Assembly (NCBI RefSeq): GCF_964355755.1
Contig: NC_092673.1
Coordinates: 28,277,001-28,341,000 of the forward strand
From: Antedon mediterranea
Taxonomy: Eukaryota > Echinodermata > Crinoidea > Comatulida > Antedonidae
Length of the DNA stretch: 64,000 bases
Reading direction: 5' to 3'
In this document: positions 1 through 64,000 of the stretch, in pieces
How positions within the stretch are numbered: the first letter of the stretch is position 1
Layout: the number at the start of each line of letters is the position of its first letter
Notes under the pieces: model-generated
Database searches by the model: none
What the model saw: only the letters and a program-made list of their open reading frames with translations
What the model was told of the DNA's origin: nothing
Made by a program: the position numbers and the translations under genes

Positions 1-331
1 AAACAATATAATAAGCTGATGTACATATAAATTTTAAAATTACCGCATATGCTACTTAATTATATTATAATAATACATCTCTATTTTAAAAGTCAAATGA
101 AAATCAGTAAAATATTCATAAAACCACTTCGGATGATTCCAAACGTGAGAGGGCTACCTCCGTGGTATGACGTACTTCCGGAACCAATTTTTCCAATGCG
201 AAAATACAGGAGTGATTTTTAACAATTGGCCGCTGTATCTTTGGTGCTTGCTGTGCAGGCTCCTCTCTGTGTACGTACGTGTGTGTGTGTGTGTGATCGT
301 CGTCGAGAGAGGAGGATCAGGAGAGAACAAG
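1..331 (+). promoter_or_regulatory. 5' flank and probable 5' UTR of DAXX
   Basis: AT-rich up to about 120, then a more mixed stretch with a short GT run (280-294) directly before the DAXX start codon. No TATA box or other defined element is identified. The region must hold the DAXX promoter and leader, but the transcription start cannot be placed from sequence alone. Confidence 0.35.
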
Positions 332-3300
332 ATGTCGGGAAACGAAAATGTAGAAGGCCAAGAAGGCGATATGTCTACAAAAATATTCGATAAGGTGAAT
401 TTTGAAAATATTCCCGGCCTACTCTACTAGGTATAGTTTATGTATGAGGTCCTGTAACTTAACTTTAGCTAGGCTGTCGAGCTAGCCTAAAATAAAGTAC
501 TAGGCCTAGGCTAGGCCTAGGCCTCGCAGACTAGGGCCAGGCTAGGCCTAATAGGCCTAGCCTAGTACTAGTAGGCTAGTAGGCCTAGTACTTCTAGGCC
601 TAGCTTAGTACTAGTAGTAGTAGGACTATCAGCTGCTATGCCAGTACTAGTAGTAGGCCTCCTATATTCTATAGAGTAGGCTAGGCTAACCAGAGAGGGC
701 CTAAATAAAATAGATGCTCCATGATGGGGCCTATCCATGATGGAGGTAGGCCTAGCTAGGCCTATCTATACATGCTCCATCCCCTCCATCCATCATATTC
801 ATGCATGGAGTACTCCATGATTCATGTGGACTAAAAATAGTAATATATTATTATTATTAATAATATTATTATGATAGATCTTATTAAAATGTACTAGCTA
901 GGTAAACTAGAGGCCTACTGTCATCTTTATTAAATGTACTACTGAGTCTACTGCTGTGTTATCGTTGGATAAATTATATTATTTATTTGTAACTGGAATA
1001 AAAACTAATTTCTTTAATTTGTTCAGTCTTTCTGTATCTATAAATCTGTAACAATTATTCACCATAGGGAATCCACCTAATATCCATATTTGGAAAGGTT
1101 ACCTAAAAAATTATATAGAAATAAAGAGCCATAATATACTATATTAACTTGAAAACTGCAATTAATTCTACAGCATGCAGGGCATAGGTGTTTTCCCTTT
1201 GTGGCTTAAACATAACGCACTAAACAAAAGAACAAAAGCAACATTAGTTTAATACATTAGCACACTCAATTAAGAAATGGGACACCCCTATTTTCCTTCT
1301 TTTTATAATGGTATAGTCCATACAAGTCGAGGTGGCCGAAAACGGCACCTGATCCTTAGTTACTAAGTAGTCTAGGCCTAGTTCCAATAGCTAGCTTCCT
1401 ATAGCATTTGAGGCTAGAGAGTGTACTACACTAGCTAGACTGGCCTTCTTTCTTCACAGTCCACGCAACACAGTTTGAAATTGCACGTGACATAAAACAC
1501 ACAAACGCGTAAAAAATGAAAATCTATGTATATAGGCCTAACTAGTAGCTTTGATGATGATGTGATGTGTAAATTAAAATGAATATTTTTTTTTTTACAG
1601 TTTATTGATGATGTTGAAAATCGCATCACTAAAGTCGATCAAAAACTTTCAATCCTAGCTTTGCTACGTAAAAAGTATAAAAATGCAAATGTGAAATATA
1701 CAAGTTCAAAAGACTTTCGAAGCATGATGTTTGAGCATTTATCAGATATTAGAAAAAGAAGAGGTTCTATCTACCAACACATTCACGAGGTTTCACGTAT
1801 GCTTAGTGCTGCAAAACTTAAAAATGGAAATGAAGTTGATTCAGACTTGAATAACGGAAATGAAGCGTCAATAGAAAATATGGGAGAAACTTCGTCAGCC
1901 ACAGATGAAGTAAAAACCAAATCTCAACGAAAAAAAGAGAAGAAGAGAAAACGTAGAATTAAAAAACTTGAACTGCATTTAAAAGATTTATCAAAAGAGA
2001 TTAAGAGATTAGGAGAAAAGGAGTTGACGCTAGATGATATGGACAATGACGAATCAGATTATGTTATGGAAGGAAAACTTAAGTTACGCTTTAATCGTGT
2101 TTGGGAAAAATTATGTAAACTTAAAGACGTTTCAACCAGCACGGGTAGAGTTACGGAACAGTATTTAATATTTGAGGCAACTCGGTTTCAGGAAATCAAT
2201 GTAAAGCTAGAGAAGTTAATGAACAAACCAGAATTTCCTAATTTTAGTGATGTTTTGATGGTTGTAAGAAAAGTAAATACCAAAAAAGAACTGCATTTGT
2301 CTGAAAGAGAAGTAGATGACATTGCTGAAAAATCTTTTAAAATAATTGGTAATCGATTACAACATCGAAGAGAAGTTGATCTTGCTTATAACTTTGGATC
2401 GCATTTAACAGAAGATTTCAAAGTAACTAATGATCCTTCTAAAATAGATCAAGAACTGAATCAAAAACTTCGTGAAAATCGCAAACTCGGGAAAGAAAAA
2501 CTAGGAACGGTTATAAATAATTTCTCGAAAAAACAAGAAGAGAATGCAGAAGGCTCAAGCGAAGATAGCCCTCCAATGAAACGAAAAAAAGTTGAAAACA
2601 AAAATGATGAGGAATCTGAAAATGGGGACGAAGAGGATGAGGATAATGAAATTGAGGAAGAGAATGACGAAATTGAGGAAAATGACTTACAAGATGTAAT
2701 TGATGAACTTAAACAAAGTGATGATAGCGAAAATGACGACAATGTGGAGATTTCAACTGGTGAAGATGATGACGATGATGATGATCTTGATGTTGCGAGA
2801 TCAGTGGCGTCAAGTCTTGATACAGAAGATGACCAATTTTTACCAGAAGATATCACAATTTTTGAATACCAATCTGAAACAGAGCATGAACCTGAAATAG
2901 TAGGAGATTGCCACCAGATAGCTCATTGCAGTAAGGATGATGCCAAGTCCATTGAAATGGAATGTGTTAGTCTTGATTTAGAAGATGACCACCAGAATGA
3001 AATCGTGACTAAGCATGAACCAGGTACGGTAGAACACAATTCCAAGACGACCAATTCGAGTAATTCCATTGTAGCGGAGGAGAAGTCTATTGATATAGAA
3101 AGTGCTAAACAGGGTTCCAAGCAAAGTACTACCTCTACAGGCAAGTATAAGGCAGGTGGCGGCTTATTTCTTGCACATACTAACAATTTTTCACTCTCAT
3201 GTTCAATGCCATAGAATGATATACTGTGTATATTGTATGTAAAGCTTGGTTCCCACTAGTGCAATACATAACGCAAGGATGTAAGCACGACGCAAGCAAG

Positions 3301-4388
3301 CTGACCAATGACATGCAACAGTGCGAATAAACCATCGCGTGTGATTGGTCAAATTACATGCGTTGCTCTTGCGTCTTTGCATTACGTCCAAGTAGGATCC
3401 AAGGTTAAACAAACTATTGTGTAGCTGGCATTGACAATATAATAAATATTTAACCAATCAGGGCAATAACAATAATTCAATCAGGTCACAGAAGGTTCAG
3501 GTGACACTGATTAGTTTGAATAAATGCACAGATATTGGTTGTATAGTACACCCAAGTTCATAATCATTGGTCAAAGTACTAAGTTACTCATTTTCTTGGC
3601 AGGAGAGACATTTTTGTAGAAGGCATAAAATTGAACATCGTTAAACAGTGATTAATATTCTTTTCTATTACTGTACTACAGCATTCACAGCCACTGCCTT
3701 TGGTGATTTTATCATAATATCCCACTAACAATAATAATATTTATTCAGGATGTTATCATTCAGCACAATCTTGCCAGGAGCAAGCAATAGGGATAGGGCT
3801 GAACAGAATTAACTGCTCTTGCTCCAAAGTTATCAAAACAATAATTTATAAACAAAGTTAGCAAATTGTTTTAAAAGTTAAAATCTTTGCTCTCTTCTAA
3901 GAAGCACACATAATTTTTGTTTTCATATTAACTCCTAATAACATTTAATCCTGAATTATTGTAGCCGCTCATTCAATTGCATATTTCGTGTATAAAGCTC
4001 TGTCTACATTATCAAACTTTGTGAAATGTGATGTGCCTATATATGGACACGGTGATGTCATATCACTATCATATCACTTGATAATGTAGACAGAGGTTAA
4101 GCTCCTTCATTCAGTTTGCACTTTGATTATTTATAATAAGGTAATTAATATTCATTTACAGGTGATAATCTCAACGGTGTAAAACAGGACAGTATTATTC
4201 CACCTTCTACTAGTTCAACAAGTTCAAACAGCTTCCCCGATATTATCATCCTATCCAGCTCCGACGAAAGTCTGGACGATTCACCACCAGTTATTAAGCG
4301 GATAAACCATATGGTCGGATTCGTAAAGAATATACTGCCCCCACCTCTTTCATCCGATGAGGAAGAATGTATCGTTCTATCAGATTAA
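332..4388 (+). CDS. DAXX: DAXX-like histone H3.3 chaperone, 3 coding exons
   Basis: Coding exons are 332-394, 1601-3140 and 4162-4388, giving 610 codons including stop. The protein reads as a death-domain-associated protein, a nuclear H3.3 chaperone and transcriptional co-repressor. The junction KIFDK/FIDDVEN falls in the first helix of the DAXX helical bundle, which supports the tiny first exon. The second exon holds the rest of the bundle, then the histone-binding region (KLKDVSTSTGRV, INKPEF-like NKPEF, NFGSHLTEDF, LRENRKLGKEKLG), then a long acidic Glu/Asp tract and a Ser/Thr-rich tail. The last exon carries two SUMO-interaction-like motifs, DIIILSSSDES and, at the very C-terminus, ECIVLSD. 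The last intron appears to use a GC donor (CAG/GCAAGT at 3141); an in-phase GT donor at 3024 would drop 39 codons. Start at 332 is the first ATG of the exon in frame. Confidence 0.93.
395..1600 (+). other. DAXX intron 1 with dense TAGGCCTA-type palindromes
   Basis: The intron starts GTGAAT and ends TTTTTTACAG. Between about 470 and 790 it is packed with overlapping short palindromes built from CTAGG, TAGGCCTA and ACTAGT. The rest is AT-rich with no recognisable gene. Confidence 0.7.
3238..3415. repeat. Foldback MITE family 3, copy 1 (DAXX intron 2)
   Basis: An element of about 175 bp begins AAGCTTGGTTCCCACT and ends with a roughly inverted version (CCAAGTAGGATCCAAGGTT). Similar ends recur at 44288-44407, so it looks like a short non-autonomous inverted-repeat element. 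It lies in DAXX intron 2, just after the in-frame stop at 3212-3214 that would be used if the intron were retained. Confidence 0.55.
3993..4102. repeat. MITE family 1 copy in DAXX intron 2
   Basis: A shortened, diverged copy of the window's most common foldback repeat, with ends like GCTCTGTCTACAYTATCAAACT and the core ATATATGGACAYGRTGATGTCATATCACTA. It lies 60 bp before the last DAXX exon. Confidence 0.75.
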
Positions 4389-5038
4389 GTTGCCAAAAGT
4401 TATTCTTTTTCTGATTATGTAGATAGGTAATTTTTGATACACAACGGAGCAATATGTTGGCAACAGGGATGAATCTTTTTCAGATTATTACAATCATTTG
4501 TGGTTTTTTTGGGGAAACTAAATATATTAGTCTATGAAAACTAGTTCATTAATTTTAGCTGTCAAAAGGGGACCACATGTACCCCTGGATTGACCCCTAG
4601 ATGCCACTTTTCAACCTTCTTGCAATGCCAGTTTTCCTCCCCTTTAACTTGTTAACTTGATGTGACAGAAAAAATGTGATCCATATATGGACTTGATGTC
4701 GTATCACTACCATATTTTGGAATATCTCTACCATATTTGAGCAAATTTGTTGTCAAACTAGAGTGTAGACAGACCTTTATGTATCTTTATATGGGTTTTC
4801 TATTGTATTTTCAACGCTACAATAATTTATTCTTGTTGAGAAAATAAAGTTTACTTTTAAATACGATATTACATGACATGATTTTGTAAATAAAAACATT
4901 TTGACCTCCAATTGTATTTTTACAAAAGTCTGTTGTGTTTTTTTTAACATACAAAATGACAATTATTCTTAATATGACTATAGAATTAATTGGAATTTAA
5001 AGCAAGACAACAAAAAAGCCATGTCACTACTGATTAAG

Positions 5039-5655
5039 TAGAGGCTATATCAAGGGGACACTTTTGGGACCCATTAGAGGCTATATCAAGGGGACACTTT
5101 TGGGACCCATTAGAGGCTATATCAAGGGGACACTTTTGGGACCCATTAGAGGCTATATCAAGGGGACACTTTTGGGACCCAGTAGAGGCTATATCAAGGG
5201 GACACTTTTGGGACCCATTAGAGGCTATATCAAGGGGACACTTTTGGGACCCATTAGAGGCTATATCAAGGGGACACTTTTGGGACCCATTAGAGGCTAT
5301 ATCAAGGGGACACTTTTGGGACCCATTAGAGGCTATATCAAGGGGACACTTTTGGGACCCATTAGAGGCTATATCAAGGGGACACTTTTGGGACCCATTA
5401 GAGGCTATATCAAGGGGACACTTTTGGGACCCAGTAGAGGCTATATCAAGATGACACTTTTGGGACCCAGTAGAGGCTATATCAAGATGACACTTTTGGG
5501 ACCAAGTAGAGGCTATATCAAGGGGACACTTTTGGGACCCAGTAGAGGCTATATCAAGGGGACACTTTTGGGACCCAGTAGAGGCTATATCAAGGGGACA
5601 CTTTTGGGACCCAGTAGAGGCTATATCAAGGGGACACTTTCGAGACCCAACAAAA
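5039..5655. repeat. 36-bp minisatellite, about 17 copies
   Basis: Head-to-tail units of 36 bp (AGAGGCTATATCAAGGGG followed by ACACTTTTGGGACCCATT). Variants alternate CCCATT with CCCAGT, and two units carry AAGATG in place of AAGGGG. The unit is a multiple of three, so one strand stays open, but codon content and lack of family similarity argue against coding. Confidence 0.95.
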
Positions 5656-5962
5656 GTAGTAATAGGAATTGGCCGTAGTATTAAAACATGTTTGTCTCAC
5701 AGAAAAGTGTCCACTCGATGTATAACAGATGTGTGAACACCATTTTCTACAATATCACCAGAGTAGAACACCCTTCCTCTTCCCCAAGAAGACACTATGA
5801 AATTTATAAGATGCAATATGTTTTAACTACCATCACCCCTTTGAAGACTATTCCTGAAGAATTCTTTTAATTTAAGGCAACTATATTGTGTCAACTACAA
5901 CAAAAATACTTTATATCTGTCACTATAGTTAATTTATTGACAAAACATTGGTCTGCATCCTG

Positions 5963-6296
5963 AAGCTCTGTTTACACTATCAAACTTTATGTGACTAAAA
6001 AATGTGATGTGCCCATATATAGACATGATGTCATATCATATATAAAAAAAAAAATAATAATAATAACAATAATAATGATAATTAATAATAATAATTATAA
6101 ATAAATAAATTCTGTAAAAGAATAACTAAATAGAACAAAAATACAGTAGAGCTAGCAAAACAGAGTTGGAGGAGCAGAGTCTTCACATATTAAGTTGGCT
6201 CCTAATACGAAGAAGAAGAAGAAGATCACTACCATATTTGGGCACAATAAACTTTTTTTGTCAAACTAGTTTTTATAGTGTAGATAGAGCTTTAAA
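5963..6296. repeat. MITE family 1 copy with internal insertion
   Basis: The two halves of a family 1 foldback flank about 190 bp of A-rich, low-complexity sequence with AAT, GAA and poly-A runs (6040-6228). Confidence 0.75.
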
Positions 6297-6497
6297 AAGC
6301 ATAGTGTGCATACAAAAAACATAGTAAGGTACTTAGTTTACACATTGTGTTATCGGAAATAATAGAAACACCAAACATTATTTTTATTGATGAAATTTAC
6401 AATTTTTCTTTTCGAGATGTTTTCAAATGTGGAATTTATGATGTATAATGCGCAAAAGAACACAATGCAAAAGAAAGTGAAATTGAACGAGTAGTAC

Positions 6498-9400
6498 TCA
6501 GTCTCGTCTGAGTGGAAACCTTTCTTCTTTCACTCCATCTTTCGTGATTACATTAATAACGATTCCATCTCCAGTGTAGATGTCTCTTTCCGCTGCTGAA
6601 ATGAAGACATCCTTGACGAGAGCAATCGCTTTTTCTTCACTCAGTGGTACATGTTCAACACCTTCTTGATTCTTGAAACCAATCTAAATTTTGAAGAAAA
6701 AAAAAAACGTGGTGAGGATGGTGGAAGAGAAATGGATAAAAATCTTTTGCTGAAATTTTAATCAGAAAACCCCTTGGGGCATTTTTTGGGGTAAGTATCA
6801 TGCTATAGCTACAGTATATTATGTGCACATTCTGAGAGAGGAGTACAACATTGACAAAAAAGTGTGATATGCCTAAATATGGTAGTGATATGACATCATA
6901 ATATATGGGCACATCACATTTTTTGTCACATATGGTTTGATAGTGTAGACAAAGCTTATTGGGCTTTTACTACAGTACTAACTACTACTGAACGACAGTC
7001 CATTCCTAGAGAGTACAACATTGAATAAAGTCAGGGGAAAAATGGCAAAGGCGTTTTATCAGATAATCTATATTGTTTTGGACAACTCATGTAACATGAT
7101 CAAAGTTACAATTTTGAGTATCTTTTGTAATGTCATGCACTCTACCTGATTATCTAATAAAGGTTGGAGCATTGAACTGGCTGAGCCACCCGCTCTGTAT
7201 GTTTCTCGTTCATAGGAGCCAATTGGATCAAAGCTGTACACACAACCTTTGCCTGTAAATAAAACAACATTTGTATTGGTACAAAGCTATCATGGAACAT
7301 ATTTTGTTCTTAATTTTTGGGTTGTATTTTGTATATACAGTAATACTGTTTTATTTACCATTTTCATTAAGTTAATTTTTTTTATAGTTTGATGTTTGTT
7401 ATTTTTGTAACTGTTAATGTTAGAATGCACTGTTTTATAAGCGTGTACCGCTGATCCAAAAGCGTTGTTTGAATAAAGTTTGTAAAGAAGAACACTTATC
7501 CTTCTGTATGTATTAGATTTTAATAATTCAACCAACGTTGAAACAAAAATGGAAATGTTCCAATACATAAAACCAGTACCCACCAACAAAGAACAGTTTA
7601 AAAATAAAATACTACTAAAATATTAACAAATTAATAATAATGAATTTTACGATTTTTTATTTTATTTTTAAGTGATAAAAAACTACAGTAGTATTTCTAA
7701 ATCTACTACTGTATTTGTGTGAAAACAAAACATAAATAAAAAAAAATTATTTTAAAATTAATATGAAAGAATGTATACCTTCATCATCAATTCCTGCCAG
7801 GATATTATACACATAATATGGAAAAAAACGTCGGTAGTACAGAATGGTGGAAAGCATAGCAGCTACAGCACTGCAACTCATCTTGGCATGATGTGTGTAT
7901 TCATACGACTGGTTTAAAGAAAATAACATTTAATGTCACTATAGAACGCCTATCTATTTTGTGGATTATTAAACTTAGATGTTGTATTTTGCGATATTTA
8001 AATAGATTGGTTAGATAGATTGGTTATCAAAACAGTATAATATTATATGTATTTTCAGTTTATTTTGTCACGCATATTTTGATTTACTAGAAACTGGTGA
8101 TTCATATCACAGTGGTGGATCCAGGATTTCTAGTGGCCTAAAGCTCTGTCTACACTATCAAACTAGTTTGACAAAAAAAGTGTGATGTGCCAAAATATGG
8201 TAATGATATGCCCACATATTTTAGTGATATGACGTCATCATGTTCCTATATGGGCACATCACATTTTTTGTCACATAAAGTTTGATAGTGTAAACAGAGC
8301 TTATTGGGCTTTTACTATAGTACTCTAGTGAATATGTTTGGTGTTCATTTTGATACCTTTAACCTTGATGATAATACTTTGTTTAACGTAAGGCAATCAC
8401 CATGGAAACCAGCACATCCAAGAACAGTGCTATCGGTTCTGTAAGAATAAAATAAGTACTGTACAAGTAAATAAAATAAATTTTACATTAATATTTTTTC
8501 ATGTAACTTTTATTTGAAGTACTGTATTATTTTTTAGCTAATAATAGAGTACTGTTCATTAATTTAAAAGAATTCATAATAAAATGGAAGAATCAAATTA
8601 AGTAGTTAACATAATTATCTAGAATGGTGTAAAAGAATTAAACGAATGAAGATTTAAATGGTATGGACATATAATTAGACTACCGGATGATACGCCAATT
8701 AAACAAGCAATGAAGGAAACTGAAATGAAAGGAAAGTTAAAAGACCTGCCAGGAAGACCAAGGGAAAACTGGATAAACCAAATAAAAAAAGACATTAGTA
8801 CAATAACTGTCCAAAACAGAAAAATATGGAAACAAATCATGGAAAGCATAATGTTGGAATGATGGAAAAAGTTCCAAGAAGGGAAGGGGGCGGGCGGGAA
8901 GGGGGGGGGGTGTTAGTGAGAGACGTTCAGGATAATATGAATATGAATTTTTTTTAAATAAGAAATGTTTAACTCTAATAATTATATTTAATATTATATA
9001 TACATAGCACAATAACAAACCATCCTGCCCAAAACAGAAAAATCATGGAAAGCGTAATGTCTGAATGATGGAAAACATTTCAACAAGAGAGAAGAGGAAG
9101 ACATTACGAATTAAAAACTAGGCCTACGTACAGTTTGTATGTTTTAGGTTGATCTCTACTGTGAATGGAGAATCCTTCACTTAGTCTTGTGTCTGATGCT
9201 ACTACTGCAAAATCCTCACCAGCTATGGCCAGTACGGTTCTGAAAAGTTAATCAATCAAAATTAATAAATAATACTAAATAGCACAGTATGAATGAATCA
9301 GAATAATATGGTACAATTAATTAATGTTGCATTAATTAAGTTCTTTGAAACCAACAAGTTTTTCTTTTTTTTCCCTTGCTTCCCTCACTCAGTCAGCTCA

Positions 9401-9819
9401 GACATTCTTCTTCAACATTTTCATCATCATTGAGTTTGTTTTTTTATTCATTCATTGGTTGGTTGGAAATGATTATTGATAATAACAATAATAAAACAAT
9501 TAGCCTATGTCGGACATCTGCTTTCTCTACCACCCACAGCAGACGAGGGAGATGAGCTGGAACTTGGCCTATATACAAATAGTATACACAGACCATAAAC
9601 CTATAATCACACATCCACATCACAGCCAACAATCAAGGCGATGAATCATATAGCCTCATCTCAGGTCTGACTAGCTTAGCTCAGGGGGGCCTAAGCTCAC
9701 CTTTATTTAGGTTACAAAAACAAAATATTTGCTTACCCTCCATTCATTGCATAAGGAGAAAATCTATTCTGTTTTCCCCCTGCAGCATATTCTTGTATTG
9801 GATTACAAACATTCATCAT
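6498..9819 (-). CDS. PSMB1: 20S proteasome subunit beta type-1 (beta 6), 6 exons
   Basis: Exons in transcript order: 9819-9737, 9239-9132, 8438-8357, 7908-7779, 7252-7146 and 6683-6498, for 232 codons including stop. It is one of the non-catalytic beta subunits of the proteasome core. Family landmarks, in order: [20 protein letters not shown] near the N-terminus, [80 protein letters not shown], and the C-terminal [18 protein letters not shown]. Two adjacent ATGs occur at the start; 9819 is the first. The length is close to the usual ~240 residues. Introns carry MITE copies and a LINE fragment. All splice phases agree. Confidence 0.97.
6851..6959. repeat. MITE family 1, partial copy (PSMB1 intron)
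   Basis: Matches the right part of the family 1 consensus, including GGTAGTGATATGACATCAT and the terminal TTTGATAGTGTAGACAAAGCTT. Confidence 0.75.
8142..8303. repeat. MITE family 1, near full-length copy (PSMB1 intron)
   Basis: Begins AAAGCTCTGTCTACACTATC and ends GATAGTGTAAACAGAGCTTA, so the two ends are inverted repeats. The interior has GTGTGATGTGCC and the GGTAATGATATG motif. Confidence 0.85.
8640..8862 (+). mobile_element. LINE 3' fragment (C-terminal domain) in a PSMB1 intron
   Basis: One frame reads [20 protein letters not shown] and later [17 protein letters not shown], the characteristic C-terminal tail of non-LTR retrotransposon polyproteins. A stop codon lies upstream in frame, so only a 5'-truncated remnant is present. 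A second short piece of the same tail (ending GGAAAGCGTAATGTCTGAAT) lies at 9028-9080. The assignment to a clade is open. Confidence 0.7.
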
Positions 9820-10014
9820 TGTTATACAATTATTAACCTAAATTTATCTGAGAAAAAAATGTGTGCGAAAAAGTCAGCAAAGTCACTCTCCAAAAAACGC
9901 CCTCTATTGATAACACCACAATAAACAAAAATTTAATTTATCAAGAGAAAACATTTTTCGGTTTGGTGGTCGCACATGTTTTACATTTTATTACATTAAA
10001 GTCAATCGTTTGAA

Positions 10015-10017
10015 ATG
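10015..10017 (+). other. LSM2: Candidate LSM2 start codon (exon 1 contributing only ATG)
   Basis: LSM2 exon 2 begins directly with LFYSFFKSL in phase 0, so exon 1 is expected to supply just the initiator Met. GAAATG/GTAAAT at 10012-10023 offers an ATG followed by an acceptable donor. The ATG at 11390-11400 is followed by TAATC, which does not give a workable splice. No other choice stood out, so this stays tentative. Confidence 0.35.
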
Positions 10018-10704
10018 GTAAATACTCATTTTCAGTTATTATATATAATAATGCAAGTCTACTCATCCAAGAAATTAGAATACTTTGTATCCGAGCCATG
10101 TAAATCGAAGTTTAAGATAGGCTTCCTAGCTAGGCTAGGCCCTAAGATAGCTACCTAAGACCTAGGCCTAGTCTTAGGCCAGACGTATGGCGGTAGAGGA
10201 GGATATTCTTCTAGTAGGTCAGACCGGACCCAGAGCAATCGTAGAGTCGATTCGACTCGAACAGATAGTAGAGTGCCGTTGTCTTTTTTGTTGATTTTAT
10301 TTTTCCGTGATGAAATAAACTACATTTTCTCCATAAAGAATAATGCTAATATTAATAAAAACAATTTTAAATATTAACTAGATTTAATTCGTCACTATGA
10401 CGAATTATAGGTTATATGCATTGATTTAAATAAAGATAATTGATTGATTTAAGATATTTTGATTGATTGATTTTCTCAGAATCTTTAGTTATTTATAATA
10501 TATGATAGGATCTTGCTAACGCAAATACAATAGCCGGTATCATAATCCGATCAAAGATCCTTCTGCGTATATAATGTCATATAAACCACATTTGTGTTTT
10601 TATCTAAATTTCATTATAAATCATCTGTATACGGTAATCTATACACTAAGAAATACAATTGAACAAACAATACGGATAATAAAAAAAAATCTTATTTCGC
10701 TTCG

Positions 10705-10790
10705 TTTCCCAAGGTGAGACTCGAACTCGGTACCTTGAATGCTATAGACACGTCACGAGCAAAGACCACCGAGCCATACACAACTGACTA
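10705..10790 (-). repeat. tRNA-like sequence (probable SINE head)
   Basis: On the minus strand, GGCTCGGTGGTCTTTGCTCG followed about 30 bases later by GAGTTCGAGTCTCACC resembles a tRNA A box and B box. No convincing cloverleaf with a full acceptor stem is seen, so a tRNA-derived SINE or tRNA pseudogene fits better than a functional tRNA. Confidence 0.45.
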
Positions 10791-11634
10791 AAAATTATGG
10801 AAAGATCCTCCATGTATTTACTATGCAGTAACCACTTTGGTGCAGATAGATTATTACATACCGCAATGAATTATAATGTTTTACTATGATGACATCTTTA
10901 AAGATTTTTAAAAATGATGCACTGTCAAACTATATACTTTTAACTTTATGAACTTCTTAAGGAAGAAAGTTAATGTTATAATTTGTTTGATTGTCGAAAT
11001 TAATTTTTGTAAATTTAATATGCCATTAATGATGACTTAATCAACTTTTGTTCTCTTAATTTCATAATAAATCATACATATGATACATACACTTCAAGAA
11101 AATGAAATAAAAAATAGCTGTTCCCGAGCATTCTAACGATATATATTAATTTTAAAATTTAGCATATTTTCACCATTTTGTTAACTTACACGTGCGTAGC
11201 CTGTCACTTTTGACGTGCTCGTATAACGCTGTTTCGCGTTGAAAAGTGAATACAATATGATAATATTGTTAAAGAAAGGTTATATAACAGGAATCGGACA
11301 AAAACAGTGCGCAATAACGTTTGACGCGCATAATGCATACTCTTGGTTTGAAATCTTTGTTTACTTTCGCTCGTGACGATTTTCCAGACAAAATGTAATC
11401 AAACTAATTTACCTGTTGATTACGTAAAATTGTTGTTTTTGGCACGAATTTTCGACTTAAAGTGAATAACTTTAATTAATATTACTTTGATATGGCCAAT
11501 TTAAATTTAGAATATTTTGACTTTCATTTTTTTGTGTTTCAAGGGACAATGCATATAACCTAATTAATGGATTCTGATGTTAATTATTAATAGGCCTTTT
11601 TTTAAATACCATATGTTTTCATCTTCCTTCCAGC

Positions 11635-12461
11635 TGTTTTACTCTTTCTTCAAGTCACTGATTGGCAAAGATGTTGTAGTCGAGCTGAAAAATGATTTGA
11701 GGTAATCCATAATTCAAAAATCTGTAATCTTGTTAATTTTCTCTTTAATTTTAATAAAATCCAACCATGTACTGTACATGTACTGTACAGTTTTGTAATA
11801 AACCTGAAATTTATCATTTATCATTTTGTTTATTTAGATAATAAATATATTTATATTGAATTTGAATATTATGAGATAATGAACATATGAGACAATAAAT
11901 AATAAATAATATTTTACCCTGCAAAGTTCTTTATGGTTTAATTTCCTTTTGTAGCATTTGTGGTACACTGCATTCAGTGGATCAATTTCTGAATATTAAA
12001 TTGACGGATATTAGCGTTACCGACCCAGAAAAGTACCCACATATGGTAAGCAACTTATTTACATACCTGGTGTAATAACGTATATTTAAAATTGTGATAT
12101 TGTTGTATACTAACTCATTACAAATGTTGTGATTTCCTTATCCATTTCTCGAAATTCTACCCTAGCAAATTGCTTGTAAATTTGTATACAGACTCAGTTG
12201 TAATGATCATTAAGAAATATTCTCCTCATGTCTGTCGCTATAGTTTCCTCAATTACACACAATAGTTATGTACATTTTGTTAAACCTTTATTTAGGGATA
12301 GTGATTAATTTAACTGGGTTTATTTGTATTGACAGCTTTCTGTGAAAAACTGTTTTATTCGTGGTTCTGTTGTGAGATACGTGCAGCTCCCTGCGGACGA
12401 GTGCGACACGCAGTTACTGCAAGACGCAGCAAGAAAGGAATCCACACAAAGCAAGCAGTGA
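11635..12461 (+). CDS. LSM2: U6 snRNA-associated Sm-like protein LSm2, exons 2-4
   Basis: Exons 11635-11701, 11955-12045 and 12336-12461 encode about 94 residues that match LSm2 over their whole length: LFYSFFKSLIGKDVVVELKN, the Sm1 motif SICGTLHSVDQFLNIKLTDI, and the Sm2 motif SVKNCFIRGSVVRYVQLP, ending QLLQDAARKESTQSKQ. LSm2 is part of the LSm1-7 ring for mRNA decay and the LSm2-8 ring on U6 snRNA. The initiator Met is not in exon 2 and must come from an upstream exon (candidate at 10015). Splice phases of the three placed exons agree. Confidence 0.95.
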
Positions 12462-13692
12462 TTGTAAATAAATATGATCAAAAAGAACGATAAAAAGAAG
12501 GCGCGAGCCTTAAAAATTACACTACTTGCTTCGCCACGATGGAAAAGCAAGAAAGGCCAAGATGGGTCAAAGGTCAGAACTGAAACTAAACTCCATAAGC
12601 ATGGCCAAATTGAATCATAGGCTGCTGCACAATTTGTGTTGAAATGGGCGTGGTAATAGTTTAACACATTTTCAAAACAAAATGTTATTATGTAGGGAGG
12701 GCAGGAAAACATACTGAATGAAGAAAAATAACTTATAAAACAAATTTATATAAAAGTCCAACAAACATACATATTTTATCTACAATTTTTAAACAAATTT
12801 AAGTACTATTATGTACATAAAGCATTAAATCAACATTCCTTTTGTTTTTTTGGACAATTATCTTTATTTCTTTTTTAAATATCAAAGTGATACAGAAATC
12901 AATTTGTTACAAAAGTATTTGAAATCTTAATTTATAAAGAAGCTTAAAAAACGAGTGTTAATTTATGTAAATAAACTTTAAACTTGATTTTTAAAATTTA
13001 AGTCTAATTGTTTTATTAAGTAGTTAAGTGAGAATTTACACAAAACAAACATTCTCACTACAAGTTGTGAAATATATAAACATACTATAAAAATAATATC
13101 TATTCAGCAAGCTTAGATATGTACACAGTTTACCGGAAGTACATAATGGACACAAGTCTAAATTATTAACTGATCATTAACGGCAATAAAATATATACAA
13201 AAATATATAAGTACAAAAGCCATGCATCATTTTAAAACCCTAGTAAATTCATTCTGCCACTAAAATTACACTGACAATTGATATAATTTACACAACAATA
13301 AATGAACAAATTTAGAGTAAATGTAATGACAATATTTAAAAAAACGATCAACGTTGCGAATAATACAAAGTAAGAAACATCATCTTACCATACTCTAAAT
13401 ATACTATCAAGATTTTATATAATAAATTTATGTATACAAAATAGTTAATTTAGATAAAATTATTAGTCAACATAATATTAATTACAAATAGAAAATCTTA
13501 GGCTCAATTAATTACAATACACTTTATATTGATGTGCACCTTGATATACTCTATACAATGATACAAGAAATTTAATAATTAATAGCAAAATTAGATATAT
13601 ATATATATAAATATTTCAAACACAGAATACATTTAAAATATACAAATGCGTCTCCTCTGCACCAATACAATAGTTCACAATGGATTTTGAGC
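12462..13692. other. Convergent AT-rich gap between LSM2 and the receptor gene
   Basis: Holds the 3' UTRs of LSM2 (+) and the receptor (-). It is very AT-rich from 12720 onward, with short TA runs at about 13590-13610. No coding region or recognised repeat is seen. Confidence 0.6.
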
Positions 13693-14525
13693 TTAGCAAT
13701 CTACATCAGTCATAGGTGTCTGTGGTCTGGAGTTCCCAAGATCCGATGCTTCTCGTCTCATCTGACGTTGTTTACGTCTTCGTTCATTCTCAATTTTCAT
13801 TTGAAACTTCTGAATTTTGTCAGCAATCTCAATGTTTGGGCTCAATGTCTTGTTTGCCAAAGGCTCCTTCGTTATCGGCGATGTAATCTTGGACTGAAGA
13901 TAAGCTGTCAATGTAAAACAAAACAGAATTTCCAATTTGTATCAATACAATACAAGAAATATCTGTCTGTCTAGTAAATAGTCCTAAATAGCCTAGCTCA
14001 TTTATTTGATGTTTTTAGGCACATGTGGCCAAGGATTACCAGTAGTAAATAAATCGCTGGATACAGGGGCTATTTTGTGAACCAGTTCACTGGGGTAATC
14101 CCCTACTCGTCTCGAATGATGAACTGGGTTCTTTAATGTGCACACTATATAATATAACTGTGTACACCGGACCTACGGTTTAGTCTTTATCTGAGAAGAC
14201 TTGTTCCACCACCGGAACTGACAGCGGGTCGGCCTAGAACCCATGATGATATTGTTTAGGTACAGTAACCTCTCGGCCATTTAACTCTCTTATATGGTGA
14301 ATATTCATAAAGTGCTTCCAATTGGGTGCACTCTCAGATTTTTTGATAAAGTCTTTGGGAAAAAAATGTCACGGCTTTGTCTTGCCCTCTAGTTTGGTTC
14401 TTACCATCAATATTTTTAAATTCATAAGTAACTCCGTCAGCAGCCGTTACTGGTTGGGTCATTATGCTTCTGCTTATTGGACACAGGAAGTCTGATGGCA
14501 CCGTGACATCGTCAAAAGCACCCCT
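13693..14525 (-). other. Receptor exons 23-24: C-terminal U-box
   Basis: Exons 14525-14405 and 13904-13693 join through D/AYLQSK. The U-box reads VPSDFLCPISRSIMTQPV, DGVTYEFKNIDAYLQSK, ITSPITKEPLANKTLSPN and then IEIADKIQKF. It keeps the Pro-Ile after FLC, the SPIT turn and the L.PN motif that shape the E2-binding surface of U-box E3 ligases. A basic coiled segment (ENERRRKQRQMRRE) and a short tail follow, ending TPMTDVDC. SAM directly before U-box is the order seen in WDSUB1. Confidence 0.9.
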
Positions 14526-17500
14526 CTGAAAAATTGTGACAAAATATCAATATGTACAATCCCACCAATAAATATAAACATGTTCTGATATTTAGAATTT
14601 ACTGTACATAGGTTTGGAACTGACTTAAACACTTTTTTCTAAAATCTAAAAGTCCCCTCGATTCAGTTCATTTATACCAATAAATATATAACATACCATT
14701 TTTTGTTTTTTAACCTCTTTTGCGTTTCGAAGAAAACGTTTAATCTCCGTTTTGTTCAATCCCATATCTTTTAATTCCTCCGCTTCTATATATGGAATGT
14801 CATCAAAAACTACGAATGAATCTTTAAATGATTTGGCGTGACGGTCGAGGTCAATGTTCTTCAAAAATTTAAAAACTTTTTTATCTGAAGAGAATAAAAG
14901 ATCATGAATACCATTATATTGTCCCCTAAAAAAAATATTTTGTTGAAATATACCATTTTAATAAAAAACATAATAGTTATTCACTTTGACCACAAACTAG
15001 ATAAAAAAAAAACAACTTATTTTCCTGAAAAAATGTAATTTAAAGCAAAAAATACCTAAATTGTCCGTCAGACAATAGTTTTTGGTTCAAATTAACCATT
15101 TCTTTTGTATTTTTATAAGTAAAATGATTATTTTTGTTATTTTTTTTTCTACAGAAGTGAATAAGTCAAGTATCATTTATTGTCATTTGTTTTTTTAAAA
15201 AAACATTGAAAATCCGTTTGCTCTGTTGGCGGATGTGCAGATCCAATTATACGCGATGTGGTCTTGACTATTCTATTTAGGTCACGCTTTTCATTTTTCA
15301 TTTTAACTTTATTATTATACAAAAATGGCCAATTAAAAGTCTAATTTTATTAATCTTTATTTTTCACACACATCTTTAAACCCTTTTCATATCTGCATAT
15401 ATTGTTACAAGTTTTAACATGGTTTGATCTCCAGACTTATTACATGTTTTCACACACAGATACATGAACCAGGAGAAAGCATAGTTTGTGCTCTACAGTA
15501 TTGGATTACTATGATTGGTCAGTTTAACAACTTGGGACATCCCGGAACAAAAACTTGTCGGTTTGTGGACCCCTGTGAAATCTCGGGATAAATTGTCTTC
15601 ACACTATGCAAACCTGGTTACAATTACAACTTGTTACTTTTTGCAGGTGTGCGAAGATAGTGTCAGTTTAATGATTGTTCAAGGGGCGTTGTACCTACCA
15701 CCATTGTTCTTTGCTGCTAAAGCCTCATGTCCATGATATGCAAAATTATCAAATCCCCTTATTTGAATCTCTTCATACTTAGGAGGTGGTGTGCTGGGAA
15801 CTAAGTATTCTGGTTCTGCGTGAATGGGTGGTAGTATTGGTCTGTGAAGGCTCGCCACATTTGGTCCAGAAATAGTCGGCAGTTGTTGTCGATTGATAGA
15901 GGGCAACATTTGTGCATACACATTTGTGCCATCCATCTTTACATATTCATTAGCTAGATAAAAACAATGCAATATTAGTTAGAATTTAGCAGTATAGAAT
16001 TTAGAAAGATTATCTTTCGTTTTTATTTATTTTATTCAACCTTATTTATTCAACCTTATTTATTCAACCTTATTTATTCAACCTTATTGATAGAGGGTAA
16101 CCCTAAACAGCATATGCTGACAATCAAGGGGCCCTCATGATGAGTTATGATAAGTGTGTGACAGTGGCTGTGTGTATACTAGTACACCGGGGTAACCCCT
16201 ACTCGTCTCGAAAGATGTACTAGGTTCTTTAAAGTACACGTGAGCTAGATAACACTAGTTTATATACAAAATGGCTGACTGGGTTCATGTTCTATTGAAC
16301 ATGGTGTTTCTATTTTTCTTTTTAATTGTTGATAAGCCTATTTTGGTAGAAAAGCGTTGTACCTGATATCCTCTTTGAGTTCTTATCATCATCTTTGTTT
16401 ACATTTGGCAATTCAACATCATATGGGTGTTTAATACAGTCATCATCAACTAGGTGTTCCGCTGGACCTAGTACATTATATATATCATTATTTTGTACAT
16501 GCACATTATTGCCATTTTCTGTAAAATTTAAAAAAAACACAAATAATAAAATGAATTTATAAAAAGACATTAATTATGTTTTCCTACACAGATAATTTAA
16601 GATTAGAGACATATGATCTGGATGTTTAAATAAAATTTAAGTTTAAAAATGTTTTATACAGTAGCTTATCCAGGGAGGTATTCTCCCTAGCTCATCTATC
16701 TATGCCTGTTAAATTAGGCTCTTGGCTGTTACTAATTTGGAGAATCTGCCACATGAATATTAAATCACTGTCCACACTATCAAACAAAAAAGTGTGATGT
16801 TCCAAAAAATGGTGGTGATATGCTTAAATATGGTAGTGATATGACATGATCATGTCTATATATGGGCACATCACATTTTTGTCACAAAAGTTTTATAGTG
16901 TAGATAGAACATTTCCACCTTTTAACTTTGATCATTCGTCCATTATTTTATCAAAATATTTTGTCTAGTTTGGGTGGGCATCAAGTCTATTTTAAGTCTA
17001 CACTATCAAACTAGTTTGAAAAAAAAATGTGATGTACCCAAACATTGTAGTGATATGCCCAAATATGGGAGTGATATGACAGAGTTTTAGTACCAGAAAG
17101 TACCAACTTTTAATCATTGATTTTAAGATTTTCGATAAAATTAAGTCTTGAGTTAAATCAAGATGTATTGAGGTATACCATTTATGGATTAAATTAAAAC
17201 AGACTTACGGTACTGCACAGTCAATCCAGGTTGTCTGTAAAAAATACCATTATATCAAATAAATCAGGAATAAGAACATATTAAAATGTCCATACAAAAT
17301 TATTTCTAGAAAATAAAAAACTGCATTCTCACTCCCGAGGACGATCAAAGTATATTGATTGAAACGTCGAGAAACTCAACAGTTCTTTTCAGAACTAATA
17401 CACGGGGTGTACCGCAAACTTAATATCAATATTTTAAATATGCAATGTTGTTGTTTTCCTTTTTCCATATATAATACAGTGCAGCGTTAAAATGAGTAAA

Positions 17501-20500
17501 TAGTGTAAATAGGCCAGCAATAGTAACCCCCTACACCTACCCCTACCCCTACCCCCTCCTTCTCCTCAAAACTCACCATTGGCAATAGGACTGACCCTCT
17601 ACAAAAATACCTGCACCGTTGGACCAGGTGCTTTAAAATGTGCATGCTATGTCAAGGAGCAAAGAAGGGCATCTAGTCAGACACTTTTTTTTTAAAACTT
17701 ACCGTTTTCTTTTATTTCCCTTAAATTTTACAATGAGCACTAAAACAGTGAGAGCTACAACAATGAGTACAATTACAATTATAGCAATTGCAGGTACAGG
17801 GAAATTGTGTGGATCATCTTCTATGAGACCTATACAAAATGAAGAATAGTAATGGTATTATTTACATTGATGGTTAGAATTTTTTTAGACACAGTTCACT
17901 CAAAACAAAACTAAAAGGTCCAAAAACCATGGAGGGAACCTCTAACCCCCCTCTGACCCACAAAACAAACAAAAAAGGTATGAACCATGGGGGCGGTTGA
18001 AGTTTAATTACAATTTCTGTAGAATGTGTAGAAGCAAAGTGTATGTGTGTATTTTTTTTCCAATAATATAGATGACAGTAAATCATAATGTTCACCTAAT
18101 TCATGATGCATTTGACCGTTAAAAAAGGAAAAAGCATAAAAAAAAATTAAATAAATTACTTTCAATGTCCAACTGATACACAGGCATGTCAACCTCTGTA
18201 TTTCTTTTCAACCGGTCACTTGTAAGAATGAAAATAACGTTGACGACATTCGTTTTTGATGACCATTCTTTCCTGTCTTTAGTCCATTTAACAGCATTGT
18301 CATTGCCTTCATCTTTAACTGTTAACTGGTCATCATCTGCAAGATTCATGCCTAACAAAGAAAAAATAATAATATAATTAGGGATAATTAATAATTGATG
18401 ATAATTATTGAGAGCTTTATTGAATACAAAATCCCAGTACATAAACAACAAAAACCCCAAAACATGCATCATGCAAATATACAGTAATAGGTCTACCCTA
18501 TTTAGAAGACAACCCTATTGCGGGGACACCACTATTTAGGAGACACACCTATTGCGGGGACACCCCTATTCAGGAGACACCCCTATTGCGGGGACACCCT
18601 TATTCAGGAGACACCCCTATTGCGGGGACACCCTTATTCAGGAGACACCCCTATTGCGGGACACCCTTATTCAGGAAACACCCCTATTGCGGGGACACCC
18701 TTATTCAGGAGACACCCCTATTGCGGGACACCCTTATTCAGGAGACACCCCTATTGCGGGGACACCCTTATTCAAAAGACACACCTATTGAGGGGACACC
18801 CTTATTCAGAAGACACACCTATTGAGGGGACACCCTTATTCAGAAGACACACCTATTGAGGGGACACCCTTATTCAGAAGACACACCTATTGAGGGGACA
18901 CCCTTATTCAGGAGACACACCTATTGAGGGGACACCCTTATTCAGGAGACACACCTATTGCGGGACACCCTTATTCAGGAGACACACCTATTGCGGGACA
19001 CCCTTATTCAGGAGACACACCTATTGAGGGGACACCCTTATTCAGAAGACACACACCTATTGTGGGGACACCCCTATTGCGGGGACACCCTTATTCAGGA
19101 GACACACCTATTGAGGGGACACCCTTATTCAGAAGACACACCTATTGAGGGGACACCCTTATTCAGGAGACACACCTATTGAGGGGCACCCTTATTCAGA
19201 AGACACACCTATTGAGGGGACACCCTTATTCAGAAGACACACGCCTATTAAGACACTTGACTGTGAAGTGAAAAAGGGAGAATATATGTTTTAACACTAT
19301 TGCCAACCCTTATTTAAGGGACACTCCTATTACATTTTGTTTGGTTTGAAAGTGTCCCCTTAATATGGATTTTACTGTAACAGAAATAATGAATAAATGG
19401 TTTCATAAAGTAGTATGTATTACTATTATAAGAAATATACAGTCAACCTAGGAATCGAGTGTTTCATATAAATCCAGCACATTTTGATAAAAGGTTAACA
19501 AATTATATCACAAAATTAGGTTAAAAATTGAAACCAAAGTTGATTGGGGTGACCCCATTTTAGTAGCTATAGTAACAGTGCCATCTCATATAGAACTAAG
19601 AAAATTGCATTGCTAGATGAAAAAGTATACATCTCATGTTACATACAGTATTTATAGTGTTCTCATGTTACATACAGTATTTATAGTGTTGTAGTCTAAT
19701 TTGTAATCAACTCATTTAAATTGATTTTCATAATTAAATATTATAACATAAATAAATGCATTCAGTTTTAAATAAAACTAATTAATTTAGGAAATTTCTA
19801 TTCTGGTTTCTATATTCCTTGACTCTGAATTGTTGTGTCAGTCAGTCCTGGTAGAATTCAGTTGCAACAGCACAACATAGCCTGTTACCAATTGTTTCAA
19901 ACAAGTCAACTCCTCGAAATTGTAATACAGCTCAGGGTACTGTGCTAATGATTTGTGTGAACAACAACTTGATAATTTCTTGAAGGGAATTCACTCTTGC
20001 CTGGTTTCTTTTAAGTTTAAGCTTATTAACAAATGTGATTTGTGATTTCCAGACAAACTACTCCTGTTGAAAAACCCTGTACATATAAAACTCCACTAAT
20101 GCTGTTGGTAAGGTTATTGAGATACCCATAAAACTCTAAGAGAACATGATGTGAAATACCCATGTAAAGTTACCAGTAAAACGCCAAGAGAGCATTTGTA
20201 TGGTGAGTTTTACAGAGAAGGGGAAATACTAAGTAAAGATACCAGTAAGACTGAGTAAGCTTACCAAGTATGAATACAACAAGTTCAACATCAACGTTTA
20301 GAGCGCCAACAGAGATCCTTGTAATAATATTCTGTTTAGGATTATATGCAATGATTACAAACATAATTGTTGTAATCACTTTTTTATCTACTAAAACACT
20401 TTGGAGGAAACAGAATGTGTTTATAATATCACTAGCATTGACTGATGTCATTTCAAGTGGTTCTTTAGCTGTTGAAATTATTTCAGGATTTGAAGAACAA

Positions 20501-23500
20501 GTTGAGCCATTTTCATTAGAAATGTTTGATCCAGCTTTGACATTTTTCTCTTCTGGAACTACCTCTCTATTAACCTTGACTGCGGTTGCTGCAGATAGGT
20601 ATATCGCTTTAGTCTATGCGCCGTTACAATACGATATCATTGTGACTATTAAACGGTGCATTGCTGTGTGCACTTTCCTGTGGATTTTACCTTTTTTTTT
20701 TTACTTATATGCTGGACTACAAAGAACGTGTTTAGTGTTTATGACTAGCTATTTTTTAACTTTCTGCATAGTAAGTTATCTGTACTACAACATCTACAAA
20801 AGTATAAAGTATCAACACAATGTAATAGTTCAGCAAAACTCACAAGAATTAGAACGTTCTAAAAAACTTCTAAAAACATTTTTGATTCTAATTGGAGTCT
20901 TTGCCATTTTTTATTCCCCTGCTTTTGTGATTTGCATTTTATTTGGAGTGAAGTTTTATTCTGATTTGAACAGTCAAAACGTGAGCTTTGCGTACAGTAC
21001 ATTGGTGTTTGCTACGATCAACACCCTCGCTAATCCACTTGTTTACTGGTGGCGGCTTAAAGACTTTCGTTCTGTTCTTGTTGGATATTTTCATGCTTGC
21101 TCTCAAGTGAACCTTAGGCAGAGGTTTAGACAACAATCGAACACTGTCATCCCAATTAATTAAGGACAAAGATAATTAAAACCTAACTGTTCAAATTAGA
21201 GAGTGAGTGAGTGGCCGAGCAGTTACGACAGTTGAACTGTAATTCCGTAGCCATAACATCTGCAAGGGTTCGAGGCTCACTCGCTCCATGGTTCTGGTGG
21301 TAGAACAAGTCTTCTCAGATCAGGACTATAAACTGTAGGTCCAGTGTACACATAGCTCATGTGCACTTTAAAGAACCTAGTACATCTTTCGGAAGAGTAG
21401 GGGGTTACCACGGTGTACTAGTCCACACAGACACCCACGGTCACATACCGGCGACCAAACCGGTAACCATATCAACTCCTTTAAGAGCATGGAGGGTGAT
21501 TGGCCACCCACAAGGGCGTCGGTTCAGGAGAACCAACAACAGCATCCAGCAAAAACTCGTGCCAGGTCCAGAAAAGAGATAGGCACCGCTGGGTTGATAT
21601 GGTATATGCCTGTGTATCGTATCATGATGAGTACTAATGTATCTCACCTGCTACACCTCTACGACCACCCAGGACAACGAACGAACTGTTCAAAGACAAA
21701 GTTAACTATCAAAAATATAATTTAAGCAAATATTTTTTTTTTTTACGTACAACCATCAAACAGATATATGACTGCCATTTTGAAGAACCCCAACCCTGTT
21801 GGTATCACTTAATTTAATGTCTAGTGAGTTATTATTAGCCCTTTAACTTAAAGATATATTGTCCCCCTAAACATTTTTAATTTTTCACATTTTTTATTCA
21901 CCTAATAGTTATTCACTTTGACCAAAAACTGGATCGAAAAAACAATTATTTACCTAAAAAAAGAAATAACTGAAAACAAAAAATACTTAAATTGTCGGAC
22001 AATGGTTTTTGGTTAAAATTAACTGTTTATTTTGTCTTTTTATAAGTGAAATAATTATATTTTGGGTTTTTTTTTTTACAAAAGTGAATAACTGCAAAAT
22101 GGTCTATTTAAAGTCTGATTTTATTAATCTTCATTTTTCATGTTTTTGGGGAACAATACATCTTTAGATAATATAAAAGGATAAAGTAAGTACAATACCG
22201 TTTAGTTTTATTTGGATTTTGTCACTTTCTGTAAAGCTTCTAATCGTCCAGGAACAGATCTTATCACCTACTGTAACTGTAATTATCATGTTGAAATCCT
22301 TATTGCAACTTATGTCATAGGCTGAAAAAAATATTCAATCAAACAAAGGTCATGTAAGGTCAAATGGGTAAAACATAAAGCTCTGTCTACACTATCAAAC
22401 TTTATGTGACAACAAAAATGTGATGTGCCCATATATGGACATGATGATGTCATATAACTACCATATTTAAGCATATCACTACCATGTTTGGGCACTCACA
22501 GTTTTTTTGTTAAACTAATTTGATAGTGTAGACCGAGCTTAAGGCCCAGGCAATCCAATAATTCACCTAATGTACAGCAGCCTTTAATATACTGCCAAAA
22601 ACACTGATAAAAATTAGGCTTAGGTAGGAGCGTATAAGGTGTTATAGGCTGCTTATGTACTGGTTACTAAGTGTGTCTGGGACGGTGAACAGTCAGCTTA
22701 ATATAATCTCTATATATAAATAATAAGTGCACTTGGTTTTGTTATCCAGCATTTTATTTGTAACATTGGAGAAAAAATTGTTTAGTAAAATTGACACACA
22801 AAGCTGCAAAAAGAAATATTGCTATCTTACAAAAAGATTCCTCGGTCTCAATGTAGAACTTGCACATTGTTTTTGTTATTGTTTTTTTGGTTTTTGAAAC
22901 ACTTGTAGTAAAGCGTTGCTTCTCTGTAGGTTTGGTTGGCCTTACAGTTGAGGTTGACCGACTCACAGTTGAAGTTGACCGACTCGCAGTTGAGATTGAG
23001 GGACTCGCAGTTAAAGTTGACTGACTCGTAGTTGAGGTTAGGAGACTTACAGTTGTGGTTGACCGACTTGCAGTTGACCAACTTGCAGTTGAGGTTGACG
23101 GGCTTGCAGTTGAAGTTGACCGACCTGCAGTTGACATTAATGGAACTGTAAACATTGTAGAATGTTGTGGGTTTGTTGGTATGTTGGTAGTTGTTGTCAA
23201 TTTGGTAGTTGTTGGTATTTTGGTAGTTGTTTGTATTTTGGTAGTTGTTTGTATTTTGGTAGTTGTTGGTATGTTGGTTGTTTTTGGTATGTTGGTAGTT
23301 GTTGGTATGTTGGTAGTTGTTGGTATTTTGGTTGTTGTTGGTATGTTGGTAGTTGTTGGTATTTTGGTTGTTGTTAGTATTTTGGTTGTTATTGGTATTT
23401 TGGTTGTTGTTGGTATGTTGGTTGTTGTTGGTATGTTGGTAGTTGTTGGTATTTTGGTAGTTAAATCTGAAATAAATTACCAAAACCTACAATTATTCCC

Positions 23501-24688
23501 AGATCTATACAGTAGTGAAATAACAAGAACAAATTTCAATCCGTTTTCATTATGCCACTGACTAGGTATAAGATAAGGTGCCAGTTTTGTACCCCAATGT
23601 GTGTGCTATTTTGTTGGTAACATCAACATTATCACAAGCAGTGCATTAATCTTTGCTTGTCGTGAATTTGTTTTTTATGCATCATTGATTTTATACATTG
23701 TGAGGGAGCGCTGTTTGTATAAAATTTTGTATATGGTGGTATGACTACACTACCACGGCATTAATGTGTATGATAGAAATAAATTGATAAAAACATTTTT
23801 CTTTTCAAGTTTATAATTATGAAATATGTACTATAAACAGTTGGAAGAACATTTTGCTGTCAAAAGAGCTAGGCCTACTCACATCACTCGTATATCAACA
23901 TACCTGGGGCTAAAATGCAGCCTGCTGACAGGGAGATGTCATCAATTGCAATGTCCCCCATAGGTCCATCTGCTGTCGCCCTGATAATAAACTATAAAAA
24001 CAACAAAGTCTTAAGCTCTGTCTACACTATCAAACTTATGTGACAAAAAAATGTGCCTATATATGGACATGATTATCTCATATCACTACCATATTTGAGG
24101 CCATCACACTTTTTTTTCAAAACTAGTTTGATAGTGTAGATAGAGCTTTATAGTAATGTACATGTACAGTTGACTCAACTCTAAAGCCTGTTTAGACCCC
24201 GCTTAAATCAGCGCCTGAAAACAGGGAGGTGGGAGGTGGTGGATATTTGGGTAGTTGTCAGAAAATCAATAAAAAGACAATTTGCACATATTTTTTCCAA
24301 GCTTTTAAAACTGCAGCCATTCGCAACCTTTGAAATCATACCTGGAAGTCTGTATTTATAGGTACATTATTATCTGCAGCAGATAACGAAGTATACCTCC
24401 AGAAATTTCTGGAGAATCTCTCTGTTTTAAATGTAGGAGATGCAGAAGTTCTTGTGGATGTTCCAATTTCTAGATGTTCTACATCTTGTCCTTCCATATG
24501 AAAATATAAGCGAAGCTGCAAAGGAAAAGTAACTTTTTAATTTGCATACTTTTTTCTGTTATTTTTATTAAAATTAGATCAACTGCAGTAACTCAACTCT
24601 CCCTATTTTCCTTTCTTCTTTTTTTAAAATCAAACAATCAGCAAGGGTTCGAGGCTCACTCGCTCCATTGTTTCTGGTGGTAGAACAA

Positions 24689-24722
<34 letters not shown>

Positions 24723-27700
24723 AGTGTACATCTAGCTCATGCGCACTTTAAAGAAGCTAGTAAATTTTTCAAGACAAGTAGGGGGTTACCCCGCTGTACT
24801 AGTACATCATAGCCACTGATCATAACTGTGACCTCTGGGAGACAAGTCTTTTACTGAAAAGGTTACCCAGTATAAATAAATAACAAATTCAAAAACAAAT
24901 TTAGAATACTAGAATATATCCCTAAAAAACAAGTTTCTAAAAATACAGTATCTGAATTGGATTTTGTTTATATTGCTGGATGATTCGTGTCTCATTCCTT
25001 TAAAATGAAATTATTTTAATATGCTAAATAAAATGGGTGAAATACTTACATCACACGAGTCACTATAGTACAACCACGGACTCACAAGGTCTGCATAGTC
25101 TCCATCATTTGTGTAAGAAGTCTCAAGATAGGCATATGAACCTTTAAAAAAATATAATTATTATTGAACATTTTTAATGAGGTCGACTCTAAACACTGAC
25201 AACCCTTTAAATACAAAAAAAGTATGTAAAAGCAACAAAAAATGTATTATTTTTATTTATTTATTTCTGTCTTTATTTTTTTATTTTATGTCTCCTATCA
25301 GATAGGTGGTAATCCCCTTGATACAGGGGCTATTTTGTGAACCAGTTCACCGGGGTATTTCCCTACTCTTCTCCAATAAACTGGGTTCTTTAAAGTGCAC
25401 ACAGGTTATAACTGTGTACACTGGACCTACGGTTTATAGTCCTTATCCGAGAAGACTTGTTCCTCCACCAGAACCCTTGCCGATATTGGCTCTTTAGGTA
25501 CGGTAAACGGCGCCCCTGCCTTAACCGCTCGGCCATTTGACTCTTGAGCACTTTTAGTGGATATCATATTTTTTTTGTCACATAAGTTTGATAGTGTAGA
25601 CAGAGTTTAAGACTTGTACAACATTTGATCTGTGTATGATGCACTACACAGTAAAATATGAAATCTCACCAAACTGGTTTTCAAGTGTATGGTCTACGGA
25701 TGGTCCTGTGCCCTGTGACGGTGTACCACCAGAATTCATAATCCATTCCAAGTCGTCTTCTACACTTTGTTTCCAATCACAAAAACCGTTTTCAAATGTG
25801 CAATAGCCAACATCTTAACAAAGAAGAATATATATTTATATTTTTATTTATTTATTTAACTTCTCACTAAGATGTACATTAGTGAAGGATGGGACCAACA
25901 AGTGGTAAACACCTCTAAAACGATACAGTCCAAATTGCACAATTAGTGTGACAGTGGCTGTGTGTGTGTGTGGACTACCCCCGGGTAACCCCCTACTTGT
26001 CTCGTAAGATGTACTAGGTCTTTTAAAGTGCACATGAGCTAGATGCGTACACTAGACCTACTGTACGATTTATAGTTAATATCCGAGAAGACTGGTTCTA
26101 CGACCAAAACTTAATTACGGTTCCACTGTCTTAATTAACCGTTCGGCCACTCACTCACTTCACAGAGCTTCGAACGACCAATGATAAAAATATGTCATTT
26201 TCATTCATTGATTGTTCAGGGATATTGTGACCTTTTACAAAAGTATACTACTGTATTGTTTGTATAGTGTATGTGATGTTGAGAAACACAAAATGTAACT
26301 TACGGTCTTCGCATAGTGTGGCATTCTCATCCGATGCATCAAAGCAATGATGAATATGATCACATATGTAATCATAATGAATACAAAGACCATCATCACA
26401 TGTAAATATTGGCCCTGTCAATTCACATTCATCCGAAGCTAATGAACATAGAATATAGTACTGTTTTAAACTTTTAATGATTCAATTAATGATAGTTATA
26501 GCATTTCACAATCAATTACTGTAATTTGTGTAAACACCCAGCTTTGAATAAACCCCACTCAACACCCCCCAGGTTGTAATGGTAACGACTCTGTATTTAA
26601 TTTTTTTCTTTTCTTTAGGCACATGTAGCCAACGATTACAAATAGTAATGATCTGCCCTATTAGATAGGTGGTAATCCCCCTGATTTATTCAAATAAATA
26701 TGGTATTTCCACTGCAGAAGTCAATTTTTTACATTGTATTGTGGGATGCTTTCTAAAGTCCTATTACTGTTTAGGTTTTGTGCCTGTGAGTTGTGTAACA
26801 ATAGTTACATTAGTAAATTGGTCAACTTATCTCAATTTCAAACATATTTCACTGTCATCTAAAGTAATTTATTTTTTTGTTTTTATTGTTATTGATATAA
26901 ATAACTTCTTATTACCTTATTGTTTTTAAGGGTCTCGGTTTAAAAGCTTTGATTATTTTTAGTTTCCTTTTCCATAACTTTTTGATGACATATTTGTACA
27001 CATCCTTAGTTTTATGGAATAAATTAATTAAAACCAAGCTTACCAATGATACATCCTGGAGTCAGAGATAAATCGTCCAATCCTAAATAACCATTTTCTG
27101 TAGTAGGGATAACAGCCTCAAAACACACATGGAAAGATTCAGAGGCATTGATACTAATGTCTTCATAGCCCCATTGGCTGTAAGAAGCAAACGTAGACGA
27201 GATTGTCCATAAATCCGATGGTGATGTTGTTCGTAGTATTAAACTAATTTCTCCTGCAGTCGCAATGTTTCGATAATAATAAAATCGGACCTTAAAAACA
27301 AGTATTTTTAAAATATTGACACAAAATAACTAATATTGGATGATGATACATAATGTAAAAAAAATCCTGACAAATCAACAATAAAAAAAACTTTTATTGA
27401 AAGAAATATTTATAGAACAGTACTAGAAAAAATACCCACCCTGTTTGTGGAGTATCAAAAATGTGTATAACAAACAAATGTATAAACCCTTTTCTTTCAT
27501 ATTATATAAATACTAGTTCTTAGCAATCAAAGTAGTGCCTGTTGTTTTAAGTTTGAAATGTGTGAACAATATCATAATTGCAAACAAAAAAAATTTAATA
27601 TTTTCTATGATAAAAAATCAAAGCCTGGATAGAATTTCAAATTGAACATAGAATATAGTAATGTTTTAAACTTTTAACCTTCAATTAATGATGATTAAAA

Positions 27701-30700
27701 TTCGTAAAACACAACTTACAGAGCAATCTATGGAGTTTGCTTCAAACTTTCTTTCGTAACAAAGTTGAGCTTTCTTCCCAACATTCGAAGAAGCATCAAG
27801 TAAAAGGAAGTAACCAGCTGTAAAAAAGTAATGTAAAATAAAATGTTAAAATTGTATTGTTTTCAAGAAAAATGAAGATTAATTAAATCAGACTTTGAAT
27901 AGATTATTTTGTTTGGAAAGTGGAAGTGGAAAATCGGCTTAAGTTAGGCCATCAATTTCAAGGAAGTTATAACATGAGGGTATAAATCAACAAGAAAAAG
28001 TTAGAGAGGGACTATTCCCGATTGGTTGAATAAATATTAAGAAACAATAAAATACTCATACTTGTCTGGTCATTGTGATCTGCAGATGGTCCAACGATGG
28101 ATGATTGACCATATGTTCTTGACCAATCAATTCCATTTGTAACTACATTTGCCCATTCACCAAAATCGGTTTGGAAGCTGTTTCTACCAGGATACATTTC
28201 TGGAAAAATATCAAAATAAAATTTAATCAATTAAATTAAATTTCATAGCATCAGTAGATGATGTTGAAGATGATGTTGACAACTATGATGATGTTGACAA
28301 CAATGATGATGATGTTGACAACAAGGATGATGATGTTGACAACAATGATGATGATGTTGACAACAATGATGATGATGTTGACAACAAGGATGATGATGTT
28401 GACAACAATGATGATGATGTTGACAACAATGATGATGATGTTGACAACAATGATGATGATGTTGACAACAATGATGATGATGTTGACAACAATGATGATG
28501 ATGTTGACAACTATGATGATGATGTTGACAACTATGATGATGATGTTGACAACTATGATGATGATGTTGACAACAAGGATGATGATGTTGACAACAATGA
28601 TGATGATGTTGACAACTATGATGATGATGTTGACAACTGTGATGATGTTGTTGACAACAATGATGATGATGTTGACAACTATGATGATGATATTGACAAC
28701 AATGATGATGATGATGTTGACAACAATGATGATGATGTTGACAACAATGATGATGATGTTGACAACAATGATGATGATGTTGACAACTATGATGATGATG
28801 TTGACAACAACTATGATGATGATGTTGACAACAATGATGATGATGTTGACAACTATGATGATGATGTTGACAACAATGATGATGATGTTGACAACTATGA
28901 TGATGATATTGACAACAATGATGATGATGATGTTGACAACTATGATGTTGACAACAACGATGATGATGATGTTGACAACAATGATGATGATGTTGACAAC
29001 AATGATGATGATGTTGACAACAAGGATGATGATGTTGACAACAATGATGATGATGTTGACAACAATGATGATGATGTTGACAACAATGATGATGATGTTG
29101 ACAACAATGATGACGATGTTGACAACAATGATGATGATGTTGACAACAATGATGATGATGTTGACAACAATGATGATGATGTTGACAACAATGATGATGA
29201 TGTTGACAACTATGATGATGATGATGTTGACAACAATGATGATGATGTTGACAACAATGATGATGTTGACAACTATGATGATGATGTTGACAACTATGAT
29301 GATGATGTTGACAACAATGATGATGATGTTGACAACAATGATGATGATGTTGACAACAATGATGATGATGTTGACAACTATGATGATGATGTTGACAACA
29401 ATGATGATGATGTTGACAACAATGATAATGATGTTGACAACAATGATGATGATGATGTTGACAACAATGATGATGATGTTGACAACAATGATGATGACAT
29501 TTTTTTAAATGATGACAATTATGATGAAAATAATAAATGATTACAAAGCCTTGAAAAAAACCAAACAGACTTACCACAAATTGACCGTTCTTCATCTGAA
29601 TTGTCACCACAATTATTTGCAAAATCACATTTTTCGCCCGAGGGGACGCAATGGATGTTGTCACAGGGAAAGGCATCATTACCGATGTCCTCACACCGGT
29701 CAATGATATCTAAAAATGTATTACAATCATCAGAAAATTAAAATTTTTTTACTAACTGTACGTGTAATAAAAATGGGCAAATGCTTGAAATAAATGGAAC
29801 AACAATAATGTTAGAGGCAGTCGGCCCGGCAACCTCAAGCCTCCTGCCATTTGGTACAGCACTTCAGTTCACCATTTTTAAACCCTGCAACATTTTCAAT
29901 TCCCATTGGGGTCAATACAAAAAAGGAAAACAGGTACTGTCTTCAAAATAACTAAATTTATGTTTAAATATTAGAGGACAGAGAGAAAAAGAAGAGAATA
30001 TAACGTACCACTACACTTTAAGTTGACAACAGTAGTAGCATCACAAATAGTGTTGATGACTCCCACTCCATCATTCCCACAATCCAACAGACTAGTCTCA
30101 TTTCCGAAACACTGAATGTTATCAATTATTGGGTCTTGATCATCAAAAACTAGGTACTCAGTTGGACTTGAATCAGCCTTTCGGTACCCCAGTTGAATAC
30201 AGGCTACAATTCCATCCGTTTCAAGGTCGAAATTACGATTGCAAATGGAGCGCCAGTTACCATTAATGTAGACGTCAATACGACCTTGGTTGGTGTATGA
30301 AGATTGTTGATGTTTGACAATCCGCAGGCTTCCATTCCCTGTACAAATTAAAACATTTATAATGATAATAATCAATTTTTAAAAGAACACAACTTTAGGT
30401 ATTTTCATTAAGGCTATTCTGGAGAAAAATATAAGTATATGATATGACGATAAAGTATGATAAGTATAAACAAAAGTATGTCTTAACTTCAATTAATTGA
30501 CATGACCTAACTTGACCTACGTCGTCATTAAAATATCTATCTCTATATTAATCTTTGTCAGACTGGGAAACCTTATCCTGTGGTGTGCCACAAGGTACTA
30601 AGCTTGGAGAAATTGTGTTCCGTGCCGCCATCAATGATGCTGTGAAAGAAGCAATCTGTGAAAAGTGGAAGTTCGTTGATGATCTTTCACTGGGCGAGGT

Positions 30701-33700
30701 AGTTAACTCTAATGCAACGTCTACACTACAACATGATGTTGATGATTTGGTCGAATGGGCAACCATGAACAAATTTCAATTGAACCCATCAAAATGCAAA
30801 CAACTTAAATTTTGTTTCATGAAGTCGCCACCCTATATGACACCTATCAACATAAATGGCTGTGAATTAGAAACAGTTAACTATGCAAAAATATTCGGTG
30901 TTTTCATCCAGGATGATTTAAAATTTGATGTCCAGGTTGACCATATCCTTAGTAATGGAGGAAGACGTCTACACATGCTTAGCCTTTTAAAACAGTTTGG
31001 GATTCCTTTTGAAGACCTTGCCCAAGTTTACACCACATATGTTAGACCAATTTTCGAGTATGCAATACCAGTATGGCACTCTAGTCTTACTGTTGCGCAG
31101 ACAAATGCCATAGAGTCCATGCAAAAACGTGCATGTAAGATAATTTTGGGTAAAGATTACCAAGACTACAACACTTCCCTTAACATTTTGAATATTAAAC
31201 GACTAGATGAACGCCGCGAAAATATATGTCGTAAATTTGCTACAGATTGTATTACATCTAATAAATTCAAGGATTGGTTTATTAGAAATCCTGAGCTTTC
31301 TGTTAGACTTAGGAAAAGAAAAGAATTTGTTGAGCCCCTATGTAAAACAAACCGATACTATAATAGCCCTAAGCTTTATCTTACACACCTCCTTAATGAG
31401 AGATAGATTTTAACTCAGTAAAACTAAAGACATTTTTGAAGACGTATAAATAAATTAAACATAATATGTGAATATGTACAAATAAATATAATACTACTGT
31501 AAATAACTTAATAACTCCATAATTTTCACATTTTCTAATTTTATCAAATTTCATAATCTTGTAAATAAATAATCAATTTCCATATTTCCCTTATTTAATT
31601 AAAATGTTTAAATTTGTAGATAAATTTTAGCTAAATTTGTATTTTTATGTATTTTTCTTGTGCAATATATTTGATTCCACTTTTATTTGTTCTTTGATTT
31701 CTATGTGAACTTTATATACTGTTTTATGCCTGTTTTAAATGTTTTTATATTTGTAAGTATCATGTAATTCAGCCATTGGCTGCGATTTTGATATGCAATA
31801 AAATGAAATGAAATGAAATGAAATTAATATTATACGCACCAAACTTTTCACATGTATTTGAAAATGAAATGTCATCAATTGCTATGTCGCCTGCGTAGCC
31901 TGAGCCACGCACAGCCTCGATAATAACCTTTAAAAAAAATTATGATGGTTTATTCATAACATTATTTTCATGAAGACTTTTGAACGTCCAACATGATGAT
32001 AAAGAGACCAGCCAACCATTTTAAACAAGTTATTAAACTCTTTTTGCACTATCTAATTTATGGAACCTTAGTCTTTTTATGCAATATTGGACGAGGGAAG
32101 AGATATTATACATTTTGGCATCTAAAGGCCAACCCAGACAGCGTCGTACGACGAGGCCCGACCAGTCGTCTCATCGGGAGGAGAGGATTAAACCTGTTTA
32201 AAGTTCTTCCGACGACCTAAAAACAACACCCGGCGCTATCACAATTCAATTAGCACCAACGAATCAAGACGTTTTGTCTGAGTTGACCCGTTAAATAGTT
32301 GATATAGTATGATGTATTGTGGAAGATATGTAGACATGCACTAATACAAAGATCAATAATTTGGAATTGACATGTTGGTTTATCATCATTACCCCATCAT
32401 GAAACGTGCAAGCTTTTCATTGCTATTAGTAAGGGCATGTGGTGCACTGTGTTGGACGTTCGACTACTGATCGTGAGATCGAAGTTCGAATCCAACTATC
32501 GCCGCATTGCTTGTATCCTTAGGCAAGATACTTTACTTACGTTTGCCTCTCTCCACCCAGGTGTTTAAATGGGAACCCGGTTAGATCAAGACACAACTTT
32601 GCGCTGATTACTAGCATTATGGGAGTATGTTTGCATATGTGTTTGATCCAAAAAAATTGACTGGAGTAATAATGTTCAGCGCTTAGAGGTTTCACAACAT
32701 TAGGCGGTATATAAATCCAGGATATTATTATATTAGCAATCAAATTAAATGCTTTACCTGGAATTTGTAAGTCACATTAAATATTAAGGTTTGTCCTATC
32801 CAAGATGATCCTTTAGTTCCGGCTATGCTCCAGATTTCACTTTCACTTTGATCACTAGCAACGACTACGTAAACGTGTAAAGACCCTATGTGTTGTCCAT
32901 ACATGTTGTAGTAGTACGTCATCTATAACAGAATATACTTTCTAGCATTAGTAGGCCTAAAGCATCTAGAAAATGACACAAAAGTCAGGAGGGGAAAAAA
33001 GCAAAAGGCTTCCTACTTTCTAAGAGTTTTGTGTGGTTAAGAATATCAGATAGTCTATATTGTTTTGACAACTCTTAAAGATGTATTTTCCCCCAAAAAC
33101 ATGAAAAATGAATATTAATAAAATCAGACTTTAAATAGGCAATTTTGCAGTTTTAATAAAGCTATTCACTTCTGTAAAAAAAAAACCAGAAAATAATTAT
33201 TTCACTTATAAAAAGCCAAACGAAATGGTTAATTTTAACCAAAAACCATTGTCTGATAGACAAGTTAAGTATTTTTTGCTTTAAATACATTTTTTTAGAT
33301 AATTTAAGAAAGTAGAATTCAAGAAAGTAAATTTGTCTCACTCTCAGAAAAGGAGTTGGAAGAAAAAAAATCATGCATGCATATGGTTTCGTTTTTGATT
33401 GGCTAGAATTAATTTGTAGTGGTGTCACACAGAGGTATGTTGTTATATGTACGAAATGAAATTATCAAATTTCTTACGGCACATGTAGAATCCAAAGGAT
33501 CTATAACAGGACTAATTATACGGGCGTTGGCATTAGGATCGACGTTAGTTGCTTCAATGTACAGATAGTGGCCAGATGATGAACCGTAAGTGTGGTCTCC
33601 ATATCGAGGACCAGTGTTTGATGAGGCAGTCTGTCCACTCTGCGGTGTCCAATTAAAATCATCTGCAGACATTTGTTGCCATTGACATAGTCGACTGTCT

Positions 33701-36700
33701 GCACTTTCAAAATTACAGGTCAGTGGTTTGGCAGTGCCTGAAAAAAGTGCGTTTATATTGTTAAAACTTCAGAAAGATAGTGGGTCAGGATTTTAAATAA
33801 TATCATGTTTGTGCCAACCTAACTAATGTCTCATATTATTTTTGTCAGTGATTCTCTTTCAGAGAACATGAAAAATAATATTCACATATACTATGTGGTA
33901 GTGCCAGTCTGTACCTACTGTAGGTGGTCCTACTACAGGCCTAGCCTACATTTGTTCATCTGTATGCTAAGTTCTATAGGCCTACTTCACTACATAAATA
34001 CTCTTACTTTTTAGCTAGACATAGTATAGTAAATGTGTTGTACTCACACTGTAAACATACAGACAGCAACCAACTAGCCTAACATAAACTAGGGTCTAGC
34101 TTAGTAAAAGGTAGGCCTAGCTAGGTAGGCATAGTTATACCCACCCAGCATGCAGGGCCTAGCTAATTCATCCACTTGCACAATTTCGGACTTTAGTCGC
34201 AATTTGATACAAATTGCATAACCATGGACTAAGTATAAATTATTAATTCATGCACTTTATTTCAACACAGAAAATAACACACGGAACGAGCTAGTCAAGT
34301 AGCCTAACACCACGCGCACAAACCACCACAACATTAACAACCACCAAAGATAGTTTGCGCACACACGCCCTTCCAGTTAATTCTGATTGGTTAGTAGTTC
34401 ATTACGATGACGTCAAAATTGTTGCTACGAAAACTATTTAAAAGAAAATTTGTGTTAAAAAATTACGTTCGTATATTAACTCCATTAATAGGCTCTGATA
34501 AATATATGAACGTATTTTAACCAATGATTTTCGTCGTAAAACAATTTTGTGGTGGCACAGGTAAAATCTCCGCCATGGTTGAAAAATGAAGACGATCATT
34601 GCAGTCACGAGCCGTAAGACATAAATCAACGGACAAAAGAACGGAAGAAGACACGGTAAAGGCCTAATTATGATTGGGCATAATTGTATGATAATTGTCG
34701 AAAATGAATAGCAAAGCAAATATAAGTTAAAAAGTTCTTATTTCTTCTTTGTTCTTATTGACGTAACAGTTTTAAAAATTATTGTCCCTCTGAAAAATAT
34801 TTTTTATTTCAAATTTGTTTTTGAATGTGTCATTTTATTGTCACATAATACTAGTTAGTTTACCGGAAAAAATGTAATTAAAAGCAAAAAATACTTCAAT
34901 TGTCTGTCAGACCATGGATAAAAGAATTAGAAGGATATGCATCGACGGCGACATCAAACGATTTTACAACGCGCTTGCCTATACTAAAGCACTGCTGCCA
35001 ATCAAACATTGAACTCCGTGTCTCTAACCGCGGCCCTCTGTAGAACGCTGCGAATCAACTGCTACATTTTTTTAGACCAAAACGTAACCATGTAGAAATC
35101 GTATGCGCAGTCTGAATGTTCTATTGACATGTCTGCGTCGATGATTAATTGACAACAAAAATGTATTGCTGACGGCTTACGACTGGTAATTTTAAGTAGT
35201 TGGTAATATTAATAAAATATGCAATTTTTATATTTGAATTATCATTATTTGCCTGCCATCTTCTGTAAAAATTGCGTTAATCTATAGAATATTAAATTAT
35301 GCATTTGACCATGTATGTTGTTAGCGTGTCCGGTGTCCACACATAGAACAATCGTGTTTTTAATATATGGCTAAGCAGTGGTTTCTTCATAAATCTCCTT
35401 AATTATCGATGTAATTATATTTAAATTTTAGTGCCTGGTGATTGGCTAGTGGTTATGTCATCCACATCACATCCAATCACCGGGCATAATTGAATGAAAA
35501 CAGCGATCCCTGATCCGGGATTGGCTGGCTATGTATAGTTGCGATACGTTACACCTAGCGGTCGTTTTGAAAAGTACACGCATGGCAAACTTAATCACGA
35601 ACAAACGAAGTACCTATTATTATTCACACAAGAAGTAAGACAACGGTGAGTATATAGATCATGATTACACGTTGTATCTACTGCACTTAATATTAACCAG
35701 GCCTACCTAGGCAGTATCAATGTCGGCAAATCATATGGTTTACTAGTAAGCCTAGAAGGCCAGGCCTAGTATCCTTGCTGATTTTGTAATTTTACATGTA
35801 GGCTGAGGGCTGAGACAACAAATAGTTATTGTCTCAGATGTAGGGCTACTACAGGTCATAAAATGCTCCTTTAATGTCATAAAAACATTAGCGTAGATCA
35901 ATCGCGGCAGAAACCTGTACTAATTATTACAATTATAGCATCTACAATTCTAAGCCAAACAATAATATAGTATTTTATCTGGTATATTGATGAAGTAAGC
36001 CTACACTAGGGTCTTCACAATAACGTACAATGTAATTTAATAACTGTTTTCAATAAACATTATACTCAGCAGTGGCGTGAGGCAGAGGCCAACAAGGTTA
36101 AATGTCGTTGCACATGTGCAGTAAACAATATATTAGGCACGCGACCGTTTCGTTGTTACCATGCGGTTAATTAAACTGTAACATTGTGACTCGCTAGCTC
36201 TGTCGGCGAGAGTCAAGGAACCCTTGATCTCACGTCGATGCATATCCTTCTATTCTTTAATCCATGGTCAGACAATGGTTTTTGAGTTATAATTAAACGT
36301 TTCTTTTCTCTTTTTATAATGTGAATTTTGTTACAGAAGTGAATAACTTTGATATGAAACAGACTCAATTTAGTTTATTTTATTGCTAAGGTCAAGTCTG
36401 GGGGTCAATTCATCACGCAAGTGTGAAGTATCATATTACAAACAAAAACTTTCATGGACTGTTTTGATAATAATTCAATGATTATCTGACAGCGAAATAC
36501 AGTATTGTCATGGGACTCATAAATACCAGAAATGCAGCTGGTACCTATAAATTATAGTCGAGTTTCCAGTTTAGCAAAAATGTCAAAGTGTAGTACTATA
36601 ACTGCTGCTTGATTTCATCTATTATAAAGGAGTCATCTCGTGTGACGTAGCGGGCTAGAACAGCAGCGTGAAAATCATATCCCGTAGTGAAACAAGATTT

Positions 36701-37468
36701 ATTTGTTTTCCTTTCGGTGCATGCAATTAAAGACTTTTTTGTGGAACGCGGAAACGATTTTGAAGAAAATGTGTCGCAAAAGTTTAATTTTCCGCAATAC
36801 TAAATTTTAAACCATTAGGTTTATTTGACGATTTTTGGTGAATGATGATTTCATTCATAAATAATCAATGATAAATAAAATATAATCAACAGGCAATTAT
36901 TGTCAGACGTACGTGTTTTTTTTACTACAAGAGCACAAAGATATATTTATTGCTTGTACAGTAGTACAATATTCTATTTTCTGCTAAAGTCGGTTTATCA
37001 ACAGAGAGTACAAACTCGCCAATTATTACAGGATGGATACATAAACTATTTTATAATTATCGTGCTTAAAACTAAGTCTCATTTGAGGCTTAGGGAGTGG
37101 AGTTGAAAGAGTCATGAGCTAGTTACAACACTGGGTCAGGATTGAACCCGGACCTTGAGATTGAGAGGCAAGCACAGCTCCACGTCTCTATAACGGGGAT
37201 TCGTATAAAGATAGAGCATGATAAATGTAATACGTATACTAAGAGATATATATATTCCCAGGGGCCTAATATATCCCGATAAAAACTCAATGATAAAATA
37301 TAAGAGTGATAAAAATAATTTATAATTGACGACGCGAGCTAGCACCGATGGATTAATAACGTAACATAAAATGATAATAACGGAATGTTTCTTACCATTG
37401 ACGATATCTGTGAAATAAGATGATAAAAGAAAACAGATGCCACCGAAGACAACCCGAAAAGCACCCAT
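13693..37468 (-). CDS. Transmembrane MAM/SRCR/LDLa receptor with cytosolic SAM and U-box
   Basis: 24 coding exons in transcript order: 37468-37396, 33737-33478, 32922-32758, 31927-31840, 30338-30009, 29709-29575, 28199-28062, 27817-27720, 27290-27044, 26438-26304, 25813-25670, 25141-25050, 24515-24342, 23991-23904, 23466-22831, 22321-22199, 18351-18160, 17829-17703, 17234-17209, 16518-16363, 15953-15695, 14925-14697, 14525-14405, 13904-13693. They total 4248 nt (1415 aa) and every junction is in phase with AG/GT borders. Order of parts: signal peptide (1-24), MAM (about 29-194), SRCR (196-305), LDLa (306-350), MAM (351-511), LDLa (512-556), MAM (557-722), Thr/Ser-rich stalk (723-920), CUB-like segment (about 925-1040), TM helix (1053-1073) followed by KFKGNKRKR, a tail with YVKM, YAQM and PPKY, SAM (about 1240-1300) and U-box (about 1313-1380). 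Inferred role: a surface receptor coupling ligand binding to ubiquitination. An upstream in-frame Met at 37519 exists, but the start at 37468 gives the better signal peptide. Confidence 0.88.
13990..14292 (-). repeat. SINE family A (subfamily 2) in receptor intron 23
   Basis: Minus-strand copy related to 25297-25552. Shared blocks include GGGGCTATTTTGTGAACCAG, GTAATCCCCTACTCGTCTCG and the tRNA-like end CGGCCATTTAACTC. Confidence 0.7.
14697..14925 (-). other. Receptor exon 22: SAM domain
   Basis: Reads VFKFLKNIDLDRHAKSFKD, then PYIEAEELKDMGLNKTEIKR and FLRNAKEV. The LKNIDLDRHAKSF helix and the LKDMGL core followed by a basic helix match the SAM fold. SAM domains often oligomerise, which here would cluster the U-box. 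Confidence 0.85.
14928..15370. repeat. MITE family 2 copy (receptor intron 21)
   Basis: Shares a long core with 21832-22178, including TAGTTATTCACTTTGACC, a TTTAAAGCAAAAAATAC-type block, the GACAATAGTTTTTGGTTMAA block and ACAGAAGTGAATAA. The ends are less clear than in the best copy. Confidence 0.7.
16025..16090. repeat. 14-bp tandem repeat
   Basis: Four units of CCTTATTTATTCAA in a receptor intron. Confidence 0.85.
16100..16265 (-). repeat. SINE family A copy (receptor intron 20)
   Basis: Contains the family blocks GTGTGACAGTGGCTGTGTG, ACTAGTACACCGGGGTAACC, CTACTCGTCTCGAAAGATGT and ACTAGGTTCTTTAAAGTACA. Confidence 0.8.
16765..17078. repeat. Two MITE family 1 copies (receptor intron 19)
   Basis: A near-complete copy at 16765-16906 is followed by a left-half copy at 16992-17078. 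Both carry CTACACTATCAAAC-type ends and the GGTAGTGATATG motif. Confidence 0.8.
17703..17829 (-). other. Receptor exon 18: transmembrane helix
   Basis: A run of 21 hydrophobic residues (AIAIIVIVLIVVALTVLVLI plus V) follows EDDPHNFPVP and is followed by KFKGNKRKR, a good stop-transfer signal. This fixes the orientation: modules upstream are extracellular, SAM and U-box are cytosolic. Confidence 0.93.
18497..19246. repeat. 34-bp minisatellite, about 22 copies
   Basis: Head-to-tail units of 34 bp (GGGGACACCCTTATTCAG followed by GAGACACCCCTATTGC) with variants CCTATTGAGG and AGAAGACACACC. It lies in the receptor intron that also hosts the GPCR. Flanks carry ACAGTAATAGG on the left and ATGGATTTTACTGTAA at 19361-19379 on the right, so it may lie inside an element with short inverted ends. 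34 is not a multiple of three, and no coding role is likely. Confidence 0.93.
19247..20269. other. Sequence between the 34-bp array and the GPCR
   Basis: AT-rich intron sequence with a two-copy 30-bp tandem (about 19631-19690, CTCATGTTACATACAGTATT core). The last 250 bp before 20270 would contain the GPCR leader and promoter. Nothing else is recognised. Confidence 0.5.
20270..21163 (+). CDS. Intronless rhodopsin-family GPCR nested in the receptor intron
   Basis: 297 codons in one exon with seven hydrophobic segments. Class A landmarks: N31 in TM1, LALTD (55-59) in TM2, DRY (109-111) after TM3, W138 in TM4, FAIFYSP in TM6 and NPLVY (255-259) in TM7. There is a possible N-glycosylation site at N2. 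The second extracellular loop is very short and no cysteine is seen at the top of TM3, so the usual TM3-ECL2 disulfide is missing. These traits resemble the melanocortin/EDG/cannabinoid/adenosine group, but the ligand cannot be called. It lies on the strand opposite the receptor gene, between receptor exons 17 and 16. Intact and intronless, it could be a lineage-specific retro-derived or tandemly expanded receptor. Confidence 0.88.
   Translation: MNTTSSTSTFRAPTEILVIIFCLGLYAMITNIIVVITFLSTKTLWRKQNVFIISLALTDVISSGSLAVEIISGFEEQVEPFSLEMFDPALTFFSSGTTSLLTLTAVAADRYIALVYAPLQYDIIVTIKRCIAVCTFLWILPFFFYLYAGLQRTCLVFMTSYFLTFCIVSYLYYNIYKSIKYQHNVIVQQNSQELERSKKLLKTFLILIGVFAIFYSPAFVICILFGVKFYSDLNSQNVSFAYSTLVFATINTLANPLVYWWRLKDFRSVLVGYFHACSQVNLRQRFRQQSNTVIPIN
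21200..21470 (+). repeat. SINE family A, best copy with tRNA-like head
   Basis: The head GAGTGGCCGAGCAGTTACGA, then GGGTTCGAGGCTCACTCG about 45 bases later, resembles a tRNA-Ser/Leu A box and B box. The body includes TCTGGTGGTAGAACAAGTCT, GTAGGTCCAGTGTACAC, AAAGAACCTAGTACATC and GGGGTTACCACGGTGTACTA. Confidence 0.85.
21832..22178. repeat. MITE family 2, best copy
   Basis: About 345 bp with ends TTAAAGATATATTGTCCCCC and GGGGAACAATACATCTTTA, which are inverted repeats. The core has TAGTTATTCACTTTGACC and GTGAATAACTGCAAAATGG blocks. It ends about 20 bp from receptor exon 16. Confidence 0.82.
22377..22541. repeat. MITE family 1, full-length copy (receptor intron 15)
   Basis: Ends AAGCTCTGTCTACACTATCA and TGATAGTGTAGACCGAGCTT. 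The two halves can fold into a long hairpin. Confidence 0.88.
22831..23466 (-). other. Receptor exon 15: Thr/Ser-rich repeat stalk
   Basis: 212 codons. The first half is about 16 units of an 18-bp repeat coding (K/N)IPTTT. The second half is built from STSTAS/STSTVSR-type repeats of about 21 bp. The composition suggests an extended O-glycosylated stalk like a mucin. The exon ends with CKFYIETEESF, the start of the CUB-like segment. Confidence 0.85.
24012..24150. repeat. MITE family 1 copy (receptor intron 13)
   Basis: Ends AAGCTCTGTCTACACTATCA and TTGATAGTGTAGATAGAGCT. Confidence 0.88.
24645..24865 (+). repeat. SINE family A copy (receptor intron 12)
   Basis: Contains AAGGGTTCGAGGCTCACTCG (B box region), TGGTGGTAGAACAAGTCTTC and GTAGGGGGTTACCCCGCTGT. 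The A box end is missing. Confidence 0.82.
25290..25612 (-). repeat. SINE family A subfamily 2, followed by a MITE family 1 end
   Basis: The SINE (25297-25552) has GATACAGGGGCTATTTTGTG and the tRNA-like end CCGCTCGGCCATTTGACTC. At 25567-25612 only the terminal TTTGTCACATAAGTTTGATA of a family 1 MITE remains. Confidence 0.75.
25855..26165 (-). repeat. SINE family A copy (receptor intron 10)
   Basis: Contains GTGACAGTGGCTGTGTGTGT, GTAACCCCCTACTTGTCTCG and the tRNA-like end ACCGTTCGGCCACTCACTC. Confidence 0.8.
26304..26438 (-). other. Receptor exon 10: LDL receptor class A repeat 2
   Basis: Phase 1-1 exon of 45 codons with cysteine spacing and CDHIHHCFDASDEN typical of a calcium-binding LDLa module. 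Confidence 0.92.
27044..28199 (-). other. Receptor exons 7-9: second MAM domain, N-terminal cysteines missing
   Basis: Exons 28199-28062, 27817-27720 and 27290-27044. The fold is recognisable from FGEWANVVTNGIDWSRTYG, GYFLLLDAS, VRFYYYRNIATAGEISLILR and NGYLGLDDLSLTPGC. The usual first cysteine pair (CxFE...C.W) is replaced by FQTDFGEWANV. Confidence 0.85.
28250..29505. repeat. 21-bp minisatellite, about 60 copies (receptor intron 6)
   Basis: Head-to-tail GATGATGATGTTGACAACAA plus T, with frequent variants AAC(A/T)ATG and AAGGATG and a few 24-bp units. Since 21 is a multiple of three, long open frames appear on both strands (Met/Leu/Thr-rich and His/Cys/Gln-rich). They are byproducts, because the array sits between two phase-matched exons. 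Confidence 0.95.
29575..29709 (-). other. Receptor exon 6: LDL receptor class A repeat 1
   Basis: A phase 1-1 exon of 45 codons with six cysteines and the calcium-binding end CDFANNCGDNSDEE. The adjoining intron 6 holds the 21-bp minisatellite 70 bp away. Confidence 0.92.
30009..30338 (-). other. Receptor exon 5: SRCR domain
   Basis: A single phase 1-1 exon of 110 codons. It opens GSLRIVKH, continues GRIDVYINGNWRSICNRNFD and ends DATTVVNLKCS, with six cysteines in the group A pattern. Symmetric phase 1-1 borders make it a classic shuffled module. Confidence 0.93.
30540..31830 (+). mobile_element. 5'-truncated non-LTR retrotransposon with RT domain end
   Basis: An open frame at 30555-31406 begins in the reverse transcriptase region: CGVPQGTKLGEIVF, then KFVDDLSL (the YxDD-type catalytic box as FVDD), LNPSKCKQLKF and a C-terminal tail (YVRPIFEYAIPVWH, MQKRACKIILG). 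The 3' UTR ends in ATGAA/TGAAA repeats at 31801-31823, a tail common in L2/CR1-type LINEs. It is inserted in receptor intron 4, opposite strand, with the tail only about 16 bp from the exon 4 donor. The 5' part is missing, so it is not autonomous. Confidence 0.85.
32425..32730 (+). repeat. tRNA-derived SINE (receptor intron 3)
   Basis: A tRNA-like head (GTGGTGCACTGTGTTGGACG, then GAAGTTCGAATCCAACTATC as B box) is followed by TTAGGCAAGATACTTTACTT and a tail GGCGGTATATAAATCCAGGA. The head-plus-body layout is typical of SINEs. Confidence 0.7.
33075..33310. repeat. MITE family 2 copy, truncated (receptor intron 2)
   Basis: Inverted relative to 21832-22178. It begins TTAAAGATGTATTTTCCCCC and runs to TTTTTGCTTTAAATACATTT, then stops before the other end. 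Confidence 0.75.
34771..36410. repeat. MITE family 2 copy split by a nested element
   Basis: The left part (34771-34911) ends in TACTTCAATTGTCTGTCAGA. The right part resumes at 36268 with TCAGACAATGGTTTTTGAG, matching the next part of the intact copy at 21832-22178. Confidence 0.75.
34912..36267. mobile_element. 1.36-kb inverted-repeat element flanked by TCAGA
   Basis: Ends CCATGGATAAAAGAATTAGA and TCTATTCTTTAATCCATGG are inverted repeats, and AGGATATGCATCGA also recurs inverted. TCAGA occurs on both sides (34907-34911 and 36268-36272), consistent with a 5-bp target duplication. No transposase frame is present, so it would be non-autonomous. The superfamily is not assigned. Confidence 0.75.
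36996..37190 (-). repeat. SINE family B, copy 1
   Basis: The minus strand begins ACGTGGAGCTGTGCTTGCCT and has GTCCGGGTTCAATCCTGACC as a B box, then a body with ACTCCACTCCCTAAGCCTC and TCCTGTAATAATTGGCGAG. Shared with 56340-56485 and 60683-60840. Confidence 0.75.
37396..37468 (-). other. Receptor exon 1: signal peptide
   Basis: Encodes MGAFRVVFGGICFLLSSYFT plus DIVN, a short basic start followed by a hydrophobic core, ending in phase 1 with donor GTAAGA. It joins to exon 2 as N/GTAKPLTC. Confidence 0.75.
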
Positions 37469-38069
37469 GATACGGTACGGATTCTTTCTGTTCGTCGGCG
37501 GTGTACGTAATTCGTTCAATTCGAAATATTAGCCACTGAATATTTAAAACGAATTGCTTCTCATGAACGTCTGTTTAGCGCTCGAAAAACTTATAAACGT
37601 TTAAATAGAACATCGTGATTGTCATATAGGCCTACATTAGTATGCACAGACTATGTAATCCAAATATTGATGGAAACACCCGTGGAAACACTAGCTACGA
37701 AAGCATTGTTTGCTGTCAATGTTGATTGAACTGCTGTCTCTACGTACGAATGAAAAATATCCTAGTCTAGTGAACTACTTTAGTTAGTGTATTTATCCTG
37801 AAATTTGAGATACGTCAAAATACTCTCAAATGTGGTAACACACTGCGCATAGGTAGGCAATGATGTCAGCAGGAGGAAGTTCACATTACAAGCTGGTGAG
37901 GTGAGAGCTAGTATCACTCTTTCTTCCCTGAGCTACTATACCTAAACCAAACAAACATAAAATTGCCTACGCTCGCTCGTAAAGTTTATCATGGTTCACC
38001 GCATTTATAAAATGCGTATTGATTAGACGGACACGGGGAAGTCCCTTCACGAATCTGAAAAACAATTTA

Positions 38070-38137
38070 AAATCATCACTCCAAACAACACATGAGTGTT
38101 AATATAACACTCATCTTCTTGCTTGGAGTGATGATTT
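38070..38137. repeat. Short foldback with two nested stems
   Basis: AAATCATCACTCCA pairs perfectly with TGGAGTGATGATTT, and inside it ATGAGTGTTA pairs with TAACACTCAT. Confidence 0.8.
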
Positions 38138-38568
38138 GTATTTAATAGCTTGAATTTGCTTAAAAAACTAAAAATGAAGTTGTAAATAAAGAGAAATGAA
38201 ACAAATCAGTGATCAAATTGAAAATAATCTTCAATTATTTCAATAGGCATACTAATTACTATAAAATGCTTCGTAGTAGGCCTAGTGATTTTCTGAATTA
38301 ATAGGTATATAATAATCAAAAGGGATTGATGATTGTATATAAATGTTCACGTTTAGCTTTCAGATACAAATACAGCAGCAGGCTACGTTTACACGTATCA
38401 CTTACGTAAACATTTATCTGAAATTGAACATTATTTATATACGTTACTATAGCAACTGTAGAAGGAAGAATGACGCACACCTGGTAATAATAAGGAAACA
38501 GCACAACTCGAAGTACAGTATTTTAAAGTTAAAAATGATTCTTTGGAATTTCCGAACGGTGAGTTGAC

Positions 38569-38644
38569 CTGGCATTGTATGGTAATTTTGTCCGATGGGA
38601 CCGAATGCCATAAATAGGCATAATGCAAGAATACAACAAAACAT
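38569..38644 (-). other. Possible alternative first exon with signal peptide
   Basis: The minus strand reads MFCCILALCLFMAFGPIGQN then YHTMP and ends CCAG/GTCAAC in phase 1, the phase needed to join receptor exon 2. Only frame and hydrophobicity support it; the donor is weak. Confidence 0.25.
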
Positions 38645-40269
38645 ATATCTATTGTTTCCGCCCTGAAAAATTGTTTAGAAATGTTTTGAAAGGAAATGTT
38701 AGTTTCACATATGACTAATAGTTATTTTTGACTGAAATTTACCGAAAAAAAAACGTAATTTAAAGAAAAAATATTAAACTAAAAGTTATTAAATGTCAGG
38801 TGCGAGCAAACATTATAATTGTTAATACATTCCAATCAATATCGATCCATAGCTTCGCCTATGTTTCATAATTTTTTGGTATTTTATTTGTGGTACACGA
38901 TCTTTTAAAAAATAAGCATTTTCTTATCAGTGGGGGATAGTTAATAAACATCAAAATCTCTATTCTTTTGTACACACATGTTGTAAATAGAGGCATTTTT
39001 AAAAAAAACTATGAAAAATAAACGATTTGGTAAAATATGTTATCAGATGACTAAATATAGGTAATATAACTTGTATTTTACGTTTCTGGTGTTTTTATTC
39101 AACTTCAGAATTTTATTTTTATGATGCTATAGCAAAAATTATCCACTGTATACCCATCATCTTTTTTTCACTTTTTAGGGAGTCATTTCTGGTTTTTATT
39201 GCAGAATTTTTCCAAATGTTGTATTTGGCCATTTTAAAGGAAATTCGTGTTTTTTAGTCATTTTTTTCTGTTACACATATTTGATTTATGTACAATTAAC
39301 CAGATATTATATTTAAAATTCATGCCTGTAACTGAACTTAAAATACATTTTTTGACATGAAACCACATAACACACAAATTAAATACTATTTAATTTATCT
39401 CATAATAAATTTAATAATAAAAATTACTTTAATTGTGATTAGAAGTAGAAAAATAACTTTTAAAAGTTAGAAAATAATATATTAATAATCTAATATTATT
39501 TTCAAGAAATAAATATACATATACCAAGCTACAATTGAATACATCAACATTCTACATCAACAAAGAAAACACCTAAAAAAACATAAAAATTTATTTTAAA
39601 ATTTAGAAGTAGATCTTAGATTATTATTAATTGGTACCATACATCATTATTTTGGATATGCCCTACAACTGCTGTGAAATCTAAGTTTCCCCCTCCCCCA
39701 CATTTTGAAGATGATTTATGAGATACAATTTAAGCATTCATTATACTTTTAAAGTATATTGCCATTAGCACATAACACATTATTGCTAACCTTAATTTAG
39801 GACAATCTCACTCTCAGGATCCAGGGGATAGCCCCTCCCATCTCTTGACAGTTAAATTAAATTATGCTAATTACTAATTTGATGTCTATTTTTCACAGAC
39901 TATTATTATATGTTAGCACTTAGACATTTAACAAATTTGAAATCCTTCTTGGACTCCGCCCCACGTAACTCTTGCCGATACAAACATTAAATTGTCCTAT
40001 TGGTTTTACATTCATTTGTTTATGTATGTATTATATACACTGTACTCTTGTATTCTTGTATTCATTTCAGTGGAAATGAACATATTTAATTGATATACTA
40101 CAAGGAGGTTATAAAGTGACACTGAATAATTAATTTATGATGGTTTTATCGTAAGTATAATATGGCTCGATGGATCACTTGAACTGCGGTTTGTGATTGG
40201 TCAACTCACTTATGTTTAGCCTGCATTGTTGCGTTGCATCCAAGAGGAAAGAAAGCTTAAGATAAAGTT

Positions 40270-40404
40270 GTAAATCCCTGTCTACACTATCAAACTTTAT
40301 GTGACAAAAAATGTGATGTGCCCATATATGGACATGATGATGTCATATCACTACCATATTTGGGCATATCACTACCATATTTGGGCACATTACTACCATA
40401 TTAG
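40270..40404. repeat. MITE family 1, left part
   Basis: Begins CCTGTCTACACTATCAAACT and runs through two TATCACTACCATATTTGGGC units, then is cut off 50 bp from the SCYL1 stop codon. Confidence 0.85.
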
Positions 40405-40455
40405 TAAATTAGCTTTCTATTCAGGAATGATAATGTCGATAATTCTACAATTATT

Positions 40456-43400
40456 TCAATCCTTCTTTGCTCCTCCTAGTTTCATTGCACCCATTCCTTT
40501 CTTCGCTGCGCGTTTTTCCTTTATTTCCTTTTCTCGTTGTTGCCGTCGCTCCTCCCTTTTTCGTTTTGCTTCATCTGCTTTATTTGTTTCTGAAATATAA
40601 AATTAAATATTCAACATTTTGAAATAAAAAACATGAAAGAAAGCAAATTGGTAGTTTCAATATAAAGTCTTTATAGTCTCCTGTTTTGTTTGTGTTTTAT
40701 TAAGTGTTTACATAGTACAGAAAAAAATAAAATCTCTGTCAATATTTGAGGATATAGTAAAAGGCTATTGTATGAAAATACTAGTTAAACAAAATGGTAC
40801 TACTACTAATAAACATATTCTATTATAATGTGTGTGTGTATATTACAAAGTGAATATCAACATCACAGGCACAGAATAAATTCTAAACCGCCCGGTGATA
40901 TACTGAAATTTAATTATTTAATTTTAAACGATAAAAATGAGGAAATCTGCAAGAATGAGAAAAACTCGCTTCAACCAAGATTCGAACTCGAAACCTTCTG
41001 CTTAATATGCAGATTTCCTAACCATTAGACAACTAGGGCTTTCATGGTATTGTCCAAATTTGATTGGATGGCGTCTCTTTAACACTCTCGGCGTGGTACG
41101 GCAGAATGGAATTCTACGCACACGCCCCAGAAATCAAATTGATAAATTGAATATACGGTAATTATGTTTAAGCTGCAGACAGACTTTCTGTTTCGATCTC
41201 ATTAGTTTGCAGCTCAGGTTTCAAAATAATTATCACCCACCACATAACTGGGTCAATATACTATAGCATGGGCCAGCTCGAAAGATGTACTAGGTTCTTT
41301 AAAGTGCACATGAGCCAGATGTGTACACTGGACCTCAGTTTATATCCTTATCTGAGAAGACTCGTTCTACTACCAGAACAATGGAGCGAGTGAGGTTTAA
41401 ACCCTTGCCAATGTTAATCTGACAAGGTATTACGGTTCCACTGTCTTAACCCCTTGGCCACTCACCACTCATTGCATTGCAAATTATTTATTATAATGAT
41501 TTATAATTATTTATATACTATCCATTGTAATAATATATTGATTTGAAATACTGTATATTACAACATTGATGTTTACCTGTTTCATTTGATATTCCTGCAT
41601 CAATTTCTCCCCAGGCTTCAGTTTCCTCACCCCACCCACTGTCACTCCCCCACTCATCTGGTACTGCCTTGGACACTTTACTGGTAGGCTTTGAATATGA
41701 TGAGGCCTTGGCAGCTGGTTTGGTGGTTTTGGTCTTTGGCGTTGCTGGCTTTGACTGTTTCTTTACTCCAAGAGAGCTCAATTTATTCTGAAAGTAATGA
41801 TAATGACATCCATTACTACACATAATTATTCATTCCATAATCAAGTCTAGTCTGGGTTCCAGACAGAGTTTTGTCTTAATAAAAAAATAAATATTTTGGC
41901 ACATATGGCATTTCATACGTATACTACTTGAGCTTGTATTTTCAGACAAAAATCGAAATAAAAACAAATAAATAAAAAAAAGTCAATGAATACAGACTTG
42001 GGGCAAGTTTGGTCAATATAAATTATGCTACAGTATTTCTGTTTTGATCGAGAAACTTGACACTTTTTTCATTGATTTCAAGGAAAATTATATTTTATAC
42101 ATCTTTTGTTTTCTGTAATAAAATACTGCAAAAAAGCTCAATTATTCATAAACTCTCACTATAAACAGGAATATTTGGAATTGGATACTGGTTATAATAT
42201 AATTTGGTTGCAAATGATTATATATTTATGATATTATATTTGGAAATAAATTGTTATAATGGTTTTAATTTGGAGGGATATTAAGATTAAGAACGGTCTT
42301 TAATTGGAGGGATATTTAGAATGGTCTTTAATTGGAGGGAGATGTGTATAATAATTCTGCATAGAACTATATTATTATTGAGATTTTTTATTTGGAATAA
42401 TATTGGTTTTAATATTCATCTTATATTCAAGATATTGCTGCTGCAAAGCAACCACAAGATTACAAGATTGCAAGATTGGATTGTAAATTATGCAGATGCA
42501 GTTTGTTATGTTATGTTGATCCGTAGCCATGGCTACTGGACTGTTTAATTGTATACAATGTATTTAAAAATAGCAACAAATTATCTAGTAGTAGTATAAG
42601 AGCAAAAGAAATGTATAGTTTAAGACATGACAACAATAATGGCATGCTGTTATTGCAATTCAAGCTTATTATTGTCACACTATTGATTTTCAACAGTAAT
42701 GCTCTCACTGGAAATTTAAGGGGGATTCCCCTTTTATTGTTCATATACATACTGTGGGGTTATACAGTGTACCATAATTATAAAAAAAAAATAGAAATGA
42801 CAGGCAAACAAATAACAATCGGTATGGTTGGTGTAAAGACATTCAATGGTACTTAACAATTCCCATGGCAGCAACACACAACATGAACAAAAACACAACA
42901 AATGTCTAATTGTTGTAGGGGTCTACTGATTTCTGGAAAATGGGTGTTAGACTTGTTTGCATGTTGTTCTCAAATTTCAATATACCTCATTACTTTCTAA
43001 TAATTGTGTTTTATATTCCATGTATGATAATGAAAACAGAGAGAAGAAAAGCTCCAACAACACTGACTAATTCACAATTTAAATGCATTGAACTCAGGTC
43101 TTCTAAAGTCTTATTTGGAGAGAGTGGCCACTGTTAAGTTCTTTCAAGCTTAGTAAAAGCTTAGTTGGTATTATGAACAAACTTTGGTTGTTATGTAACC
43201 AACTTAAGGGTCTTTCACACCTGTTCCGGCACGGTTTCGGAACAGGTGTGAAAGACCCTTTAACCAGGTAATTTACTAAGCCTGTATACACTTTGTTAAC
43301 CATGACCAATAACCTGATTGAAATAAATTATAATTAATAAAAGATGCACATATTTGATTAGTTTTCTCTAACCCCATAAAGTGTAAGTGATTTGATTCAA

Positions 43401-46400
43401 AAGCAGAAGATAAATATGAAAAAATGCATTGTTGATATAAATGGCCCGAAAAGTAAGAGAGAAAATATTTTAAACTTTTAGAATGAATGAAAAAAGTTTA
43501 TGGATGTAAAATATGACGTAAATAAAAACGTTGAAAATTGTGCCTAAGATCATTGTGAAGTAAAAATAATAATTTCTTTTAAAAAGAAACGAAAAACATT
43601 GATAATATTAAATTTGTTTTAAACTCTGACATTAATATTATTCATTCTTCTTGATTTTAGAGAGATGTTGATATCCTTACTTCATCTGAATTTGCCCCTC
43701 CAATGGACAAGAAATCCTCATTGACCTCTGATTGACCCCAGTCATATGCACTGGCTGGTGCTAAGTCTGAATCCACTTTCTTAAAGTCCAAATCCTCGGT
43801 CCAGCCTGGTGGGGGAGTCTAACATTAAAAAGATATTCTTAGAGGGAGACAGTTCAAATTAGGTTTGTTTTTTTAGCACATAGTTTGGGTTCTTTCCATG
43901 CGAATTATTACAGAATTTCAATGCATGCGGTATCAGACCTTGGTTACATTGCGGTTTATGCTAAGATTTTAAACCATGCTTTAATAATCTAATTAGTTTC
44001 AATCAAAAGGCTTATACAATTGGTCTGTTTTGTGGAGCTCTATCTCTTCAGACTCCTTGCTGTTTCTATACGAGCATTGCGACTGCAAGTACGTATTTAG
44101 ACAGGCGAATACGCCTATTTGTTAAGTCTTAATTTAAATCCTACAACATGCATAATGTATGGTAAATGTTTAGTATGTTTATGAAAAGTGGTAGGTGAGT
44201 GGAAGGTGACTGAGATGGTGCACAGATACAAATACATTAAAATGTTATTTTGCTTGCTCTATGAAGTCTATAATATATGAATGCATTAAAGCTTGGTTCC
44301 CACTTGGATGTAAGTAATTTGACAATAATCCTGACCAGATGGATTGTCCAAACTGTCACATGTGGTTGTCATCTCATTGCTTGCGTCTAAGTGGGAACAA
44401 GGCTTTATGTGTATAAACCACCTGTGCATCTTTTTCTTTTAAAAGTGTTTTTCCGGAACTAAATTGGCAGTTAACAAACAATTAGGTTTAATATTTATAT
44501 AAGAAGTGTTAAAGTTCATTCTAAGTTATTGCATTAATTATTTCATGCATTTGTTGTTAATGAACTAAAGCTCTGTCTACACTATCAAACTAGCTTGACA
44601 AAAAAAAGTGTGATGTGGTCAAATACGGTAGTGATGTGCTCACATGGTAGTGATGACATCATCATGTCCATATATGGGTATATCACATTTTTTTTTCATA
44701 TAAAGTTTGATAGTGTAGACAGTAAGCATACTGAAAGTGATCACCAAAGAGAATATAACAAATTTTTAGTCAAGCAATAAAAAATCATCAATTATTAGTC
44801 AATATTCAATCAATCAATCAATCAATATCTATCAATTGTATATTCAAACGATGTATCAATTAAAAATATATCAATCAATAATCTATCAATAAATAATATA
44901 AAAACCATATATCAATTAGTAAGCTATAGTATAATTAAATTTTATTTGAATGAATGAATGCGCTGCTTGCACAGCATTTATTATCAAATATATAAAATTT
45001 GTAGTTTGTACACAACAAATTATTAAAAAAACACGATATTGAAAAAACACATCAAAAGATGATATATCAATCAATAATCTATCAATCAATACCTATCAAT
45101 CAATAACATATGAACTATTAACCTATCAATTTATCAATCAATAATATTAAATTAATAATACTGTACATTACAAACTCCCAAACGCTGTAAATGTATATAT
45201 TTATATTAGATGGGTACAGACATGAAGGCCGAAAAAAATTTAAAAACTATCAATTAATATCTCAATCAATGTACTGTATCAAAAAATCTAAATAATCTAT
45301 CAATCAATATATAAATAAATATAAAATCTAGGTAATCTAACCTTAGGTTTTGGTTCAATCGGTGCCCAATCATCATCATTACCCCATCCTCCTCCTCCTC
45401 CTCCTTCGCTTTCATCAAAATCAAACTTTCCTTTTGTAGTACTTGTCTCCATACTTCCCCAATCATTATCCTCACCCCATCCAAAATCATCCTTTTCAAC
45501 TTTCTTCTTCTGTACAGATTTTTTATCTTTTGATTTCGTCATCTTTGTTGAGTTATTTAAAACATCACCCCATCCATCATCGTCATTATCCCAACCGGTG
45601 GTTTCGGAACTTGAAGGTCGACTCGTTATTTTCTTGGCGACATTTTGTGATTTTTCAGTTCGTTTACTACTGTTTGTTTGCTTTTGTTTTGATGATGATA
45701 ATCCATCATCCTGCCAATCGCTAAAAAAGTTATCAGGTTGTTTGTTGCCGCTGTTAAGTTTAATGGGTTTAGTTGATTGTGTTGTTTCAATTGACCCCCA
45801 TTCTTCATCATCATCATCATTGTTCCAATTGTCATTGTCATCTTCCCATTGATTTGATAGATCAGGTTTGTTTTTATTACTTGACGTCTTCTGAAAACAA
45901 AGATTCTGTTGTAATTTTACCAATTTTCAATGACTTACAAATACTAAATTGGTAACTACTGTACTTCTAATAAAAAATAGTATTTTCCTGTGTAAAATAG
46001 ATTACTTTTAATTTATATACTTTTTTTTTTAAATGCCTAAATATTGGAGAATTTCCTAATTATCTAATAATATTACACAAAAAATCCTGTACACCACCAC
46101 TTAAAAAAGACTAATTTCGTTCGTTCTAATTTACTGCTGATGAAAAATATGTAGGGTTATTGCAGATCAATTATCAAACATAATTTTATATGCAAATGAC
46201 AATAAATGGAAGTAACCTTCCACTGATGAATGAATGTTATTACAAAGGTTAATATTTTATAATTAATAACAATTTTAAATCTGGAACTACCCTTTAGTAA
46301 TGTTCATTGACATTTGTTTTACCTCCTTATTACTCCATCCATCTTCCGATTGTTCTGTATCCTCTCTCTCATAATCTGATGCGGAATCTGCTGTTTCGTA

Positions 46401-49400
46401 TTTATCTTCATCTTTAGTGGGTTTTTCTGACTTTACTGGTTCTTTACCACCGTCAACCGTTTCTTTTTTCTTGACTGTTTAAAAGTAAGATTTTTAGATA
46501 ATAATAAAGAAGAGCTTGAAATAATTGTTTGTCAATGGTGTATATTTTAATCATGAGCATTTCTTTAGTTGACCTCTTCAGTACAAGAGAGAGGATTGAT
46601 GATCAGTGTCAGGAGAAGATCTCCAACTCATACCTCTCACATGCTAGTCTAATATCTCTTGAACTCTGTCTGCACTATCAAACTTGTATGATAGTGATAT
46701 GCCCAAATGTGGTAGTGATATGACATCATTAGGTTCATATATGTCAAATTTTTTTGTCACATAAACTAGGTCTCCCTATAAAACTAGTTTGACAAAAAAA
46801 TGTGATGTGTCCATGTATGGACATGATGACATAATATCACTATCATATTTGGGCACATCACACTTTTTTGTCAAACTAGTTTAATAGTGTGAACAGAGCT
46901 TTAACTGTAGCATGTATTCTACTTTCATTCTATACATAGTAGGGCTTTCTACATACCTTCTTTGTCTTGTATACGTTCCGCTTGAGCAGGTTGAGGGCCT
47001 CCTTTGTAGAACCTTGATGTGAGTGACGTGACCGCCCATCCTGCCCATCCAGCTGCATTCTGCTGGCTGTTAGATGCACAGTTTACATCTGCCTCTGAAA
47101 CAAAGTTTATCAAACAACAATCATCTAACTATAATTTAAGACAATTGATTCCTGGTCTACTTGTTAAAGAAAGAAGTCATAATGCCAGATTTCCGAGTAC
47201 ATTTTTTTAAAAAGTAGATTAACTATATACTGTATGTAATTTGTATTTAGAATTGTCTACTTGTTAAAGAAAGAAAGAAGTCAGTAAATAAAAAATACCA
47301 GATTTCCGAGTACATTTTAAAAAGTAGATTAAGTGCAGTGTATAACTATATACTGATTTAGAATTGTCCATCGTTTTGTACAATTTAATGTTTTTTTCTA
47401 CAATAAATTCCTAAATAGTAATAGTAATTTTATAGTTCTTACCCATTTCTTCTAATTTTTCTGGATTTTCTGAAACATCTTCTAATTTTTTGACAAAATG
47501 TTTTATTACACGAAATGTCTAAAAAGAAAAATAATTAATTTAGTGCTCATTAGGTTTTTGAACACATTACATTTCCGGAGAAACATGAACATACATTTTA
47601 CAAAAATAAAATATTTTGAAATATTTAAAATGACTTACTTGATCTCTAACATTTTTATCAGGATCAACGGTGAGAGCGCACATTGCCGGTAGAATTCTAA
47701 GTGACGTGTCTTTTAATGAGAAGAAATTGTGTGTGGCGTGCAACGCCATGACACCAGCGATGCGCGAAGGCGGGAACGGATCCTTCATTGCCCTAGTGAA
47801 AGCTGATAGAAGTATTTTCTGTCTTGTCTGTAAAAAAATCAACATTTTCTAAAATGCTCTGTCTACACTATCAAACTAGTTTGACAAAAAAAGTGTGATG
47901 TGCCCAAATATGGTAGTGATATGACATCATCATGTCCATATATGGGCACATCACATTTTTAAAATAAAGATAAAGACATAAAGAATGGCAATAAAAATGT
48001 CTGGGAAAAACTCCCAATAGGATGTATTAGTGTTTATGTTAATATTATGATTTGAATACTTACTGCTGGGTTTAGATGACCAGCTATTTTGCCAAGGCAA
48101 ACTGTTGTATTAGTTCGTATACCACCCTAAATGAAAACAGACAGACAATTAATATTCAACTGATTGATTAATTAAATTATTGACATTTATTGATTAACTG
48201 ATTGATTGATTGAATTAATTAGATTGGTTGATTAACGGATTGATTTAATTACTGATGAGATTTATTGATTAACTGACTGGCTGATTGATTGATTGATTAA
48301 CTGAGATTGGTTAATTAACTGATTAATTGATTGAATCACTAAGATTGATAGATTGATTGATTAACTGATTTATTGATTAACTGAGATTTATTGAGAAACT
48401 GATTTATTGATTAATCGAGATTGGTTGATTAACTGAGATTTGATTAACTGATTTATTGATTAATTGAGATTGGTTGCTCAACTGATTTATTGATTAACTG
48501 AGATTATTGATTAACTGATTTATTGATTAATTGAGATTGTTTGATTAACTGATTTATTGATTAACCAAGATTGGTTGATTATCTGATTTATTGATTAACT
48601 GAGATTGGTTGATTATCTGATTTATTGATTAACTGAGATTGGTTGATCATCTGATTTATTGATTAACTGAGATTGGTTGATTAACTGAGATTGGTTGATT
48701 ATCTGATTTATTGATTAACTGAGATTGGTTGATCATCTGATTTATTGATTAACTGAGATTGGTTGATTAACTGAGATTGGTTGATTATCTGATTTATTGA
48801 TTAACTGAGATTGGTTGATTAAATGAGATTGGTTGATTATCTGATTTATTGATTAATTGAGATTGGTTGATTAACTGAGATTGGTTGATTATCTGATTTA
48901 TTGATTAATTGAGATTGGTTGACTAACTGATTAAGTAATGTAACTGATTAAATAACTGATAGTTTTACTGTACTAACCTGAGGATCTTTAGATTGAAGTC
49001 GGGCAAAATGTTTCATCACCTCAACATTTAAATTATGATCATTCAATTTTTCTGAAAGAAGTATCATTGCCTGAAAAAAAAAAAAAATAAAATACTTGAA
49101 CTTTCTTACAATAATTTGCAAATAGCATACAAAAATGTATCAAAATTGACAGGAGTTATCAAGACAAGTTGTTTCCAAAAAGTGGGAATTTAAAATACTC
49201 AAGTAAACTTATCTTTAAGAGTTAAGACCTGTTATTTGTGTTTGCAACATAACAGACCCTTAAGCTCTGTCTACTCTATCAAACTAGTTTAACAACAAAA
49301 ATGTGATGTGCCCAAATATGGTAGTGATATGCCCAAATATGGTAGTGATATGACAACATCATGTCCATTTATGGGCACATCACATTTTTTTCTCACATAA

Positions 49401-52400
49401 AGTTTGACAGTGAGGACAGAGCTTTAAGTAAATACTGTAAAGAAGTACTTCTCCTACCTTGACAGTGCTCTCTCTGATTGCAGGGTTTGTGTCTGTGAAC
49501 CCATGACAAATATGAGGGAACACCTGATCATTCACAACTGCCGATTGTAAATACTCAATGAAATCTTCGAGTTGTTGTAATAACTTGATACGAGTTGCTC
49601 TATCGGTCGATGTGAACATCTTGACAACACACGGTAATACTTTTGTCTGATATTCTGCTGTTTCTAAGAGTTTGCCAAGCTGAGGGAATCAAGTTTATTT
49701 ACGATTAATATTCACAATAACATTCTCAAGTAAATTTAATTTGGACAACGAACGGGTGCCAATTAATGGCAGCACTCGACACGAAGGGACCCTTAAGGGG
49801 AGTAGAAAGTTGTGGTATGTGCCAGATGAAGATTAGTTCGCACACGTACATATCTATTACTGGTTTAATGTAAAGAATTGTATACAGATATTTCATATAA
49901 AACCAGATGAAAAAATGTTTTGAAGATGTATAAAGCATGTTGTTTACCTTCAATAAAGGTGTGAGGACCGCTGAGCCAGCATTGCCAAATTCAAATGCCT
50001 GCAGAAGTAGTGGAAGGATCTTGAAGCGACAGAACTCTTCTGGAAAATCATCAAGACTAGAACTTAAACCAGCTAGAAACTTATTCTTCTCTATTGCATC
50101 TTTTATCTGTATCAATCAATAATATATTTTGCTTATCATCAATTACAGAATAAGATCAAATAGATAAATAGATTCATGGTAGTGATATGACATCATCATG
50201 TCCATATATGGGCACATCACATTTTTTTGTCACATAAAGTTTGATAGTGTAGACACGGCTTTAAAATTTATTTTATTACAAATTTCCATTAAAAACCAAA
50301 AATAAAGGCCAAACATAAATTTAGTTGAGTATCAATGAAAAAAGTAAATATATATTTTATAGGAACAATAAACCATTATGACTATTGTTGGATTAGATAT
50401 TGTTTGTATTTATTTATTTATTGTAATTAATAATTTTTATTTGGCAAGTAATATACATGAGCCTGAACAGATTTTAAACTGGTCTTACTCCGCAGATTAA
50501 AATAGGAAAAATGAGTTACCTGTATCTCCTCTAAGAATAAGTTGGTTTTAACAAAGCTATTGTCCATAAATCCATTTGTTTCTAGACAGAATTGTAAGAA
50601 TCTTGCTGGGTTAGGTCTGGATATTGGGTTAGCACCGACCAATTCACAGTAATTACTAATTAGTGACTTAGGAATCTAGAAAAAAAAAACAAGTTAAGAT
50701 TATGCAATTTGAATTTTAAAAAGTTTTAAAAAATATTACTAGGATATATTCAGAATTGTAAAAAGCTATCTTTGCACAGATTAGGCCTTGTCTACACTAT
50801 CAAACTTTATGTGATGTGCCCATATATGGACATAATGATATCATATCACTACCATAATTATTTAGGCACATCACACCTTTTTTTGTCAAACTAGTTTGAT
50901 AGTGTAGACAGAGCTTTAGATTAGATTTTTGATTAGTCTTTTTTTTTAAATGAAAATGTTAACAAGATTACCTTGCCTAATGACTTAAGTGAGGATGTAC
51001 GTGGAAGAGGTCCATTAAACACCTCCCACAGAAGACATCCTAACCCCCACATATCCGCTGACCTGCAATAAAAAAAAAATGGTTACAACATTTGAATCGT
51101 TATTTGTATAGGGAAAAAATGTTCTTTTCACTGTCTTTTTACTTTTTTGTATTTTTGTATGTAGCGAAAAAGTCAAATAAATAAACTTATAATCACCAAA
51201 TATGTGTTTTCTTCCTCATTCGTCCACTATCAGACATCTCCGGTGGGTCATAGTTTTGTAGGCCTTGAATACCCTTGTTTGGGGGCGTGCTTCCTTCTCC
51301 CTCCGCAGCGCATATGTATGCTACTCCACCCAGCTTCCATTCACCAGCTTTGCTTACAAACACAGAGCCGATGTGTACATTGTTGTGTTTTAACTTACAA
51401 TCATTCAGCAAAAATGCAAACGCTTTCTGCAAAAAAATATAAATTTAAATTAATTTAATATATTTAATATATAAACCTATAGCTTATAAGTTATATGGTT
51501 TCATTTTATCTGTTCATTTTTATTAAAATCACAATTGGCAGTGGCAACAACTGAATCAAATGCCATGTGATGTTCAGAATAAACAAATTTAAAATTGGAA
51601 TTTTAATATCAAAGGCTATTTAAGAGATATTTAAACATTTTAAAAACAGATATAACCAATTCATTTTGGTGCGTACTATGTATTTCAAATTACACAACTT
51701 TTGACAAATTAAACTCATTTTAAAGTTTTAAGCTCTATCTACAGTATCAAGTTAGTATGACAAAAAAAGTGTGATGTGACCAAATATGGTAGTGATGACA
51801 TCATTGTGTCCATATATGGGCACATCACATTTTTTTTATCAAATAAAGTTTGATAGTGTAGACAGAGCTTAATATTGACGTCACTTACCGTTACTTGATG
51901 AAGACCCCAAGAAATGACCAACTCATTTGCTTTCTCTGCATTTTTTAAATACTTTTCTAGCGGGCAAACTGCTTCAGTCACTACATATATCATAGTTTCT
52001 GTCTAAAAAACATTTTAAAAAAGATATTGTTATAAAAAAAAAATTATGTGGTAACGGACTATACCATTATCCGACGGGGTGAGATATGTTCTTCTTTTCG
52101 TAATGTATTCCTCTCTTAGGAGAGAGAGGCTAATGTTGGTATATCCAGGTAAGCTAGACACGAAATAGACTGCTGAATTATTCTTCCCCAACATTTTTTT
52201 AAAGGGTATTAACACTACAGAAAATAAACATTTCTCTGTAAGATTCCTGAAATAACAATGTAAATATATATTGCTGAATAAATGTGACTGAATTGAGAGT
52301 GTGTGGATCAAGATAAGTCAAACCATTTGAGTAATACTACTAAATTAGTTTATCTTCTTAATTAGGTTAATTACTTTATTTACCTCAAGACCATCAATGT

Positions 52401-52974
52401 ACTGTAGAATGTTGGGATGCCTCAGTGTCTTGAGTCTCTTGTGTGCGTTCTTAGCAGTCTGGGTCTTAGCTTCACTTGTTTCTTTCATATCAAACACAAA
52501 TACTGATACTTCCTCTCCATTTGACTTTATTTTAAAAATTAAATAAAAAGGTTTATTTTTATAAGTTAATTATTAATAATAATTAGCAAACAAATTTTCA
52601 TTTTTCTTAAATACTTTAATAAATAAAATGTATCTATTATTTCACAACAACAGTACTGTAATAATCAAACAAATAAAGCACCAAACTACTTATTTCGTGT
52701 TTGTTCCTAGGCTGAGTCAATCCATTTCAAACACGACATCCCTCCCCCTCGATTATGACATTCGAACCCGGGCGGGCAAAACGAAACGTGGTTGTCAACT
52801 GATGAATTCAAGGGCCTAGATATTTCATACACAAATTTACGTAAAACAAATTGGTCTTACCTTACGTTTACCACTGTGCAGCGACCAAATAGATTTACTT
52901 TCGAGAGAATCTATACATTCACCAATTTCAAAAGCAAAATCCTTTGTAGGATCTCTTGAAAAAAAGGACCACAT
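40456..52974 (-). CDS. SCYL1: SCY1-like pseudokinase 1, 18 exons
   Basis: Exons in transcript order: 52974-52861, 52524-52384, 52002-51889, 51426-51197, 51062-50972, 50675-50520, 50106-49948, 49679-49458, 49070-48978, 48126-48064, 47827-47639, 47518-47443, 47094-46957, 46474-46323, 45890-45342, 43818-43681, 41787-41577, 40589-40456; 990 codons including stop, all in phase. SCYL1 is a Golgi/ER-Golgi trafficking scaffold that binds COPI. The N-terminal pseudokinase (about 1-282) has [35 protein letters not shown] in place of HRD and GEWKLGGV in place of DFG. HEAT repeats follow (about 283-549: [48 protein letters not shown]). A conserved [13 protein letters not shown] segment, a long acidic Trp-Gly tail and a basic coiled C-terminus come last. 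The protein ends GGAKKD; vertebrate SCYL1 ends RKLD. It is longer than the roughly 800-residue vertebrate protein, mainly through the acidic exon 45890-45342. Confidence 0.96.
40969..41040 (-). repeat. tRNA-like pseudogene or SINE head
   Basis: On the minus strand, CTAATGGTTAGGA (D arm), a 5-bp anticodon stem TCTGC/GCAGA with a 7-base loop, and GAGTTCGAATCTTGG (T arm) look like a tRNA. The acceptor stem pairs poorly (GCCCTAG against TTGAAGC). Lies in the last SCYL1 intron. Confidence 0.5.
41265..41480 (-). repeat. SINE family A copy (last SCYL1 intron)
   Basis: Contains CTCGAAAGATGTACTAGGTT, GTGTACACTGGACCTCAGTT and the tRNA-like end CTTAACCCCTTGGCCACTCA. Confidence 0.8.
41788..43680 (-). 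other. SCYL1 intron 16 (1.9 kb)
   Basis: AT-rich, with a perfect 23-bp hairpin at 43206-43260. Short open frames here have no family support. Confidence 0.6.
43206..43260. repeat. Perfect 23-bp inverted repeat, 9-base loop
   Basis: AAGGGTCTTTCACACCTGTT plus CCG (43206-43228) is the exact reverse complement of 43238-43260. TTAA lies at both outer edges (43204-43207 and 43260-43263). Confidence 0.9.
44288..44407. repeat. MITE family 3, copy 2 (SCYL1 intron 15)
   Basis: Ends AAGCTTGGTTCCCACTTGGA and TAAGTGGGAACAAGGCTTTA are inverted repeats of each other and match the element at 3238-3415. Confidence 0.75.
44569..44722. repeat. MITE family 1, full-length copy (SCYL1 intron 15)
   Basis: Begins AAGCTCTGTCTACACTATCA; ends TTTGATAGTGTAGACAGTAA. 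Confidence 0.88.
44785..45310. repeat. AATC/ATCA-rich low-complexity tract
   Basis: Irregular runs of ATCAATCAATCAAT and TATCAATCAATA fill most of this part of SCYL1 intron 15 and reach within about 30 bp of exon 15. Confidence 0.8.
46655..46905. repeat. Two adjacent MITE family 1 copies (SCYL1 intron 13)
   Basis: The left copy (about 46655-46768) lacks its far end. The right copy (about 46777-46905) lacks its near end but finishes TAGTGTGAACAGAGCTTTAA. Confidence 0.82.
47155..47355. repeat. Tandem duplication of about 90 bp (SCYL1 intron 12)
   Basis: Both halves share CTACTTGTTAAAGAAAGAA, CCAGATTTCCGAGTACATTT and AAAAAGTAGATTAA. Confidence 0.8.
47851..47966. repeat. MITE family 1 copy (SCYL1 intron 10)
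   Basis: Begins GCTCTGTCTACACTATCAAA 20 bp from the exon 11 acceptor and breaks off after GGGCACATCACATTTTT. Confidence 0.85.
48180..48940. repeat. Irregular TTGATTAACTGA tandem array (SCYL1 intron 9)
   Basis: Higher-order units of GATTGGTTGATTATCTGATT, TATTGATTAACTGA and GATTGGTTGATTAACTGA fill about 750 bp, nearly the whole intron. Confidence 0.92.
49260..49428. repeat. MITE family 1, full-length copy (SCYL1 intron 8)
   Basis: Begins TTAAGCTCTGTCTACTCTAT and ends GACAGAGCTTTAAG. Confidence 0.88.
50168..50263. repeat. MITE family 1, right half (SCYL1 intron 6)
   Basis: Starts in TGGTAGTGATATGACATCAT and ends GTTTGATAGTGTAGACACGG. Confidence 0.85.
50785..50918. repeat. MITE family 1 copy (SCYL1 intron 5)
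   Basis: Starts TTGTCTACACTATCAAACTT; ends TTTGATAGTGTAGACAGAGC. Confidence 0.88.
51729..51872. repeat. MITE family 1 copy (SCYL1 intron 3)
   Basis: Starts AAGCTCTATCTACAGTATCA; ends TTTGATAGTGTAGACAGAGC. Confidence 0.88.
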
Positions 52975-53624
52975 TTCGTACCGTCGATTTGAAAAACTGG
53001 ACACGTACGTCAGGTCATGACCTATGATGTAATAAAGTGTGTTGACCTTTTAATGATATGAAACAACATTGTACGTACTACTCTGTGTATAAACTGTTTT
53101 GATTTGGTTTTTTTTTTAGTATCGGAAACATTAGCTTTTGTGAAAGACCTTCTTTTATAAAGATAACAATATCATATATATTATGTAACCACTGTTTGAA
53201 GCATACGATTGGAAACAGACCGAATCTAAGGACCTCAAACCTAGGCATAGGCTAGGCTAGCCGGAGCCCCTAACTAAGGCCATTGATTTCATTAGAATAG
53301 AATATACGGTACAGAGTAGTGGTGGAGATACAGAAGTAGCATAGATATGTAGGCCTAGGGCAAACAGTGCAAGTTTTACAGTAGCTTACTGATAATACAT
53401 GCACAAATGTAATGTAACTTGATGATTTAGAATCTTATTAAATCACAAATACAATAACAAATGAATAATTTTAAATACATAAAATAAAATAGGTTTTAAT
53501 TTTATCTATTTTACTTTCAGAAATGATTCCAAGAAAGCTGATTAGATGAATTTAAAGTTGTCTTAGTTTTATAATGTGAAGACATTTGGCAGTATATTTA
53601 TTGACCCAAGAAACACCCCCAATA
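52975..53624. promoter_or_regulatory. Head-to-head gap between SCYL1 and VAMP4
   Basis: 650 bp separate the two divergent start codons. The part nearest SCYL1 is less AT-rich; TAGGCTAGG palindromes lie at 53245-53265. A VAMP4 5' UTR intron may exist: TTACTTTCAG at 53511-53520 is a good acceptor before the coding exon. A shared promoter is inference. Confidence 0.4.
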
Positions 53625-55768
53625 ATGCCTCCTAAATTTAAGCGGCACCTTAAAGAGAGTGATATGCTTGGATCACGCGAGATTGAGCGAGTATGTTTCA
53701 AATTTTATTAGACTTTGATGGAATTAAAGGGGCCAAGCAAGGAGTCGAAGCCCCTTTTTAAATAAATATATTTATTGTTCAACTACAGTAAATTATTAGT
53801 TTTATTCATCATTAATAAAATTATTCTCAATTGAAATTTTTCAGGAAAATTTACTGGAATATCGTGACGATGATGATGATGATGACGACGATGATTTCTT
53901 CCTCAGGAAAAGCCCCTTACCAAATTCATCTAAGTTTGATACTAGTATTCAAAGGTACAAGTTTTAAAGCATTTTGCTTGATTATACTGATCAGGATTGT
54001 TTAGTCATGTGTAATTCTACTCCACTTTAAAAGACGTGTTTCAAGACTTTGTTTTGTGTAGAGCAACTTGTTTTTACTTGCCCGATGGGATGGACTGCCA
54101 TTTTTGCTCAGGCCAGTCAATTGTTCTTAGCTGTGTGCTGAAAGAAATTGTAACAAAGTGGGTGGGAGGGGAGGTGGAGTATTGTGTGGCCTTTAATTGG
54201 AGTGCGTGAATATCATTATTGATTCATACTTTTACTAGTCTATTCTTTGTTTTGCATTTAGGACGCAAAAACAAGTAGATGAAGTAGTAGACGTGATGAG
54301 AAATAACGTAGAAAAAGTTCTGGAAAGAGGGGAACAACTTGAAGAATTACAAGACAAATCAGGTAAATATTGTAGGATGGCGAAAGTAGAGTATGTATTA
54401 ACAACAAAAGTAATGAATAATGAATTTATTATATAGTATAAAACTCTAAATAACGAATCGTGACTTGCCTCTCGTTATTTGGAGTCAGATACTATGTTAT
54501 TTAAACATTATCAGTGCATCTATTAATTAATTTAATATTACTTTTAAGTCATTTTAATCCAAATGGTTTTATCTATGCAGGATATTAAAATAAGCTTTAA
54601 ATGTAAAGTAAATACAATTGCAATGCCTAAAAAGTAAAAAAAAAACCTCTTTAAAGCTCTGTCTACACTCTCTAACTAGTTTGACAAAAAAAGTTTGATG
54701 TGCCCAAATACGAGTGATATGTCATCATCATGTCCATATATGGTCACATCACATTTTATTGTCACATAAAGTTTGATAGTGTAGACAGAGCTTCTTAAAT
54801 AACCTCTCTTATACAACATCCTCTGTTTTTCTTAACTTTTTCAGATGATTTAGCGTTAAGTTCAATGGCCTTCCGTGTCAGTGCTAAAGGGTTACGCTCA
54901 CACTTTTGGTGGAAGGAATGTAAGGTGGGTTGAACACTGGGATCTATTTACTGCATTCCATTTGTTTTCAACTATTCAACTGTGGCCATTTCCCTTAAAT
55001 ATTAAGTATTTAATTTAACTCAATAAATATTTAAGTATTTCTCTTAAATTGTATTCACTTAGATAGGAGATTTTTTTTAATTTTAAAGCTAAGTGTTTCC
55101 CTTGGCCTAAGTGTGAATGGTGACTACACCCACTGTTTTCTAGTATACATACATTTTTTTAATTGTTTATATTTTAAGTGTAAAATCTTCAATTTTCATA
55201 AATGTTCATATCTACAGTATGATGAATAAAGTTAATCTACATATATACACACTGTTTACAAACAGGATTAAATACTTGTATCATAATTTCTATATGATAT
55301 AATATATCAATATCATTTTTCTTTCAGACACGCCTTGTGATACTGTTTGTGGTGTGCATAGTACTATTAGTCATATTTTGTAAGTGTAACACTGAACAAA
55401 AAATGTTTTGCTCAACTCATACACAACTTTTTCCAAATACTTATTACATATTTCACCATTGGATAGAGCACCTAAAGATGCCTATCTTATGATAAACATG
55501 TTTGCAAACCTCTATCACATAAACAAACATTTCAATCAAATCATTAAACGGCGTGTGGATGATATAAATACATTAGTTTGTGGTTGACATGTATGCTTCT
55601 AAGGTTCCAGGTTCCAGTCCTTGTCTGTTCACTAAGCTAAAACCACCACATTAAGTTATTTTTAGAATGTCTTTTTGTGTATTTGGTATTTAATTGGTTT
55701 TTTTTAACTTCTTGATTTTAATTTTTTTTTTTTTCATTTCAGTGCCCTTGTTTTTGAAGAAGAAATAA
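53625..55768 (+). CDS. VAMP4: Vesicle-associated membrane protein 4 (R-SNARE), 6 exons
   Basis: Exons 53625-53690, 53845-53954, 54262-54362, 54845-54924, 55328-55379 and 55743-55768; 145 codons including stop. It begins MPPKFKRHL as in VAMP4. A sorting signal follows: ENLLEYR with a run of ten Asp, matching the dileucine plus acidic cluster that sends VAMP4 to the trans-Golgi network. The SNARE motif runs [20 protein letters not shown], then [12 protein letters not shown], with Arg at the ionic zero layer. WWKECK marks the membrane edge and the tail anchor is [20 protein letters not shown]. Phases agree at every junction. VAMP4 acts in endosome-to-Golgi fusion. Confidence 0.96.
54651..54793. 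repeat. MITE family 1 copy (VAMP4 intron 3)
   Basis: Starts AAAGCTCTGTCTACACTCTC; ends TTTGATAGTGTAGACAGAGC; 50 bp before exon 4. Confidence 0.88.
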
Positions 55769-56339
55769 TTAATCAAGTTTGAAATCTGAACCTTTAATGT
55801 CAAATCATACTCAGATCATCAATGTTTAAATTTAAAAACATTTTTCAAACTTTATTTTTAAGAGAGAATAAATGTACGTATTTGTAAACCATAAAACTAG
55901 TATGATCATAATTCATCAAAATAGGTTTTGAATTTATTGTTCCATATATGGAGCAATTGTCAACTTCAACAATGAATTAATTTAAATAAGGAATTAGAAA
56001 AGAATGTTGTCTTTATTAATATTTATTTATACTTCTTCTACAGTAAGTGTAAGGATTAAATGTAGTTTGCTAATTATACTAGTTTTTAATCATTTTTATT
56101 TTATTAAGAAAATGCATTCCATAAATTAAAATTTTATTTAGACTTGTTAATAGACTAAATAAGGGTTTACGGATGTGTGCAAGAGATTTGATATAGGGTT
56201 AAGTCAAGCTTAAACAAGAAAGAGTGGTGTTAAAAGCAAGCATATGGTACTTGAGTCTTCTATTTATTTAGCTTTTGCAAATGTAGACTAAATGGTTCAT
56301 GTTTGTACAGGATCACTAACTCTATTTATTTCATACGCA

Positions 56340-56485
56340 TCCAACAGCGAGCACAAATTACAGGGTGGATAAACTATTTTATAATTTATCGTGCTTATAA
56401 ACTAAGCCTCATTTGAGTGTCATGAGACTAGGCCAGGATTGAACCCAGACCATTACATTGGAACACCAAGCTACAGCTCCACTAC
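56340..56485 (-). repeat. SINE family B, copy 2
   Basis: Shares CAGGATTGAACCCAGACC, ACTAAGCCTCATTTGAG and AAACTATTTTATAATTTATC blocks with 36996-37190. Confidence 0.75.
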
Positions 56486-56855
56486 ATAAATATGTAAATT
56501 ATGTACCTTGGAGATTGGTACAGCCATCCTGATTATTGGTTCCAGGTTAGGATTTGATGTTAAAAAGGCTCTGAAAGAACCCTGTTATATAATGACACTA
56601 AGTGACCCATTTGGTAATCCAAATCTACTTAAAACACATACCAAACCCAAGTTGTTTCTCATATATTGTATGTAATCTTTATTGAATTATAAAATATAAT
56701 TTTAAAGATATTTTCTTCAAATCATTTTTATTGTTTTCGCAATGTGTTTTGCAATTTGCATTATGTTGCTTGTTAATTTTATAAGTTTATCATGCTTTTA
56801 TTTGAAAATTAAATATATTTATGCGGAACTTTCCTCAACTTGTCATTGAACTATT

Positions 56856-57014
56856 AGGCTCTATCTACACTATCAAACAAGTTTGAAAAATAAGGTGTCA
56901 TGTGCCCAAATATGTGATATTCCTAAATATGGTAGTGATATGTCATCATGTTCATATATGGGCACATCACATTCGTTTTGTCACATAAAGTTTGATAGTG
57001 TAGACAAGGCTTTA
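56856..57014. repeat. MITE family 1, near full-length copy
   Basis: Starts GCTCTATCTACACTATCAAA; ends AAGTTTGATAGTGTAGACAA. Confidence 0.85.
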
Positions 57015-57206
57015 GGGAGCTATGACCTGGAGGTCATGTTAATTTGTTACTGCTTCCTCCTCCTCTACACAGTGCAGGTCATAGGCACATAAAAAGTTAC
57101 CACGATTTATATTCACGTAAAAAAAAAACAATATGCCACTAAACACAAAAAAACATGATGTAAACATCATAGTAAGCTTTCATTTGGGGGATGATAAACA
57201 AACAAG

Positions 57207-57352
57207 ACGATTAACAGCTCGTAACATGGACGGAATACACTTATAAGGGATCACCTTAACAGCTCGTAACATGGACGGAATACACTTATAAGGGATCATC
57301 TTAACAGCTCGTAACATGGACGGAATACACTTATAAGGGATCACCTTATTCG
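57207..57352. repeat. 45-bp tandem repeat, 3 copies
   Basis: Units contain TTAACAGCTCGTAACATGGA and CGGAATACACTTATAAGGGA and are almost identical. The period is a multiple of three, which leaves an open frame on the minus strand with no family match. Confidence 0.92.
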
Positions 57353-57554
57353 TGTCTACCATCCTGAAATAAAAGCTCTTTAATGTTGAAATCGCAACAA
57401 TAAAATTAAACAAAAAAGATTATGAAGGAATGATGTTTATTCTTGCTCAATATTACTGCTGTACAATACAAACTGTACATATATTGCATACAGTACTGTA
57501 CTTGCATTATTAATAGTATAAACAATATATTAGGCTGGCCATAGTTAATTCTTC

Positions 57555-58680
57555 TTAAAATGGACCTGAAATGGATTTTCGATTTTTTTCATTTTAGAAT
57601 GATGTTTTGGGGGCTATTAGGTGTTGCTAGAATGTATATTGTTATAAAATATAAATTCGCCCTTTTGGGGAAAGCCCCATTTGAAAATCAAAAAAATTCG
57701 CGGGTGACGTCACTTTGCGAATATATTCCTATCCCTCCAATGGACAATTTGCAGTTTTTTGGCTATAACTCTTGAAATCTATGGAGTATTTTCTAAAAAA
57801 TGCTTGTGCTTTTGCAGAAACGTATTTAGAATTTTTTTAGATAAAATTATTACCGTATAAACGGTTAGTCATCGAGTAAATGACGATTTAAAATCTCCAA
57901 ATCAACGGTTTTTTCTGGCAATACCGACGTTAGCCTGGCAACGTTGTCCGGGATACAGCGCCGTGTGCAATGATGCGTATCCATATTTTCCGTTCGTGTA
58001 TTTTGTATTCGTTTGTAATTTATACTGCTAAAATGTGTTAGTTTCTTTAGTTTATAGTTTAGCAGAATTAAATTAGTAATATGAGATGGTAATTTATTTG
58101 TTCACGAATCAGGCAGTTCGAAAACGAATTTGATTCATATTTTACTTTGGCTTGACAATGAGCAGCAAGTTGTTGATATCGCTTTGGATGCACATGAAAC
58201 GTGTGGGTGGATCGACTCCGCACGCTGGGCACCGCCTAGCCTAGGCCTAGTATTAGTAAAGGTTTGGGAGGTAGGCCTAGGCCTTCTAAATGCGGGTTTT
58301 AGAACAAACAAAGTACATTTTAGGGCACTATATTTCAACAACATTATATATTGAATTAGTATTAGTGTCAACGCTTCGCGTATCTTTCCAGGCCGTCGAT
58401 CATTCACGGACTATCGGGCGGCATACACGCTCTCGATCGATATCGCCGTCGTGTGTATATGTGACGTCGTGAATATAGATGCTCCCGACGGCCGTTGAAA
58501 TAGAATATTGCAATGGCGTGAGTAACTTTCGCTAATTTACCAAGGTATCTTAAAATTTCGTTTTTTCTCAAAATACTATACATTTAGTTTTTATTTGTAT
58601 GGGCTTGTGTTAATTTGATACATATAAATAACATGTGTGAATTTCTTGAAAATCGAAATTCCATTTCAGGTCCATTTTAA
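57555..58680. mobile_element. 1.1-kb element with inverted ends and TTAA flanks
   Basis: TTAA (57555-57558) is followed by AATGGACCTGAAATGGATTT. The other end reads AATTCCATTTCAGGTCCATT followed by TTAA (58677-58680). The ends match over about 24 of 25 bases. TTAA duplication is seen with piggyBac and Kolobok-type transposons; no transposase is present, so this would be a non-autonomous member. Confidence 0.82.
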
Positions 58681-58822
58681 TATGATGAGTGGGTCAATGC
58701 AGTGTAAAGCTCCATCTACCCCCTTAAAATGTTCTTAGTAAAATACTGTATGAATGTAAAAGAGTTTTTTAGACAATTTAATATGGTCTTTTATTTAAAC
58801 AAAGTTGTTGATGAACAGTGTC

Positions 58823-61559
58823 TTATTTAGCTCCCATTTGTTGCTGGCTAAAGAATCCACCAGCTTGCTTAGATGCTGCTCTAGAGGGTGCAAACCCAAG
58901 TAACTTCTGTATGTTCTAAAAGATAAAATATAGTGTATTTAAGTATTCTGGTATTATATAAATTGTTATTAATGTTTTAATGTACTAAAAACCATGTAAT
59001 ACACACAACTTCGTTTTTGAACAATTTTTCACAGTTTTAAGCAACAAATTGTAAAAAACTGATAATTGCAACTCATAAACCTCATTCACATGCTCCTATT
59101 TTTCCAACCACAGAAAACACAGGATAAACTGTGATGCTTTGTATTCAACAAAATGTGCATATGGTACTATGTAAAAGAATTGGATACACAAAATGTGGGC
59201 CAATACCCCTTTCACATTGTCTATGACAACTCCAGAGTTTAAACACAAACCGGGGTGCACACCATATCATATTCTGTGAAAGGGTAAAGCTCTGTCTACA
59301 TTATCAAACTTTATATGACAAAAAAATGTGATGTGCCCATATATAAACATGATGATGTTATACTACTACCATATTTGGGCATATCACCACCATATTTGGG
59401 CACATCACACTTTTTTTGTCAAACTAGTTTGATAGTGTAGACAGAGCTTGAAGTCTGGATTTTCATAGGCAATGTGAAAGGGATCTAAATTACTTACCTG
59501 TCTAATGGACATGGTACATAGAATATAAAGAAAGATAAATGAACAGTCAGTATAATCATCACCAAGTAGATTGCGATGCGACAGACCCTGAATCCAGCTG
59601 ATTGGTGTAAATGGTAACTTAGCAACAACTCTTCCATCAAAGCTGCAACAAAATAAATCAAATATTTTTATTTTAAATCTACGGATTTGTTAAAGACGGT
59701 CGATTTTTAGACACTGCAGTAACTAAGGATGTGTTTATACAACACCCTTCTTACTTTATCTGCTTACCATGTATATGAATGTTTTCACAGACGAAGGTCA
59801 ATCCCCTAAACTGAGCCATTCACACATGACAGTTAACTGCCGTTTTGTGAACAGGAAGGTCAGTCACAGCTAAATTTGTGCTGCTATGTTCTCATCTTTA
59901 TTACATACAGAGGGCAACTTGTCTCCTGAGGCTACTTCAGCTCACCAACCGGCCAAATCTGGCCGGTCCAAAAGTAGCCTTTTCAAGTAGTTATGGGCCC
60001 GTTTAGAATAGTAGTACCTACACGGAATCTATTTCTGTTTATACAACATGCCAATGTATAACCGTGTTGTATAAACGGGCCCTTAGGAATGCTTTACAAC
60101 TTTTAATTCAAAGTGTAACACTTACATTGAATTGAACATTCCCATGAGGGCGGTAAACGTGAAACCAATCGCAAACATCGACTTCATCTTGACGAATGAC
60201 AGATCTCGACTGTTACTCTTTAACCTTTCTTCTTGACGTTCTAAAATTTGAAAACAAACTAATTTAAAAACAGAGTACAGTGATGTAGTCAGAGGAAATA
60301 AAGTGGTGCGGTTAGTACAAGAAAAGGGAACAATCTCTGTCCAAGTCATTGGGTTGTCAAAGGCCTCTGAGAAGAAGTTGTCAGGTTGAAACCCTTCTAA
60401 CCATACTGGTGGCTACGGCCCTGCAGTAGATTAAGAATCATGTACAGTATAGAAAAAGGGATCACACAAAGTGAGTTCATCTACAATCTGTCAGACTATT
60501 GTATGTCTAAAAAATAAATAAATTATAAATTAATTTACCAATGAAGAAGACAGACAATAACATACCTAATTTCTTCTTCTGCCCTTTATCACTTGATTCT
60601 CCAAAATTCTCTTTTGTTTTTTCCACTGATATGTAAAAAAAATATATTGTACCTCAATATTAATTTAAATGTAAGTAGTGAAGCTGTAGCTTGGTTAAAT
60701 CCTGACCTAGTGCAAGGGTTATAACTTACAATTCCACTCCCTAAGCCTCAAATGAGACTCAGTTTATAAGCACAATAATACATTATAAATATGAAATAGT
60801 TTAATATCCATCCTGTAATTGGCGAGTTTGAGCAGGAGCTCATTGTTGGATGCATGAAATTTAAAAAATATATATTATTATTATTGGACTAATACTATTC
60901 TTCAATTTGCAACACCGCCACCAAAAAATGAGTAAGGTGGTACACCGTACAGTACTTTTTTTTAACATGAGAAAAACCTCTAAATGTAAATTATAATTAT
61001 GTGCTATGGTATTTCAATAAACTTACACTTTTTACTTTGTTTTTCAACTTCAGCTTTTAATTTTTTGTATGTTTCTGTTCTATATACCAACAAGTATGTA
61101 ATGCCTATATAATAAAAACAAACAAAAAAAGTCATTATGTAACATAATACTGTATATTAAACGTTTTACAAATTCATTTTTTCGCCATTTTTTTTTCAAT
61201 TTGACTTGAAAACATAAATTACAAAATTTGTAATATTTATTATTATTAATGAAATATGACACGTAGGCTTAATTAGTAATATCAATTATAAGATTATTCA
61301 TGAAAATCATATCGTAATTTCAAACATAATTAAGGTAATTATTCGAGGAAGGTTTAGGCCCAATCGTAATGAGACCTTTACAAGAAATCAAATATATTAC
61401 AGCGACACTCGCCTTTTGTCCGCTACTCGCTACCCACAAGAATGCGCAGCAAACGCGCGAAGGTGGCCTAGCAAAATGAAAATAAAGTGTAGACTTACCC
61501 TCCGAAAGAAGAGCTGTACAGACAGATATAAAGACAATAAGTAGCGTATCAGCAAACAT
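58823..61559 (-). CDS. TMCO1: TMCO1, ER calcium load-activated channel, 6 exons
   Basis: Exons in transcript order: 61559-61499, 61104-61027, 60625-60566, 60240-60126, 59642-59498 and 58915-58823; 184 codons including stop. The protein belongs to the Oxa1/GET1/EMC3 superfamily and lies in the ER membrane, where TMCO1 is reported to release excess calcium and to work in the multipass translocon. Landmarks: MFADTLLIVFISVCTALLSE (TM1), the coiled ETYKKLKAEVEKQSKK, ERQEERLKSNSRDLS, MKSMFAIGFTFTALMGMFNS (TM2), FDGRVVAKLPFTPISWIQGL, SHRNLLGDDYTDCSFIFLYI and NIQKLLGFAPSRAASKQAGG. The C-terminus (FFSQQMGAK) differs from the vertebrate Pro-rich end. Length matches the family. Confidence 0.97.
59285..59450. 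repeat. MITE family 1, full-length copy (TMCO1 intron 5)
   Basis: Starts AAAGCTCTGTCTACATTATC; ends TTTGATAGTGTAGACAGAGC. Confidence 0.88.
59990..60083. repeat. Imperfect foldback (TMCO1 intron 4)
   Basis: Outer ends GGGCCCGTTTA and TATAAACGGGCCC are inverted. The arms are interrupted, so it is an old or partial hairpin element. Confidence 0.55.
60683..60840 (+). repeat. SINE family B, copy 3 (TMCO1 intron 2)
   Basis: Plus-strand orientation: GAAGCTGTAGCTTGGTTAAA, then CAATTCCACTCCCTAAGCCT and ATCCATCCTGTAATTGGCGA. Confidence 0.75.
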
Positions 61560-61826
61560 TATTGTTATTTATTGTATTATATATATTTACTAAATTATTA
61601 TGAGGTTAATTTTATGTATATTTAGTGTTTTAATGTAATTTTTGTTTCATAACAGCAACACAAGCTACTCATCGTCCTTCAATCAGGTTGTAGAAAACCC
61701 CCTAGCTTGAAAGAAATTTACAATTTTGTTTAAAACTATAGAGGGCGTTCTATGTTAAAAGATACATTTTTTGTTGCGGTTTTGTATAATTTCAGCAGTT
61801 GGGGCGTTCATGATTTAGTATGTAAA
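61560..61826. promoter_or_regulatory. Putative bidirectional promoter of TMCO1 and UCK
   Basis: 267 bp separate the two divergent start codons, so both promoters must lie here or overlap the first exons. AT-rich, without a clear TATA box at a usual distance. The pair is also adjacent and divergent on human chromosome 1q24, from general knowledge. Confidence 0.5.
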
Positions 61827-63273
61827 ATGGCGGGGCGACGTGTGCAACGGAACAATGGACGTGATCTGAATGGTATGAGCAAAAAACCATTTTTAATTGG
61901 AGTTGCTGGTGGTACTTCATCGGGAAAAGTAGGCAAACATTTATTTAATTCAGTTTTAACTTTTCAAGTTTGTAAATGTATCATTTATTGAGAAATTAGT
62001 AAAATTGTAATCGCATACGTAATCAGTTTTTGATGACCTCGTGTCAGTTTCCATACGTAGAGGGGGTAAAACAAGTTTTTCCTTGTAAACAAGTACACGT
62101 GGTGTGAAATGAACAGCTTTTTAAAATTCATGTTTTATTAGTTAACTTGAATTGCGTTAATAATTCCTGTTCGAAATAATAATAAAATAAAGAAAATACG
62201 CCTAAGCTACTTTTAATATTCTATTATAAGTTTTTATTTATAAAAGAGAAGGCTGAGGGTAATTTATGGATGATATTGAATGATGATGATGATGTAATTA
62301 CTTGATTGAAATATAATATACCCATCATAACTTTAACTGTTATTTTAGTGTTAGCAGGCCAGACCACTAAATCAGTTATTGCTGTTGCTTGAGCATGGTG
62401 TAAATCATCTGAAAAAAAGAGTTGAATTTATTATAAACATTTTGTTCCTAATAGCATTGCACTTAAAGCTGAAAGGAGAATGTTAATTTTGGGGTGGCAG
62501 CAAATTTGAAGATAACATTTTTTTTATATATATTTATTTTTATTTATTTTATTCAGTTGACAACCAACAGTGATGAAACCGTCACTAACAGGTTGAATCT
62601 AAACATAATAAACTATAATAATACATTCAAATATACAACAATAACATAAACAAAGATTAGAACATTATAGAGATTTAACAATTTTACCCTTAAATACATT
62701 TAAACTATCATAAAATAAATCAATATCCAAACAAGTAACAAGCAACCTATTAAATGTGTTAGGTAACCGCTGAAAAATACCTCGTTTTGTGCATTCAACA
62801 CGACCACAAGTAACTTGAAGCAAACTCTTGCTACGAGTACGAGTTCTTATATTCAACTTACACAAAGCAACAAGAGGACAATCATAAACAGAATTGAAAG
62901 AGTTGTATAAAAATACCATATCAAAAACAATTCTACAATATTCTGACCCTGATATTCATGTCATGCTGATTTATTTTTTAATGTAGCCATTGTTAAATAC
63001 AGTAGTCATTAATTTTTATTTTGTAAAATAAATACGTTCAAATTTTAAAAATCTTGCAAATAAAATAACTTTTTCATTCTGGTTCTGTTTCATGTAAAAT
63101 GTTTTTTTTTTAGTCATCAGTTTGTGCAGAAATTGTTGAACAACTTGGTGAAAATGAACATGAGAGTCGGCAACGCAGGGTAAATGTGATTGGTCAGGAC
63201 AGTTTTTATAAAGTTTTAAATGAAGAAGAGAAGAAAAAAGCATTCAAGGGACAGTTTAATTTTGATCATCCAG
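61827..63273 (+). CDS. UCK2: Uridine-cytidine kinase, first two coding exons (gene continues past window)
   Basis: Exon 61827-61928 codes MAGRRVQRNNGRDLNGMSKK and PFLIGVAGGTSSGK; exon 63114-63273 starts SSVCAEIVEQLG. Together they complete the P-loop GGTSSGKS split exactly at the intron. The second exon carries VIGQDSFYKVLNEEEKKKAF and GQFNFDHP, typical of UCK1/UCK2, which phosphorylate uridine and cytidine in pyrimidine salvage. The exon ends in phase 1 with donor GTGCGA. The rest of the kinase lies beyond 64000. UCK2 rather than UCK1 is chosen mainly from the TMCO1 neighbour. Confidence 0.92.
62540..62960 (-). mobile_element. LINE C-terminal remnant (UCK intron 1)
   Basis: The minus strand reads RTRTRSKSLLQVTCGRVECT and FQRLPNTFN, later FKGKIVKSL, which resembles the tail of CR1/L2-type LINE polyproteins. 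Only a fragment is present. A family call would need a library search. Confidence 0.45.
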
Positions 63274-64000
63274 GTGCGACGTCACAGTCAATTCATTAAA
63301 TTAATAAGAAAATGTTAAAAGTACAATTTTGCTTCCCAATGACACATAACACAGTAGAACCCCCTTTTTTAGGACACCCCTTAGCCATATTCAGTAGAAA
63401 CTGTGAAATGTACTGTACGAGGGACAATAGAGAGGTTTCGCAATCTTACGAATACGATAACAAAAACAGATACGTCGCGCACACGTATTCGTTTTCGTAA
63501 GCCATAAATAAAATATGACTGCGGTAAATTTGAGCGAAGCGCAGGTACGTGTTGCTTGGTGCTTGGCTGCCTAGGCCTAGCGTAACATCAAAGCGAGTGA
63601 GGACTTTAAAAACTGCTAGTTATCAAAATTGACTTGGCATTTTAGTAAATTACTTTAGTAAATTACTTTCAATAAATCTATAATTATATTATAATCATGA
63701 ATCATTCCTGATTCAAATGCAAAATGTGCAAAATAGATAAAAAACTATACTCGTTTTGTAGTTACGAATATGACTGGTGATATTCGTCAACACGAATACG
63801 CTTTACAAATATGAAATGGGGATCAGCACAAAAGTTTCACAAATGTATGACTTATCCGTTTTCGTTATCGTATTCGTAAGGTTGCGAAACCTTCCTAATA
63901 TATTATGTTTTACGGCCAAACTTTATTAAGGGGACCCTTTGTTTGAGCTCAAAGTGTCTCCTTTATTTATCCAACAATTTATAAAATTTTTGAATTTGTA
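63274..64000 (+). other. UCK intron 2 (open at window end)
   Basis: Contains CAGTAGAACCCCCTTTTTTA, related to the flanks of the 34-bp minisatellite, and a 460-bp foldback element (63433-63892). No further UCK exon is seen before the end. Confidence 0.6.
63433..63892. repeat. 460-bp foldback element
   Basis: AGGTTTCGCAATCTTACGAA at the left is the inverted match of TTCGTAAGGTTGCGAAACCT at the right, and pairing extends through ATACGATAACAAAAAC to about 36 bp. No coding frame. Confidence 0.8.

Follow-up and report, generated by a model that had tools for sequence, protein, structure and literature searches.

In a 64,000-nucleotide window of the genome of the crinoid Antedon mediterranea (contig NC_092673.1, positions 28,277,001 to 28,341,000), the minus strand carries a predicted gene of 24 exons that encodes MAM, SRCR and LDLa modules, a single membrane helix, and a cytosolic SAM domain followed by a U-box (Table 1). 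We consider it reasonably likely that the product is a single-pass (type I) surface receptor, in which outer binding modules are joined to an inner SAM-U-box ligase that works through clustering. The receptor probably doubles as an E3 ligase, its SAM-U-box tail being WDSUB1-like.

The exons were placed by eye from the coordinates of a first-pass annotation of this DNA, before any database record was consulted. The chain runs from 37468 to 13693, end coordinates that proved exact, and stays in phase throughout, with GT-AG borders at 23 of 23 introns, no internal stop and TAA as terminal codon, which bears out the 24 minus-strand exons without phase error described in that annotation. The rebuilt long form comprises 1401 codons including the stop (1400 aa) rather than the 1415 first counted. 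Once the hand model was complete, it was matched to a protein of A. mediterranea at NCBI, 'MAM and LDL-receptor class A domain-containing protein 1-like isoform X2' (1286 aa), which is letter for letter the hand-built chain with the start of exon 15 at 23124 instead of 23466 and which represents a second gene model with the same 24 exons; the repetitive first 342 bases of exon 15 (23466-23125) are absent from it. Extra NCBI isoforms are made on transcript evidence, and the number X2 implies that a further form exists, which may be the 1400-aa long form.

Several introns of the gene hold sequences of other kinds. Antisense within the 3847-base intron 16 lies an intronless rhodopsin-type receptor frame (20270-21157, plus strand; 7tm_1, 95 bits), intron 4 contains a reverse-transcriptase-like fragment (30552-31403, plus strand; RVT_1, 27.5 bits, just below the cut-off of 29.6), and intron 6 contains short units repeated in tandem over a long stretch (28250-29500), with several frames open on both strands. 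Elsewhere in the window, a DAXX histone-binding domain (1583-3211, plus strand; 86.2 bits) likely marks a DAXX gene located past the point where the receptor gene ends on its 3' side, a tandem repeat at 5034-5696 has open frames on both strands, and SCYL1-like frames were recognised by eye at about 41500-50100 on the minus strand; of the two that were scanned, one gave HEAT at 18.5 against a cut-off of 23.5 and the other gave no match.

Table 1. Exons of the Antedon mediterranea receptor gene, with the protein features that they encode, positions in the window and the basis of each assignment.
Feature	Position	Strand	Basis
Exon 1: start codon and likely signal peptide	37396..37468	-	by eye
Exons 2-5: first MAM (residues 32-192) and SRCR (208-305)	30009..33737	-	Pfam
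Exon 6: first LDLa	29575..29709	-	Pfam, two LDLa stretches; exon read from sequence
Exons 7-9: second MAM	27044..28199	-	Pfam, three MAM stretches; exons read from sequence
Exon 10: second LDLa (residues 523-550)	26304..26438	-	Pfam
Exons 11-14: third MAM	23904..25813	-	Pfam; exons read from sequence
Exon 15: Thr/Ser stalk	22831..23466	-	gene model, NCBI comparison
Exons 16-17: membrane-proximal segment, no Pfam match	18160..22321	-	Pfam, 0 families
Exon 18: transmembrane helix (residues 936-959, 1286-aa form) and basic stop-transfer stretch	17703..17829	-	hydropathy
Exons 19-21: most of the cytosolic linker	15699..17234	-	gene model, motif count
Exon 22: SAM domain	14697..14884	-	Pfam
Exons 23-24: U-box (residues 1185-1253, 1286-aa form), basic C-terminal tail and stop	13693..14525	-	Pfam

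The extracellular part consists of modules in the order MAM-SRCR-LDLa-MAM-LDLa-MAM, followed by a mucin-like Thr/Ser stalk of variable length. In Pfam, MAM is matched in three stretches (298.6 bits), SRCR with 57.5 bits and LDLa in two stretches (33.4 bits), and all five modules named in the first-pass annotation (MAM, SRCR, LDLa, SAM and U-box) are matched. At the N-terminus, where a signal peptide appears likely by eye, no hydropathy window exceeds 1.6. A CUB domain suspected by eye in the membrane-proximal exons 16-17 was dropped when Pfam returned no family for them. The region from stalk to linker found no relative by blastp among the 120 other proteins compared (best E 0.64), and an NCBIfam scan gave no match.

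Hydropathy analysis of the 1286-aa form reveals one strong membrane helix: all 17 windows above 1.6 start at residues 931-947, with a maximum of 3.7. The helix sits between the outer and the cytosolic domains, in agreement with the membrane-receptor layout proposed earlier. Between it and the SAM domain, a linker of 154 residues contains eight tyrosines and, among the eight motif types tried against shuffles, two YxxM motifs where 0.11 are expected (P 0.0038, uncorrected for the eight motifs), one YEEI-like motif (P 0.023, uncorrected), one PPxY (P 0.070), four Yxx-hydrophobic (P 0.079), one YxN (P 0.62) and one YxxP (P 0.55); ITIM-like and NPxY motifs number zero each in the linker, and six of the eight types are not enriched at P 0.05. 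On these uncorrected statistics, the motifs are a hint of possible kinase docking, and kinases may act at the YxxM and YEEI sites.

The tail is where the proposed enzymatic function would reside. Its U-box, whose score had been singled out beforehand as one of two points on which the reading could fail, lies far above the Pfam cut-off (57.9 bits against 21.4; E 1.1e-15). The SAM domain that precedes it is matched more modestly: in the full-length Pfam scan SAM_2 passes (23.5 bits, cut-off 20.5) while SAM_1 (22.3 against 23) and SAM_TNK (23.1 against 25) fall just under their cut-offs, and both of the latter pass when the exon is scanned alone (27.8 and 30.4, respectively). The order SAM then U-box in the cytosolic tail thus stands as first described. 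When the SAM exon was searched against the PDB, four of the eight rows proved to be SAM domains, at weak significance throughout, with two rows for SHANK2 (E 0.036 and 0.26) and one each for tankyrase-1 (0.25) and DGK delta (1.1). The SAM domains of these three proteins polymerise. The remaining rows were set aside, namely two for IcmE/DotG, whose E of 6.6e-05 applies to the chain as a whole and comes from repeats aligned in pieces, none of them significant by itself, one for a designed protein (E 0.67) and one for a disulfide isomerase (E 1.2). The structure predicted for the exon 22 SAM alone has a mean pLDDT of 59.6, too poor for a fold search. No second SAM-U-box copy was found within the window by tblastn with the 1286-aa form at E up to 10.

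Alignment of the U-box to that of CHIP gives 23 identities in 65 columns (score 103, shuffle maximum 44), and to that of WDSUB1 23 identities in 57 columns (score 122, shuffle maximum 55), the CHIP sequence being confirmed and the WDSUB1 sequence provisional; with that proviso, the receptor U-box aligns better to WDSUB1 than to CHIP. Ligase activity of the predicted U-box is likely. It is nevertheless conceivable, if improbable, that the locus is one gene whose U-box serves as a scaffold or weak E2 binder in an adaptor-type receptor rather than as an active ligase. This alternative draws on two positions, which we take to be Phe237 and Arg272 in CHIP numbering, where the receptor carries Arg and Lys. 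Both CHIP residues are important in contacting the E2 and in activation, so that E2 binding or activation by the receptor U-box may be weak. However, the match to the Pfam profile, which has 73 positions, extends from position 1 to position 70, and the same two columns vary among other U-boxes, being Leu and Gln in plant PUB12 and presumably Arg and Asn in WDSUB1, on the provisional sequence. A probably active ligase is the reading retained here.

As to whether the receptor and its tail belong together, we conclude with considerable confidence that there is one gene and not two. Gene-model pipelines can fuse neighbours, and the model could in principle combine a membrane or secreted MAM/SRCR/LDLa protein with a separate SAM-U-box gene; to this we assign a low probability. 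Read-through of exon 21 meets a stop at most six codons past the donor and an AATAAA lies at 15361 in intron 21, as two genes would allow, but the open frame of exon 22 has no ATG before SAM, so that no product that includes the complete SAM can begin in this exon. In addition, the hand model and NCBI give the same chain with every junction in phase, and introns 17-23, in the tail region, are short, ranging from 171 to 814 bases. SAM-plus-U-box sequences without WD40 are on record, two of them from sponges, which lends the two-gene reading some plausibility, and a two-SAM form is on record from Monosiga (the U-box census, PMC3087547); against two genes, no free-standing SAM-U-box protein emerged when the tail was compared with proteins of 266-847 aa. 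In that search the one match among 306 candidates was an ENA-derived VWA plus U-box protein, rejected as a relative since the common part is the U-box only. The relative searches were word-based, needing shared 5-residue words, and are insensitive: WDSUB1, the positive control, whose length we take to fall within the 266-847 aa range, was not returned either, so the absence of matches is weak evidence. Against proteins of 770-2450 aa, the sole match of the tail (residues 1060-1400) among 4016 candidates was the Antedon record itself.

The ectodomain, by contrast with the tail, has many matches: 398 were found among 3456 candidates, and 120 of these matches were listed. The MAM and LDLa modules are shared with MALRD1/Diet1-type proteins, from which the NCBI name is taken, but these differ in that among the 120 matches listed SRCR occurs in two, the Antedon receptor and a protein of Anneissia japonica, and a U-box in one, the Antedon receptor itself. 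The Anneissia ortholog, the one close ortholog listed, has the same MAM, SRCR and LDLa modules in Pfam; its identity to the Antedon protein is 60% across 99% of the ectodomain and 54% across the entire alignment. The protein listed, of 998 aa, stops some 75 residues past the stalk, a point that also speaks for two genes; its last 74 residues show no significant similarity to the segment that precedes the membrane helix in Antedon (shuffle P 0.11), it has no membrane helix (no hydropathy window above 1.42), and Pfam matches neither SAM nor U-box in it. Two crinoids thus have the ectodomain in common, and Antedon is to date the one in which the tail has been seen. One might suppose from this contrast that the tail was added recently in the Antedon line and is made in some transcripts only, the main product being secreted or tailless as listed for Anneissia, which we regard as the least probable of the alternatives. 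The Anneissia entry is an isoform X2 that stands for a cluster of six sequences on a 378,718-base contig, so other isoforms or a cut model are possible, and the searches that failed to find the tail outside Antedon depend on shared 5-residue words. Its ectodomain without a tail fits capture of a tail by a receptor gene, as the first-pass annotation proposed, a shorter isoform and a broken model equally well.

Among known proteins, WDSUB1 most closely resembles the tail, with a SAM directly before a C-terminal U-box; the likeness is one of domain order (PMC3087547) and of a provisional WDSUB1 U-box sequence. WDSUB1 has seven WD40 repeats (PMC3087547, in excerpt), whereas the Antedon protein has an extracellular receptor part and a membrane helix in its N-terminal portion, and Pfam matched no WD40 family to it at E up to 1 in the full-length scan or at E up to 10 in a further scan. 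The general plan of the receptor is found in membrane RING ligases. RNF43 and ZNRF3 are of this kind, with an extracellular domain, one membrane helix and a cytosolic E3 domain, and so is the PA-TM-RING family (GRAIL, RNF13 and others; PMC4021871, a review that puts at 49 the human RING proteins for which membrane domains are predicted). These ligases differ from the receptor in having a RING instead of a U-box and a PA domain instead of MAM, SRCR and LDLa, and the SAM is extra in the receptor; neither a PA domain nor a RING finger is among its Pfam matches. A U-box-type ligase at a receptor tail, as proposed for Antedon, is also seen in Act1/TRAF3IP2 with the IL-17 receptors. Act1 is a soluble adaptor recruited to, and hence separate from, its receptor, whereas in Antedon the predicted ligase domain and the receptor form one chain. 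Act1, which has a divergent U-box, is listed beside seven main human genes in the animal U-box census, in the main text of which 'transmembrane' and 'Strongylocentrotus' appear 0 times, so the census may cover echinoderms poorly (PMC3087547). No named family with this architecture was met in the protein and literature searches run, as the first-pass annotation had anticipated: the open-licence literature searched, outside which most subscription papers lie, yielded no description of a one-chain U-box receptor E3 and no match to the phrase 'transmembrane U-box'.

We propose that the ectodomain, raised on its mucin-like stalk, would bind a ligand or a neighbouring cell, and that this binding, or SAM-mediated clustering, would gather the U-boxes at the membrane, where they could recruit ubiquitin-charged E2; the receptor itself or membrane partners might then be tagged for endocytosis or degradation. 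That ligase action would follow upon ligand binding is something we purely infer. In echinoderms, SRCR receptors have frequently been associated with immunity, which makes the ligand of this receptor of interest; a literature search for SRCR with MAM in echinoderm immunity gave astacin peptidases only. Through its binding to whirlin, WDSUB1 increases in cells the ubiquitination of the membrane protein USH2A, a precedent for a SAM-U-box ligase acting on a large membrane protein (PMC10238197, in excerpt).

In all, a crinoid receptor class that unites MAM, SRCR and LDLa modules, a membrane helix, a tyrosine-motif linker and a SAM-clustered U-box ligase in one chain is put forward tentatively, with slightly less than even confidence. 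The public record names the protein without mention of the U-box. Receptor-like membrane proteins with a built-in E3 are known with RING domains (excerpts of PMC4021871); if the present reading is true, the U-box too would be wired directly to the animal cell surface, and the receptor would offer a self-contained system to test how clustering turns a U-box on.
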